This document shows positions 1 through 64,000 of a DNA stretch of 64,000 nucleotides, in pieces (within the stretch, counting starts at the first letter, position 1; each line of letters begins with the position of its first letter). The translations under genes were made by a program, and so were the position numbers. The DNA lies in the NCBI GenBank assembly GCA_947561715.1, contig OX387197.1, positions 5,151,001 through 5,215,000 on the forward strand. Direction: 5' to 3'. The stretch comes from Ascidia mentula. Lineage: Eukaryota > Chordata > Ascidiacea > Phlebobranchia > Ascidiidae. The notes under the pieces were generated by a model. That model ran no database searches. It was not told where the DNA came from and saw only the letters and a list, made by a program, of their open reading frames with translations.

Positions 1-30
1 AACACCAACTGAGCCTCATTTATTCCGCAG

Positions 31-921
31 TTTGGACGGTTACGTAGCATGCAAGGAACACGAACAAATCCTGCAGACCGCTTGGGAGGAGGATCAAGTC
101 CACGCGGCCGAACGAGCAAAAGAAAAGCGTGAGCAGAAAATTTACACACGTTGGAAGAAATTGATTCGCGGCATCACCGCCCTGGAAAGAGTGAGAAGAA
201 AATATGAGGTAGGTTCGTTGAATCTGTGACGCCATGTTTGCTGGAATTTGTGTCCTTTTTGCGTGTTACTCTTGCAAAATGTGTTTTAAATGGGTAGTTT
301 GGCCTGAAACATATCTTCAATAATTGATTATCGATAAAATGGAAAATCTGGGAACCTTGAGCCCTTAAAATGTGACATCGTGTTTGCTGGATTTTTTGTA
401 TCTTTTAGCTCATATTTAAATGTGTGGTGTGTGCTGGACCATGTCTACAATAGCTTGTTTTTCCTAAAACAACACAAAAAATCGGGGTATTTTGAGCCCT
501 TAAACTTGACAATAGGAATAAATTTAGAATAAAAAGCATCGGATAAAACTATTTTCCGCAACGAAAGTTCTGTAGAAAATTTTTGTAGTAACGCAAAATT
601 GACGAAAAGTAACTTTACTGTTAGTAGTTGTAGGTGCTTTGGGTAAAGCGCGCTTGTAATGGCCTTACAGTGGCAGTAATCTACTTAATTTGGGAATGTG
701 ACAGTACAAGATCGAGCACGATTACAGCGTTCCGTTTCTTTACGTCGTAGAGCGGAAATTCGGATGAAGATCAGAGCAAAAATCTCATCAATGGCGGGAC
801 GAACTGGCAGACCGAAAAACTGGAAGAAATTAAAAACGAAGAAAAAGGCAAAAGAACGCGACGAGGCGGCAAAAAGAAACGAAAGGAAGAGCAACTACCT
901 TTCGAGATCGAAACCATGTAA
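31..921 (+). CDS. XPC: XPC/Rad4 DNA damage recognition protein, last two exons (partial)
   Basis: Two exons are seen: 31-208, after an acceptor ending CGCAG and before donor GTAGGT, and 751-921, after a pyrimidine-rich acceptor, ending in TAA. Both junctions are phase 0. The first encodes a highly charged stretch (DGYVACKEHEQ, then AWEEDQ, then NWKL-like RWKKLIRG and ERVRRKY), matching the C-terminal region of XPC where TFIIH and centrin bind. The second gives a short lysine/glutamate-rich tail ending LPFEIETM, like the FPFE end of vertebrate XPC. XPC senses helix distortion and starts global-genome nucleotide excision repair in the nucleus. The rest of the gene lies left of the window. The last exon is read in a frame different from the long basic ORF at 698-1018; I chose it because splice phase and family tail agree. 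Recognition is by motif memory, not alignment. Confidence 0.8.
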
Positions 922-2764
922 TGTTTTGTTTTTGATAGGTTGTTTGTTCGCCTTTCATGATAAGGATTGCCACAAAATCGTCCAAAATCTTTGGCTAGGA
1001 AAGTGCCGAAACCTATAGGCTGTCACTGCCATATTAATACGTTGCCTTTTCGGTCTGTACAGCTTTTACATTTTCCGTTTATTTAATGCTTGTTGTTTTA
1101 ACTTTTTGGTCGGATTTGTACAATATTGTTCTCTAATCCCCATTGTATGTGGCACATCTCCTCAAGCTAACTATTTCTTCTTTTATTGTACAATTTGATG
1201 CCCCACAACCAACTAACTTCATCGCTGATCGTAACAACTCTGTTCACTCACTACTTGCCTTTAATGTTCGTCCTTCGTTTCTTCTGGTGCTAAATCGTGT
1301 TGCCAAGTGTTTTTTCTTTCTTCATATAATACAGCACCATTCCAAAATAGTTGTACAACAACCGCTCTGGTCTCGAGGACACGTCTTACTCGGGTTTAGG
1401 ATCTTTTATACAGAAATTAGGGATTAAACTATTTGCCCAAAACTACACAACTTCTAGTTCGCATCAGCAATGATGACGTTAGTTCAGCATAAAAATGTAG
1501 GCAACACGGTGCAAGTAAGTTGCCCTGAATAGTAAATGAGCCCTGAATAGTTATGTTAATAATCAGGTAATTGCAGGACAAACATAACGAGCTGATATTT
1601 ATGAAAAAAATGGGGTAAATCTCACGTGATTGCGTCATACCTGCTTCTCCCCAGTGCTTATGGTCGACTGCACATGGCGGAAATCAAGCGTGACACCTAA
1701 ACATTATCCGCATCACTGCGTACGACGTATGAGGACCCATAGCTAGTTGGATTGGTTCCGTCTGGTCGTCGTGGCGTATCGGTTGAAGCTGTTAAGATTG
1801 ACTGTCGCAGGGTGTGCCTGCCCTAACTGCAACCACAATGGATGATGGAACTTTGCCGATTTACAACATGAGCGGCGAACTTTTACCTTTACTTCATGGA
1901 ACTTTATCAGGTTTGTAGTTGCTGGTTTGTTAACTATTACCACCATAAAATGAGCATTTTATGGTGGTGTGGGAAGTTCATCACTAAGTAGCTGTGTCTC
2001 TGTATGTGGTGTGTAGTATTGCTATGTGGTATTAGTTGAGTTTCCATTTTGGTTATAAGCCTGCGGCATTGTTCACAGCGCGGCGCAGGGAACTGCGTAA
2101 GCGAAATATTTGTTGTTTAATTGCTCGTAACCTAAGTATTGCTTCGTAAAGAAATCACTTTTCCCACTTCAGACTATACGGAATGTTTTGGTTCATAGAA
2201 AATGCTCGTGCAATTTTAATAAGAATGTAGATTAAAGAACATACCAGTTCTTCATTATGTAAACCCATGCAAACAGGATTGGATGAAAGTCCAGGCTACT
2301 TTATGTTTTCCTTATCTATTTGAACCTGGAAACTCGAACGGAATTGTATGTCTACTAGTAGAATGATGTTTTGCCAAACTAAAACATCTAAATCAAACAT
2401 TAAAAATGAAAGCCAAAGCTAAACTGCTGATGATCAAATTAGTAAACGTTTCGAACACATAAATCAAACATAACCTTGGACGCCTGCGATTACTCCGCAT
2501 GAACGTCGGCAAAATACCCACTTCTCCTTTTCAACCAATTGTGAGTCAGTCACGGATATTTAGCAGCACATGATTAAATTACGTATCGCGATTCACCATC
2601 CACGAAATTAGTCTCAAACCTGAAGATACGGAAGTACACTATTTCGCCAGGCAGTGCAGAAGGAACCAACTTCCATAAAGAGTATTGAAAACGTTGTAAA
2701 TTTAATGGACTCGTTCACCATTTGTTATTGCTGAGGATAGACGTTGCAGCTGGTTGCCTTGGTA
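922..2764. other. intergenic region, no gene seen
   Basis: AT-rich DNA between the XPC stop and the proposed first TRPC exon. Open frames here are short and show no family motif or compatible splice sites. It may contain the XPC 3' UTR and the channel gene's promoter, but I could not place either. Confidence 0.5.
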
Positions 2765-5700
2765 ATGGACAAATCGTCAAGTAAAAAATAACCACAGTGT
2801 GATGGGGGCTATATACAGTGGTGGACACTTTTTCGACCTATAAGGTCTCATCATTGCGACTGGTGACAGTAGGTTACTTGTAAGTGCACTAGCTCTCAAT
2901 GATTATAATAGCTCTTTCGTATGTAAAAGAAGTATGTAATGAGTTTAACGGTTGTCATCATTTGATCTCACTTGCACTTCGTGTCGCTGCAATTTCAACA
3001 AGTAGATATCTGACACATGCCTGATATCTAATCATAGAGTTTGCCATCCGTAAAATATTTCCATATTCTTTTACCCAGGAGGAAGACAGGATGATTACGA
3101 CATCGAGAGTCAAGTTTTTAATCAAACTGCGTTTTCCAGTCCACTCGAGGCCAATTTCAATCCCGGTCAATGGAATAACAGTGATCAAATTGTAAACTTC
3201 TGGGAACCAAGTACCAGCGATATGAGACGAGCTCAGCAACCAGTTCTGACCGGTAAATTTTTGTTTTAATCTTTTAGTTTAAAAAGTCTTAGACACCATT
3301 ATGCCGCGGTGTCCAGTTTTAATATATATTGAACACTTGTGTCGTAGAGCACACAAACCAAGCAGTTCGTTGTTCAACTAATCTGTTCTTCTTGCACAAT
3401 TAAACGTATACGTTTCTTGAGATTAATTGAAACATAGAATATGCCTGTCAGCAACAGCAACACAAGCAGTTCATGTTTAGAAGCATGTTTGAAACTTTTA
3501 CTCCAACACCGATAGTTCTGTATGTTTTCGAGTGTCCTCTCACGACTTTTGTCCCGTTGAAATGTTCTATTGCAAGACACATATACTTTATTCGTACAAC
3601 GAGTAAATTATAAGAGAAAAGAACCAACATTATTAATTTTGAAGGCAACAAATTTACAGACCAAATCCTGGATCTCTCCGTCAATGTCGATGGGAACAAA
3701 GAGGAACAAGAAGAAACAAACCAACAATTTGAAAAACTTTCTCTTTTTGTGGAAAGAAAACTGCGTTCCATTAGTCCGTAAGTTTACGATCTGCTCCTTC
3801 GAAAAGAATCTTCATTTAAAATACGTTTGCGACTCCAGTTTCTAAACCACTTGCTAAGCAACTGTGTTTTGAAACATATAATGTATTGGACCATATTAAC
3901 GATGTTGCTTTTTGGATGTTAATTTTAGCGACATATATTTGTCTGAGTAAGAAAGCTGACTGATTTTAGTTCAAGGAAATAAACGTTTCCATCCTCCCGA
4001 TAATATCGAATGTCAAGAAATCTGGTTCAAGCAAATTGATTTGCTTGATATAATACAGATCCGAGCTTGCGATCGAGCTGGCAAAAAACAACGATTGCTT
4101 GCACATGAAAGAGCTCCTGGAGCACATGAAAAGACGAGATCTGGTCCCGGATAAGAATGATGAAAAAGGAAGGACGGTGATACGGATTTCTATCGAAAAC
4201 CAGAACGCAGAGATGTGTCAGATGCTTCTGAAAAACAAGGTAAGGAAAATTTGTGAAACCAATTTTGAATTATTGTCATTCTTTCCGGTACTGTTGCTAA
4301 AGTTATCATGGAGCAAACCATCGTTAACTGAACCAAAATCGCGGTGAATTCGTGTCATTATGATTCTAAAATCCCCCAGGAAACGCCAAGTCACATCAAC
4401 TAAACAGGACAATCCCCAACACTAACATCTTGAACACAATATACCCGTTCTAACCGCTAAGCTCCTGTAAACTCAGTCGGGAGAGCGTTGGATCTGGTTA
4501 GCCCAGGGTCGTGAGCTCAAACCTCACCGGGAGTTTGGTATTCATATCCACTGTTATCCACATGTCGGAAAACAGTGGGTTTGATTTAGCTTGGCTGCAA
4601 TGTCTTGAGTGCGATATCAGTGAACCTAACAATCCCTTATACAATAAACTGATAAAAAAGAAGGCCAGTTGATCGTAGAAAACATACCAGATATCGTTTG
4701 AATTGACTCAATCAACGCGCTTGCTTCATAACAACCTCGTTTCAGATTGAATTTAAATGTTACTAGAACAACTTTGTGTCCACGCTTCTAGTTTTAGAAA
4801 ACATGTTTCGCTTTTTATTAAAGCATCTTTAGTTCTACAAACAAAATAAACAGAAAAGACATAGTCAGATTAATTTTAACCAAGAAATGTGTTTTAGGTG
4901 AAAATCGGCGACAGCTTGTTCCACGCTGTTCAACAGAACTACGTGACGGGCGCAAAATTGATTTTACAACACGATCCCTCGGTAACCAAGATGCCGTCGC
5001 GACATTACTACTTCCCCAGCTTCACCCCCATTGTTCTGGCTTCATATTGTGGCCACTACGAGATGGTGAATCTGCTCTACGACAAAGGCCACAGAATAGA
5101 GGTTGGGATATCACGTTGAAAGTAGCTTGCGTATTTAAATATGTATAAGACATAGGTGTATTCGGAAAATCCGTATTTTGTATTTAAGACGCTTATTGAC
5201 AAATCCTGGAAGGATGCGTTGTAAATATTTCCGTACGTAAGGCAACAATTCAATTCCATCGATTTTTTGTGCTGATTTTGTGATACCGTTTTTGGCGACT
5301 ACTGTTCAAAGATTCGAACGTGAAAAATTGACGGATTTATTGAAATGGCGCAATCTAGTGGTCACATTGGCTTGTAACAAACGTTGTGTGTCGGTTACTT
5401 GGCACTGTTTTCTGCAAAAAAACAACAACAAGACTTTACCCAAAGTAATCCGCTTTATTCTGACGCTGGATTTTCTTTCAAGGACCCGAATACGAAAGGA
5501 ACAACGTGGGAGGAAGCCAACGAACGGCGAATATTTTGTAAAGCCACTTCAACACCGGTTTACATGACAGTGTATACGGAAAAAGTGGTAGGTTTGATTA
5601 AATACAGGTGGAAAAATCATCACACAATTGTCGGAAACTTATCACCACGCACCTAATTCTGCAGACCTTCGTTTTACCTTTACGTTGGTTGAAACAAAAC

Positions 5701-8700
5701 TGCACCGGTTATTTTAATTTGGTAGTTTTTGTTAACCTTACCTATTTCTTTGAATGAGCAACATGCATGAGCTGTCACTCATCCTCCTCAGTTGGTGTTA
5801 GTATTTGTTTGTGTTAGAGTTGAGTTATCTACTTGTTAGCATGTGTTTGTTATATGTTTATGTTATTCTATTTGAATTAGGTCTAATATAATGTTAGAAA
5901 TTGTACACATGTGTGCATTAAGTTGGATCCATTGACTTCACGACTAAGATAAGTTTACAGTTTTTATGTAAATATAACCGACCTGCGAAGTGTGGACATC
6001 GCTTTTAGTAATGCTTGCTTTCGTTTCACAGCTAAAAGGAGACGACGATGCCGACGACCCTATGACGCACTGTATGAAATTAATAAAAACTATTCGAAAA
6101 AACGCGGAGAAAGAACCGGAACATAGCGAATACTACGATCAGATCGAAGACGACATTGAAACTTACATGTGGAACATTCTTGATCAGGTATAATGACTTT
6201 TCCTTTCCATGCAAACAGCACTAAATAAATCTTCTAAGCGCCATGCACGAAACCAAGCTCCTTTGCCAAATTTTTTCGTTTGCAATTAACTGACACACTG
6301 GCATCAGTAGTAGAACTATATCCAAATTTCTCTTAATACGCCGGCCCATTGTACCAAAGTGCTATATTACTACCAGGCAAGAGAAAAACAATTACCCCAA
6401 ATTGAACAAAATGAATATCGCTTATTAATTGATGGATTGGAAATACATTACAAAATTTACGCGTCCCTAAGTTCCTCTATTAAGTAGCTGTGTAAATTAC
6501 ACATTTATTTTTGTATTGTTCAGGTGCGCTCGTCGGAAGAACTTTTTAAGTTCTTCGGATGCGAGCTAGACAAGAATAAGAAAGAGCTGATCAATCCCCA
6601 CGCAAGTCTGCAGATTCTCGATGACGCAATCGGCATGCGTTTGGTAAAGTTTGCCACACATTATAACTCACAGGTATTATTTTTAGTGGAATTTTTGGCG
6701 ACTTCTTGGGTAGATTTTCGGTTGCAAATGTTTGCACACTGTGCAGTGCATTTTTACAAGGGATTTGGTTGTGCGGTTTGCTCTTCTGTATAGGCAATAA
6801 AAAGTTTTGATTGAATAATGTATTTCAACAACTTTTAATGGATCTGAGAGTAAGCTACATTTTGTTGTATTTCAGCATTTTTGTGAGTATTTTGTTTCAT
6901 ACAAATAAAGATAACCATTTCGGTGTTTCCGTCATGATAATTATGCTTAGATTATAACTGGAAGGTAAGCATTATTCAACTCAATTTGCAAGTTTTTTTT
7001 ATTTATCCAAACATCGGCATAGTTTATTTTAGTATCTTGTGAAAAAAGTCCTCCAAACGGCTGTGTAGCAACTTATTTTTAATTATTCGTGTTTCAACTT
7101 TCAGCAATGCATCACCACCGTCAACTACCAAGGGGCGGAAAAAATGCGTCAAACGAACGTGGCAAAATGGCTTCTGGCGCAATTTCTCATCGGGCTGTTG
7201 TTTCCGATCCTTTCTTTGGCATATTTAATCGTCCCTGACAGATGGATAGGAAGTAAGGCGTGCTGTTGATGTCTGCACGGAACTTACATCACTTTCTATT
7301 GTTCAAAGAACCGACTCCAACTTTATGACTTTTCAGAACTGATCACGAGACCGGCTTTCGCCTTCGCTTGTCATATGATGTCCGACCTCGTGTTCGTGAT
7401 ACTTGTGTTCGTGAACGTGGCGAGTAGATGTGTTGAAAATGATTATTTAGGTCAGTGATTCTTGTTTCTTGCCGGTACACCTGTGAAGATTAGTAAATGT
7501 GTTCTCACATCCCGTTCTGATATATATGTAATTGAAATGTTCATATACGACCAACCCCCTGTTCATTTCCACACAACCCCAGAAACATGTATCTTGATTA
7601 AGGTTCAAGTGTTATTTTAAACACACTGTTTCAAAATAGCACTTAATTTTTATTATCTAAACTGCACAATTTTGTTTCTTTATTGCTGAAGCAAAATTAG
7701 GTAATATGATCAACAGCATACTAGCTTAAGCTTTTCTATTTAGAATAATTAACTCCAAATATTTTGCACCCAAAACCAACTAAATGTGTATGACTGAGCA
7801 TTGCCAGCCATGCGATATGTTTTATTCTTCGTTCCAACATTGAATTGAATCTTTTTCAGGCGCCCTTCCGACGCCTATAGAGTGGATGATAGTTCTGTGG
7901 GTAGTTGGAAAGTGGATTCAAGAATTTCACGAGTGCATTAACCGAGGCTTGTCGGAATATTTATCGGATTGGTGGAATATCAACGACATCGCCCAACTCA
8001 CCCTCATGACTCTTAGCATTGTGTTAAGGTTGGTCGGGGTTTGGGACGAGTGAATAATATTAAATGACCATAACGGTTCGTGGAAAGCTTGGAAATGATA
8101 AATTTATAGGTTTGGTTTTCGTCATTTAACAGAACCAATATCAAAACGACAATAGAAGGTTAGGTTTCGCTTCACTTCTGCTTAGTATTGAGTTTCCTAT
8201 TAGGGATTACCTCTTTCTCTTTAAAGAAAACGATATATTTTTTCTCTTTTTGATTAGTATTTGATTATTTGATTATCTAAGTATCATATTACGGGCGGCC
8301 CATTGACGCTACCACGACTCATAGTTTGATTTAAATCTTGAAGAAGGTCATAACGATTGACTTCAAAACTTGAACAGAACCATCGAGTACGCGATCCACA
8401 TGAACGACAGCCGAAAAATCCCACGATATGAATGGTCTGCAGCCGAGTTGAAGCTCATTTCGGAGGCGCTGCTCTCGTGGGCTTACGTCTTCGTGTGCTT
8501 GCGAATCCTCAGTCTCATTCGAACGGTTCGCTCTCTCGGACCTCTGCAGGTGTCGCTGGCACGCATGGCCACCAATATAATCGAGTTCCTGTTTATTTTT
8601 GCCGTGGTGGTCGCTTGCTTTGCCTTGGGTCTGAGCGAGTTGTATTGGTATTACGGAACATCGCAGGCCAAAGCACTTCTGTGTCAATTGGCGAACAACA

Positions 8701-9257
8701 CCACAGGGATGTCCAACACCACTACTAGCGAGGTATGCGAGAAGGGTGTAGTGTTTTCTGATATGGGAAGCTCGCTGTGGACGCTCTATTGGGCCATTTT
8801 CGGTCATTTGGACCTTTCGGTGATGCCGCAATCCGGACGACACTACATCACGGAGAACGTGGCATGGTCGCTGGTCGTTTTCTACCACGTGGTCGTCATA
8901 CTGGTGCTGGTCAACATGCTCATCGCAATGATGTCGAAAACATACGAGGATACGAGCGAAAACGCCGAGGTCGAGTGGAAACTGCACCGCGCCGCTGTTT
9001 GGATCCGATTCGTTCGACGCGAGGCCGTTCTCCCGCCCCCAATGAACATCGTTCCCGATTTTCGGGCTTTCTGTAAAGGGGAACTCCCCATGTGGTTTCG
9101 CGTCCTCGAGGAGAAACTCTTCGGTAAGCGGAGAGGAAGCTTCCGTTACAAGGCGTCGCGATCGGCCCGTCTCCGATCCAAGTCCGCCATCTTGGATTTG
9201 GTGAAGAGGTACAAGTACAGGAGGTTAGTGAGGAGGAGGCCGCCAAGAACGAAATGA
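2765..9257 (+). CDS. TRPC-like transient receptor potential cation channel
   Basis: Multi-exon gene, predicted 804 aa. Exons: 2765-2780 (tentative start exon, MDKSS), 3079-3252, 3660-3777, 4059-4239, 4898-5101, 5483-5587, 6032-6187, 6524-6673, 7105-7252, 7337-7450, 7860-8028, 8378-9257; all phases join. Residues about 105-231 form ankyrin-like repeats (KGRTVIRISIENQNAEM, then GDSLFHAVQQNYVTGAKLIL, then TPIVLASYCGHYEMVNLL), the TRPC pattern. Six hydrophobic segments begin at about residue 385. The pore helix (WTLYWAIFGHLDL) is near 647-658, after an outer loop with two cysteines and several N-glycosylation sites. S6 (VLVNMLIAMM) is near 688-697, followed by a TRP box (EWKLHR, 711-716) and the family's LPPP motif. 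The tail is short and basic. TRPC channels carry Na+/Ca2+ across the plasma membrane downstream of phospholipase C. The family is clear; the subtype and exon 1 are not. Confidence 0.85.
2834..2865 (+). repeat. 32-bp interspersed repeat copy 1 (GACCT-TA-AGGTC core)
   Basis: The segment contains GACCTATAAGGTCTCATCA and is nearly identical to 62410-62441 at the other end of the window. The core is palindromic. It lies 5' of TRPC exon 2. It may be the conserved end of a dispersed element. Confidence 0.55.
4461..4655 (+). repeat. tRNA-derived SINE in a TRPC intron
   Basis: Positions 4461-4534 fold like a degraded tRNA. A seven-base acceptor stem GCTCCTG pairs with CGGGAGT, allowing wobbles. The D-arm is A-box-like (CTCAGTCGGGAGAG), and the T-arm GTGAG/CTCAC closes a CTCAAAC loop (B box). 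A non-tRNA body follows, ending in an A-rich stretch near 4655. The position inside an intron and the 3' body argue against a functional tRNA. The right boundary is approximate and I saw no clear target-site duplication. Confidence 0.65.
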
Positions 9258-10731
9258 ACTCTTTCTGAAGTGGAAAAGAAATCACTTTTCGTATAACTTA
9301 ACAACCTATTTCTATTGAACGCATTGTATGTTTGTTGGCTGTCACGTACATAAAACGCACGCTTTGATGTGTGAGTATGACATCTATACAATCCAGTTTT
9401 GTTCTGGGGACGTTATATGCACTTAAGTGAGATTTGATCTGTAAATGGTAAATGATTCTTCTGTTTCCCAGACATGATACACATTCGATTATTGCATATA
9501 TAAAGTTTACGATGCTGGTTTGGGCGTGACGGGGTCATATACTGAATTTTGTTTTTTCAGTTATCGAAATCTGTACGTGCACGATTTTCTTTTCCACAAT
9601 AAAACTTTCACAGCTCATTCAACACTGAACGAATCTTGAGATATGTTGAATGCAAAAACCTTCTTTTCAGCATTGCTAAATATAGACTATTATTCCAACG
9701 AGGGTTTAACCTGGAAGAGCTGCATTACTTTGATTAGCGTGCCCAACTATAACGCTTGTATAATTTTTACTCGTTTCACTGTATTACAAAGTCACTGGGC
9801 GTGTCAAAGTCACTTACATCCACAACAAATAAAACGACTTCTTGACGTTTGTCATTATCCCGAAGAGTGGTTATGGCCAGTGAGAGCGTACTTCCGTATG
9901 CCTCTATTCGAGCAACTAATATCAGCTCCACAATAACTCTAATGATGTTTATTGAAATAAATACACGGAGGACACCACATGTAAATTTACTGGTATATCT
10001 TTGTGGTGAATGTGGAGCCGTATCATAGTAACAGTAAATATTGCTTACGATAAAGTTAACAAAAAGCCTAAAGTAGGCAGAGTAAGCGTAAAATGTTACA
10101 ATATTACTTTTACTAAATCACTGGTTGCAGAAATCAACGCTATCAGACAGAACACATCATAGTGCGGAATTCAGAAACACGAGAACCTTAACAGATAATA
10201 TGAGCCGTATCGTTATTTCAAAGCAAATTTAGTGCATAAAAGTGTTGACAAAAACGTAGCACATTGTCAGAAAGTATTTTTCAACATTTTTATTTTTTTA
10301 ACCTTTTTTCTCCCTCCTCGCTCAAAACGTTTATATCAACCCGCCAGGACAGGCGTTTCAGGGTCAAAATTTCCATTGTGACGTAACAAACAACACAAAT
10401 GCGCTGTGGGTGGTCTAGTAAGTGTTCCGGTTAGCCCGTTGTCAAACTGTTGTATCGTTAAAATTTGCCCCGAATAAAATGATTTTTACATCATTTTACT
10501 GTATCACACCCAGCATAGACTTACGGCACACCCGTTGCAGGGAGATGCTCTATACCAGGGTTCCTTGAACCAGAGTTTCCTGTCCTGCGAACCCATTTTA
10601 GAAGCGAAATTTCTATGTGACCTTCTGCAAACGACTGACATCGTGTAATACAGAACTGCCTCTTCAATTCGTTTCGCAACCCCAACATTACATTGGGCAC
10701 CAAGAAATGGTATAGATTGAGAAGCATTGCA
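9258..10731. other. convergent intergenic region (TRPC 3' / sulfotransferase 3')
   Basis: No coding exon is supported. An AATAAA near 9599 could serve the TRPC transcript. The region separates the 3' ends of two convergently oriented genes. Confidence 0.45.
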
Positions 10732-12526
10732 CTATAGAACCTGCTGCTCAAACTCAAACGATTGTTCATTTTCAGTGTCGTTGGATTCCTTTTCGTTGGT
10801 AAATGTTCGGTAACCAAGTAGGTCCAAAGTTTCGGCACAATATTTCTGAATCTCGACAATTTCTTCCCAACTTAAACTCTTTCTCCAGCCAGAAACAACG
10901 GTAGCAGGATTCCGTTTCGTACCTTGTGCTTCCTTTTCAGAAAGGGTGTTGTCATTTTCCGATGACGTAGCCTTGATAAGCCAGTTCTTCACTTTGGGGT
11001 TCATGTTGATATCGACAAAGTCGTACACGGCTTGTGCGATTTCTATAGGTTTCATGGCAAAGTCCTCATGTCTTATACGCATGTATTGACCTTTTAAGGG
11101 TCCATTGGCCAAAACGTTGCCAGCGTACTTGACATTTTCTGCGAGCCTGGAGCATATTCCTTTGGCTTGCCCTCTACAATGCAAATGCAAAGGTTAAAGT
11201 TGAAACTTTGGGGTCGTTAAGTTTTGCTTTGCTACCTTGCGAAGGACATCCTGCCAGGATCTTTCACTGATCTTATCCTTGAATTAACCGTAGCCCTGGG
11301 ATCACGCACAAGGTGAACGACTTTCACGTTAACCGCGCGATCCGAAAGTAGAGGTACCAACCACTCTAGTTTGCACATGTAGATCACCTAAAAGAACAAA
11401 GTTATGATACCGAATAAGTTAGCGTAGCAAGCTAGTTTAAAATGGTTGTTGATTTAGCATTTCGAAGCCAGAAACGTCTATAATAAATAAAAAGGAATGC
11501 ATATTTTCAACAAATTTTAAATACTCTGGTATATTTAGACAATGAGTCAGGAAATAGGTTTTTTCACTTTTTGGTACTTAGACGTCGATCCGTTAAGTAC
11601 ACGTACCATAGGTACAAGCGACCGGGGACTATAACCACAGTGGAACGCACTATATGGCCAAACAACTGCTATAGTGAGGTCGGCTCGGGTGTCACGCAAA
11701 CTGTTGATTTACTGGAATTCTATTGTAATACCTTCATTGTGCGTAGAAGACTCTGACGACAGTGTTTGGGCATTCCCTCAACGGTTATGGGTCGCGGACA
11801 ATAGTTGCAACCTGACTTGGTTGTGGCACAAAACTCAGCGTCGCGAAACATGAAGTTGCGAAGCTTGGAACCCTCCGTGAAACATGGCTTCTTGTCCATA
11901 AACCTGTATATATACGTTGTTTGAATGTTGTACAGCAACTTTGCGCCTACAATTTACAGCATACGTGACTATTGGTTGTATATACCTTGCAATGTCCACA
12001 ACTCCCTGGTAAATCCGTTACTTGTATAATCGTAACAATACGAGGATTTTATAGCAAACCGTGCAATATTTTGTTTAAAAATCAGTAAACGCACTCACTC
12101 TGTATAACTGAAGCCAAGCTTGGTGTAGTTAAAGACTTTCTTGTAATGCTCATTCAAGTCAAATCGACAGTTGACAATTTTCTTCAGCAACTGGAGCCGA
12201 TCGGAAAGCTGAAAATCGCAGGGCGTGCCGTAGTAAGGTTGCAGTGGTTCGTAGAAATAAGTCACATCATTTCTTTGGTTAAAGATTTCAGCCACCACGC
12301 TTGAACCGGAACGCATTTGTGTAAACAGTATCACAGCTTCGGTTCGCCTCGGTCTTTCGACATCAACCTGATCGCGAAAGACTTGAACTGTTTTTACTGC
12401 TGGGCTTGAAATGTTGAATAAATAGTAGGACGCGGTACTGAGGAAGGTTAACGTTGCAAGAAGCAGTGCACAAAAGGCAAAGTTAAAAATTGTGATTCTT
12501 TTGTTGCTGGTCATGGCGTCAGTCAA
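10732..12526 (-). CDS. Golgi carbohydrate 6-O-sulfotransferase (CHST1/2/3-like)
   Basis: Four exons on the minus strand: 12526-12099, 11903-11732, 11387-11236 and 11173-10732; phases join to give 397 aa. The product is a type II membrane protein: short cytosolic N-terminus, one hydrophobic segment at about residues 12-33, then a lumenal catalytic domain. The 5'-phosphosulfate loop is seen as TQMRSGSSVVAEIF (about 69-83) and the 3'-phosphate site as VVHLVRDPRATVNSR (about 223-237). Near the C-terminus are the RIRHEDFA and SWEEI...LLGYR motifs typical of the family. These enzymes move sulfate from PAPS to Gal, GlcNAc or GalNAc of keratan/chondroitin sulfate or mucin-type glycans in the Golgi. 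Acceptor specificity cannot be read here. A second in-frame Met four codons downstream is also possible as start. Confidence 0.88.
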
Positions 12527-12760
12527 TCAATATAGAAGTCTACGCCTAAATTTCCTGCTTGAAAATATAGTTGGGTTCATTTTATTCAACACTACATTAA
12601 ACTGTTGGGAGTCCTGAAGTACTGTAGGCGTGTTTTGGCTGCAAATAAACATCTTCAATACGACTAAAGAAGCAGAGTTGTAATAAGGTAAAAACAATAG
12701 GTGAATACTCTGTCTGAAACCTATCGTTCTGCCCACAGCTGCAGACTAAATACTGCACAC

Positions 12761-13456
12761 GGCTCAGCACCCGCTTATGGGCGACAACCCGTGCCAGAAA
12801 AAGGACAAACTGCGGATGTTAAAACGCCCACTGGAATAATATTGATAAACTTTGTTACGTCATGCTTTCCACTCAGGTTAATGATCAACATGATCACTGG
12901 CTGCAGTACTGAAATTCCAGGTACACTAGATTTCAGTATCGACAAATGGAATAGCGTCTAAACAGCACAACACAATATTCTATCGTTTACCATATCGTGA
13001 CTGCTTCGGTATAATGTTTCGTAGATATAAAACAAAATATATTACATTTAAATGCAAGTTACACGTACCAAATACCATACATTCCATACAGCATGCACAA
13101 TTTTTTAAAACCTCTGGTCTGGTGTATTTTTAGCTCCACACGTAATATGTCAGCTATCCCAGTCACTACAAGTCTGAAACTTCACACGAATGTTAAATGA
13201 CACCCTACGTTACAAGACTTTTTTGCTTCTTAGCGCGCACGAAAGTTTTGCTCTCCGTGCGCGCTACGCCCGTCAACGAACTTCAATGGAATACTTTGTA
13301 AGGTACAACACCCACAAAACCGAAATGTTTTTTTTTTGAAAATTTACCACGTCTAACAAGTAACCTGCATTGTGTCGTGTGACTTTCACTTCTCTGTTAA
13401 ACGCCTTAAAGTAACACGTGAAAGTAGCCCGCAGTTACTACGAGAAAAAACCTCAA
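12761..13456 (+). repeat. 0.7-kb direct repeat, copy 1
   Basis: This block is repeated at 13951-14664 in the same orientation with high similarity over its full length, from GGCTCAGCACCC to CCTCAA. Copy 1 lacks a stretch of roughly 20-30 bp present in copy 2 (near 14141-14165). No coding capacity. It could be a local tandem duplication or the paired terminal repeats of a very short LTR element; I found no matching target-site duplication. Confidence 0.75.
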
Positions 13457-13950
13457 CGAACAACATGTGGTCTTGTGGCAACACGCATGTTTTCCCTGGC
13501 CACGCCGCATGTTTCCTGAAATTCAATACTGAAACACTAGACGGAAAGAATGCAGGGGGAGCTAAGCGTTCCTGCAGAGTTCAAACCAAGCTGCTGATAC
13601 CCTGCTGGACAACCACGTTTTTCCTGAATGTTTGCTATAAAACGCCCTCATAATAATTGTTCGCTCTCTCAGTCGCTCGTATTCTCTCGGCCCTGTCGTT
13701 ATTCTTGCCATCGCGCTGTAAACGTTCGCACGTTCTTTTAATAGTTAAATTCGCTGCAATTCAGTCACGTGTTAAACGCGCTTGAAACAAGTTAAACTTA
13801 AGCCACCTGGTAATTGCAATCGTGTGTTTCCATTAATAAAGAAGTCTGTTCACGGAGCTTTTAATTCAGTAGTCTATATCAGCAAGAACACGCAAACAGA
13901 CTTCAGCTTTAGCTAAGCAGCGACTGGGGAATTCAACTGTGTACGCTGCA

Positions 13951-14664
13951 GGCTCAGCACCCACTTATGGGCGACAACCCGTGCCAGAAAAAGGACAAAC
14001 TGCGGATGTTAAAACGCCCACTGGAATAATATTGATAAAATTTGTCATGCTTTTCAATCAGTTTAATGATTAACTTGATCACTGGGTGCTGTACTGATAT
14101 TCCAGGTATAGTAGATTTCAGTATCGACAAATGGAATAGCGCCTTAGCACAAATCTTGGCCTTTCCTAAACAGCATAACACAATATTCTATCGTTTACCA
14201 TATCCTGGCTGCTTCGGTATAATATTTCGTAGTTATGAAACAAAATTAATTACATTGATATGCAAGTTACACGAACCAAAAACCATACATTCCTTGCAGC
14301 ATGCACAATTTTTTAAAACCTCTGGTCTGGTGTATTTTTAGCTCCACACGTAATATGTCAGCTACCCCGGCCACTACAAATCTGAAACTTCACACGAATG
14401 TTAAATGACACCCTACGTTACAAGACTTTTTTGCTTCTTAGCGCGCACGAAAGTTTTGCTCTCCGTGCTCGCTACGCCCGTCAACGAACTTCAATGGAAT
14501 ACTTTGTAAGGTACAACACCCACAAAACCAAAATGTTTTTTTTTTTTAAATTTACCACGTCTAACAAGTAACCTGCGTTGTGTCGTGTGACTTTCACTTC
14601 TCTGTTAAACGCCTTAAAGTAACACGTGAAAGTAGCCCGCAGTTACTACGAGAAAAAACCTCAA
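13951..14664 (+). repeat. 0.7-kb direct repeat, copy 2
   Basis: Second copy of 12761-13456, separated from it by about 0.5 kb of unique DNA (13457-13950) that holds no recognisable gene. Both copies end at the same CCTCAA, after which the flanks diverge, so the junctions are sharp. Confidence 0.75.
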
Positions 14665-16880
14665 TGTAGTATTAATATAGTTTATGCTCTAGGGCCTAAA
14701 CGATCCACAATGCAGCTATTTAAATTCTTTCAGCGATAAACTGCGAAGGAAAGAAAACAAACGGCTATCAAAGCGATTCGGTTGAATGCGCAAGCACAAA
14801 TCCGGACCGCTTATACAGAACTCATTATTCTCAGTTGAAACACTTCACAGAACAGTTTCTCGGAAGGGATAATGTTTTTGGGTAAATCAAAAATCAGTCT
14901 ATTTGAGACGCCATTAGAGCGCTGGTGTCTTTAATAACAAAATGTTTTCGGTGTGGTTTAGCTAATAGCTACGCCAACTGAATTACCTTCCACAATTGTA
15001 ACAACATAACTTGGGGTAAAAAACAGATTTATGTGTTATGTTATGTTACCTTCCCAACGGTCAACACGCTTATATTGGCTACGATGACACATGAGTATGG
15101 TTATGAACAGATAACCTTCTAACACATAAGCGGCTCTTATGCTACCTTGACAAAAAATGCATGTCTGCCACACATAAAGACACTCATTCGACGCAGTAAT
15201 GCCTGGGTTGTGAAGCCTGTAAACCTATATACTTTTTAGTACGGTCGTGTCACGGATCTGATCTGCAACAAAAACGGCCCGGACCTGCAATAACGGCTCA
15301 CTACTAATGCCCAAAATCCCTCACACTGGTTTTACTAAATGGGCGTCTCTTTAATAACCGAACTAAAACGATGATGAAACGTACGTACATACAATCAGTA
15401 AACACCAATAAAACTTTCAATACTCATTACTCGTTTTGCGACACTCAAAACAACCGCACAGCACGATGCCCATCTCAAAACTACCCGCGTCATGCAGAAA
15501 GCACCTCTTTGCACCGGCCAATCTACTAATCAACGGTTTACACATAAATTAATGAAGCGTTACGGAATGTGGCAAACATAGAAAAACGACTATAGTGTGA
15601 AAATAAAGTGCGAGAAAAGATGAAAAATAAAAGCATAGTGCGATGTGATGCGCGCATATAAGTAATAAAGAGTGATTTAAATAAACAACGCAGGTGAACA
15701 AAGAAAGCATAAAGAAAAGAATTAGTGTCGTGTGTCGTTTTCGCCACGTCGCATGGAGTTTTTACCCGCTCAAGAATTTCGCCACACTATTGTGTTATAA
15801 TAACTTCATCCTGCAAAGTGGTGGAAATTAGTTTTCAAATCACCTGAAACAACTGAGAATAAAAAAAGATTCGGTTGAGTGCACAGGCACAAAGCACATG
15901 CCTGTGTCAACTTACCTACTGATAAACCCTCTTTTATGATACTGCTGTGGTTTTCTGGTGCACATTCAATGACAGACTGATTTTTAAAACAGATTTAATA
16001 ACAAGAGCTTTCGCGAACCATGCACTACTCGCCTCCTCAGGAGCAATTAATGGCAAAATAAATTCAAATGCGGTAACAGCGTCATTAGGATTTCAACATG
16101 CCTGATCACAGCCCATGTCAACATGCCCGATCACAGCGTTAAAACCATGAGGGTAATGGTGCTACACAAGATCAGGAAAATATCCAGTCTGGGCAATACT
16201 AGCGATGCCTATATAACTACAACTTCTCGCGTTTGTGTATATTGCACATCGCTGTACCTTAAAACGCCTTAAACAAACAAACAAACAAACGCTTGCAGAT
16301 CCGTCTTTAGCTGGGTTTCTTGTTTTGTTATCCCTTCGGCTCTTGATGACGCACTGCCTTTTTCGCATTTACTTCCTTCTCGTCATAATGTTAATTTACC
16401 TTCACCGTATTGGTGCAAAAAAACGCGTTGGTCGTGAATATAAGCAGAAACATTACCTTTAATTACAACTTCCGATAACCCAATAACATCAAGCATTTCC
16501 TCATTCCGAAACCCAGCTAAGATTATTTGATCTTGCGGAGACTTAGCAGACAAAAATCATATCTTGGGTACAATTTTGTTAGTACAGACTGCGGGAGACG
16601 AACCACAGTAGCAATAAGCAATTGTTAACAAACCGCGCTTGGAAAAAATACCGTTGTTGCTGCTGCTGCTGCCCTAGGAACTGATATGCCAAAACTGGCA
16701 CTATCTGTCGCTCGCGCGTACTCGGCTCCGCTATTTCTGCGTTTATATTTGGCTGCTCTTTCTATAGATGCTAACCTACAGAAAGCGGTATTCAAATCGC
16801 AGACTCTAAGATCTGGGTTGATGTATTTACATATTCAACGAAAAACAGTCAAGTACATGCGAAAAAACAGTTAAACTATT
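14665..16880. other. intergenic region, no gene seen
   Basis: No exon with family motifs or matching splice phase is visible. A short (AAAC)n run lies at about 16271-16290. From about 16.6 kb the DNA matches, inverted, the 3' flank of gene A3 (about 45.4-45.5 kb), so the duplication extends past the A1 coding region. Confidence 0.5.
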
Positions 16881-17001
16881 TCACAGCAACCTTTGCAAAA
16901 CGGTTTGCCTTCTGTTGCGTACCATTGTGCCACGGCAAAGCGATGCATTCAAAAGTTCGTCAAGGCCCTCAAAAAGTTTGTAAAATTTGCTTCGTCGGTT
17001 G

Positions 17002-19215
17002 CTAAACGCATTTGTAATACATTTTAACGTATTTGAAGGTTCCATAACAAGGATCAGTGAAAATGGTGTTGCTGGCAAGAATAGTGCAGGAATTTCGACC
17101 GTCACAAGTTGATTTTAGACGATTGAGTGACCCACTTGCAAAGCAGTTTACAGTCAAAATGTAGCGGCTTGGACATCTGTGAGAGAAAAAGAACATTTCT
17201 AAAGGATTGCTGTTCCATGTTTCATTCTCCAACCAAGAAATCAACATCAATTTCATGGTAACGGTGCTTACGTGGTGTTGTCATTTCTGCCGTAAAATCC
17301 ATCAACCACCGCGATTGTGCGATTTTCTGGGCACTGAATTGATTCAGTGGAGCTTTCGCACACAACTATCACTGGAATACCTGAAGTGTAATTGTTGATG
17401 ATATTTATGTACAAATTGTAAAATCAAAATTAAGTGTATATTAAACCGTCAGTTTTACTTTCAAATTATGTTAGATTTACACTTAGGTGGCTGACAAGCA
17501 TAGTGCTGAAGAAAAACTTAAACAAAACTATGTATGAATCATTGGTTGTCAAAAAAAAATTTTCTTAATTTTTAAGAATTTAATTTTCACAATTACGTTC
17601 CTGTCAGACATCAGTTCTATGGTAAGCTTTACAACGGCGCATTGTCGCGGTGTGTGTTTAGGATTATAATGTTTATTAAAGTACAACATTAAACGATCAT
17701 TTTCAACATTAATTCCTAAAGATTAAAGTCATGCATTGGTTCGGACACTAGTACCTTGGTCACAGTTGGTTCCAGTGAATAGTTGTGTGCAAATGCACGA
17801 GTAACCTCCCAGGAGGTCGACGCAAGTTCCATTGTTATGGCAGGGGTTACCAAAACTGCAGGCGTTTATATCTGAAAATACTGGGGTACTAAATCACATC
17901 GTCAAACGTATCTTGCCGATTATCAAATTTTGCGATACGTTTCTGGAATTGCACATAAAGGAAATTGACGTTTACCTGAAAACGTAAACAACGAGCTTGC
18001 TGTGCACTCATTTACCACCGTATCACGTTCAACGTTAATGTTGCTTCCATTTGTATACTTGTACATCGTTACAAGCCCACCTTTACCTGTTAGCACAAAC
18101 ATAGTTAAAGAATGAAAAGCTCGTCTGGCATAAGAAAAACTTGTTTGTTCGACGTTTCTATTAATGGTGTTCCCCCCCTCCCCGCTTCTTAGCTTGTGTT
18201 GTTTCTTTCGCCCCTTTTTTGCCTTTTTTGCCTGTTTGCTTTATGCGCGCGTGACTATTTATCGCCGTGTGGGCGTTTTTTTACTTCATTATCCTGATGA
18301 AGGTTTGTTGTATAACAAACGAAACGTCGAACAAACAAGTTTTTCGTTTGCCAGACGAGCTTTTCATTACTAAATAGTATGCCTGGCAGCGTTAACAACA
18401 AACTATAGTTAAAGAAACTTGTTAAAGAAGAGCAGCGATCACCCAAAAATCGTTATGATATTCTGAAAAGTTTTACAAAACAAATGACATTAGCTTCATC
18501 CTGAAAGATCAATAAAGTAAATATATGATGTATTTTGATACTGACCAGAAATTAGTCCAGCTTTTGATGCAGCGGCACATATTGAACTATTTACATGATA
18601 AGCGTTGGTTCCGCATGGGTACATTTGACCTTGACATCCAGGTGGACAGTTGACCTTCGTGATGGGATACTGTGTGTTTCCATCGGTCGAACAACTTACT
18701 GGAGTCAAAAGAAATTTAAAACAACTGTACTTCACATAAATCGACATTACTTACTTTCAAATGAGTAGGACTGCTCAGCAACTACACAGGACGAACTGCT
18801 AGTCACACCGTTTTGTACATTTCCGACCATATGCGCGTTGTTTGTCGTTTTGAACACTTCAATTAACCCACCTGACGCTGCGAACGATGAATGTGATGAA
18901 TTAAAGCAACTACTAGCATCAAGAATAAACATCCTACATTTTTTAGAACTAATAATATTACACTCTTAACATTGTACCGTCGATAAATTGTTCCTTTATA
19001 GCCGCCAGACAAATGGGTCCTTCAGTGTAGACACCTTCACCACACAACGTAGAGTGTTCCTTCAGGCAGTAAGGCGGACATATGAGCTTTGAGATTGAGT
19101 GGTTGAGTGCAGAAAATGGAGTCTCACAAGTTATGGTTGGACAAATAGACTGACCATAGTGTGGTGAAAGTATTCCAAGCAAAAGGAAGTTTGCAATCGG
19201 CCATGATCTGGGCAT
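17002..19215 (-). CDS. A1: secreted LCCL-LCCL-EGF-rhamnose-binding lectin protein
   Basis: Seven exons: 19215-18978, 18871-18755, 18698-18546, 18086-17976, 17871-17755, 17380-17272, 17176-17002; all phases fit, 339 aa. A signal peptide ([16 protein letters not shown]...) is followed by LCCL 1 (about 24-118), whose core is [14 protein letters not shown] then [13 protein letters not shown] 2 (about 121-206) has [12 protein letters not shown] then [17 protein letters not shown]. The EGF domain (207-245) starts [11 protein letters not shown] and has six cysteines. The terminal domain (about 250-339) is a SUEL/rhamnose-binding lectin: VVCESS, GFYGRND, CDGRNSC and [14 protein letters not shown], which are the YGR and DPC motifs. 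I used the ATG nearest the signal peptide. LCCL and lectin domains bind microbial or egg-coat glycans in other proteins; the role here is inferred. It is divergent from B1. Confidence 0.87.
18113..18404. mobile_element. 292-bp inserted element with long terminal hairpin arms, 12-bp TSD
   Basis: Lies in A1 intron 3 and is absent at the same place in A2 and A3. ATAGTTAAAGAA is duplicated at 18101-18112 and 18405-18416. Segments 18111-18158 and 18321-18368 are near-perfect inverted repeats (about 48 bp, containing CGACGTTTC / GAAACGTCG). After the second arm comes a tail with GCCTGGCAGCGTTAACAACA, also found alone near 58.34 kb. The variable-length TSD plus a recurrent 3' tail resembles a retroposed SINE more than a DNA-transposon MITE; both are possible. 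Confidence 0.75.
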
Positions 19216-21768
19216 TGTAAGAAAAGAATTGTTTCCAAAAAAACAAACCTTGAAACGAAAATACAACATGAATTTCTGGCTGTATTCGTTTTCTTTCTAA
19301 CACAAGGTAAACTTTTTTCTGAAAATCGGCAACTTGTAAGTTATTTTGGAACTTGCATGACATTTATAGCTGAAATGAGTAACATCAACAAATGGCTGCA
19401 ATATGCAGTGCTACTTCCTTCTTGCAACTTCTTACTTACTTGCAGAGTTGCCGGTGGACGTAGGTCACAAATTGATGACACACTGCCTTTTCGCATTCAC
19501 TTCCTTCTAATCATAATGCGGTAATTTACCTCAACCTCAATCTCAACCTCAACGTGACTCCGACAGTCCAACGTGAGAAAAGTCTGGAAATGACGTCAGA
19601 ACTACAAGATGTTTATCAAAAATTGGTACAAAAAACGCCTAGGTCATAAATATAGACAGAAAAACTAAAAAAACATTACCTACATTTACAACTTCCGATA
19701 TCCATATGCGTGAAACCCAACTATTCAGTTTGTGTCAATCCATTGCAACGCCACAATCTTTTTATGTGGCAAGGCCATTACTGCTGTTGCACAATGTGGA
19801 TCCAGTTGGTATAATATTACGTACTTAGAGTGTACAGTGATCGGCTACGCATTGCTGCAGTTAAAAGCAATAGATAAGTGACATAAAATGAACAATGCTT
19901 TCGAATTTGCCACTAAACGCATAAAACCTTTATGTAAACTAACAGTGGGCTACAACATTAACTCATGTCGAAATACCATGCGGTTTTGTCATGTTGGTTT
20001 ATCAACGGATAAAGCTTTTCCTCTTTGTTTTCAAGCTTGTCCCCCTTTTTTGAAAGCGAATTGATTGTAATGTTATTTTAATGAATGTATTGACGGCAAC
20101 TGACTTACCGTTAAGCAAAATAGCAGCCAACTGAACAATTATATATCACTTAATCAGCGGGTTTCCACTGACATTCACAACAGCGACCACAGAGCGTTTT
20201 TTTTATTTGCAGTTCAGGCAATTTATTGTGGTTTCTGACTTTCAGGTCACGTTACTATGCAAATAACATTTATAGATCGAAAATAAACTTACTTCACAAC
20301 AAATTTTTGAGCACGTTTGTTTGTTTGTTTGTTAAACCGCTCGGCATTTGTCACAGCCGTTGGAAATCAGATTAATTAAAATGCACTTGCTTTGGTTTGG
20401 TTGGTTACAACTTTAAATTGAGAGCATGGCCTTCTTTGCCAAACGCGGTGCATTGCATACTGTTTGTCGCGTACAGTTTGCTAAACATAAGTTACACCAC
20501 GCTTAATTGACTGAATTGTGGGAAATTCACCAAAACCGTAGCGGATTTCTTTATGCAGGTAAGAGCTGTTTTGATTGAGGGAAAAGGTTAACGCCATCGA
20601 CATGAAATATGTCAGAGGCAGAAGAGCCGCATAAGGATCCTGTGCTGGGGATTTAAGACCCCTGTTACAAATGGACGAAAGACAAGTTTAATGTCACCAG
20701 TGGTGGAAAGTTTAGGATTCCATTTATATTTTGTTGATTAGTTCAGCACTCTAGCCGATATCATTCTATAAAACTAGGCGAAATACTTCACCAATAATGT
20801 ACATATTGTCTACTCGTTTAAATGTACCAACTTTTTAACGAAAATATTCCAATGGCGCCTTATCTCAGTCTACGCATCACTATAAGTAAGGATCACTGTT
20901 TCTGACTCCCATGTAAACATCTATGTTATAGGAAAGTTGTTTTTTGGTGCGGAAGCAAGGAGATTTCCAGCTGTGTTAGTATCCTGGCTGATAGGGGAGA
21001 CCGGGGATAGCTCGGACGGTTTTGGGAAAATCGCTCATATTTTTTTTAAATTATGAACCACATTCCTAAATTTTATTTTGTTGTAAGTAGTAAAGCATTA
21101 CTCAAAAAACAAAGGGTTTTTCGTTCGTTTTAGCTCACTAAAAATGTTCATTCAGCCAATTTTTTAAACAGGTGTCAAATGTCCGAAGTCACCCCGGTAG
21201 CGGGGTAACATCGGACGTGGCTGGGGATATCTCGGACAGCAAGTTTTAACAGACGTTTTTTTTGTTTATTTAACAAATAACTGAAATCAAACTTGGCGTA
21301 ATATCAGCATTGGGGCATTAACCTTCCACATACAAATTGAAAAACTTGGTTTCACTGATAAATTGACTTTTTCGATTATAACATTTAAGCAGACATCATT
21401 TTATTCCAAAGTTCCTGTTAACGTTTGATGGAGACATAAAGCTTTTGTAATAGTGTCTTAACAACACCTAATTGTGACGTAAAATACCTGGTCCGAGGTA
21501 TCCCCGTGTCCGAGGTATCCCCGGTCTCCCCTCTTTATCGAATATCGCGGAAGTGGTACGAACGCACGTACTATGGTGGCATGTAAGTGTACAGACTGTG
21601 GCGTGACCAACAATATTGCAGTCGCGGGAGCTTTTAGTCACGTAGGTTCTAATTTAGTTCCTCTTTTGTGATGCAGTAAGATTTTAGGTGTTCGTTTGGT
21701 TTGAAGGCAGATTAACACATGAGGAAAAAGTTTCAGTGGAGCACAACCCGTTTGTTTGTTGCTGCAAT
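19216..21768. promoter_or_regulatory. divergent A1/B1 intergenic region, candidate shared promoter
   Basis: Separates the start codons of A1 (-) and B1 (+), so regulatory sites for both may sit here. Much of it recurs upstream of B2 (26.72-28.59 kb) and, inverted, between B3 and A3 (42.0-43.2 kb, about 0.9 kb shorter). It contains a 539-bp inserted element at 20994-21532 and a (GTTT)n run at about 20316-20334. No specific motif was identified. Confidence 0.4.
20994..21532. mobile_element. 539-bp MITE-like element with 25-bp terminal inverted repeats
   Basis: Ends are AGGGGAGACCGGGGATAGC(TCGGAC) at 20994-21018 and its near-perfect inverse at 21508-21532, with one mismatch. A second internal copy of the end motif sits at about 21491-21505, and related GTCCGA/CCCCGG motifs at about 21181-21240. 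The element is present upstream of B1 only; upstream of B2 and B3 the flanking sequence is continuous, giving an empty site. No ORF of note, so it is non-autonomous. The superfamily was not assigned. Confidence 0.8.
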
Positions 21769-24700
21769 ATGTGGAAAGAGGTGTTGATATGTTTAATGCT
21801 CGTTCACATCAACCTCGCAATGCAAGGTAAAGTAATTATAGCCATGGCACTGTTATGTATGTTTTATGCTTCCTATACCATCTATTGTTTGATATGTTCA
21901 TGTGGTAATCTAGCGCAGGGCATCCCAAACTATTTACTCGCGACCCCCTTTTAATCTGGTGAAATTTTGCCATGTTTGTTTGACAGCAATAATTGGATAT
22001 TTTATTGCAATACGCAATTGTAACGAAATGACTGAAACATTCTTGGGAGTAGCGTACTTTACAAACATTATTTACTATTTCCATGTAGACAACTAAATGT
22101 GGTTCTTTGTGTGGGATTAAATCTTGGCAAACAAAAAATTACGGCGTCTAACTTGAGTGGGATATTGCACGATTACAATCTAGCAATGTAGGGTAGGTTA
22201 TAAGCAGTGGTGGATTCAGCCTGTTCGCACCGTGTGAACCGGTTCTAGGTTCTTGGAATTTAATGACCTACGTGAACCGGTTGTTAACAACAAAAAGTGT
22301 AGGCCCATGTTTCACTTCGAACATTGTAATCCCGCGGTTACTATGACATGCTGCTAGTGAGAGAACCGGTTGCTGAAATACTTGAATCCCACCACTTAAT
22401 TCTTATAAGGCAAAAACTACAAAGCTGTGGTGTATGTTAGGTCATTCGAAGGGTGGCAGGCTTACGTAATTGATTTACAATAGGTAAGTAGGCAAGCAGG
22501 AAGTAAGCTAACAAAGATTTATTCCTAGTTACGTGCGACACCAACTTCTCGCAACTTAACCACTCAATCACAGCCGTAATTTGTCCACCGAAATGTTGGA
22601 CGCAGTCCTCAGATCTGTGTGGAAGTGGAGTTTATTCCAGAGGGCGAATATGCCTGGCTGCGATGCAAGATCAACGCATTGATGGTATCCTGTTTTCTTG
22701 TTTATTCAATCACAGAATTACAAAATCTTGTCATTTCGATCAAACATGTAACAACAGTGACATTCGAAGTTAGTAACCTAATTGCATCGAACAAAACAAA
22801 AGTGTTTACTGCAGCTTTAGTGACTATGAGGAGTTTCCGAAAAATTCCTGAAAAACTGGATGTAATTTGAGATTATTGTTACAACTGAGTTACAACTTTC
22901 CATGTATACCTATGCCTGGTTAATTTTTTTTTCAATATGGAACCAAATAGTTTCAGCTCTTTTATTTCAGATTCAGGAGGTCCAGTAACAATCTACAAGA
23001 CAGATAATGCTGGAAAATATGTCGGAGCAAGGAAAGACGGAGTTATGAGCAAAACGTGCGCTACGCACAGTACCGGATACTCTTTTGCCAGTACGCAAAT
23101 AACAACATATATCTCTACCAAGAAACATTCCTATTCCCTATCGCCCTTCTGTTTACCCACTCCAACATCTCTATCACTTTTCGGCGAGCTGTAGGCTTGT
23201 TTTCTACACAACATGTTAAAGTTTTCGGTCATTTTTTTTGTACGAAAAAAACGAACATTTTTTTCTTGTTGACTTTTGCAGTGACTTGCTCTACGACTGG
23301 TGAAGCAGAGTTTCCTATTAGTCAAGTGATCTGTCCCTCTGGGTGCCATGGTTACGTCAAGTCATGCGGAACGAGCATGTATTACGTCAACAGCTCTGTT
23401 TGCGCGGCCGCAATAAAGGAAGGCTTATTATCAAACGGTGACATATTGGGCCATAAATTTAATCCTTTCGATTAGTTTTTTTTGCATTACAGAACAAAAT
23501 AACTAAAGAACGTGCATGTTGTTACAGTTACATGTTATTTAGCGTTTTAAAGGTCGTTGTAACAAAAAAAACTTGTGCACAGGCAACGGTGGAGCCCTAA
23601 ATTTCTACAAATACACAAACGGAACTAATGTCGATCTAGGGACATCAGCCAACTTTCCAAACCCTTGTAAGAAGGCCGGAACTTGGTTTACGTTTAAAGG
23701 CAAGTAAAGCCATATATTTATATATGTATGTACATATATCTTCATTACGCTTAATTGCGATACCGTGTTTGTTTTAACCAGTATAATCAGTTTAGGAACG
23801 AACAAGTCTCTCCGCTTAATTAAAACATAAATCTAAGTTAATATTTTGTGTCAGAAGGACAGTCGTGTTGAATGACATCATATCTTGCGCCAACATCAGC
23901 ATAATATGTAAAATATTGTATGTATAACGGTAATCTTTCTCAAGGCTCGTAGGACCTGCTTAAAACCAGCAGGGTATGTATGCCTACAATAAAACCGTTA
24001 AGTCGATAAAAAGAAAGTCCTTCACGCAACAAGTATTTCAAGCATACATACTCTCGTTTAACCACACACAAAAGCCATCATAGAAATCACACGCAACCAC
24101 TGGAGGCGTAAGAGATATGACGATAAACAAATATGTAACAAATGGAGAATTTGTTACCAGACTTGGACGAATGTTCTCTGACCAATCCCTGTAAAAACAA
24201 CGGCAAATGCATCAACTTGTTGGCCGATTACGCGTGCGAATGCCCTCGGGGAACGACTGGGAAAGATTGCTCATCAGGTAACAGAGTAAGAATTTAGCGC
24301 AAAAAGCTTTATCAAAGATCTTTCTTGTTAAGTGTGCAATCGTTACCTTGGATTGAAGGACTGGAGTATTCCGGACAGCGCCCTGTCAGCATCTTCTAAA
24401 TTTGGAAGCTCCCCAGAACACGCGGCCAAATGGGGGAGACTTGACAATCCAGGAACGGCGACCACGACTAGAACAAACTTCGGTGGCTGGGCATCCAAAT
24501 ACCGTAGGTGGAACGCGTAAACCCATATATCGATATAGAATAGCCACGCCACGTGGTTTCATCATACGTTTACGTTGTTTAATTTAGCGGGATTAGACAA
24601 CTTATTGCACGTCTCACAAAACCATGATACCATTAATATTTTTTAAAATTTCCGTATTTTGTTGCATATAAAATGTTTCTACAAAGCATAAATCTTCCAT

Positions 24701-25547
24701 TGTTGCTTATGAACGACTAGTTTCTACGTCATAATCAGGAAATAACTAATTTTAACAAACAAGACAAGATCGTAGTGCATACTTCACATGTCTGTAGGCC
24801 TATATAAGAACCCCTCCCTAGAGACCAAAACTAAGGTTCGCTGCTTTTTAGGTTTAAAACCGAATAAATCTTTTATGAAGCCTGTGATTCCAACTCTGCA
24901 TTTATCTTTTCAAGCCCAACCCATCTTTTCATTCATAGTTCGTTATAATCAGTGTTTTACACTCGCTGTCGCACTAACATTTAAAGTCTGAATCGGGGCC
25001 TATGTAAGTTTTTTTTGTAGCTCAATTTACGTCTGTACAACGGCGAAATCATATTCCGCAGAAAGAGCCGGTGAATGGATCCAAGTCGTCTTAAACACAA
25101 CCACGTCGATAGGTGGCGTCGTAACACAAGGTCGTGGAGACGGCAGGGCTGCACAGTGGGTAACATCTTACAAAATCTCGTACATGGGACCTACAGACAC
25201 AACGTGGAGGAACGTGACCGACAATCAAGGCGCAGACGTGGTAAGTCTGCTTGGTATAGGTTATCATAATGCTACATCGACGTGTTGTACATCTAATAAA
25301 TAAAAGCAGTATTGTAGCGTCGATATTTGTCTTTTGAATTGCTTTTTTTGCACTGAATTGTACTAAAGTGACCGATGTATTGGTTTTAAATTGCAAGCGT
25401 ATTCGACAGGTGTTTTCTGGAAATAACGACACACAAACTGCAGTGACCCAAATATTTCCACACGCGATTGAAGCTGACAAATTGCGTTTGGTGGTTTTGT
25501 CTTGGAAGTACAATATTTTTCTTCGCCACGAATATCTCACATGCTAA
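21769..25547 (+). CDS. B1: secreted LCCL-LCCL-EGF-discoidin (F5/8C) protein
   Basis: Nine exons: 21769-21826, 22529-22684, 22977-23090, 23282-23437, 23583-23699, 24161-24277, 24333-24507, 25021-25240, 25410-25547; phases join to 416 aa. Exon 1 encodes the signal peptide ([19 protein letters not shown]). LCCL 1 (about 20-109) shows [18 protein letters not shown] 2 (112-200) shows [20 protein letters not shown]. The EGF (201-239) begins [11 protein letters not shown], a calcium-binding type. The discoidin domain (241-416) has [49 protein letters not shown] and a final LRHEYLTC. Intron 5 has a GC donor (AAAG/GCAAGT). The exon 7 donor (TAG/GTGGAA) is weak but is the only one that keeps frame; unspliced it stops five codons later. 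Discoidin domains bind glycans or phospholipids. Function here is inferred as extracellular recognition. Confidence 0.85.
22205..22397. mobile_element. hAT-like MITE in B1 intron 1
   Basis: Left end CAGTGGTGGATTCA and right end TTGAATCCCACCACTT form an imperfect terminal inverted repeat typical of small hAT derivatives. Internal ACCGGTT motifs repeat. Related copies lie in B2 (about 28.96-29.05 kb, truncated, and about 29.68-29.86 kb) and inverted in B3 (about 41.39-41.57 kb), so insertion came before the B duplications. Confidence 0.55.
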
Positions 25548-26452
25548 AACAAGCAACTACGTCTTTTTTCTTTCTTTGATTGTTTCCATAATAATATAAA
25601 GTTCTTTCTTAATGCCTTTCCTCTGTGCTGCGCAATACGTATGGGCCCTTGGCATTCGATCTTCGACCAAGTGAATATTTTTGTTTAAAAATCTTTGCAA
25701 TAAACATTAGTTGTCAGGTTTGCAAAATTAGCTTAATTTATGTGAATTCGAACATTCAATAGTATTACATTCCAAATATGGCTTTACGTTACTTTGACAT
25801 TTCGATTTCGCCTCTTTGTTGTTTTGTATATTTATTCACAGCAACTGAATGATATTGTGAGAAAATTAACATGTGTTTTTCGGAAACCACGACACTCAAA
25901 GTGCAGTTACCAATATGTTCCCACACGTGACTAAAGCTGTCGACAGATGGATTTATCTTGCAATAGAGCCACAATTTTCTTCCACAAAATACGTATCACA
26001 AAAGTCAAACTTACTGAAAGATTTTTTATTGCACTGATGGAACCAATTAGGTCGAAACGGTGTCCCTGACTGCAACTCACTAAAAACGTTAAAAAACTTT
26101 TAATAAGTTTGTGGTTTCAGATATGAGTCACGTCTGCGCAATTACGACAAGTCAAGCAAAGGTAGGCAGTACAAAATACCGCTGGAGCTAAACATACTTT
26201 GGTGACAATAATTTGACCTACGTCCATTAGAGACTCCGCAAGTAAGTAAGAAGTTCCACCGCCCTTTTGTAGCCATTTATTGATGTTACTCATGTTAGCT
26301 GTAAATTTCATGCAAGTTAGTAAATAAATTACCAATTTTCGATCTTCAGAAAGAAGTTTACCTTGTGTAAGAAAGAAAACTAATACAGCCAGAAATTCAT
26401 GTTGTATTTTCGTTTCAAGATTTGTTTTTTTAGAAACAATTCTTTTGTTACA

Positions 26453-26722
26453 ATGCTCAGATATCTGCCGATTGCAAACTTCCTTTTGCTTGTAATACTT
26501 TCACCAAACTATGGTCAGTCTTTTTGTCCAACCAAAACTTGTGAGACTCCATTTTCTGCACTGAACCACTCAATCTCAAAGCTGATATGTCCGCCTGACT
26601 GCTTAAAACAGCACTCTACGTTGTGTGGTGAAGGTGTCTACTCTGAAGGACCCATTTGTCTGGCGGCTATAAAGGAACAATTTATCGACGGTACAATGTT
26701 TAGAGTGGAATATTATTATTAG
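26453..26722 (+). pseudogene. A': orphan type-A exon 1 (signal peptide + half LCCL)
   Basis: Exon 26453-26690 is open, with start [13 protein letters not shown], the [14 protein letters not shown] core and a good donor (GACG/GTACAA), and has the same 238-bp length as the intact A exons. None of the other six A exons follows: after about 26722 the DNA switches to inverted A1 upstream sequence. It is therefore a broken gene copy, lying 3' of B1 in the same way A2 lies 3' of B3. It could still be spliced to another gene's exon, but I see no partner. Confidence 0.75.
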
Positions 26723-27150
26723 TTGCAATCGGCCATGATCTGGGAATTTTGTAAGAAAAGAATTGTTTCCAAAAAATATACCTTGAAACGAAAAGACAAC
26801 ATGAATTTCTGGCTGTATTCGTTTTCTAACACAAGGTAAACTTCTTTCTGAAGATCGGCAACTTGTAAGTTATTTAGTAACTTGCATGAAATTTATAGCT
26901 GACATGAGTCACATCGACAAATGACTGCAACATGCAGTGCAACTTCCTTCTTGCAACTTCTTACTTACTCCCAGAGTTGCCGGTGGACGTAGGTCACAAA
27001 TTGATGACACACTACCTTTTCGCATTCACTTCCTTCTAATCATAATGCGCTAATTTACCTCAACCTCAGTCTCAACCTCAACGTGACTCCGACAGTCCAA
27101 CGTGAGAAAAGTCTGGAAATGACGTCAGAACTACAAGATGTTTATCAAAA
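26723..27150 (-). pseudogene. remnant of type-A signal-peptide region and 5' flank, start codon lost
   Basis: Matches, on the minus strand, the A1 5' region at about 19.19-19.62 kb, including the stretch encoding the signal peptide beginning. The ATG of A1 is ATT here, and the exon is cut short by the junction at about 26722. At about 27150 the match jumps to sequence equivalent to about 19.91 kb, so an internal stretch of roughly 0.3 kb is missing relative to A1-B1. Confidence 0.65.
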
Positions 27151-27599
27151 ATTTTGCCACGCATAAAACCTTTATGTAAACTAACAGTGGGCTACAACAT
27201 TATTTCATGTCGAAATACCATGCGGTTTTATCATGTTGGTTTATCAACGGATAAAGCTTTTCCCCTTTGTTTTCAAGCTTTTCCCCTTTGTTTTAAAGCG
27301 AATTGATTGTAATGTTATTTTGATTAATGTTTTGACGGCAACTGACTTACCGTTAAGCAAAATAGCAGCCAACTGAACAATTATATAATCACCTAATCAG
27401 CGGGTTTCCACTGACAACAGCGACCACAGAGCGTTTTTTTTTATTTGCAGTTCAGGCAATTTACTGTGGTTTCTGACTTTCAGGTCACGTTACTAGGCAA
27501 ATAACATTCATAGATCGAAAATAACTCACTTAACAACAAATTTTGAGCACGTTTATTGTTTGTTAAACCGCTCGGCATTTGTCACAGCCGTAGGAAATC

Positions 27600-27669
27600 G
27601 CCTTAGGAAGCCGAGTGACAAGTGAAACGTCGGTGAATAATAGTTACACGTTTATTTGTGCCGGAGGAA
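27600..27669 (+). repeat. ~70-bp insertion shared by B2 and B3 but absent at B1
   Basis: Compared with the B1 flank (about 20.37 kb), this piece interrupts otherwise continuous sequence between GGAAATC and AGATTAATT. It carries AAGTGAAACGTCGGTGAATA and ends in TTTGTGCCGGAGGAAC. The GAAACGTCG motif is also in the hairpin element at 18.1 kb. The TCTGTTC..GCACAA(A/T)TAAA end recurs at about 3382 kb-scale position 3382-3405 and at 58498-58520. Confidence 0.6.
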
Positions 27670-28440
27670 CAGATTAATTAAAATGCACTTGCTTTGGTTT
27701 GGTTGGTTACAACTTTAAATTGAGAGCGTGGCCTTCTTTGCCAAACGCGGTGCATTGCATACTGTTTGTCGCGTACAGTTTACTAAACATTAGTTACACC
27801 ATGCTTAATTGACTGAATTGCCGGAAATTCACCAAAACCGTAGCGGATTACTTTATGCAGGCAAGAGCTGTTTTGATTGAGGGAAAAGCTTAACGCCATC
27901 GACATGAAATATGTCGTTGTGATGCATCTACAGTTAGATGTTCCCTACATACTTCAGTGAATTGCAAAATCTTGAGGTACCTGAGGGCAGAAAAGCCGCA
28001 TTCGGATCCTGTGCTGGGGATTGAAGACCTCTGTTAGAAATTAACGAAAGACAAGTTTCTGTCACCAGTGGTGGAAAGTTTAAGATTCCATTCATATTTT
28101 GTTGATTAGTACAGCACTCTAGCCGATACCTTTCTATAAAACTAGGCGAAATACTTTACCAATAACGTAGCAATTGTCTACTCGTTTGAATGTACCAACT
28201 TTTTAAGTAAAATATTCCAATGGCGCCTTATCTCAGTCTACGCATCACTAAGTAAGGATCACTGTTTCTGACACCCATGTAAACATCTACGTTATAATAA
28301 AGTTGTTTTTTGGTGCGGAAGCAAGGAGATTTTCAGTTGTGTTAGTATCCTGGCTGGTATTTATCGATTATAGTTGAAAGTAGTATGAATGCACAAACCA
28401 TGGTGGCATGTATGAGTACAGACTGTGGCGTGACCAACAA

Positions 28441-29097
28441 TATTGGAGTCGCTGGAGCCTTTAGTCACATGGGTTCTAATTTAGTTCCTCTTTTGTGATG
28501 CAGTAAGATTTTAGGTGTTTGTTTGGTTTAAAGGCAGATTAACACTTGAGGAAAAAATTTCAGTGGAGCACAACCCGTTTGTTTGTTGCTGCAATATGTG
28601 GAAAGAAGTGTCGATGTGTTTAATGCTCGTTCACATCAACCTCACAATGCAAGGTAAAGTAATTATAGCCACGGCACTGTTATGTATGTTTTATTCTTCC
28701 TATACCATGTATAAGTGTTTGATACGTTAATGCGGTAATCTAGCGCAGGGCATCCCAAACTATTTACTCGCAACAGGCATTTGTAACGAAAGGACCGAAA
28801 CTTTCTTCGTACTTTACAAACAGTATTTACTATTTCCATGTAGACAAATAAATGTGGTTCTTTGTGTGGGATTAAATCTTGGCAAACAAAAAATTACGGC
28901 GCTTAACTTGAGTGGGATATTGCACGAAGACAATCTCGCCATGTAGGGTAGGTTATAAGCAGAGGTGGATTCAGCCTCTTTGCACCGTGCGAACCGGTTC
29001 TAGGTTCTTGGAATTTAATGGCCTACGTGAACCGGTTGTTAACAACAAAAAGCTTAGGAGTAAGTAAGCAAGCAGGAAGTAACCTGACAAAGATTTA
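28441..29097 (+). repeat. tandem duplication around B2 exon 1 (first unit; second from 29098)
   Basis: The block carrying the B2 signal-peptide exon and following intron sequence is present twice in a row, starting about 28441 and about 29098. B1 and B3 have one copy. Both copies contain a complete signal-peptide exon with ATG and GTAAAG donor (28596-28653 and 29248-29305). Confidence 0.75.
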
Positions 29098-29247
29098 TAT
29101 TGGGGTCGCTGGAGCTTTTAGTCACATGGGTTCTAATTTAGTTCCTCTTTTGTGATGAAGATTTTAGGTGTTCGTTTGGTTTAAAGGCAGATTTAAACGT
29201 GGGGAAAAGTGTCACTGGAGCACAACCCGTTTGTTTGTTGCTGCAAT

Positions 29248-32200
29248 ATGTGGAAAGAAGTGTCGATATGTTTAATGCTCGTTCACATCAACCTCGCAAT
29301 GCAAGGTAAAGTAATTATGGCCATGGCACTGTTATGTATGTTTTATGCTTCCTATACCATGTAGTGTTTGATATGTTCATGTGGTAATCTAGCGCAGGGC
29401 ATCCCAAGCTATTTACTCGCGACCCCCTTTCATTCTGGTGAAATTTTGCCATGTTTGTTTGACAGCAATAATTGAATATTTTACTCGCAACAGGCAATTG
29501 TAACGAAAGGACTGAAACTTTCTTGGGAGTACGTTCTAAACATTATACTATTTTCATGTAGACAACTAATTGTGGTTCTTTGTGCGGCATTGAATCTTGG
29601 CAATCAAAAAAATATGGCGCTTAACTTGTGTAAAATATTTCACGACGACAATCTCGCAATGTAGGGTAGGTTATAAGCAGCGTTGGATTCAGCCTGTTCG
29701 CACCGTGTGAACCGGTTCTAGGTTCTTGGAATTTAATGGTTGTTAACAACAAAAAGTGTAGGCCCATGTTTCACTTCGAACATTGTAATCCCGCGGTTAC
29801 TATGACATGCTGCTTGTGAGAGAACCGGTTGCTAAAATACTAAAATCCCACCACTTGTTATAAAGCAAAACTACAAAGCTGTGGTGCATGTTAGGTCATT
29901 CGAAGAGTGGCAGGCTTACGTAATTGATTTACAATAGGTAAGTAGGCAAGCAGGAAGTAAGCTGACAAAGATTTATTCCTAGTTACGTGCGACACCAAAT
30001 TCTCGCAACTTAACCACTCAATCACAACCGTAATTTGTCCACCGAAATGTTGGACGCAGTCCTCAGATCTGTGTGGAAGTGGAGTTTATTCCAGTGGGCG
30101 AATATGCCTGGCTGCGATGCAAGATCAACGCATTGATGGTACCCTGTTTTCTTGTTTATTCAATCATAAAATTAAAAACCTTGTCATTTCGATCAAACAT
30201 GTAACAACAGTGACATTCGAAGTTAGTAACCTAATTGCATCGAACAAAACAAAAGTGTTTTCTGCAGCTTTAGTGACTATGAGGAGTTTCCGAAAAATTC
30301 CTGAAAAACTGGATGCAATTTGAGATTATTGTTACAACTGAGTTACAACTTTCCATGTATACAACTGGCCCATGCATGGTTATTTTTTTTCAATATGGAA
30401 CCAAATAGTTTCAGCTCTTTCATTTCAGATTCAGGAGGTCCAGTAACAATCTACAAGACAGATAATGCTGGAAAATATGTCGGAGCAAGAAAAGACGGAG
30501 TTATGAGCAAAACGTGCGCTACGCACAGTACCGGATACTCTTTTGACAGTACGCAAATAACAACATATATCTCTACCAAGAAACATTCCTATTCCCTATA
30601 GGCCTTCTGTTTACTCATTCCAACATCTCTATCACTTTTTGGCGAGCTGTAGGCTTGTTTTCTACATAACATGTTAAAGTTTTCGGTCATTTTTTTGTTC
30701 GAAAAAACGGACATTTTTTTCTTGTTGACTTTTGCAGTGACTTGTTCTGCGACTGGTGAAGCAGAGTTTCCTATTAGTCAAGTGATCTGTCCCTCTGGGT
30801 GCCATGGTTACGTCAAGTCATGCGGAACGAGCATGTATTACGTCAACAGCTCTGTGTGCGCGGCCGCAATAAAGGAAGGCTTATTATTAAACGGTGACAT
30901 ATTGGGCCATAAATTTAATCCTTTCGATTAGTTTTTTTTGCATTACAGAACAAAATAACTAAAGAACGTGCATGTTGTTACAGTTACAAGTTATTTAGCG
31001 TTTTAAAGGTCGTTGTAACAAAAAAAACTTGTGCACAGGCAACGGTGGAGCCCTTAATTTCTACAAATACACAAACGGAGCTAATGTCGATGTAGGGACG
31101 GCAGCCAACTTTCCAAACCCTTGTAAGAAGGCCGGAACTTGGTTTACGTTTAAAGGCAAGTAAAGCCATATATTTATATATGTATGTACATATATCTTCA
31201 TTACGCTTAATTGCGATACCGTGTTTGTTTTAACCAGTATAATCAGTTTAGGAACGAACAAGTCTCTCCGCTTAATTAAAACATAAATCTAAGTTAGTTT
31301 TTGTGTCAGAAGGACAGTTGTGTTGAATGACATCATATCTTGCGCCAACAGCAGCATAATATGTGAAATAATGTATGCATAGCGTTCATCTATCAACAGC
31401 AGCATAATATGTGAAATAATGTATGCATAGCGTTCATCTATCTTAAGGTTCGTAGGACCTGCTTGAAACCAGCAGGGTATGTATGACTACAATAAAACCG
31501 TTAAGTCGATAAAAAGTAAGTCCTTCACGCAACAAGTATTTCAAGCATACATACTCTCGTTTAACCACACACAAAAGCCACCATAGAAATCACACGCAAC
31601 CACTGGAGGCGTAAGAGATATGACGATAAACAAATATGTAACAAATGGAGAATTTGTTACCAGACTTGGACGAATGTTCTCTGACCAATCCCTGTAAAAA
31701 CAACGGCAAATGCATCAACTTGTTGGCCGATTACGCGTGCGAATGCCCTCGGGGAACGACTGGGAAAGATTGCTCATCAGGTAACAGAGTAAGAATTTAG
31801 CGCAAAAAGCTTTATCAAAGATCTTTCTTGTTAAGTGTGCAATCGTTACCTTGGATTGAAGGACTGGAGTATTCCGGACAGCGCCCTGTCAGCATCTTCT
31901 AAATATGGAAGCGCCTCAAAACACTTGGCCAAATGGGGGAGACTTGACAATCCAGGAACGACGACCACGACTAGAACAAACTTCGGTGGCTGGGCATCCA
32001 AGTTCCGTAGGTGGAACGCGTAAACCCATATATCGATATAGAACAGCCACGCCACGTGGTTTCATCATACGTTTACGTTGTTTAATTTAGCGGGATTAGA
32101 CAACTTATTGCACGTCTCACAAAACCATGATATCATTAATATTTTTTAAAATTTCCGTATTTTGTTGCATATAAAATGTTTCTATAAAGCATAAATCTTC

Positions 32201-33069
32201 CATTGTTGCTTATTAACGACTAGTTTTTACGTTATAATCGGGCAATAACTAATTTTAACAAACAAGACATGGATCGTAGTGCATACTTCACATGTCTGTA
32301 GGCCTATATAAGAACCCCTCCCTGAAAACCAAAACTAAGAAGAACTCGCTTCGCTGCTTTTTAGGTTTAAAACCGAATAAATCTTTTATGAAGCCTGTGA
32401 TTCCAACTCTGTATTTATCTTTTCAAGCCCAACCCATCTTTTCATTCATAGTTCGTTATAATCAGTGTTTTACACTCGCTGTCGCACTAACATTTAAAGT
32501 CTGAATCGGGGCCTATGTAAGTTTTTTTTGTAGCTCAATTTACGTCTGTACAACGGCGAAATCATATTCCGCAGAAAGAGCCGGTGAATGGATCCAAGTC
32601 GTCTTAAACACAACCACGTCGATAGATGGCGTCATAACACAAGGTCGTGGAGACGGCAGGATTGCACAGTGGGTAACATCTTACAAAATCTCGTACATGG
32701 GACCTACAGACACAACGTGGAGGAACGTGGCCGACAAGCAAGGCGCAGACGTGGTAAGCATACTTGGTATAAGTTATCATAGTGCTACATCGACGTGGTG
32801 TCTATCTAATAGAAAAATGTTGCCAAAGCAGTATTGTAGCGTCGACATTTGTCTTTTGCATTGCTTTTTTTGCACTGAATTGTACAAAAGTGACCGATGT
32901 ATTGGTTTCAAATTGCAAGCGTGTTTGACAGGTGTTTTCTGGAAATAAAGACACACAAACTGCAGTGACCCAAATATTTCCACACGCGATTGAAGCTGTA
33001 AAATTGCGTCTGGTGGTTTTGTCTTGGAAGAACAATATTTTTCTTCGCCACGAATATCTCACATGCTAA
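29248..33069 (+). CDS. B2: secreted LCCL-LCCL-EGF-discoidin protein
   Basis: Same nine-exon layout as B1: 29248-29305 (or the upstream duplicate 28596-28653), 29983-30138, 30435-30548, 30738-30893, 31039-31155, 31664-31780, 31836-32010, 32534-32753, 32932-33069; 416 aa with no frame break. The domains are as in B1; substitutions are scattered (for example GRI..., GASKHLAK-type changes in the discoidin part, IDGVITQG in place of IGGVVTQG). The GC splice donor at 31156 is kept. Two alternative signal-peptide exons differ at a few bases, so two promoters or 5' exons are possible. B2 is closest by eye to B3, its mirror copy on the other palindrome arm. Confidence 0.85.
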
Positions 33070-33486
33070 AACAAGCATTGGTAATAAATTCAAAAGGAGA
33101 AGACAATTTTATTTTGATGTAAATTTGTTAAAACTACATCTTTTTGCTTTCTTTGATTGTTTCCATAATAATATAAAGTTCTTTCTTAATGCATTTCCTC
33201 TGTGCTGCGCAATACGTATGGGCGCTTGGCATTTGATCTTCGACCAAGTGAATATTTTTGTTTAAAAATCTGTGTAAGGACATTAGTTGTCAGGTTTGCA
33301 AAATTAGGTTAATTTATATGAATTCGAACATTCAATAGTATTACATTTCAAATATGGCTTTAAGTTGCTTTGACATTTCGATTTCGCCTCATAGCTGTTT
33401 TCTATAATAAAATGCAGGTGGGTTGAGTAGATTTTGGGCAGGAGAAAAAAGTTGGGCCTTTACCTAATATGGGAGTCATATATCTC

Positions 33487-33690
33487 CACATGGTTGCACA
33501 TAGCTTTACATAGTTGCACATAGCTTTACATAGTTGCACATAGCTTTACATAGTTGCACATAGCTTTACATAGTTGCACATAGCTTCACATAGTTGCACA
33601 TAGCTTTACATAGTTGCACATAGCTTTACATAGTTGCACATAGCTTCACATAGTTGCACATAGCTTCACATAGTTGCACATAGAGCACAT
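33487..33690 (+). repeat. 20-bp minisatellite in left palindrome arm
   Basis: About ten copies of CACATAGCTTTACATAGTTG, with some units carrying CTTCACA instead of CTTTACA. It lies 3' of B2. The reverse-complement array is at 37603-37808 on the other arm, with a different order of variant units, so the arrays changed after the arms split. Confidence 0.9.
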
Positions 33691-34404
33691 AGTTGCACGA
33701 GCACATTTTAGAAGGACCGCATGTTAACGTTAGTGTACGCCTTTGGATTTGATTTTTACATGTTTTCTGCTCCAATTGCATATTTATTCAGAGCAACTGA
33801 ATGACATTGTGAGAAGATTAACATGTGTTTTTTGGAAACCACGACCCTCAAAGTGCAGTCACCACTATGTTCCCACACGTGACTAAAGCTATCGACAGCT
33901 GGATTTATCTTGCAATAGAGCCACAATTTTCTTCCCCAAAATACGTGTCGCAAACGTCAAACTTACTGAAAGATTTTTCATTGCACTGATGGAACCAATT
34001 AGGTCGAACCAGTGTCCCTGACTGCAACTCACTAAAAACGTTAAAAAACGTTTAATCAGTTTATGGTTTCAGATATGAGTCACGTCTTCGCAATTACGAC
34101 AAGTCAAGCAAAGGTAAACAGTACAAAATAGCGCTGGAGGTAAATACACTTTGTTGAAAATAATTCGTGACTTACTTTCATCAGAGACTCTGCAAGTAAT
34201 AAGAAGTTGCACAGCCTGTTGTAGCAATTTGTCGATGTTACCCATGACAGCTATAAATGTCATGCAAGTTACTAAATAACTTACAAATTGCAGATCTTCA
34301 GAAAGAAGTTTACCTTATGTTAGAAAGAAAACGAATACAGCCAGAAATTCATGTTGTATTTTCGTTTCAAGATTTGTTTTTTTAGAAACAATTCTTTTGT
34401 TACA

Positions 34405-34475
34405 ATGCTCAGATATCTGCCGATTGCAAACTTCCTTTTGCTTGTAATACTTTCACCAAACTATGGTCAGTCTTT
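34405..34475 (+). pseudogene. A'': truncated type-A exon 1, cut in the signal peptide
   Basis: Starts [16 protein letters not shown] as in A' and A2 but breaks at about 34475, just after the codons for GQS. From there the DNA is a type-A lectin exon in the opposite orientation, and the fused frame stops at 34533. It marks the inner end of the left inverted-repeat arm. Confidence 0.8.
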
Positions 34476-35521
34476 AATTCAGTGGAGCTTTCGCACACAA
34501 CCAGCATTGGAATACCTGAAGTGTAATTGTTGATTATATTTATACAAGTTGTAAAATCAAAATTAAGTGCTATTATATCAAACCGTCAGTTTTACTTTCA
34601 AATTATGTTAGATTTGCACTTAGGTGGGTGACAAGCATAGTGCTGAAGAAAAACTGAAACAAAACTATGTATGTATCATTGGTTGTCAAAAAAGATTTTC
34701 ACATTTACGTTCTTGTTAGACATCAGTTCTATGATTAGCTTTACAACGGCGCATTGTCGCGGTGTGTGTTGAGGATCATAATGTTTATTACAGTACAACA
34801 TTATTCGATCATTTTCAACATTATTTCCCTAAAGGCTATAGTCATGCATTGGTTCGGACACTAGTACCTTGGTCACAATTGGTTCCAGTGAATAGTTATG
34901 TGCAAATACACGAGTAACCTCCCAGGAGGTCAACGCAAGTTTCATTGTTATGGCAGGGGTTACCAAAACTGCAGGCATTTATATCTGAAAATACTGGGCT
35001 ACTAAATCACATCGTCAGACGTATCTTGCACATTGTCAAATTTTGCGATACGTTTCTAGAATTGCATTTCAAGGAAATTGACGTTTACCTGAAAACGTAA
35101 ACAATGAGCTTGCTGTGCACTTATTCACAACTGAATCACGTTCAATGTTAATGTTGCTTCCATTTGTATACTTGTACATCGTTACAAGCCCATCTTTACC
35201 TGTTAGTACAAACATGGTGAAAGAAACTTGTTAGAGAAGAGCAGCGATCACCCAAAATCACTGTGAGATTCTCAAAAACTTTTACCTGACACACGACATC
35301 AACTTTCAAAGCGGTTTCAACCAAAAAACTTGACAAAGAGTAAATGTATGACACATTTTGAAACTTACCAGAAATTAGCCCAGCTTTTCATGCAGCAGCA
35401 CATATCGAACTATTAACATGATAAGCGTTGGTTCCGCATGGGAAAATTTGACTTTGACATCCAAGTGGACAGTTGACCTTCGTGATGGGATACTGAGTGT
35501 TTCCGTCAGTCCAACAACTTA
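34475..35521 (-). pseudogene. A2': decayed type-A copy, exons 3-5 plus fragment of exon 6
   Basis: Exon-like blocks on the minus strand: 35521-35369 (LCCL 2, first half), 35199-35089 (LCCL 2, second half), 34984-34868 (EGF) and 34515-34475 (first 41 bp of the lectin exon, cut by the rearrangement junction). The first block has an in-frame TGA where A2 has TCA (AAA/TGA/KAG context), and the EGF block has TAA where A1 has CAA in the TQLF stretch. There are no exons 1-2 and no exon 7. Splice sites are mostly preserved, so decay is recent. It lies directly downstream of A2. Confidence 0.85.
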
Positions 35522-35711
35522 CTGAAATCACAAAAAATTTCAAACAACTCCACTTCACATAAATTGACTTTAATTAGAGTAGGTCTGCTCAGTAACTGTA
35601 CAAAAGGAACATTTTTACTTCTTAAACAATATTATCACGAAAAATAGAAACATTGGATGTTTTTTAACATTCTAAAAAACCGAACGCTACAGCAAATAAT
35701 TTATTCGTTGG

Positions 35712-36884
35712 CTAATACGTACCTTGGTCACAATTGGTTCCAGTGAATAGTTGTGTGCAAATGCATGAGTAACCACCCAGGAGGTCAACGCAAGTTCCAT
35801 TGTTATGACAGGGGTTACCAAAAGTGCAGGCGTTTATATCTGAAAATACTGTGCTACTAAATCACATCGTCAAACGTATCTTGCACATTGCCAAATTTTG
35901 CTATACGTTTCTAGAATTGCCCATGAAATAAATTGAAGCTTACCTGAAAACGTAAACAACGAGCTTGCTGTGCACTCATTTACCAACGAATCACGTTCAA
36001 TGTAAACGTTGCTTTCATTTGTATACTTGTACATCGTTACAAGCCCACCTTTACCTACACAAACATAGTTAAAGAAACTTGTTAAAGAAGAGCAGCGATC
36101 ACCCAAAATCAACATGAGTTTTGAACAACTTTTACCTGAAACACGACATCAACTTTCAAAGCGGTTTCAACCAAATACCTTGACTTGGCCAAAGAGGAAA
36201 TGTATGATACATTTTGAAACTTACCAGAAATTAGTCCAGCTTTTGATGCAGCAGCACATATCGAACTATTAACATGATAAGCGTTGGTTCCGCATGGGAA
36301 AATTCGACCTTGACATCCAGGTGGACAGTTGACCTTCGTGATGGGATACTGAGTGTTTCCGTCGGTCGAACAACTTACTGGAATCAAAACAAATTTAAAA
36401 CAACTGTACTTCACATAAATTGACATTACTTACTTTCAAATGAGTAGGACTGCTCAGCAACTACACAGGACGAATTGCTGGTCACACCGTTTTGTACACT
36501 TCCGACCATATGCGCGTTGTTTGTTGTTTTGAACACTTCAATTAACCCACCTGACGCTGCAAACGATGAATTAAAGCAACTACTAGCATCAAGAATGAAC
36601 ATCCTACATATTTTACAACTAATAATATTACACTATAAACATCGACCGTCGATAAATTGTTCCTTTATAGCCGCCAGACAAATGGGTCCTTCAGAGTAGA
36701 CACCTTCACCACACAACGTAGAGTGTTCCTTCAAGCAGTCAGGCGGACATATCAGCTTTGAGATTGAGTGGTTTAGTGCAGAAAACGGAGTCTCACAAGT
36801 TATTGTTGGACAAAAAGACTGACCATAGTTTGGTGAAAGTATTACAAGCAAAAGGAAGTTTGCAATCGGCAGATATCTGAGCAT
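35712..36884 (-). CDS. A2: LCCL-LCCL-EGF protein lacking its lectin exons
   Basis: Exons 36884-36647, 36550-36434, 36377-36225, 36054-35944 and 35839-35723 match A1/A3 exons 1-5 in length and phase and are open. The signal peptide is [16 protein letters not shown]; the EGF domain is complete. Exons 6-7 (rhamnose-binding lectin) are missing: past the exon 5 donor is unrelated DNA and then the A2' pseudo-copy. If intron 5 is retained, translation adds three residues and stops at TAG 35714-35712, giving a secreted 248-aa lectin-less protein. The exon 1 donor (GACG/GTCGAT) is weaker than in the paralogs, and the exon 4 acceptor is TAG instead of CAG. It is either a truncated functional gene or an early pseudogene. 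Confidence 0.65.
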
Positions 36885-37602
36885 TGTAACAAAAGAATTG
36901 TTTCTAAAAAACAAATCTTGAAACGAAAATACAACATGAATTTCTGGCTGTATTCGTTTTCTTTCTAACATAAGGTAAACTTCTTTCTGAAGATCTGCAA
37001 TTTGTAAGTTATTTAGTAACTTGCATGACATTTATAGCTGTCATGGGTAACATCGACAAATTGCTGCAATATGCAGTGCAACTTCTTATTACTTGCAGAG
37101 TCTCTGATGAAAGTAAGTCACGAATTATTTTCAACAAAGTGTATTTACTTCCAGCGCTATTTTGTACTGTTTACCTTTGCTTGACTTGTCGTAATTGCGA
37201 AGACGTGACTCATATCTGAAACCATAAACTGATTAAACGTTTTTTAACGTTTTTAGTGAGTTGCAGTCAGGGACACTGGTTCGACCTAATTGGTTCAATC
37301 AGTGCAATGAAAAATCTTTCAGTAAGTTTGACGTTTGCGACACGTATTTTGGGGAAGAAAATTGTGGCTCTATTGCAACATAAATCCAGCTGTCGATAGC
37401 TTTAGTCACGTGTGGGTGGTGTGAACATAGTGGTGACTGCACTTTGAGGGTCGTGGTTTCCAAAAAACACATGTTAATCTTCTCACAATGTCATTCAGTT
37501 GCTCTGAATAAATATGTAATTGGAGCAGAAAACATGTAAAAATCAAATCCAAAGACGTACACTAACGTTAACATGCGGTCCTTCTAAAATGTGCTCGTGC
37601 AA

Positions 37603-37808
37603 CTATGTGCTCTATGTGCAACTATGTGAAGCTATGTGCAACTATGTGAAGCTATGTGCAACTATGTGAAGCTATGTGCAACTATGTAAAGCTATGTGCA
37701 ACTATGTGCTCTATGTGCAACTATGTAAAGCTATGTGCAACTATGTAAAGCTATGTGCAACTATGTGAAGCTATGTGCAACTATGTAAAGCTATGTGCAA
37801 CCATGTGG
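37603..37808 (-). repeat. 20-bp minisatellite in right palindrome arm
   Basis: Reverse-complement counterpart of 33487-33690 (unit CAACTATGTAAAGCTATGTG). It includes two CTCTATGTGC interruptions, one of them internal, whereas the left arm has a single terminal one. About ten units. Confidence 0.9.
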
Positions 37809-38224
37809 AGATATATGACTCCCATATTAGATAAAGGCCCAACTTTTTTCTCCTGCCCAAAATCTACTCAACCCACCTGCATTTTATTATAGAAAACAGC
37901 TATGAGGCGAAATCGAAATGTCAAAGTAACTTAAAGCCATATTTGAAATGTAATACTATTGAATGTTCGAATTCATATAAATTAAGCTAATTTTGCATAC
38001 CTGACAACTAATGTCCTTACACAGATTTTTAAACAAAAATATTCACTTGGTCGAAGATCAAATGCCAAGCGCCCATACGTATTGCGCAGCACAGAGGAAA
38101 TGCATTAAGAAAGAACTTTATATTATTATGGAAACAATCAAAGAAAGCAAAAAGATGTAGTTTTAACAAATTTACATCAAAATAAAATTGTCTTCTCCTT
38201 TTGAATTTATTACCAATGCTTGTT

Positions 38225-41200
38225 TTAGCATGTGAGATATTCGTGGCGAAGAAAAATATTGTTCTTCCAAGACAAAACCACCAGACGCAATTTTACAGCT
38301 TCAATCGCGTGTGGAAATATTTGGGTCACTGCAGTTTGTGTGTCTTTATTTCCAGAAAACACCTGTCAAACACGCTTGCAATTTGAAACCAATACATCGG
38401 TCACTTTTGTACAATTCAGTGCAAAAAAAGCAATGCAAAAGACAAATGTCGACGCTACAATACTGCTTTGGCAACATTTTTCTATTAGATAGACACCACG
38501 TCGATGTAGCACTATGATAACTTATACCAAGTATGCTTACCACGTCTGCGCCTTGCTTGTCGGCCACGTTCCTCCACGTTGTGTCTGTAGGTCCCATGTA
38601 CGAGATTTTGTAAGATGTTACCCACTGTGCAGCCCTGCCGTCTCCACGACCTTGTGTTATGACGCCATCTATCGACGTGGTTGTGTTTAAGACGACTTGG
38701 ATCCATTCACCGGCTCTTTCTGCGGAATATGATTTCGCCGTTGTACAGACGTAAATTGAGCTACAAAAAAAACTTACATAGGCCCCGATTCAGACTTTAA
38801 ATGTTAGTGCGGCAGCGAGTGTAAAACACTGATTATAACGAACTATGAATGAAAAGATGGGTTGGGCTTGAAAAGATAAATGCAGAGTTGGAATCACAGG
38901 CTTCATAAAAGATTTATTCGGTTTTAAACCTAAAAAGCAGCGAAGCGAGTTCTTCTTAGTTTTGGTTTTCAGGGAGGGGTTCTTATATAGGCCTACAGAC
39001 ATGTGAAGTATGCACTACGATCCATGTCTTGTTTGTTAAAATTAGTTATTGCCCGATTATAACGTAAAAACTAGTCGTTTATAAGCAACAATGGAAGATT
39101 TATGCTTTATAGAAACATTTTATATGCAACAAAATACGGAAATTTTAAAAAATATTAATGATATCATGGTTTTGTGTGACGTGCAATAAGTTGTCTAATC
39201 CCGCTAAATTAAACAACGTAAACGTATGATGAAACCACGTGGCGTGGCTATTCTATATCGATATATGAGTTTACGCGTTCCACCTACGGAAATTGGATGC
39301 CCAGCCACCGAAGTTTGTTCTAGTCGTGGTCGTCGTTCCTGGATTGTCAAGTCTCCCCCATTTGGCCGCGTGTTTTGGGGAGTTTCCATATTTAGAAGAT
39401 GCTGACAGGGCGCTGTCCGGAATACTCCAGTCCTTCAATCCAAGGTAACGATTGCACACTTAACAAGAAAGATCGGTCCTTTGATGAAGCTTTTTGCGCT
39501 AAATTCTTACTCTGTTACCTGATGAGCAATCTTTCCCAGTCGTTCCCCGAGGGCATTGGCACGCGTAATCGGCCAACAAGTTGATGCAATTGCCGTTGTT
39601 TTTACAGGGATTGGTCAGAGAACATTCGTCCAAGTCTGATAACAAATTCTCCATTTGTTACACTTTTTTGTCGTCATATCTCTTACGCCTCCAGAGGTTG
39701 CGTGTGATTTCTATGGTGGCTTTTGTGTGTGGTTAAACGAGAGTATGTATGCTTGAAATACTTGTTGCGTGAAGGACTTACTTTTTATCGACTTAACGGT
39801 TTTATTGTAGGCATACCCTACTGGTTTCAAGCACGTCCTACGAGCCTTTCACGAGAAAGATTACCGTTATACATACATTATTTCACATATTATGCTGCTG
39901 TTGGCGCAAGGTATGATTTCATTCAACACAACTGTCCTTCTGACACAAAATATTAACTTAGATTTATGTTTTAATTAAGCGGAGAGACTTGTTCGTTCCT
40001 AAACTGATTATACTGGTTAAAACAAACACGGTATCGCAATTAAGCGTAATGAAGATATATGTACATACATATATAAATATATGGCTTTACTTGCCTTTAA
40101 ACGTAAACCAAGTTCCGGCCTTCTTACAAGGGTTTGGAAAGTTGGATGCTGTCCCTACATCGACATTAGCTCCGTTTGTGTATTTGTAGAAATTTAGGGC
40201 TCCACCGTTGCCTGCGCGCAAGGTTTTTTTGTTACAACGACCTTTAAAACGCTAAATGACATGTTACTGTAACAACATGAACGTTCTTTAGTTATTTTGT
40301 TCTGTAATGCAAAAAAACTAATCGAAAGGATTAAATTTATGGCCCAATATGTCACCGTTTAATAATAAGCCTTCCTTTATTGCGGCCGCGCACACAGAGC
40401 TGTTGACGTAATACATGCTCGTTCCGCATGACTTGACGTAACCATGGCACCCAGAGGGACAGATCACTTGACTAATAGGAAACTCTGCTTCACCAGTCGT
40501 AGAACAAGTCACTGCAAAAGTCAACAAGAAAAAAATGTCCGTTTTTTCGTACAAAAAAATGACCGAAAACTTTAACATGTTATGTAGAAAACAAGCCTAC
40601 AGCTCGCGAAAAAGTGATAGAGATGTTGGAGTGGGTAAACAGAAGGGCGATAGGGAATAGGAATGTTTCTTGGTAGAGATATATGTTGTTATTTGCGTAC
40701 TGGCAAAAGAGTATCCGATACTGTGCGTAGCGCACGTTTTGCTCATAACTCCGTCTTTCCTTGCTCCGACATATTTTCCAGCATTATCTGTCTTGTATAT
40801 TGTTACTGGACCTCCTGAATCTGAAATGAAAGAGCTGAAACTATTTGGTTCCATATTGAAAAAGTCAATTGTATACATGGAAAGTTGTAACTCAGTTGTA
40901 ACAATAATCTCAAATTGCATCCAGTTTTTCAGGAATTTTTCGGAAACTCCTCATAGTCACTAAAGCTGCAGTAAACACTTTTGTTTTGTTCAATGCAATC
41001 AGATTACTAACTTCGAATGTCACTGTTGTTACATGTTTGACCGAAATAAAAAGATTTTGTAATTCTATGATTGAATAAACAAGAAAACAGGGTACCATCA
41101 ATGCGTTGATCTTGCATCGCAGCCAGGCATATTCGCCCTCTGGAATAAACTCCACTTCCACACAGATCTGAGGACTGCGTCCAACATTTCGGTGGACAAA

Positions 41201-41996
41201 TTACGGTTGTGATTGAGTGGTTAAGTTGCGAGAAGTTGGTGTCGCACGTAACTAGGAATAAATCTTTGTCAGCTTACTTCCTGCTTGCCTACTTACCTAT
41301 TGTAAATCAATTACGTAAGCCTGCCACTCTTCGAATGACCTAACATACACCACAGCTTTGTAGTTTTTGCCTTATAAGAATTAAGTGGTGGGATTCAAGT
41401 ATTTCAGCAACCGGTTCTCTCACTAGCAGCATGTCATAGTAACCGCGGGATTACAATGTTCGAAGTGAAACATGGGCCTACACTTTTTGTTGTTAACAAC
41501 CATTAAATTCCAAGAACCTAGAACCGGTTCACACGGTGCGAACAGGCTGAATCCACCGCTGCTTATAACCTACCCTACATTGCGAGATTGTCGTCGTGAA
41601 ATATTTTACATTTTACAAGTTAAGCGCCATATTTTTTTGATTGCCAAGATTCAATGCCGCACAAAGAACCACAATTAGTTGTCTACATGAAAATAGTATA
41701 ATGTTTAGAACGTACTCCCAAGAAAGTTTCAGTCCTTTCGTTACAATTGCCTGTTGCGAGTAAAATATTCAATTATTGCTGTCAAACAAACATGGCAAAA
41801 TTTCACCAGAATAAAATGGGGTCGCGAGTAAATAGCTTGGGATGCCCTACGCTAGATTACCACATGAACATATCAAACACTACATGGTATAGGAATCATA
41901 AAACATACATAACAGTGCCATGGCCATAATTACTTTACCTTGCATTGCGAGGTTGATGTGAACGAGCATTAAACATATCAACACCTCTTTCCACAT
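38225..41996 (-). CDS. B3: secreted LCCL-LCCL-EGF-discoidin protein
   Basis: Nine exons: 41996-41939, 41251-41096, 40814-40701, 40511-40356, 40211-40095, 39635-39519, 39458-39284, 38760-38541, 38362-38225; 416 aa, open throughout. Domains are as in B1/B2. EGF variants include NGNCI and CQCP where B1/B2 have NGKCI and CECP. The GC donor after exon 5 is kept. The gene is divergent to A3, with about 1.2 kb between start codons, mirroring A1/B1. Similarity to B2 is very high in both exons and introns, suggesting recent duplication or arm-to-arm gene conversion. Confidence 0.85.
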
Positions 41997-43236
41997 ATTG
42001 CAGCAATAAACAAACGGGTTGTGTTCCAGTGACACTTTTCCCCACGTTTAAATCTGCCTTTAAACCAAACGAACACCTAAAATCTTACTGCATCACAAAA
42101 GAGGAACTAAATTAGAACCCATGTGACTAAAGGCTCCAGCAACTCCAATATTGTTGGTCACGCCACAGTCTGTACTCATACATGCCACCATGGTTTGTGC
42201 ATTCATACTACTTTCGACTATAATCGATAAATACCAGCCAGGATACTAACACAGCTGGAAATCTCCTTGCTTCCGCACCAAAAAACAACTTTATTATAAC
42301 GTAGATGTTTACATGGGTGTCAGAAACAGTGATCCTTACTTAGTGATGCGTAGACTGAGATGAGGCGCCATTGGAATGTTTTCGTTAAAAAGTTGGTACA
42401 TTTAAACGAGTAGACAATTGCTACGTTATTGGTAAAGTATTTCGCCTAGTTTTGTAGAAAGGTATCGGCTAGAGTGCTGTACTAATCAACAAAATATGAA
42501 TGGAATCTTAAACTTTCCACCACTGGTGACAGAAACTTGTCTTTCGTTAATTTCTAACAGAGGTCTTCAATCCCCAGCACAGGATCCGAATGCGGCTTTT
42601 CTGCCCTCAGGTACCTCAAGATTTTGCAATTCACTGAAGTATGTAGGGAACATCTAACTGTAGATGCATCACAACGACATATTTCATGTCGATGGCGTTA
42701 AGCTTTTCCCTCAATCAAAACAGCTCTTGCCTGCATAAAGTAATCCGCTACGGTTTTGGTGAATTTCCGGCAATTCAGTCAATTAAGCATGGTGTAACTA
42801 ATGTTTAGTAAACTGTACGCTACAAACAGTATGCAATGCACCGCGTTTGGCAAAGAAGGCCACGCTCTCAATTTAAAGTTGTGACCAACCAAACCAAAGC
42901 AAGTGCATTTTAATTAATCTGTTCCTCCGGCACAAATAAACGTGTAACTATTATTCACCGACGTTTCACTTGTCACTCGGCTTCCTAAGGCGATTTCCTA
43001 CGGCTGTGACAAATGCCGAGCGGTTTAACAAACAATAAACGTGCTCAAAATTTGTTGTTAAGTGAGTTATTTTCGATCTATGAATGTTATTTGCCTAGTA
43101 ACGTGACCTGAAAGTCAGAAACCACAATAAATTGCCTGAACTGCAAATAAAAAAAAAGAAAACGAATACAGCCAGAAATTCATGTTGTCTTTTCGTTTCA
43201 AGGTTTGTTTTTTGGAAACAATTCTTTTCTTACAAA

Positions 43237-45124
43237 ATGCCCAGATCATGGCCGATTGCAAATTTTCTTTTGCTTGGAATACTTTCACCACACTATGGCC
43301 AGTCTTTTTGTCCAACAATAACTTGTGAGACTCCGTTTTCTGCACTGAACCACTCAATCTCAAAGCTGATATGTCCGCCTGACTGCCTGAAGGAACACTC
43401 TACGTTGTGTGGTGAAGGTGTCTACTCTGAAGGACCCATTTGTCTGGCGGCTATAAAGGAACAATTTATCGACGGTACAATGTTAAGAGTGTAATATTAT
43501 TAGTTGTAAAAAATGTAGGATGTTTATTCTTGATGCTAGTAGTTGCTTTAATTCATCGCATTCATCGTTCGCAGCGTCAGGTGGGTTAATTGAAGTGTTC
43601 AAAACGACAAACAACCCGCATATGTTCGAAAGTGTACTAAACGGTGTGACCAGCAGTTCGTCCTGTGTAGTTGCTGAGCAGTCCTACTCATTTGAATGTA
43701 AGTAATGTCAATTTATGTGAAGTATAGTTGTTTTAAATTTCTTTTGACTCCAGTAAGTTGTTCGACCGATGGAAACACTCAGTATCCAATCACAGAGGTC
43801 AACTGTTCACCTGGATGTCAAGGTCAAATTTACCCATGCGGAACCAACGCTTATCATGTTAATAGTTCAATATGTGCCGCTGCATCAAAAGCTGGACCAA
43901 TTTCTGGTAAGTTTTAAAATGTATCATACATTTACTCTTTGCCCAAGTCAAGTTATTTGGTTGAAACCGCTTTTAAAGTTGATGTCGTTTGTTTTTGTAA
44001 AAGTTTTTGAGAATCTCATAGTGATTTTTGGTGATCGCTGCTCTTCTTCAACAAGTTTCTTGTGCTAACAGGTAAAGGTTGGCTTGTAACGATGTACAAG
44101 TATACAAATGGAAGCAACATTAACATTGAACGTGATACGGTGGTGAATGAGTGCACAGCAAGCTCGTTGTTTACGTTTTCAGGTAAACGTCAATTTCCTT
44201 TATGTGCAATTCTAGAAACGTCTCGCAAAATTTGATAATCGGCAAGATACGTTTGACGATGTGATTTAGTAGCCCAGTATTTTCAGATATAAACGCTTGC
44301 AGTTTTGGTAACCCCTGCCATAACAATGGAACTTGCGTTGACCTCCTGGGAGGTTACTCGTGCATTTGCACACAACTATTCACTGGAACTAATTGTGACC
44401 AAGGTACTAGTGTCCGAACCAATGCATGACTTTAATCTTTAGGAAATAATGTTGAAAATTATCGTATAATGTTGTACTGTAATAAACATTATGATCCTCA
44501 ACACACACCGCGACAATGCGCCGTTGTAAAGCTTTTCATAGAACGTATGTCTAACGAGAGCGTAATCTTTTTTGACAACCAATCATACATACATAGTTTT
44601 GTTTTAGTTTTTCTTCAGCATTATGCTTGTCAGCCACCTAAGTGCAAATCTAACATAATTTGAAAGTAAAACTGACGGTTTGATATAATAACACTTAATT
44701 TTGATTTTATAACTTGTATAAATATAATCAACAATTACACTTCAGGTATTCCAGTGATAGTTGTGTGCGAAAGCTCCACTGAATTAATCCAGTGCCAAGA
44801 AGATCGTACAATCGCGGTGGTTGATGGATTTTACGGCAGAAATTACAACACCACGTAAGCACTGTTACCATGAAACTAATGTTGATTGCTTGGTTGGAGA
44901 ATGAAACATGGAACAGCAATCCTTTAGAAATGTTCTTTGTCTCTCACAGATGTCCAAGCCCCTCCATTTCGACGGTAAACTGCTTTGCAAGTGGGTCACT
45001 CAATCGTCTAAAATCAACTTGTGACGGTCGAAATTCCTGCACTATTCTTGCCAACAACACCATTTTCACTGATCCTTGTTATGGAACCTTCAAATACGTT
45101 AAAATGTATTACAAATGCGTTTAG
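43237..45124 (+). CDS. A3: secreted LCCL-LCCL-EGF-rhamnose-binding lectin protein
   Basis: Seven exons: 43237-43474, 43581-43697, 43754-43906, 44072-44182, 44287-44403, 44746-44854, 44950-45124; each the same length as in A1, total 339 aa, no breaks. Signal peptide [16 protein letters not shown], two LCCL domains, EGF ([11 protein letters not shown]), then the lectin with [17 protein letters not shown] and [14 protein letters not shown]. Compared with A1, several changes fall in the glycan-contact motif region (RNY for RND) and in LCCL 2 (NCSPGC for NCPPGC). It lacks the 292-bp hairpin element of A1 intron 3. Confidence 0.87.
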
Positions 45125-47081
45125 CAACCGACGAAGCAAATTTTACAAACTTCTTGAGGGCCTGGACGAACTATTGAATGTATCGCTTTGCTGTGACACA
45201 ATGGTGCGCAACATATGGAAAACCGTTTTTCTGTGAAATAGTTGAACTTTAATAACGATGTAGGCCTAAATGCACTCATTGCTTGTTTTACCACATGTAC
45301 TTCACTGTTATGTGTAAATACATCACCATGGATATGAGAATCTGCGATTTGAAGCAGTGCTTTATGTAGATTAGCACCTATAGAAAGAGGAACTAAATAT
45401 AAACGCGGAACTAGCGGAGCCGAGTACGAGCGAGCGACAGTGCATGTTTTGACATTTCAGTTTCCAGGGTGGCAACAACGGTATTGTCAGTTTGTTAGCA
45501 ATTGCTTAGCGCTGCTGTGGTTCGTCTCCTGCAGTCTGTACCAACATAATTATACCTAAGATATGATCTTTGTCTGCAAAATCACCGCAAGATCGAATAA
45601 TCTTTGCCATAGTCGTTAGCTGGAATGATTTTCTTCTGTCACCAATTGGAATTAGGTCTGATAGACCGAGATATTATGTTTTGTCTGTGCTTTAGTTACT
45701 TGTAGCTGGGTTTCGGAACGAGGATATGCTCATCGCTATTGGCAATTAGGGGTCTCAGCTGTAGACTCAAATGCGTGCATTACTATAATAGGACACAAAA
45801 GAGAATGTTATGATTGATAGAAAGGGGGAACGCAGACAACTTCCTCCTTGTAGTTGAATGAACGCCGATCGAACAAAACGGATGTTTTATTTCTTGCAGG
45901 GGCAAAAGTGAGTTCACCCTGGTGTCTTTCGTCGAAGAATTATTGAAGCAGTTTTGTTGAAAATTCAACAGAAAATATTTGTATAGTAATTAGCGTTGAC
46001 GTCATTACATATTTTGCGCAGCTTCTTTGTGCTGTCACAAATAACATACGGCAATTGTTGTTGTAATTAGTGAATTGCGTTGGTTTTTGTTCTGGGTCGC
46101 AGCAGGTCAAATTTTGAAAGTTTGAATGCAAATGGTAAAATCAAAATTTTGACGCACGCGGGGCAGCAGGTGGTTGGTTTAAGGTCTATCCGTAAAGCAG
46201 AATTGGGAAGTGACTGTCGATGCGCCAATATATAATTAATGACCCACGCATTTACCAGAAAAAAAGGCGAATAGTGAAAAAGGGATTTTGCAAACTTGAA
46301 TTTAACATACCTCCAAGAATAATTGCGTGCAGCGGTGTTTTTTTATTTTCTTGTGTTTGTATTTTTCTATGGTTTCCACCTGACAGATATCAGTGAAGAT
46401 TAACTAATTGCGAATTGTGTTTTTTTAGTATGAGATACATTACACTGCTTCTCCAAAAGCAATTAGGCTAAGGTTACAGTCGGTGTTAGATCAACCATTG
46501 AGCAAACCAGGTCCAGACCAACTAAACAACCAGAAAGCATTTGGGAGGTCAAACTGTCAACAACTACTCTTTCGTTTTAAAATTTGTCACAAGTTTGGTC
46601 TCTTGACTAATTTTTCGCTTTTTTCATTATTGGGGTGCGCAGTGTATTTCCGGGCCATTGTTACACTTTGCCTTTGGACCTGCGGTGCCTTACATCAGCA
46701 ACGGCTGCAGTTGCATCCATTTACTCCACCCGCACCCCGGGAAAGACCTAATTAATCAAGGGGATGGGCCGTTTATATGTGTTAAAGTGGAAACAAACTG
46801 AATGAATGCAAACGTCAGAAAAGAACAGGTTTCCAAATAAGTTACAGCAATTGGTGCCTTTAGTGAAATTTTGTAAAGGATTTGTCAAAGAAAATTAATA
46901 TTAGGCTTTATACTGCAATTGATTACGTAGAAGAGTTTCTGACGTCAACAACATTTGCGATACTATTTCTTGTCGATTCAGAAACAGAAAACACTTCACT
47001 TACATGTGCAGGTACTGAAATGTGTATTTATGTGGTTTATTCTGCTCTGTTGTAAGCGTGAAGATTGGAGAACTTGTTGCA
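45125..47081. other. intergenic region, no gene seen
   Basis: The first 0.4-0.5 kb mirrors the A1 3' flank (16.5-16.9 kb), marking the outer edge of the A1/A3 inverted duplication. The rest is unique to the window, with no supported exon. Confidence 0.5.
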
Positions 47082-49707
47082 ATGACAGTTAAATCGAAGT
47101 GGAATCTTGTTTTCGTATTACTTGGATTTTTTCCACCATTCAACCAAGCCTTGTGTCCAACTGTAACGTGTGACACGGAGTTTTCTGCACTGAATTATTC
47201 CATCACACAAGTCATATGTCCTACTAACTGCTGGAAGCAACACTCTACGTTGTGTGGTGTCGGTGTCTACTCTGCGGGCCCAGTTTGCCTCGCAGCTATG
47301 CAGGAACAGCTGATTGATGGTAAGTTGGACGGAGCAATTTACCGTAAACCTGGGATGCACAACACAGAGCACGCGTGCCAAGTTGTTAGTTCAAAAATGG
47401 CACGCCTACTATTTTTGACAACTTGTTGGAAAATATATTCGAAAGTTTGTCCTTAATAAATATTGGTTCAGATCAAACTATATCTTCCTTTGCCAACATG
47501 TTGCCTAAACAAGTCATACATTTATATCATATATAATTTGGGATGGGACAAGTTAGAGTATACAACAACTATGGCATGCGTAACCGTTTGAGCTTGGCAT
47601 CCTTTTCGTGGACAGTAAGGTTTGATATGCTTATACACTTACCAATGTATGCTTGTACACATACCAATGTATGCTTATACACATATTAATGTATGCTTAT
47701 ACACATACCAATGTATGCTTATACACATATCAATGTATGCTTATACACATATCAATGTATGCTTTAACACATACCAATACATATGCTTATACACATACCA
47801 ATGCGAATAATCTTCTTGTACGGAAATTACAGTATCAGGTGGATTAGTCCATGTGTATAAAACGTTGAACAGTTCACATGTGGTTGAAAGCACTCGGAAT
47901 GGGGTCACCAGTCAGTCATGTGCACGTCGTGACCGACACTATTCCTTTAAGAGTAAGAGACGTACGATGTATTATAACTTGGATTTGTCCAAATTTTTCA
48001 AATCTTTTTTCGTTTGAAGTGACTTGCTCAACAGACGGCGACACTCAGTATCCCATCACAGAGGTCAACTGTCCACCTGGATGTCAAGGTCAAACTTATC
48101 CATGCGGAACCAACGCCTATCACGTGAATAGTTCAGTTTGTGCTGCCGCCAGACAATCTGGACTTAAATCACGAAGTATGTTTGGACTCAGTTAACACAA
48201 ACGAGATAAACAAAATTTCCTACGACTAACTTAAAGAAGATTCATTTGTCAAGAAATGTTTTATTATCATTATTTGCTCAGTTTGTGTGACACCATCATT
48301 CCCAAGATATTGACATACGTAGAGCAAAGTTACTTTTTAATTACTTTGTTACAGGTCGTGTAACCGTATACAAGTACACGAACGGAAGCAACATTTACAT
48401 CGCAAACTCCACGAATGAGTGCTCAGCAAGATCATGGTATGTTTTCTCAGGTAAACGCATATTCACTTGATTCACTCCATAAAATGTTTCAACAACTCAA
48501 AAATTACCTTTGCAACCCATTTAATTTTCAGATATAAATGCGTGCAGTTATGGTAATCCCTGTCAAAACCAAGGAACTTGCGTTGATCTTCTGGGCGGCT
48601 ACGCGTGTATTTGCTCTAAACGATTCACAGGCGCCTTGTGTGAACAAGGTGATGGGTTTTAAACGAAAAAGTTCAGATAAAAGCAATATATGTATTACTT
48701 GATACGAAAATTTGTTTATTCAAATTTGTAAGTTGGATTTTAGATTTAATTGATTAACACTTTTGTGCAACACACTAGAATTAGTTATCCTGTAATTGAA
48801 TAACCAAAATATAAATAAACATTAAATCAAATCAACGTCAGTATGTACAAAACCATGAAATCTTCAGACCGAAATTTCAAGTATATTTTTGTATCATCTT
48901 TGTTGCCAAGCGCGCAGCACAAAAGTGTTATTATCTTGGAAGTTTCTTTTGTTTTTGATATTTGTACGCACTTTTTCAGCTATCTCGCTAAAAGTTGTAT
49001 GCGAATACCAGACTGCCTTGGTTCAGTGCCCAGGAAGTCTCAAAATATCGGTGATTGATGGCTTCTACGGCAGGAATGATTACAGCACGTAAGAAGTTCA
49101 TTTTAAGTTTGAAAGGTCACCAACACGCTTTGCTTCTGTCCTTGCGAGCAATTTTATATTTGCCTTAACTAAAGACAAAAAACAATTAAGCTAAAGACAG
49201 CGTTTTGAGGTGTACGTCGCGTTTCAAAACGCATCGACATTTTTCCAACTTAACGCTAGGGACTGCAAATGTTTTGATGTCATGGCAGGTCGTTATTTGA
49301 CGTCAGTGATCAATATCCTTGGCCTTTGTACCCACAGCCGCCCCGACACGAACCCAACTAAAGCGACTCGTAAATAAATCATTAAACGATATTTGAACCA
49401 TCATAGCAGATAACAAATGAGGTAATTCATCCAAATAGCTTCCACTAGCTTTCATAACGCAAACACATTGTGTCAAACCGCACACTTGATGTAAGTATAG
49501 GCGGGTTTTAACGTGAAATTTGTTGTTGATTTCAGATGTCCCGGCAATGTATTCACTCTTGACTGCGTTAGGGCTGGAACACTTACTACTCTCAAATCTA
49601 TTTGCGACGGTCAAAATTCGTGTACTTTAAGGGGCGACAATGGAGTCTTCGGTGATCCATGCCCACAAACCAACAAGTACATCAAAATGTACTACCAATG
49701 TGTGTAG
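47082..49707 (+). CDS. A4: diverged LCCL-LCCL-EGF-rhamnose-binding lectin protein
   Basis: Seven exons: 47082-47319, 47839-47952, 48020-48175, 48355-48450, 48532-48648, 48980-49088, 49536-49707; 333 aa with all phases matching the A1/A3 gene structure. Signal peptide MTVKSKWNLVFVLLGFF; LCCL 1 core CWKQHSTLCGVGVY; LCCL 2 CSTDGDTQYPIT...[33 protein letters not shown]; lectin domain VVCEYQTALVQC, GFYGRNDYSTC, CDGQNSC, GDPCPQTNKYIKMYYQC. Exon 4 is 15 bp shorter than in A1. It is clearly diverged from A1-A3 at the protein level and has no inverted partner, so it may be the older locus from which the cluster grew. AATAAA lies 11 bp after the stop (49718-49723). Confidence 0.87.
47626..47810 (+). 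repeat. 22-bp minisatellite in A4 intron 1
   Basis: About eight tandem copies of ATGCTTATACACATACCAATGT with CATATCAAT and CATATTAAT variants. It lies between exons 1 and 2 of A4. It gives open frames of repeated YTYQCML-type peptide in more than one frame, which are a by-product of the 22-bp unit and not a gene. Confidence 0.9.
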
Positions 49708-49717
49708 TTGATCTTGA

Positions 49718-49723
49718 AATAAA
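49718..49723 (+). terminator. polyadenylation signal AATAAA of A4
   Basis: Canonical hexamer just after the A4 stop codon at 49707, implying a very short 3' UTR unless a later site is used. Confidence 0.5.
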
Positions 49724-50953
49724 ACTCATTCAAATTACCTACAACGCTATCAAAGTTTGGCGGGATTACCCACTTGCGTACGGATGTATTGAGAACACAG
49801 TTTTCAACGAGATATGACATGCGTTACTATCGGCTGGACGACAAAATAAGCAATCTGGATGATTCAGATTAGACAAACCTTGCGCCCGGTTGATCAAATT
49901 TTTGGAGATGATCGTTGTTAATTTGCATTTTTATGGCACAGGTTTGTCTAAACACGTTTCACCATGCCACTAATAATCCGTATTTAATGAACAAATAGGC
50001 ACGTTTGGTTGCGAAAACTAAAGTATACGAAAATAGACACGCATCTTAGATATAAGCACATATAAGCATGTAAGCAAGAAGATATTAAGTCCCGTCAAAT
50101 CGTGTCGTCAAAACGATTTTCGACAACGTATTATACGGTATTGTTTATGTGTGAAGATGTAACCTAACAAATGCAATAAACCGTTATTGTTGAATAATTT
50201 GTTCCCTGGGATCGCAGACAAGGAATTGTAACCAAGCTGGATTAGCCACATATAAGCGTTGTAAAATTTGGATACAAGCGTAGGAAAAGACGAGATTAAA
50301 CGCCGTCGAATCGTGTGCGTCAATGGTTTTCAAGCGCAGGAAATCATGCATCACGGTATTGTCGAATGCTTTCTGCAGCGCAACCTCCGGTCACAAAAGC
50401 GTGGCGCCTATCAATTTCATATTAATTCATTACCGCTCAACTCGGACGTGACCACGTGTTCCGCTAATGTAGTTGGTTTTCTCCATTGAATCCTGGTATA
50501 AACAGTTGATTGTTGGTTAGTCTATGCGTCTGTATTTGTTTGTTTTGCGGCGTATCACATCCCGTTTGTTTACAGTAAAAAGACAAAGATGGTTGTTTTC
50601 GAAAAAATCGACATCTGTTCGTTTATATCGACATGTGACTAAACATCTTGTTAGTGAAAAACCTGACCATCATTCCTTTTAATCAAACTATTTCATTAGT
50701 AGTCATTTCAATTTAATTGGTTTTATTATATTGTGATGCTCATCATTACAAATCCCTCCGCACGTCACAGCTTAAACATCATCTATGCCACTGAAAAGCG
50801 ATAGTTTTGATAACGCTAGGGTTAAATGCAACGTTTTTTTTTTTTTTTTTTTTTTTTTTTTATTGAAAAAGGCTAAGCAAGAAGACAAAAAACAATGGTT
50901 AAACACAATGGCGAGAAACAGCAAAAGAGAGTCAAGTTATTTGGGTATATGCT

Positions 50954-53900
50954 TCAAGCAGCGTAGGACCACTTTCTTCTGTAATAATTCGTTTCGCTAC
51001 GGTATTTTTCACTGGCGATGTTTAGTTCTATAGATCTTGTTTTTTGCAACATATTCACAAATTCTGTTATTGTTGGTTTCCTCTTACCGTATTTGCATCG
51101 ATAAATCACAAATCTGGCACAAAGAAGAGCGCAATTTAAAAAGCATTCGAAAATATTGTTATTTTCATGTCTACCAAACAGTAAATGCGCACGAGAAAAA
51201 TACAAAGGTACACGAAGTTTGGCGCTTAGCCAACTGCATACATTTTCCCAGTAATGTGCTGCAATAGGACAATTTACAAATAAATGTAAAACCGTTTCCT
51301 CGGCATTTTCGCAAAAGACACATGAACCTGATTCTATAAACTTCAGATCTTTTAACTTTTTATTGGTCACAATGGCCCTGAGATTTAGCTTAATTTGAAA
51401 ACTTAATAATTTAGTTTCCACTGTAGCTTGCGGTATATTTTTATATATTTGCCTCCAAGGTACTCTGTCATTGACTAAGGATTCCCACACAGCTTGTGCT
51501 TTGGGTTGAATTATATTGGCGGTTTGAAGCCACGAATACAAAGCCTTTGTGCTCTCGCAATGTGTCAAGATATTTTTTAAAACGTCTGTTAGGTTTTTAT
51601 GTGAAGGCACTGGTCCATAGTCCCACTCCTCGGGCATGCATGCTATAAGCTTGAGAAACTTAGTGAAATCTGTTGTACTTGGGTCAAGACTAAATTTTGT
51701 AGTAAGTGCATCATATTTCAAATATTCCCCATTGTGGTCTAGTAGGTCGTTGTGGGCCATTACTCCCGCGTCTATAAATTTTTCGAAATAAAAGGGTTTA
51801 CTGCGTTTTTTTAATGCTTTGTTGAGCCAGAGAGGTCTGTTGCATGCGTGGTCGGGGTTTTTGCTCAGGATTGATTTCGCAATGTTTATGATACAACGGA
51901 GGGTTCTCAATGGGATGAGGCTCCTCAAGATTGTACTTGATGGGCCGACCGTCGCGTTTAAAAGTGTCTCCAATCTGTTTGGGTGTAAGGATGGAGTTTG
52001 AAGACCCGTTATATTTTTTGTTTCCTCCCAAAATAATTCCCTGAGCGCTTTAAATTTTAGAGCCAACATATAGTTCTCAATATGTATCATGCCCGCCCCG
52101 CCGTTATCCAAACTTTTACACAGGTTCACTCTTTTAATTCGTTCCCAAGATGAGCCCCATATAAATTTAAATAAGGCTCGGTCGATTTTACAAATGCACT
52201 TTTTTGGGATGATCACTGGTAGGACGCACAGTTTATATGTCAATAGAGGTATAATGAGACTCTTAGCTATTGTTATTTTGCCGAGAAGGGGTAATCCTCT
52301 GGTCGCCCAAAGGTTCATTACTATGTTCGCTTTTTTTAGTGCCGGAGAAAAGTTTAGTTCGATAAGTTCCTCATCTTTGTATTTTGTGAGTGGTATTATA
52401 ACCCCCAAGGTACTTAATAGATTCCGAGGGCCATTGAAGACCATCCTTTTGAAATGGTTTGTGATGGTTTGAGCGATTTGGACCTATGAAAAAGGCACAG
52501 GACTTTTCCATATTTACTTTGCAACCTGTCATTTCGCCGAACTCCTCTAAAATTTGAAAGATTTTGGTGAAATCCGCATCAGAACCTTTAGTAAAAACGA
52601 GTGTATCATCCGCAAATAAGGATGTTTTGTATTCTTTGTCGTTTAGTCGTATGCCTTCAAAATCACCCTGTCTAAGCGCAGTTGCTAGGCATTCGATGCA
52701 GAGCACGAATAACGTTGGGGAGAGTGGGTCTCCCTGTCTGACGCCACGTTCTATGTCAAAAGATTCTGAGAGAAAGTTGCTATTGGTGACTCTCGCAGAG
52801 GCATTTTGGTAAAAGCATTTAATGAGATTGACAAATCTGATTCCGAACCCGAACGCAGAGAGAGTTGCGTAGATAAATTCCCACCTTAAAGTGTCAAAGG
52901 CTTTATAAATATCTAAAGACAGTACTGCCCCAGGAACGCGGTAATGGTCCGTACTGTCAATCATGTCGAACAGCAACCGGATATTTGTTCCTATATAGCG
53001 GTGTGGAAGAAAGCCGTTTTGGTCGTTGGATACGATATCGTCGATAACACCGCGTATTCTTGTGTTAATCACTTTGGCGGCGATCTTATAGTCAACGTTT
53101 AGCAGGGTTATTAGGCGATAATTTTGGGCCTGTAAAAGGTCTTTCCCTGGTTTGGGAATTAGGGTGATGAGTCCTTCAGATTGGCTCGCGGACATTTTAC
53201 CGGTTTCAACCGTAAACTTCCATGCATTTAGGTAGACCAGTTTGATATCATCCCAAAATATCTTGTAAAATTCAACCGGGAAGCCATCCAAGCCTGGCGA
53301 TTTGTTTTTTTGCATGGTTTTAATCGCATTTAAAAATTCCGCTTCCGTTGTCTCCTCATTCAGTTTTTCCGCTTGTTCGCAAGTGATTTTTGGCAGCTCG
53401 AGCTTTTCTAGGTTACTTGTCAGCAGGGTGTTTGGAGTCGAACATGGAGGTTTCTTATACAGGTGGGTATAAAAGCCAGCTAGGTTATTCAGTATTAATT
53501 TATGGTCAGTGGATATAGTCCCGTTGATCAATAATCTGGAGATGGTTTTTTTTGCGACATGTCGTTTTTCTAAGTTCAGGAAGTATTTTGTGTTTTTTTC
53601 TCCTTCTTCTGCCCAACGTACCCTACTCCGAATAATAGCACTTTTTGTTTGTCGCTCTAAAAGGGTGTCCAAGTTTCCTTTAGCTTTTGAAAGTGCTTCG
53701 ACTCGCTTCTGTTTATCGTCCCCTTGTAGGTTGGTTATCTCAGTTTCCAGTGACGTAATTTGCTTCTCTAAGGCGTTATGTTTGACGGTTAATTTGCGCT
53801 TTAGTACGGCCGCAAATCGGATCGACTCACCCCGAATTACTGCTTTTAATGCGTCCCATCTGGTGTGGGGATTTGTGTCTGTTTCTGGGTTTTCAAGAAT

Positions 53901-54707
53901 GAAGTTGTTGATGACTTTCCTGATTGTTGCCCTGTATTTTTCATCTTTTAAATGCATAGTATTTAGCTTCCAGTAGCCCCTTTCTTTCGGAGATGGGTTT
54001 ATTGCAACATCTAAGGTTAGCACACTGTGATCTGACATAATTCCTGGGACAATGTCAACGTTTACTACGTCGCTAATTAAGCTGCGATCGACAAGAAAAA
54101 AGTCAATTCGTGATAGTGACAGTGGCGATTTCTGAGTGCGGGAGAATTTTTTTTTTGAGGGAAATTTAAGTCGAAAAATGTCAGTAAGATTCGAGTGTTG
54201 CATGTAGTTTTGTAAGGCCTCCTTTGCTCGTTTGTTGGGGTGATGGGCGTTTCCGGTTTTATCAAGTCTTGGGTCAAATGCTAGGTTAAAATCCCCCCCC
54301 ATTATAACTGGCGCACCAGAAAAGTTTGACAGTTCTGCGAATAGGTTGTGGAAATATTCTGGGGAGTCGTTGTTGGGTACCTAAACATTAGCTAGGATTA
54401 TTGTTTTGGAGTTAATTTCTATTTCAGCCAAAATGAATCGGCCATCGCGATCGGATACGGTGTTTTTTAACGTATAAGAGAGGCCTTTGTTGAACAGGAT
54501 TCCTACTCCCCTGCTGTTCCTATTGCCATGTGACCAAATAGCTTCCCCGCCCCATTCTAGTTGCCATAATTTCGCGTTGTCAGGACTGGAATGGGTCTCT
54601 TGCAAAAAAGCAATGTGACACTTGCGACGCAAAAAGTTAAACACCGATTTTCGTTTAATAATCTTGTTTAGGCCCCGAACATTAAAGGAAACAATATGGG
54701 ACGCCAT
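50954..54707 (-). pseudogene. LINE ORF2: endonuclease-reverse transcriptase, disrupted
   Basis: Starts near 54707 (MASHIVSFNVRGL). An apurinic-like endonuclease region comes first (LQETHSS, later MGGDFN and SDHSV), then the reverse transcriptase (NKSPGLDGFPVEFYK, VLSLDIYKAFD, GVRQGDPLSPTLF, LFADDT) and a C-terminal region with a CVFCENAEETVLHLFVNCP zinc motif. Two lesions break it: TAG at 54383-54381 after ILANV, and a one-base frameshift in the C-run at 52402-52406, just after IKYLG. Both are minimal, so the copy is young, or the frameshift may be a sequencing error. It ends at 50954. ORF2 nicks DNA and copies element RNA at the target. Confidence 0.85.
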
Positions 54708-54718
54708 TATGACATTAT

Positions 54719-56110
54719 TTAATATTTTTTCAGTCCAATCTCGATGTCCCACTCAAATTCCATGCCGCACGGACAACGAAAGGGTTCGCCAGGGTTTATG
54801 AGCTGCGCAAATACTTTGCCACAGTCACAGTTAATTATTTTATGTTTACACACAGCATTACAACAATCAATGCTCAGCGTTGACTTAGGGACGCGATTCA
54901 TCGCGTTACATACACATATGATAGAGTACCTTTCGCATTGGATACATTCGAAGGTGCCCTCCTCCTTTCGGAATTCTGGTTGAAAGTCCTGACAACATGG
55001 CATAAGCCGCATTGTGCTTCGACATGTCGGACATTTGCAGACTTTACTCCCCACTTCCACAAGGAACAGTTCATCTCTGCAACATTGTACCGCCACAGTC
55101 CATTCTTTCGAGCATCCCCAGCAGCGTGTTGATTTAGATTTGGAGGTAACCAAGATTTCCTCTTTACATTCTGGACAGTTCAAGGAAATTACGCTTTCGC
55201 AAAGACTAATTGACTTGCTTTTAGGCAGGTCTTCAGGGCTTCTTGTTGGTCGTTTTCTGGTGGTCCGCTTATCGATGGGCGTGCTTGCGTGAGGTGATTC
55301 CGTGGCTTGGAACTCATCGGTCAAGTTGTAATCAGCTACAGTGTTTGGCACTTTGGCACTATCGCCCTTTGGGCTCTTATCAGTTGTAGTCGCAGCTTTC
55401 TTATCAGGTTGCTCCAGACTTGCACCTGGTGCTCCGGGATTTTTGTTACCTTGCTTTTGCTTCAATTCTGATGTGTTTGCACGTTTTGATGGCTGAACAT
55501 TTGCAAGCTCTGGGAAATCCAATTTACGTTTTGGGCAAACGAATTGTTTGTGACCCTTTTCCCCGCAGTATTTACAGGTTGCTACCTGACCATGGTAGGT
55601 AACATAAAATTCGCAGTCCAAAATTCTAATGTAGCTTGGGATTGGGTTATCTTCTAGGTCGGATACGTTCATTGTGGCGATACGCATGCCTGAAAGCAAA
55701 CCTTCTCTTCCTTTACGATGTATCATCTTGGAAACATTCCCATATTTTTTTGTCAACTCTTCTGCGATTGCCTGGTTTGGAAAGGGTATTGGAACCCATC
55801 CTACAGCGACATTAACTTTGTCGCTTTCATAAAGTCGTAGGTGTTTTATCCCTTCTAGGGTACTAAGCTTTGCATATAGGTCGAGCACATGTTCTCTAGA
55901 TGTACAGGTGATGTCAAAAGAGTTTCCCCTCATTTCAGCTATTCCAGTAAGCTTTTTGATTGAGTACTGTAGATTATTAAGAGTTTCTAACACATTTTCT
56001 CTTTTCAAAATGCCTTCCGCCTTCAAACTTAGACAGTTTGGCCTTCTCCATTCGGCCGACTTTTTATATGCTACTTGCGCGTAACTTGGCTTTTCTGCCA
56101 TTTCTCGCAC
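54719..56110 (-). CDS. LINE ORF1: RNA-binding protein with zinc knuckle and cysteine-rich tail
   Basis: 463 aa, open. The N-terminal half has an RRM-like region (about 40-170). A CCHC knuckle CKYCGEKGHKQFVC sits at 179-192, then a low-complexity linker, then an unusual C-terminal third rich in paired cysteines (CPECKEE, CWGCSKEW, CKCPTCRS, CIQCERY, CDCGK, CPCGMEF). LINE ORF1 proteins coat element RNA and act as chaperones. The stop lies 11 bp before the likely ORF2 ATG at 54707. The start is the first in-frame ATG after the 5' end of the element. Confidence 0.8.
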   Translation of the reverse strand: MREMAEKPSYAQVAYKKSAEWRRPNCLSLKAEGILKRENVLETLNNLQYSIKKLTGIAEMRGNSFDITCTSREHVLDLYAKLSTLEGIKHLRLYESDKVNVAVGWVPIPFPNQAIAEELTKKYGNVSKMIHRKGREGLLSGMRIATMNVSDLEDNPIPSYIRILDCEFYVTYHGQVATCKYCGEKGHKQFVCPKRKLDFPELANVQPSKRANTSELKQKQGNKNPGAPGASLEQPDKKAATTTDKSPKGDSAKVPNTVADYNLTDEFQATESPHASTPIDKRTTRKRPTRSPEDLPKSKSISLCESVISLNCPECKEEILVTSKSKSTRCWGCSKEWTVAVQCCRDELFLVEVGSKVCKCPTCRSTMRLMPCCQDFQPEFRKEEGTFECIQCERYSIICVCNAMNRVPKSTLSIDCCNAVCKHKIINCDCGKVFAQLINPGEPFRCPCGMEFEWDIEIGLKKY

Positions 56111-56155
56111 GTCCGCACACTACGCGTGCTACAGGTAGAATGATTAAATGCAACG

Positions 56156-57343
56156 TAATTTCTGTTGATAAAAATTAGAAGCTTTAGCAGCCTCTAGTGA
56201 TAACTTCAGATTATTTTGAGTGCCACATGGGGCGCTATATATCAGTTTAATTCAATTTATTCTTTGGCACAGGTAAACACGACAAATGAAACATAATAAG
56301 GACGAGGGGACGGTGATAACCGCAATTGGTTGGTCCTCACTTATATATATAGGTATGGAAGATGTAGCACGACAGTGAGTAATTGGCGACATCGGTCACA
56401 AAGTCGTCTCATTTATCAAGCTCGCAATCAGTTTGAAACCGTTTAGAATCACGTTATCAATCGAAGCAACGTCATCTTAACCATTCAGTTTCTCACCATA
56501 TCGACTTTAATGCAATTGTGATTCCGCGTTGTTCTGGCTTGTTACATCTGTAAAAGTATCGCAACAATTTGACATAATAATGCCATGGAGGACCGATTGT
56601 ACATTATACATTGAATTAAGTGGTGTTGGTACACTAACTTTTTATCGGCTATTAGGATTTCGACATCGTCTGCTGTGTTTCACCCTTGGCGACTTTACCC
56701 GGGAAAACCCCCGTTTGTTTCCCCTGTGGTTCGGTCGTCGCAAGTCAGGCAAGACACTGGGCGTGGTAAAAATTTCGCAACCAAGCATTTTCTACTGGTT
56801 ACGGCTGCTTTGTGGTTTCGCTTTTAAATGCTGAAACGCTTATGTCTGTCTTATGCGTGGATTTGCTGGATGGAGATTTTGAAATTTGGACACAAAATGC
56901 CGAAAAAGTTTTGTCCACAAGTCGTTGCAGGCGACTGTTTATTTTCCACCAAGAACACCAAGTGACTCTTTGGTCGCAGAAAGGTCGTATCAAAAAATAA
57001 CAACGGTTGAAGAACGGCGCCGAGCCGATAATGTATCTTTAAATAACAATTAACAACAAATTTAGACCGCTTGAAACTGAATAGTTGCTTTTCACGATTG
57101 TTTTAAGACGACATGATTTTCGCCGAGAAAAAAATTTGCTTCACTTGAATCTACAAAAAGAAAACGCACCTTTGAACAAACAGTTAAAAAGTTTTATCAT
57201 TGTAAATTATATTTCAATTAATTCACTCCAAGGTTTTTTGCACCGAAGTATTATTGACCACATTGGCGAAGTAGTATAATTCGGGTCAAAAATAGAGCAT
57301 CAAAATGTTGATAAAATACAATGGTGTCGCCTTAGCTGTTACC
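56156..57343. other. intergenic region, no gene seen
   Basis: AT-rich, between the LINE target-site duplication and the 3' end of the next minus-strand gene. A short AT microsatellite (TATATATA) lies near 56342. No exon is supported. Confidence 0.4.
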
Positions 57344-58268
57344 CTAAAAACGTGAAAGACCGAAACGTGTTCCCTTACTATTCTGTAGAATGTGGAACTC
57401 AATCGGAGGAAGAAGTCTTCCGCTTATCGATATAGAAGCTGTTACGCTTTTGTTTGCCAGTGGGTTTCCTTTTAGTTTTCCAAAACGGACGGATAATTCT
57501 TTTGGAAGACTGCAACGGATGTCGAGGAATTCGTAGATGGCTTTTTCAATGTTCACTTCTCCACTCGAAAACGATATTGTCAAATATTCATCTTTTTTCC
57601 TGCAGGATAAAACGCTCCTTTTAAATTGCATTTAAATGGCAAGTGCAGGGGTGTAACTCATAACCGTCGCTCCCGCCTTTGTGTGCAGTGGGATGCATTG
57701 GTCACTGGTTGCTGTGTGTGTTCTTTGCAACAACTGCAAAAGCATTGCGCCACTTCCCCATGAAACTACCCAGGGGAACCCCCTAATACTAGTCCCTGGT
57801 GTTCTGCCTTAGCAAGTCAAGCGTAACTTGAGGTCATGAGAAAGGTCGTCAGTCTGCATAAGCGAATTCACCACACGCAATGGTGAAACTGCATTGTGGT
57901 AATGTATTGTTGAATATAAGGGTTAACCACGAACTATTTTTCATTCGGGAGTTATTGGTTTACAGCCAAGACTGTCTTAAAAATTTACTTACTTCAACTT
58001 ATAAGATGGCGACCTTATAGTTTCAGCTGGTAGAATTTCAGGAGCTGAACCACTTTCCACAAGTTTCATCAGAAAAACGACATTGTCATCAACGTAAGTC
58101 GGAAAGGAACGCTGGGTTATTATGAGTTGTACCTTCTGTCTGTAAAAGAAGATACCCATTTACACAATGACTGTGTTTACCTTTTATAAACCTGCTTGAC
58201 TTACCTGGGTTTCACACACTTCATTTTCAAGCATATACGTGTGTCCTATTTTGCACATTAGCTCAAAT
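57344..58268 (-). CDS. unrecognised gene, three 3' exons (partial)
   Basis: Exons 58268-58205, 58135-57993 and 57599-57344 have consistent phases (2 in, 0; 0, 2; 2, stop) and good GTAAGT donors, giving about 154 residues. The protein reads FELMCKIGHTYMLENEVC, then VQLIITQRSFPTYVDDNVVF, then a mostly beta-like, basic end with FLDIRCSLPKELSV and SGRLLPPIEFHIL. No signal peptide, membrane segment or motif I can name. The 5' part must lie upstream on the minus strand (above 58.3 kb), but I could not connect exons there. It could be a conserved intracellular protein; function unknown. Confidence 0.5.
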
Positions 58269-58329
58269 CTAAAAACACACAACATTATTAGGTTTGGAAG
58301 GCATACGATTTGGTTTTAAAGAATTATTG

Positions 58330-58361
58330 AGTAATATGCCTGGCAGCATTAGCAACAAATT
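58330..58361. repeat. 32-bp repeat fragment with 9-bp target-site duplication
   Basis: The insert carries ATATGCCTGGCAGCATTAGC, matching the 3' tail of the hairpin element at 18.1-18.4 kb. GAATTATTG flanks it on both sides (58321-58329 and 58362-58370). Looks like a heavily 5'-truncated retroposed copy of that family. Confidence 0.6.
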
Positions 58362-58370
58362 GAATTATTG

Positions 58371-61300
58371 GTGCTTTACATAATGCACAGTGCATGGACA
58401 TGTCATCTGACAATTGTGGGAGTAAAACAATACATTCACAGACTTGAGAAGGACTTATACGAAATACACAAGACACGAATAAACTTCACTCTAATTATTC
58501 TGTTCCTTTGGCACAATTAAAATACAATATTTCTGGCACCAAGAGCAACGAAACAAAAACTATACGGTTAACACACGCACTTGAGCGACGGAAAAGAACG
58601 TTTTTAAACCAATTAAAGCTTATGGCGACAAAAGTTTCGTAACAGCTTCAACAAACGTATAAAAAACGGTTGCACTGGAATAGACTTAAAACAGCTTAAG
58701 TAATATTTAATTTTAATTCTTTTTGCAGGTTTTCTGTTAAAAAATTTGTGTTATGAAGAAAATTACGCAATTAACCATAACCATAATTTAGCTCTCCCGC
58801 CAGATGCAATCGAAGATAGCGCAAAACAGATTACATTTTATGCTAACGGGATCGGCTATACAGCTTAGAACCATCAGCGGTTATTGTGAAGCATGCCCCT
58901 GGTAAATGACAAATATCTTTTAAGTAGGAATTAGAAAATTTATTAAAGCAAGTAAGAATATTATAACATGAGGAAAATATAATCGCTGTGACAATCAGAA
59001 ACAAGTTGCCTCAATAAAGCGTCGCAAGGAAAAACAAAGAAACGATGATTAGTGATAGCGCACTGCCAGCAGCAGTATAAAGTGATGGTTGAATAGTGAA
59101 GTGAAACGTACCGCACAGCGTTAAGGAAGCGAAAAATGTCATTCAAACAACAGGAATAAGCGCGTCAATAAAATCAATGAAATATCTCAATCTGCAAGCA
59201 ACCCTCAATAAAGACCCTCGAATACCGCCCAACAAACCGATCAAAAAATGCGCGGTAGACTAAGAAAAGTCACAACAGGGTACGGAGTGGCATCGAGTGG
59301 AAAGATAACATTAGCAACTTAAAAGGTGGATAAATGAAAATAGAAAAGATATTATGCAGTTTTGAGTTGTTAGATTTTCGAATTTTCAATTTCGTCATTA
59401 CGTTTCGAAGTCTGACATTTTCTTCCATTTCCATTATGTCAGTACACAAAAACGTCACCTCTGTAGTCGCTCCCTGGTATGGACCACCTGATTAACTTGT
59501 TTTTCAGCGTTTCTCCTTCCAGGCTTTTTACTTTCACTCCGCCACAGTTACGGATCATTTCCCCGCTTAATTCCACTTCGTCACTCCATAAAATCACTTG
59601 CACTGCTTTCCGCTTTCTTAAATAATAATATTAACGTTTTAGGATTCGGACGATTGACCATCACTTATTATTGGTCGAACCTGTATTCACACGGTCGAGT
59701 TAGAAGATAAGTTGCAATTCACAAACTAGGCGCATATTTTACTTGATTTTGGCAAGATATAGAGTAGTATATTTGAAAGTAGTTACCAGTATAATTAAAC
59801 TGTGCCATAACACTGCCCTGAGAACAATTCATATTTGCGTTCATTGCACAATGGCGCCAGAAGATCAATAATCACACGAACCCTGCATGTTGGCATTCTG
59901 TTTTAACAGATACCCCACTTCTACTTATTCACCAGCAGTAATTTCATCAAACTAAAAACAACGTTCTTACTGCAAATAAACTTGAGTGGTCAGCAGCGGT
60001 GTGTGGGGCAGAACGTACGACCTCTTGACGTCACGAACTTTTCGGACGTCAACAAACAGAATGTTGACGTCATCGATTCGCAAAATCCCGAACCTCAGTG
60101 ACATAACTCTCTTGCGGTTGGCCCGCTTTCCCAATCTGCATAGAGGTTAATGTGTTGTGGTACGTTTGACCCAAATCTTAATAAAACAAGACACAAACAA
60201 ACCTTTTCCCGAAGAAGTTGTTCAAAAAGCCGAGTAGAAAATAGTTTACTAAAATCATTTCAACGTTGTAATCTTGAATATATATTCTATTTTTTAAAAC
60301 GAAAAAACGATACAAGCAAATACCTGTAACAAACGTTGTTTACAAACCGCTGACCGAACTAGCAAAGTTACATTTTATTGTGATGTACTACAACAAATCT
60401 AATATATTGCCTAACAAAGAATATCACGGCACAAAAATACATCTGTATATTGCCGTCGAATATTCATCACTGCTTTTCTGGAGCAAGCACAAGCGTACAT
60501 ACTTTGAAATCAGCGCACAACATCGGATCCGTCTCGAGTCTGGTTTCGGTTTCGCAACGGCAAAAGGTTTTTCAACAAAGTTGTTTTTTTTCGCGCTTGC
60601 TCGACGGCACATGGAAAGGAGTGTTCAAGTACTGGTGGCGCCAACGTTGTTTTGGGTAAAAACCTCAACGGAAATGCCACAGATGGCTTCGGGGTCAAAA
60701 GCGCCATTTGAATATTCTAGGGGGAAAACCCGGGGGTTTTCAGGTGTATTGGTGCACAGGTGCCCCAGGGTATGTTGAGCTTCATCGGCGTTGTGCATTT
60801 AAGGAAGACTTTGTAAAAGTTTTTTTTTATATATTATTTTTTTTTACAATTTTTTGCATCTGAGGTGTTAATCTAGCGGCCCACTGGACAATTCGTCCCG
60901 TTTTTAAGCAAAAGGAACGCTGAGTGTTTCTTTAATTGAAGAGTTGTTCGATCAAATAAAACCTGGTTGAGTAAATCAAGTCCATAGCATTACATAGGTT
61001 TGACGCTTGTGCATTTGAACTGTTTTAACGTCATATGCTGTACCGAACCTTCGACATTGTGACGCATTTATCCCAACAAATAGGTCAACCGAATTTAAAT
61101 ATACCAAGTGATGTTATGCAGGCCTATGTGCACAGTGTTGGTAACGATACCGTTTCGGTCCAAGGGCCAGATATTATTACAAATTTGACATGAGGGTCAA
61201 TTGACATCACTATGTGAACCAATCTTACACTGTAACAAACATTTGAATACTATCGGACCGAAAACTAAAGTCTAATAAAATACAATTTGCTGAGTGACAC

Positions 61301-62862
61301 AAATTTAGATCAATTCCTGACAGGCCGAATTTAAAAACCCAACGGGCCACAGTTTACCCGCGTCTAGTTCAGTGCGTCAAAAGCACGGAGAAAATGGAAG
61401 GGACAATGAGAATTCCTGATGAGTAGTCACTATGTTTTATTTCGTGAAAATTTCAAAGAAAATTGGAAAAACGTCAGCAAATATAAATACAAATAAGAAC
61501 AAAATGGAACGCAGTCGATTTTCTAAAAAAAAAAACGAATTGAAACACAAAAAGGGAAAATATTCTACACTCTGTATATTCTGAAATCGGAGTAATGCGT
61601 TTCCTGCTTCAGACAAACTCTTTCTTCTTTTGCCAACACTGCAATATAAAGAAAATTATATTTTTTCAAATATTTAGGTTTGTCTTAAATCAAGGTTTTC
61701 CAAAGCCATCAAATTCAATGATAATTTTTTTGTCATATTGCCATGCGTCAGGGATCTGTGGACCCTAGTTTGGGAAACCCTGTTTTAACATACATGGAAG
61801 ACATAATTAACTTAATATTTTTATAAAAATTAAGGTAACAAGTTCTAAAATTTTTTTCTCACTTAAAAGGTCAAAGAAAAGTTGAGCTGCTACAGGCTTG
61901 GTTGTAACACCAGGAGGCGCAATCGAGCTAAACATAATTCCGTTGTCACCAAGATCAGCCAACAATTCCCCCAACAACCTGGAAATGACAATAACCGTTA
62001 CTCGCTACACATTAAAATAAGACTTATTGAAAGAAATTTTTGCATGCATTGCTCAAACATATTTGCTTTCAATCAAAAACCTAAAGACTTTTCTAGTGCT
62101 CATTGGTTCTGAACAAAAATTCCAAAACAGCCTTTAAGGCTTGTTTATTTTATAAAACCTAAACTACAATGTATTGGACAACACAAACTAAGGAATGAGG
62201 CAATTAAATAAGCAAAAAATGGACTTTTCATGAGAAAAATTCCAGCCACTGTGAAAATTGAATTTCTTTTGGGAAAAGGTAAAAAAAACTTGGCACCTGC
62301 TTTGGTGCTTGTTAATCATTCCAATATTACCACAACATTTAAAAATTTTGATCGTACATTTAAACCAAAAAAAGAAATAGTGTAAGCTGCAGACAGATGG
62401 CCACTGTTGCGACCTAAAAGGTCTCATCAGTGCAGCTGGTGTGACTTTCAGACGACTTTGCTGACCAAAAAAGAAATGTTATCACCTGGGGGGGGAAACA
62501 ACCTTTGGCTTTCTCATACTTTCTCCACTCGAGCCCAGATCAACTTCTTCCAAAAAGCTTGGCCGCTTTCCAGGTCTAAAACACATGCCGTGTTACTTTG
62601 CAAGTTAAATGTTACAAACAAAATGAACAGATCACCATTCAAAAATACTACAGTAGACTCACAAGACTGACTCCACGTTTTCGGAGTTGTTGATCATTGG
62701 ATGCTCAAAGTCTAAAATAACACAGTAGGAATTAAGAGTAAGCTGCACCACACTAATTATCATTGCTTATTTGCTTCTTTAAGATTGCGTTAGTTTCACA
62801 CTTATAATAAACATTTTCAGCAAATTTGAAACAATGCCACATCAGAGTCAGTTTAACCTACA
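58371..62862. other. 4.5 kb without a supported gene
   Basis: It probably holds 5' exons of the 57.3-58.3 kb gene and repeat fragments (a TCTGTTCCTTTGGCACAATT piece at about 58498). A possible short hAT-like MITE lies at 61690-61786: CAAGGTTTTCCAAAG faces AGTTTGGGAAACCCTG, with a weak 8-bp flank match. The open frame at 60380-60778 shows no family motif. Confidence 0.4.
62410..62441 (+). repeat. 32-bp interspersed repeat copy 2 (GACCT-AAA-AGGTC core)
   Basis: Same orientation and nearly the same sequence as 2834-2865, differing at a few positions. Flanking DNA is unrelated at the two sites, so the shared piece behaves like a fragment of a dispersed family rather than a segmental duplication. 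Confidence 0.55.
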
Positions 62863-63966
62863 TTATTGTAGGTCAATGCAAATTAGAATATTGTAATACC
62901 GGATTGAGTTCCATGGGTGATGTCCAGTCCTGAAATTTTGCTGACATTTCTTTGATATTCCAGGCTGTCCACCGTCAACTGCGAAAATAAAACATTGCTT
63001 GTGATCAAATTCAAAAACTTTTACATCAAATAATGCTTTGGGGCTGTGGCCTACTCTTTTACATAGCAACGGCATAATCATGCCTAACAAAAATGATGCA
63101 TTATCTATAAAAGCTACAGAAGCAAGATTGCCATATTTGTCAAAAAGTTTGTCCAGTTTGATCTACGAATGTAATTGTATTAATTAACTGTTTGTAACTT
63201 ACATCTGGAAGGGTATCTTCAAATTTAGGTCCATCAATCATCTCAGTGTATATATCTTCAGGATGCTCAAATTCTTTAAGAAACTTATTTTTAAACTTCA
63301 TGATACTGGTACTGATTACATTTAAAAAAACTGGGCCAACAGAGTATATACTGATTTACGAACATTAAATTGTAATTGGATAAACAGCATATATGGTTTT
63401 CATATAATTTTTTTTTCAACATCAGTAGAATCCTATCTTTAACATCTTTCCCCTTTTATCCGACTGATTTTTGTAATATACCAAATGTTCTTTTAAAGTT
63501 ACCTAAAGTGGGGAACATTGATATTACATGAGATTCACCTTCTTTCATTGCCTCTTTATGAGCAGAGAACGAATGCTTGGGCCTCGTTTTCAGAAGATTT
63601 TCTTCTATTTCACGAGCTTGTTGGTTAAATATACGTGCAGGGATGCTGAGTGCTTGAACACTATGCAGTCTGTCTTTGTTTTTTGTATGCTTGATGTTCG
63701 AACACAAAAAATAAAACCACATCTAATCATCTTACTCTTCACAATTAATGTTTGAAATAAAAGACTCATTTTTAATGAAAATAAAATGTGTTAGACTGAG
63801 CCCAACACATGTCAAAAAACTAACTAATCCAAAAAAATTAATAATAGTAAATTAAATTTACCAAGTATTCGTCCATTTGATAAAAAGAAGTGCCAGAAAA
63901 TATTTTTCCAGGATTTGCGAATAGTTCCTTGGCAGTGGCCATCTTCTTGGGTTCCTCTAAAAATCC
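62863..63966 (-). CDS. unrecognised gene, four 3' exons (partial)
   Basis: Exons 63966-63862, 63689-63503, 63330-63203 and 63162-62863 join in phase (0/0, 0/1, 1/0, 0/stop), about 239 residues. Segments: GFLEEPKKMATAKELFANPG, then EIEENLLKTRPKHSFSAHKE, then FLKEFEHPEDIYTEMIDGPK, then a last exon with FIDNASFLLGMIMPLLCKRV, VDGGQPGISKKC and NFRTGHHPWNSIRYYNILIC. The acceptor of the second exon (CAAG) is weak. The last exon looks like a compact cysteine/histidine-bearing domain. I do not recognise the family; the 5' part lies beyond the window. It may be a domesticated or transposon-derived gene, but nothing seen proves that. Confidence 0.5.
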
Positions 63967-64000
63967 CTGTGAAAAAAAATCTATTCAACTACAGTAGTAG

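Follow-up and report, generated by a model that had tools for sequence, protein, structure and literature searches.

This locus raises the question of whether neighbouring genes can keep one part of the encoded protein constant while exchanging another, and, if so, how the exchange comes about and what the proteins might do. The window, a stretch of 64,000 nucleotides, is part of chromosome 1 of the tunicate Ascidia mentula. Tunicates, close relatives of vertebrates, are not known to possess antibody-type immunity. A preliminary description of the window had claimed at least seven paralogous loci sharing a signal peptide, a pair of LCCL domains and an EGF domain, with a rhamnose-binding lectin domain at the end of A genes and a discoidin domain at the end of B genes.

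LCCL-LCCL-EGF genes with differing terminal domains are indeed present. All four profiles proposed for the search (LCCL, EGF, SUEL, F5/8C) were matched above cut-off: two LCCL stretches and EGF exceeded the Pfam thresholds in each of the six window genes scanned (A1, A3, A4 and B1 to B3), and the terminal domain was SUEL_Lectin, the rhamnose-binding lectin domain, in A1, A3 and A4 (E 1.8e-19, 2.8e-18 and 1.1e-16) and F5_F8_type_C in B1, B2 and B3 (E 4e-18, 1.1e-18 and 2.7e-18). The assignment of a discoidin end to the B genes was thus borne out, and that of a SUEL end to the A genes holds for every A locus except A2, leaving a terminal domain at six of the seven window loci. The scan covered 11 of 35 spliced models, namely six of seven in the window (all but A2) and five of 28 outside it; in all 11, LCCL (as two stretches), EGF and a single terminal domain scored above cut-off. 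The splice aligner accepts GT-AG and GC-AG introns only and, therefore, the occurrence of those splice sites is not independent evidence for the exon joins.

Three A loci can be translated without interruption from ATG to stop as leader-LCCL-LCCL-EGF-SUEL. A1 lies on the minus strand at 17002..19215 (exons 19215-18978, 18877-18755, 18698-18546, 18080-17976, 17871-17755, 17365-17272 and 17176-17002), while A3 and A4 lie on the plus strand, at 43237..45124 (exons 43237-43474, 43575-43697, 43754-43906, 44078-44168, 44273-44403, 44761-44854 and 44950-45124) and 47082..49707 (exons 47082-47319, 47833-47952, 48020-48175, 48355-48450, 48532-48648, 48995-49088 and 49536-49707), respectively. The junction between LCCL2 and EGF was modelled as phase 2 in A3, unlike in A1 and A4, its exact position being unsure. 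YGR, DPC and KY motifs, those of rhamnose-binding lectins, are visible in the three SUEL translations. With A4 as query, a protein homologue search covering 399 candidates yielded no hit at E <= 0.001, and an NCBIfam scan (prokaryote library) gave no match. A2 (34474..36884, minus strand) reads leader-LCCL-LCCL-EGF, followed by a repeat of LCCL2-EGF that contains an in-frame stop, and the SUEL exon of this locus breaks off about nine residues in, at 34474. This truncation coincides with the edge of a duplicated 5.4 kb segment, 29097..34475, whose inverted copy occupies 36814-42151 at 96.1% identity. A2 is probably a broken gene, and the window duplications, which reach this size and identity, are recent. 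An eighth site consists of an orphan A-type first exon (leader and first half of LCCL1; 26384-26718, plus strand), behind which no downstream A-type exons were found.

The B genes, each with eight exons found, read LCCL-LCCL-EGF-F5/8C: B1 at 22528..25547 (plus strand), with a stop-free spliced model; B2 at 29982..33069 (plus strand), whose two LCCL stretches each match at E 5.5e-19; and B3 at 38225..41252 (minus strand), inside the inverted copy of the block that holds B2. EGF is separated from the first F5/8C exon by an intron of only 55 bp in B1 and B2 and of 60 bp in B3, across which the reading phase continues; because of this, cassette and F5/8C exons are assigned to one gene. As for the shared signal peptide, a hydrophobic leader was found at all four A loci, whereas in the B genes the claim comes down to putative leader exons of fitting phase at 21769..21826 (B1, plus strand), 29248-29305 (B2, plus strand) and 41939-41996 (B3, minus strand), which a mechanical scan for a Met, a hydrophobic stretch and a phase-1 donor picked out as candidates. 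The family proteins are probably secreted.

The damage seen at A2 and the orphan exon at 26.4 kb could mean that most of these loci are decaying duplicates, a few working genes standing among many by-products of an unstable region. In the same direction point the in-frame stops in four of 35 models, one of them also without an EGF exon, and the dN/dS of B pairs, which at 1.0-1.5, on few changes, is near or above 1; relaxed constraint also fits these values. Against such general decay, 31 of the 35 models are stop-free, although the aligner penalises stops, so that more of them could be hidden in the models. Moreover, dN/dS is 0.25-0.39 in A pairs (A2 included) and 0.53-0.55 in the large F5/8C array, and B exons diverge less (0.017-0.028) than B introns (0.025-0.039). 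We consider decay as the main explanation very improbable.

The family extends well beyond the window. Together with 28 loci fetched outside, the seven window loci make 35 modelled cassette genes, of which 22 end in F5/8C, seven in a fibrinogen-like domain, three in SUEL and two in a pentraxin domain, A2 having none; the labels of models outside the Pfam scan come from tblastn with the scanned templates. Fibrinogen_C and Pentaxin were matched in Pfam by terminal fragments of three genes. No listed Lectin_C match (150 scored of 770 candidates) fell inside the mapped cassette stretches, where a C-type lectin would have been a further terminal type. The intron joining EGF to the terminal domain is in phase 1 in 33 of the 34 models that have such a domain. 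Many copies differ by only a few percent, as would be expected if these were extracellular-matrix or tunic adhesion proteins, with cassette and lectin ends gluing cells to a polysaccharide matrix and the copies serving dosage; LCCL, EGF and F5/8C domains are all found in matrix proteins. Four lectin-type ends and a recombinant gene, however, exceed what dosage needs, and we judge this explanation improbable, if less so than decay. In all four groups compared, the F5/8C core showed faster protein change than the cassette, a weak and non-significant tendency (637-900 of 1000 bootstraps) in a comparison restricted to securely coding core exons; whole terminal regions had looked stronger.

The recombinant, a fibrinogen-type gene at C1:4603225-4606689 (4.603-4.607 Mb), is clear: its LCCL1 end is that of an adjoining F5/8C gene and its LCCL2-EGF-fibrinogen part that of another subtype. 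Its LCCL1 is 88-95% identical to those of six F5/8C genes from the array to which the gene belongs, while its LCCL2 has at most 59% identity to that of any F5/8C gene and its LCCL2 and EGF are 91% and 87% identical to those of the fibrinogen-type gene at 4295030. The DNA agrees: 4606080-4607400 shares 90-91% identity with four F5/8C genes and, over shorter lengths, 84-85% with two more, and 4604121-4606288 shares 84-94% with the fibrinogen-type region at 4.297-4.301 Mb. The last two exons reach no more than 70-75% identity to the gene at 4295030, and one of them is nearer (78%) to that at 7252615; therefore, none of the loci examined is the exact fibrinogen-type parent. Terminal exchange thus apparently proceeds by recombination between related genes. 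That the A and B genes of the window are themselves the two sides of a swap, as had been proposed, was not upheld. In the cassette tree, the SUEL genes fall together with F5/8C genes from beyond the window at a support of 89/91 (not starred), A4 sharing 69% identity with the gene located at C1:5.517 Mb, and the window B cassettes form a long separate branch of unsure placement. A single group of all F5/8C cassettes is not rejected by the AU test (p 0.087), and for the SUEL tree used in counting gains the AU p values are 0.32 and 0.42. The pentraxin-type gene 3858294 is sister to the fibrinogen-type gene 7252615 (support 99/98). With four terminal types on one cassette, recent duplications and one recombinant gene, the modular, expanding set that had been described is supported and proves larger than claimed.

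Matches to solved structures bear on what the proteins might recognize. The SUEL end of A4 matches L-rhamnose-binding lectins (5h4s, E 3.2e-42), the salmon lectins CSL2 and CSL3 among them; the F5/8C of B2 matches lactadherin; a fibrinogen-type end matches ficolins; a pentraxin-type end, which retains a GQEQD stretch, matches neuronal pentraxins, SAP and CRP; and LCCL1 of A4 aligns to cochlin (1jbi, E 2.3e-5). CSL2 and CSL3 are of egg origin, and self-incompatibility in Ciona uses a fibrinogen-like protein. Both facts suit a role as gamete-coat or self-incompatibility proteins, whose ends would recognize polymorphic ligands of egg or sperm and whose expansion would reflect fertilisation conflict, as does the action of LCCL proteins in the sexual stages of malaria parasites (described in PMC10892792). 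On the other hand, ends resembling pentraxin, ficolin or lactadherin are found more typically in immune opsonins, and rhamnose-binding lectins, ficolins and pentraxins are reported in tunicates (in the account of PMC5465252). A gamete role seems to us unlikely, though less so than one in the matrix.

We favour, with some confidence, a family of secreted, opsonin-like recognition proteins in which a constant leader-LCCL-LCCL-EGF cassette carries one exchangeable C-terminal recognition domain. The terminal domain would bind a microbial or altered-self glycan or a phospholipid, and the LCCL pair lipid A, a bacterial surface or glycosaminoglycan; by analogy of domains, the protein may serve in haemolymph or mucus as a soluble opsonin or agglutinin. 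New combinations would arise where related copies recombine at their repeated exons and introns. Seemingly, the family offers a means of building new defence proteins that sense sugars or lipids. If this is true, this large family of tandem, recombining genes, in which one part is constant and four recognition folds are interchangeable, would illustrate how a chordate without antibodies can diversify secreted recognition. Its clean phase-1 modular layout also offers a good natural example of ongoing exon shuffling.

Among the matches listed, no description of an LCCL-LCCL-EGF-lectin family was found in the literature; several known systems share parts of the design. Rhamnose-binding lectins, including Botryllus BsRBL, have the SUEL domain in common with A1, A3 and A4 but, as far as is known, consist of SUEL domains alone, whereas in A. 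mentula a single SUEL is appended to LCCL-LCCL-EGF. DCBLD1/2 differ by a CUB domain (no match in the 11 scanned models), a single LCCL and a membrane anchor, and CRISPLD2 (Lgl1) by a CAP/SCP domain (no SCP match in the same 11); the latter is also not known to have a lectin end. The likenesses are that DCBLD1/2 combine LCCL with F5/8C (discoidin), as described for DCBD1 (PMC3927609), and that CRISPLD2, with two LCCL domains as in the cassette, is a secreted protein in which both bind the lipid A of LPS (PMC10892792). The LCCL domains of cochlin and akhirin are reported to bind bacteria but are accompanied by von Willebrand factor domains (PMC12839204); no vWA match was obtained in the 11 models. 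Likewise, two of the seven fibrinogen-type models were scanned and gave no match to collagen, as in a ficolin-like stalk. The CCp/LAP proteins of Plasmodium unite LCCL with discoidin, fibrinogen-related or pentraxin-like modules, but they belong to a protist and, as PMC10892792 presents them, have another domain order and combine these modules as a mosaic in a single protein, not as alternatives at the end of a constant cassette. The VIgL proteins (FREP, CREP, GREP) of Biomphalaria snails are an immune family (PMC10875847) in which alternative C-terminal lectin domains likewise stand on a common N-terminal part. That part consists of one or two IgSF domains in the snails (PMC10875847) and of LCCL-LCCL-EGF here, the 11 scanned models giving no Pfam match to the Ig family; the A. 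mentula ends, of four types, are SUEL, F5/8C, fibrinogen-like and pentraxin. The best reading, by this analogy, is that the A. mentula proteins would work like snail VIgL without the Ig domains. More tentatively, and short of calling it probable, we propose that the family is a chordate, Ig-free counterpart of VIgL, in which a lipid-A-binding LCCL pair could be joined through the phase-1 junction to any one of four lectin folds unrelated to each other, and recombination, both inside clusters and from one cluster to another, would keep yielding new combinations and so individual-specific recognition repertoires.

The cluster lies on chromosome 1 (contig C1, with the window at C1:5,151,001-5,215,000) of Ascidia mentula, a solitary sea squirt whose kaAscMent1.1 assembly is reported to comprise 197.0 Mb in 95 scaffolds, nine of them chromosome-level (PMC11109543). 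The genome searched was slightly smaller (195.8 Mb in 79 contigs); small pieces seem to be missing from it, or the version differs. It holds two GH6 matches, as fits a tunicate.

Self-comparison revealed direct and inverted duplicates across 16.5-49 kb of the window, the largest being 5.4 kb long with 96.1% identity. Spliced models resolve the cassette loci of the window into four of type A and three of type B. A Pfam search bore out the architectures proposed in the preliminary description: LCCL (two stretches), EGF and SUEL_Lectin, all above cut-offs, in A1, A3 and A4, and LCCL (two stretches), EGF and F5_F8_type_C in B1, B2 and B3. A1, A3 and A4 are uninterrupted from ATG to stop, and the B models have eight exons apiece and no stop. 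The rhamnose-binding lectin end claimed for all A genes thus holds for these three and not for A2, whose SUEL exon ends at 34474, the edge of the inverted duplication. A2 is probably a broken gene, with a stop inside an extra copy of LCCL2. Likewise, the signal peptide said to be common to the seven loci is matched by a hydrophobic leader at the start of the A models, the leader exon of the B genes being only a candidate. As little as 55 bp (B1, B2) or 60 bp (B3) of intron separates EGF from F5/8C, so the F5/8C end is part of the same gene as the B cassette (LCCL-LCCL-EGF). All junctions from LCCL1 to the terminal domain are phase 1 in A1, A4 and the three B genes; the A3 model has a single phase 2 junction, at LCCL2-EGF. 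The modelled introns (289 GT-AG and 7 GC-AG) are no independent test of the models, because the splice aligner accepts those two kinds exclusively.

Cassette exons are frequent outside the window. A six-frame search with A4 gave at least 143 matches, a lower bound since 121 of 1319 candidates were scored. In the window and selected genome stretches, 35 cassette genes were modelled (leaving out a fragment at C1:4602144), ending in F5/8C (22), fibrinogen-like (7), SUEL (3) or pentraxin (2) domains, or, in A2, in none. One array, C1:4.607-4.662 Mb, has 14 of the 22 F5/8C-type genes. Template searches by tblastn (E up to 0.05) supplied the terminal labels, and Pfam agreed with them in all 11 models scanned (six in the window, five outside). 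Full models gave Fibrinogen_C at E 3.7e-49 and 9.7e-46 and Pentaxin at 1.9e-13, and terminal fragments with these ends gave 7.2e-41, 1.2e-14 and 5.5e-15. Of the 34 genes with a terminal domain, 33 have a phase 1 intron between it and EGF; the remaining one has no EGF exon. In-frame stops occur in four of the 35 models, among them 4640588, which is also missing its EGF exon. Two of the fibrinogen-type models are partial, one of them lying at the edge of the examined stretch. SUEL on this cassette is rare: 3 of 77 genomic SUEL matches (93 of 93 candidates scored) stand behind listed cassettes, all three in the window. A whole-genome pentraxin search (42 of 42 candidates scored) gave 17 matches; five of these, at C1:4.50-4.57 Mb, follow cassette exons on the same strand by no more than about 2.2 kb. 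The fibrinogen-type gene C1:7252615-7257685 carries two additional LCCL-EGF units ahead of its terminal domain. At C71:17631501-17635500, at least three exons read by eye as EGF-like come after LCCL-LCCL, and this 4 kb stretch ends short of a terminal domain.

Evidence for an exchange of ends comes from the fibrinogen-type gene C1:4603225-4606689, which stands where the F5/8C array ends. In LCCL1 it shares 88-95% identity with six F5/8C genes of that array. In LCCL2 and EGF it instead shares 91% and 87% with the fibrinogen-type gene C1:4295030, and no F5/8C gene exceeds 59% identity to its LCCL2. In DNA alignments, four F5/8C genes match 4606080-4607400 at 90-91% identity (two more at 84-85%, over shorter stretches), and the fibrinogen-type region at 4.297-4.301 Mb matches 4604121-4606288 at 84-94%. 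The 208 bp shared by both matches (4606080-4606288) hold the first LCCL2 exon. These alignments therefore mark the gene as a recombinant whose two parts join at that exon or close to it. None of the loci examined is its exact fibrinogen-type parent, since the last two exons are just 70-75% identical to 4295030; one is 78% identical to 7252615.

In a cassette tree of 34 rows, from which the recombinant was left out, the pentraxin gene 3858294 is sister to the fibrinogen-type gene 7252615 (support 99/98). The SUEL cassettes group with the non-window F5/8C cassettes (89/91, not starred), and the window B cassette forms a long branch adjoining the outgroup from contig C70, a join that the program warned may be false. 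An AU test did not reject all F5/8C cassettes as one group (p 0.087). A tree of 17 SUEL domains is compatible with one gain or two; among the domains compared, fewer than the 77, the closest to that of A4 (62% identity) is the fourth in a gene with four SUEL domains, located at C1:6.997 Mb.

Among five F5/8C copies (subgroup II), divergence per 200-bp window is 0.2-3% across the EGF-F5/8C half and about 3.5-6% across the LCCL half, a pattern that gene conversion confined to the 3' half could explain. No such low-divergence 3' half was found in the seven copies of subgroup I, where the F5/8C half differs by 3-5%, somewhat above the LCCL half (about 2-4%). Ratios of dN/dS (NG86) are 0.39 for A1-A3, 0.25 for A1-A4, 0.34 and 0.37 for pairs with A2, and 0.53 (15 pairs) and 0.55 (28 pairs) in the F5/8C subgroups. 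B pairs give 1.04-1.48, on few changes; their exons diverge less (0.017-0.028) than introns and flanks (0.025-0.039). The ratio is higher in the F5/8C core than in the cassette in four of four groups, only a hint of faster change in the core, since it recurs in just 637-900 of 1000 bootstraps. A stronger contrast from an earlier version rested on less certain exons and was discarded.

The window also holds a TRP-like (by eye) ion channel exon on the plus strand (8361-9257; Ion_trans E 3.1e-16) and, adjoining the cluster, a minus-strand sulfotransferase gene (10732-12526; Sulfotransfer_1 E 1e-6 over 10732-11190, no Pfam match in 12095-12523). A direct repeat of about 0.7 kb follows (12761-13456 and 13951-14664; 91% identity). 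At 50954-56119, the minus strand carries a non-LTR retrotransposon: its reverse transcriptase matches RVT_1 (E 5.6e-35), an endonuclease shows up as traces that stay below cut-off, and a long frame upstream has no Pfam match. Elsewhere, C72:5124980-5182581 has dozens of LCCL half-domain exons in about 58 kb on a single strand, spaced about 0.5-1.1 kb, which suggests giant poly-LCCL genes, and at C69:1890517-1912016 LCCL exon matches recur about 40 times in regular tandem (period about 1.07 kb), many with identical scores. Fibrinogen_C matches stand in tandem by the dozen across 1.1 Mb at C70:16876242-17970226, chiefly on the minus strand. In opposite orientations, C69:302223-315208 and C69:674747-688241 each bring together exons for F5/8C, SUEL, C-type lectin and part of LCCL; these are probably two copies of a larger mosaic gene.

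Among solved structures, the four kinds of end find matches in L-rhamnose-binding lectins, lactadherin, ficolins and pentraxins. LCCL domains of CRISPLD2 are reported to bind lipid A (PMC10892792), and those of cochlin and akhirin to bind bacteria (PMC12839204). A review of tunicate immunity lists rhamnose-binding lectins and ficolins among the recognition molecules of ascidians and reports pentraxins from two genera; the term LCCL does not occur in it (PMC5465252). The best reading, predicted from the domains, is a soluble opsonin or agglutinin in which a shared LCCL arm would be joined to an exchangeable recognition arm; its ligand and role we infer. The sign of secretion is the leader sequences of the A loci.

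No description of an LCCL-LCCL-EGF-lectin family was found in the open-licence literature searched. By their defining domains, looked for with Pfam in 11 models, the cassette proteins are set apart from cochlin and fall outside the DCBLD, CRISPLD and ficolin families. In its working, the family may be likened to the VIgL family of snails, as that is described in PMC10875847; it is not a member of it, because the 11 models scanned show no IgSF domain, by which VIgLs are defined.
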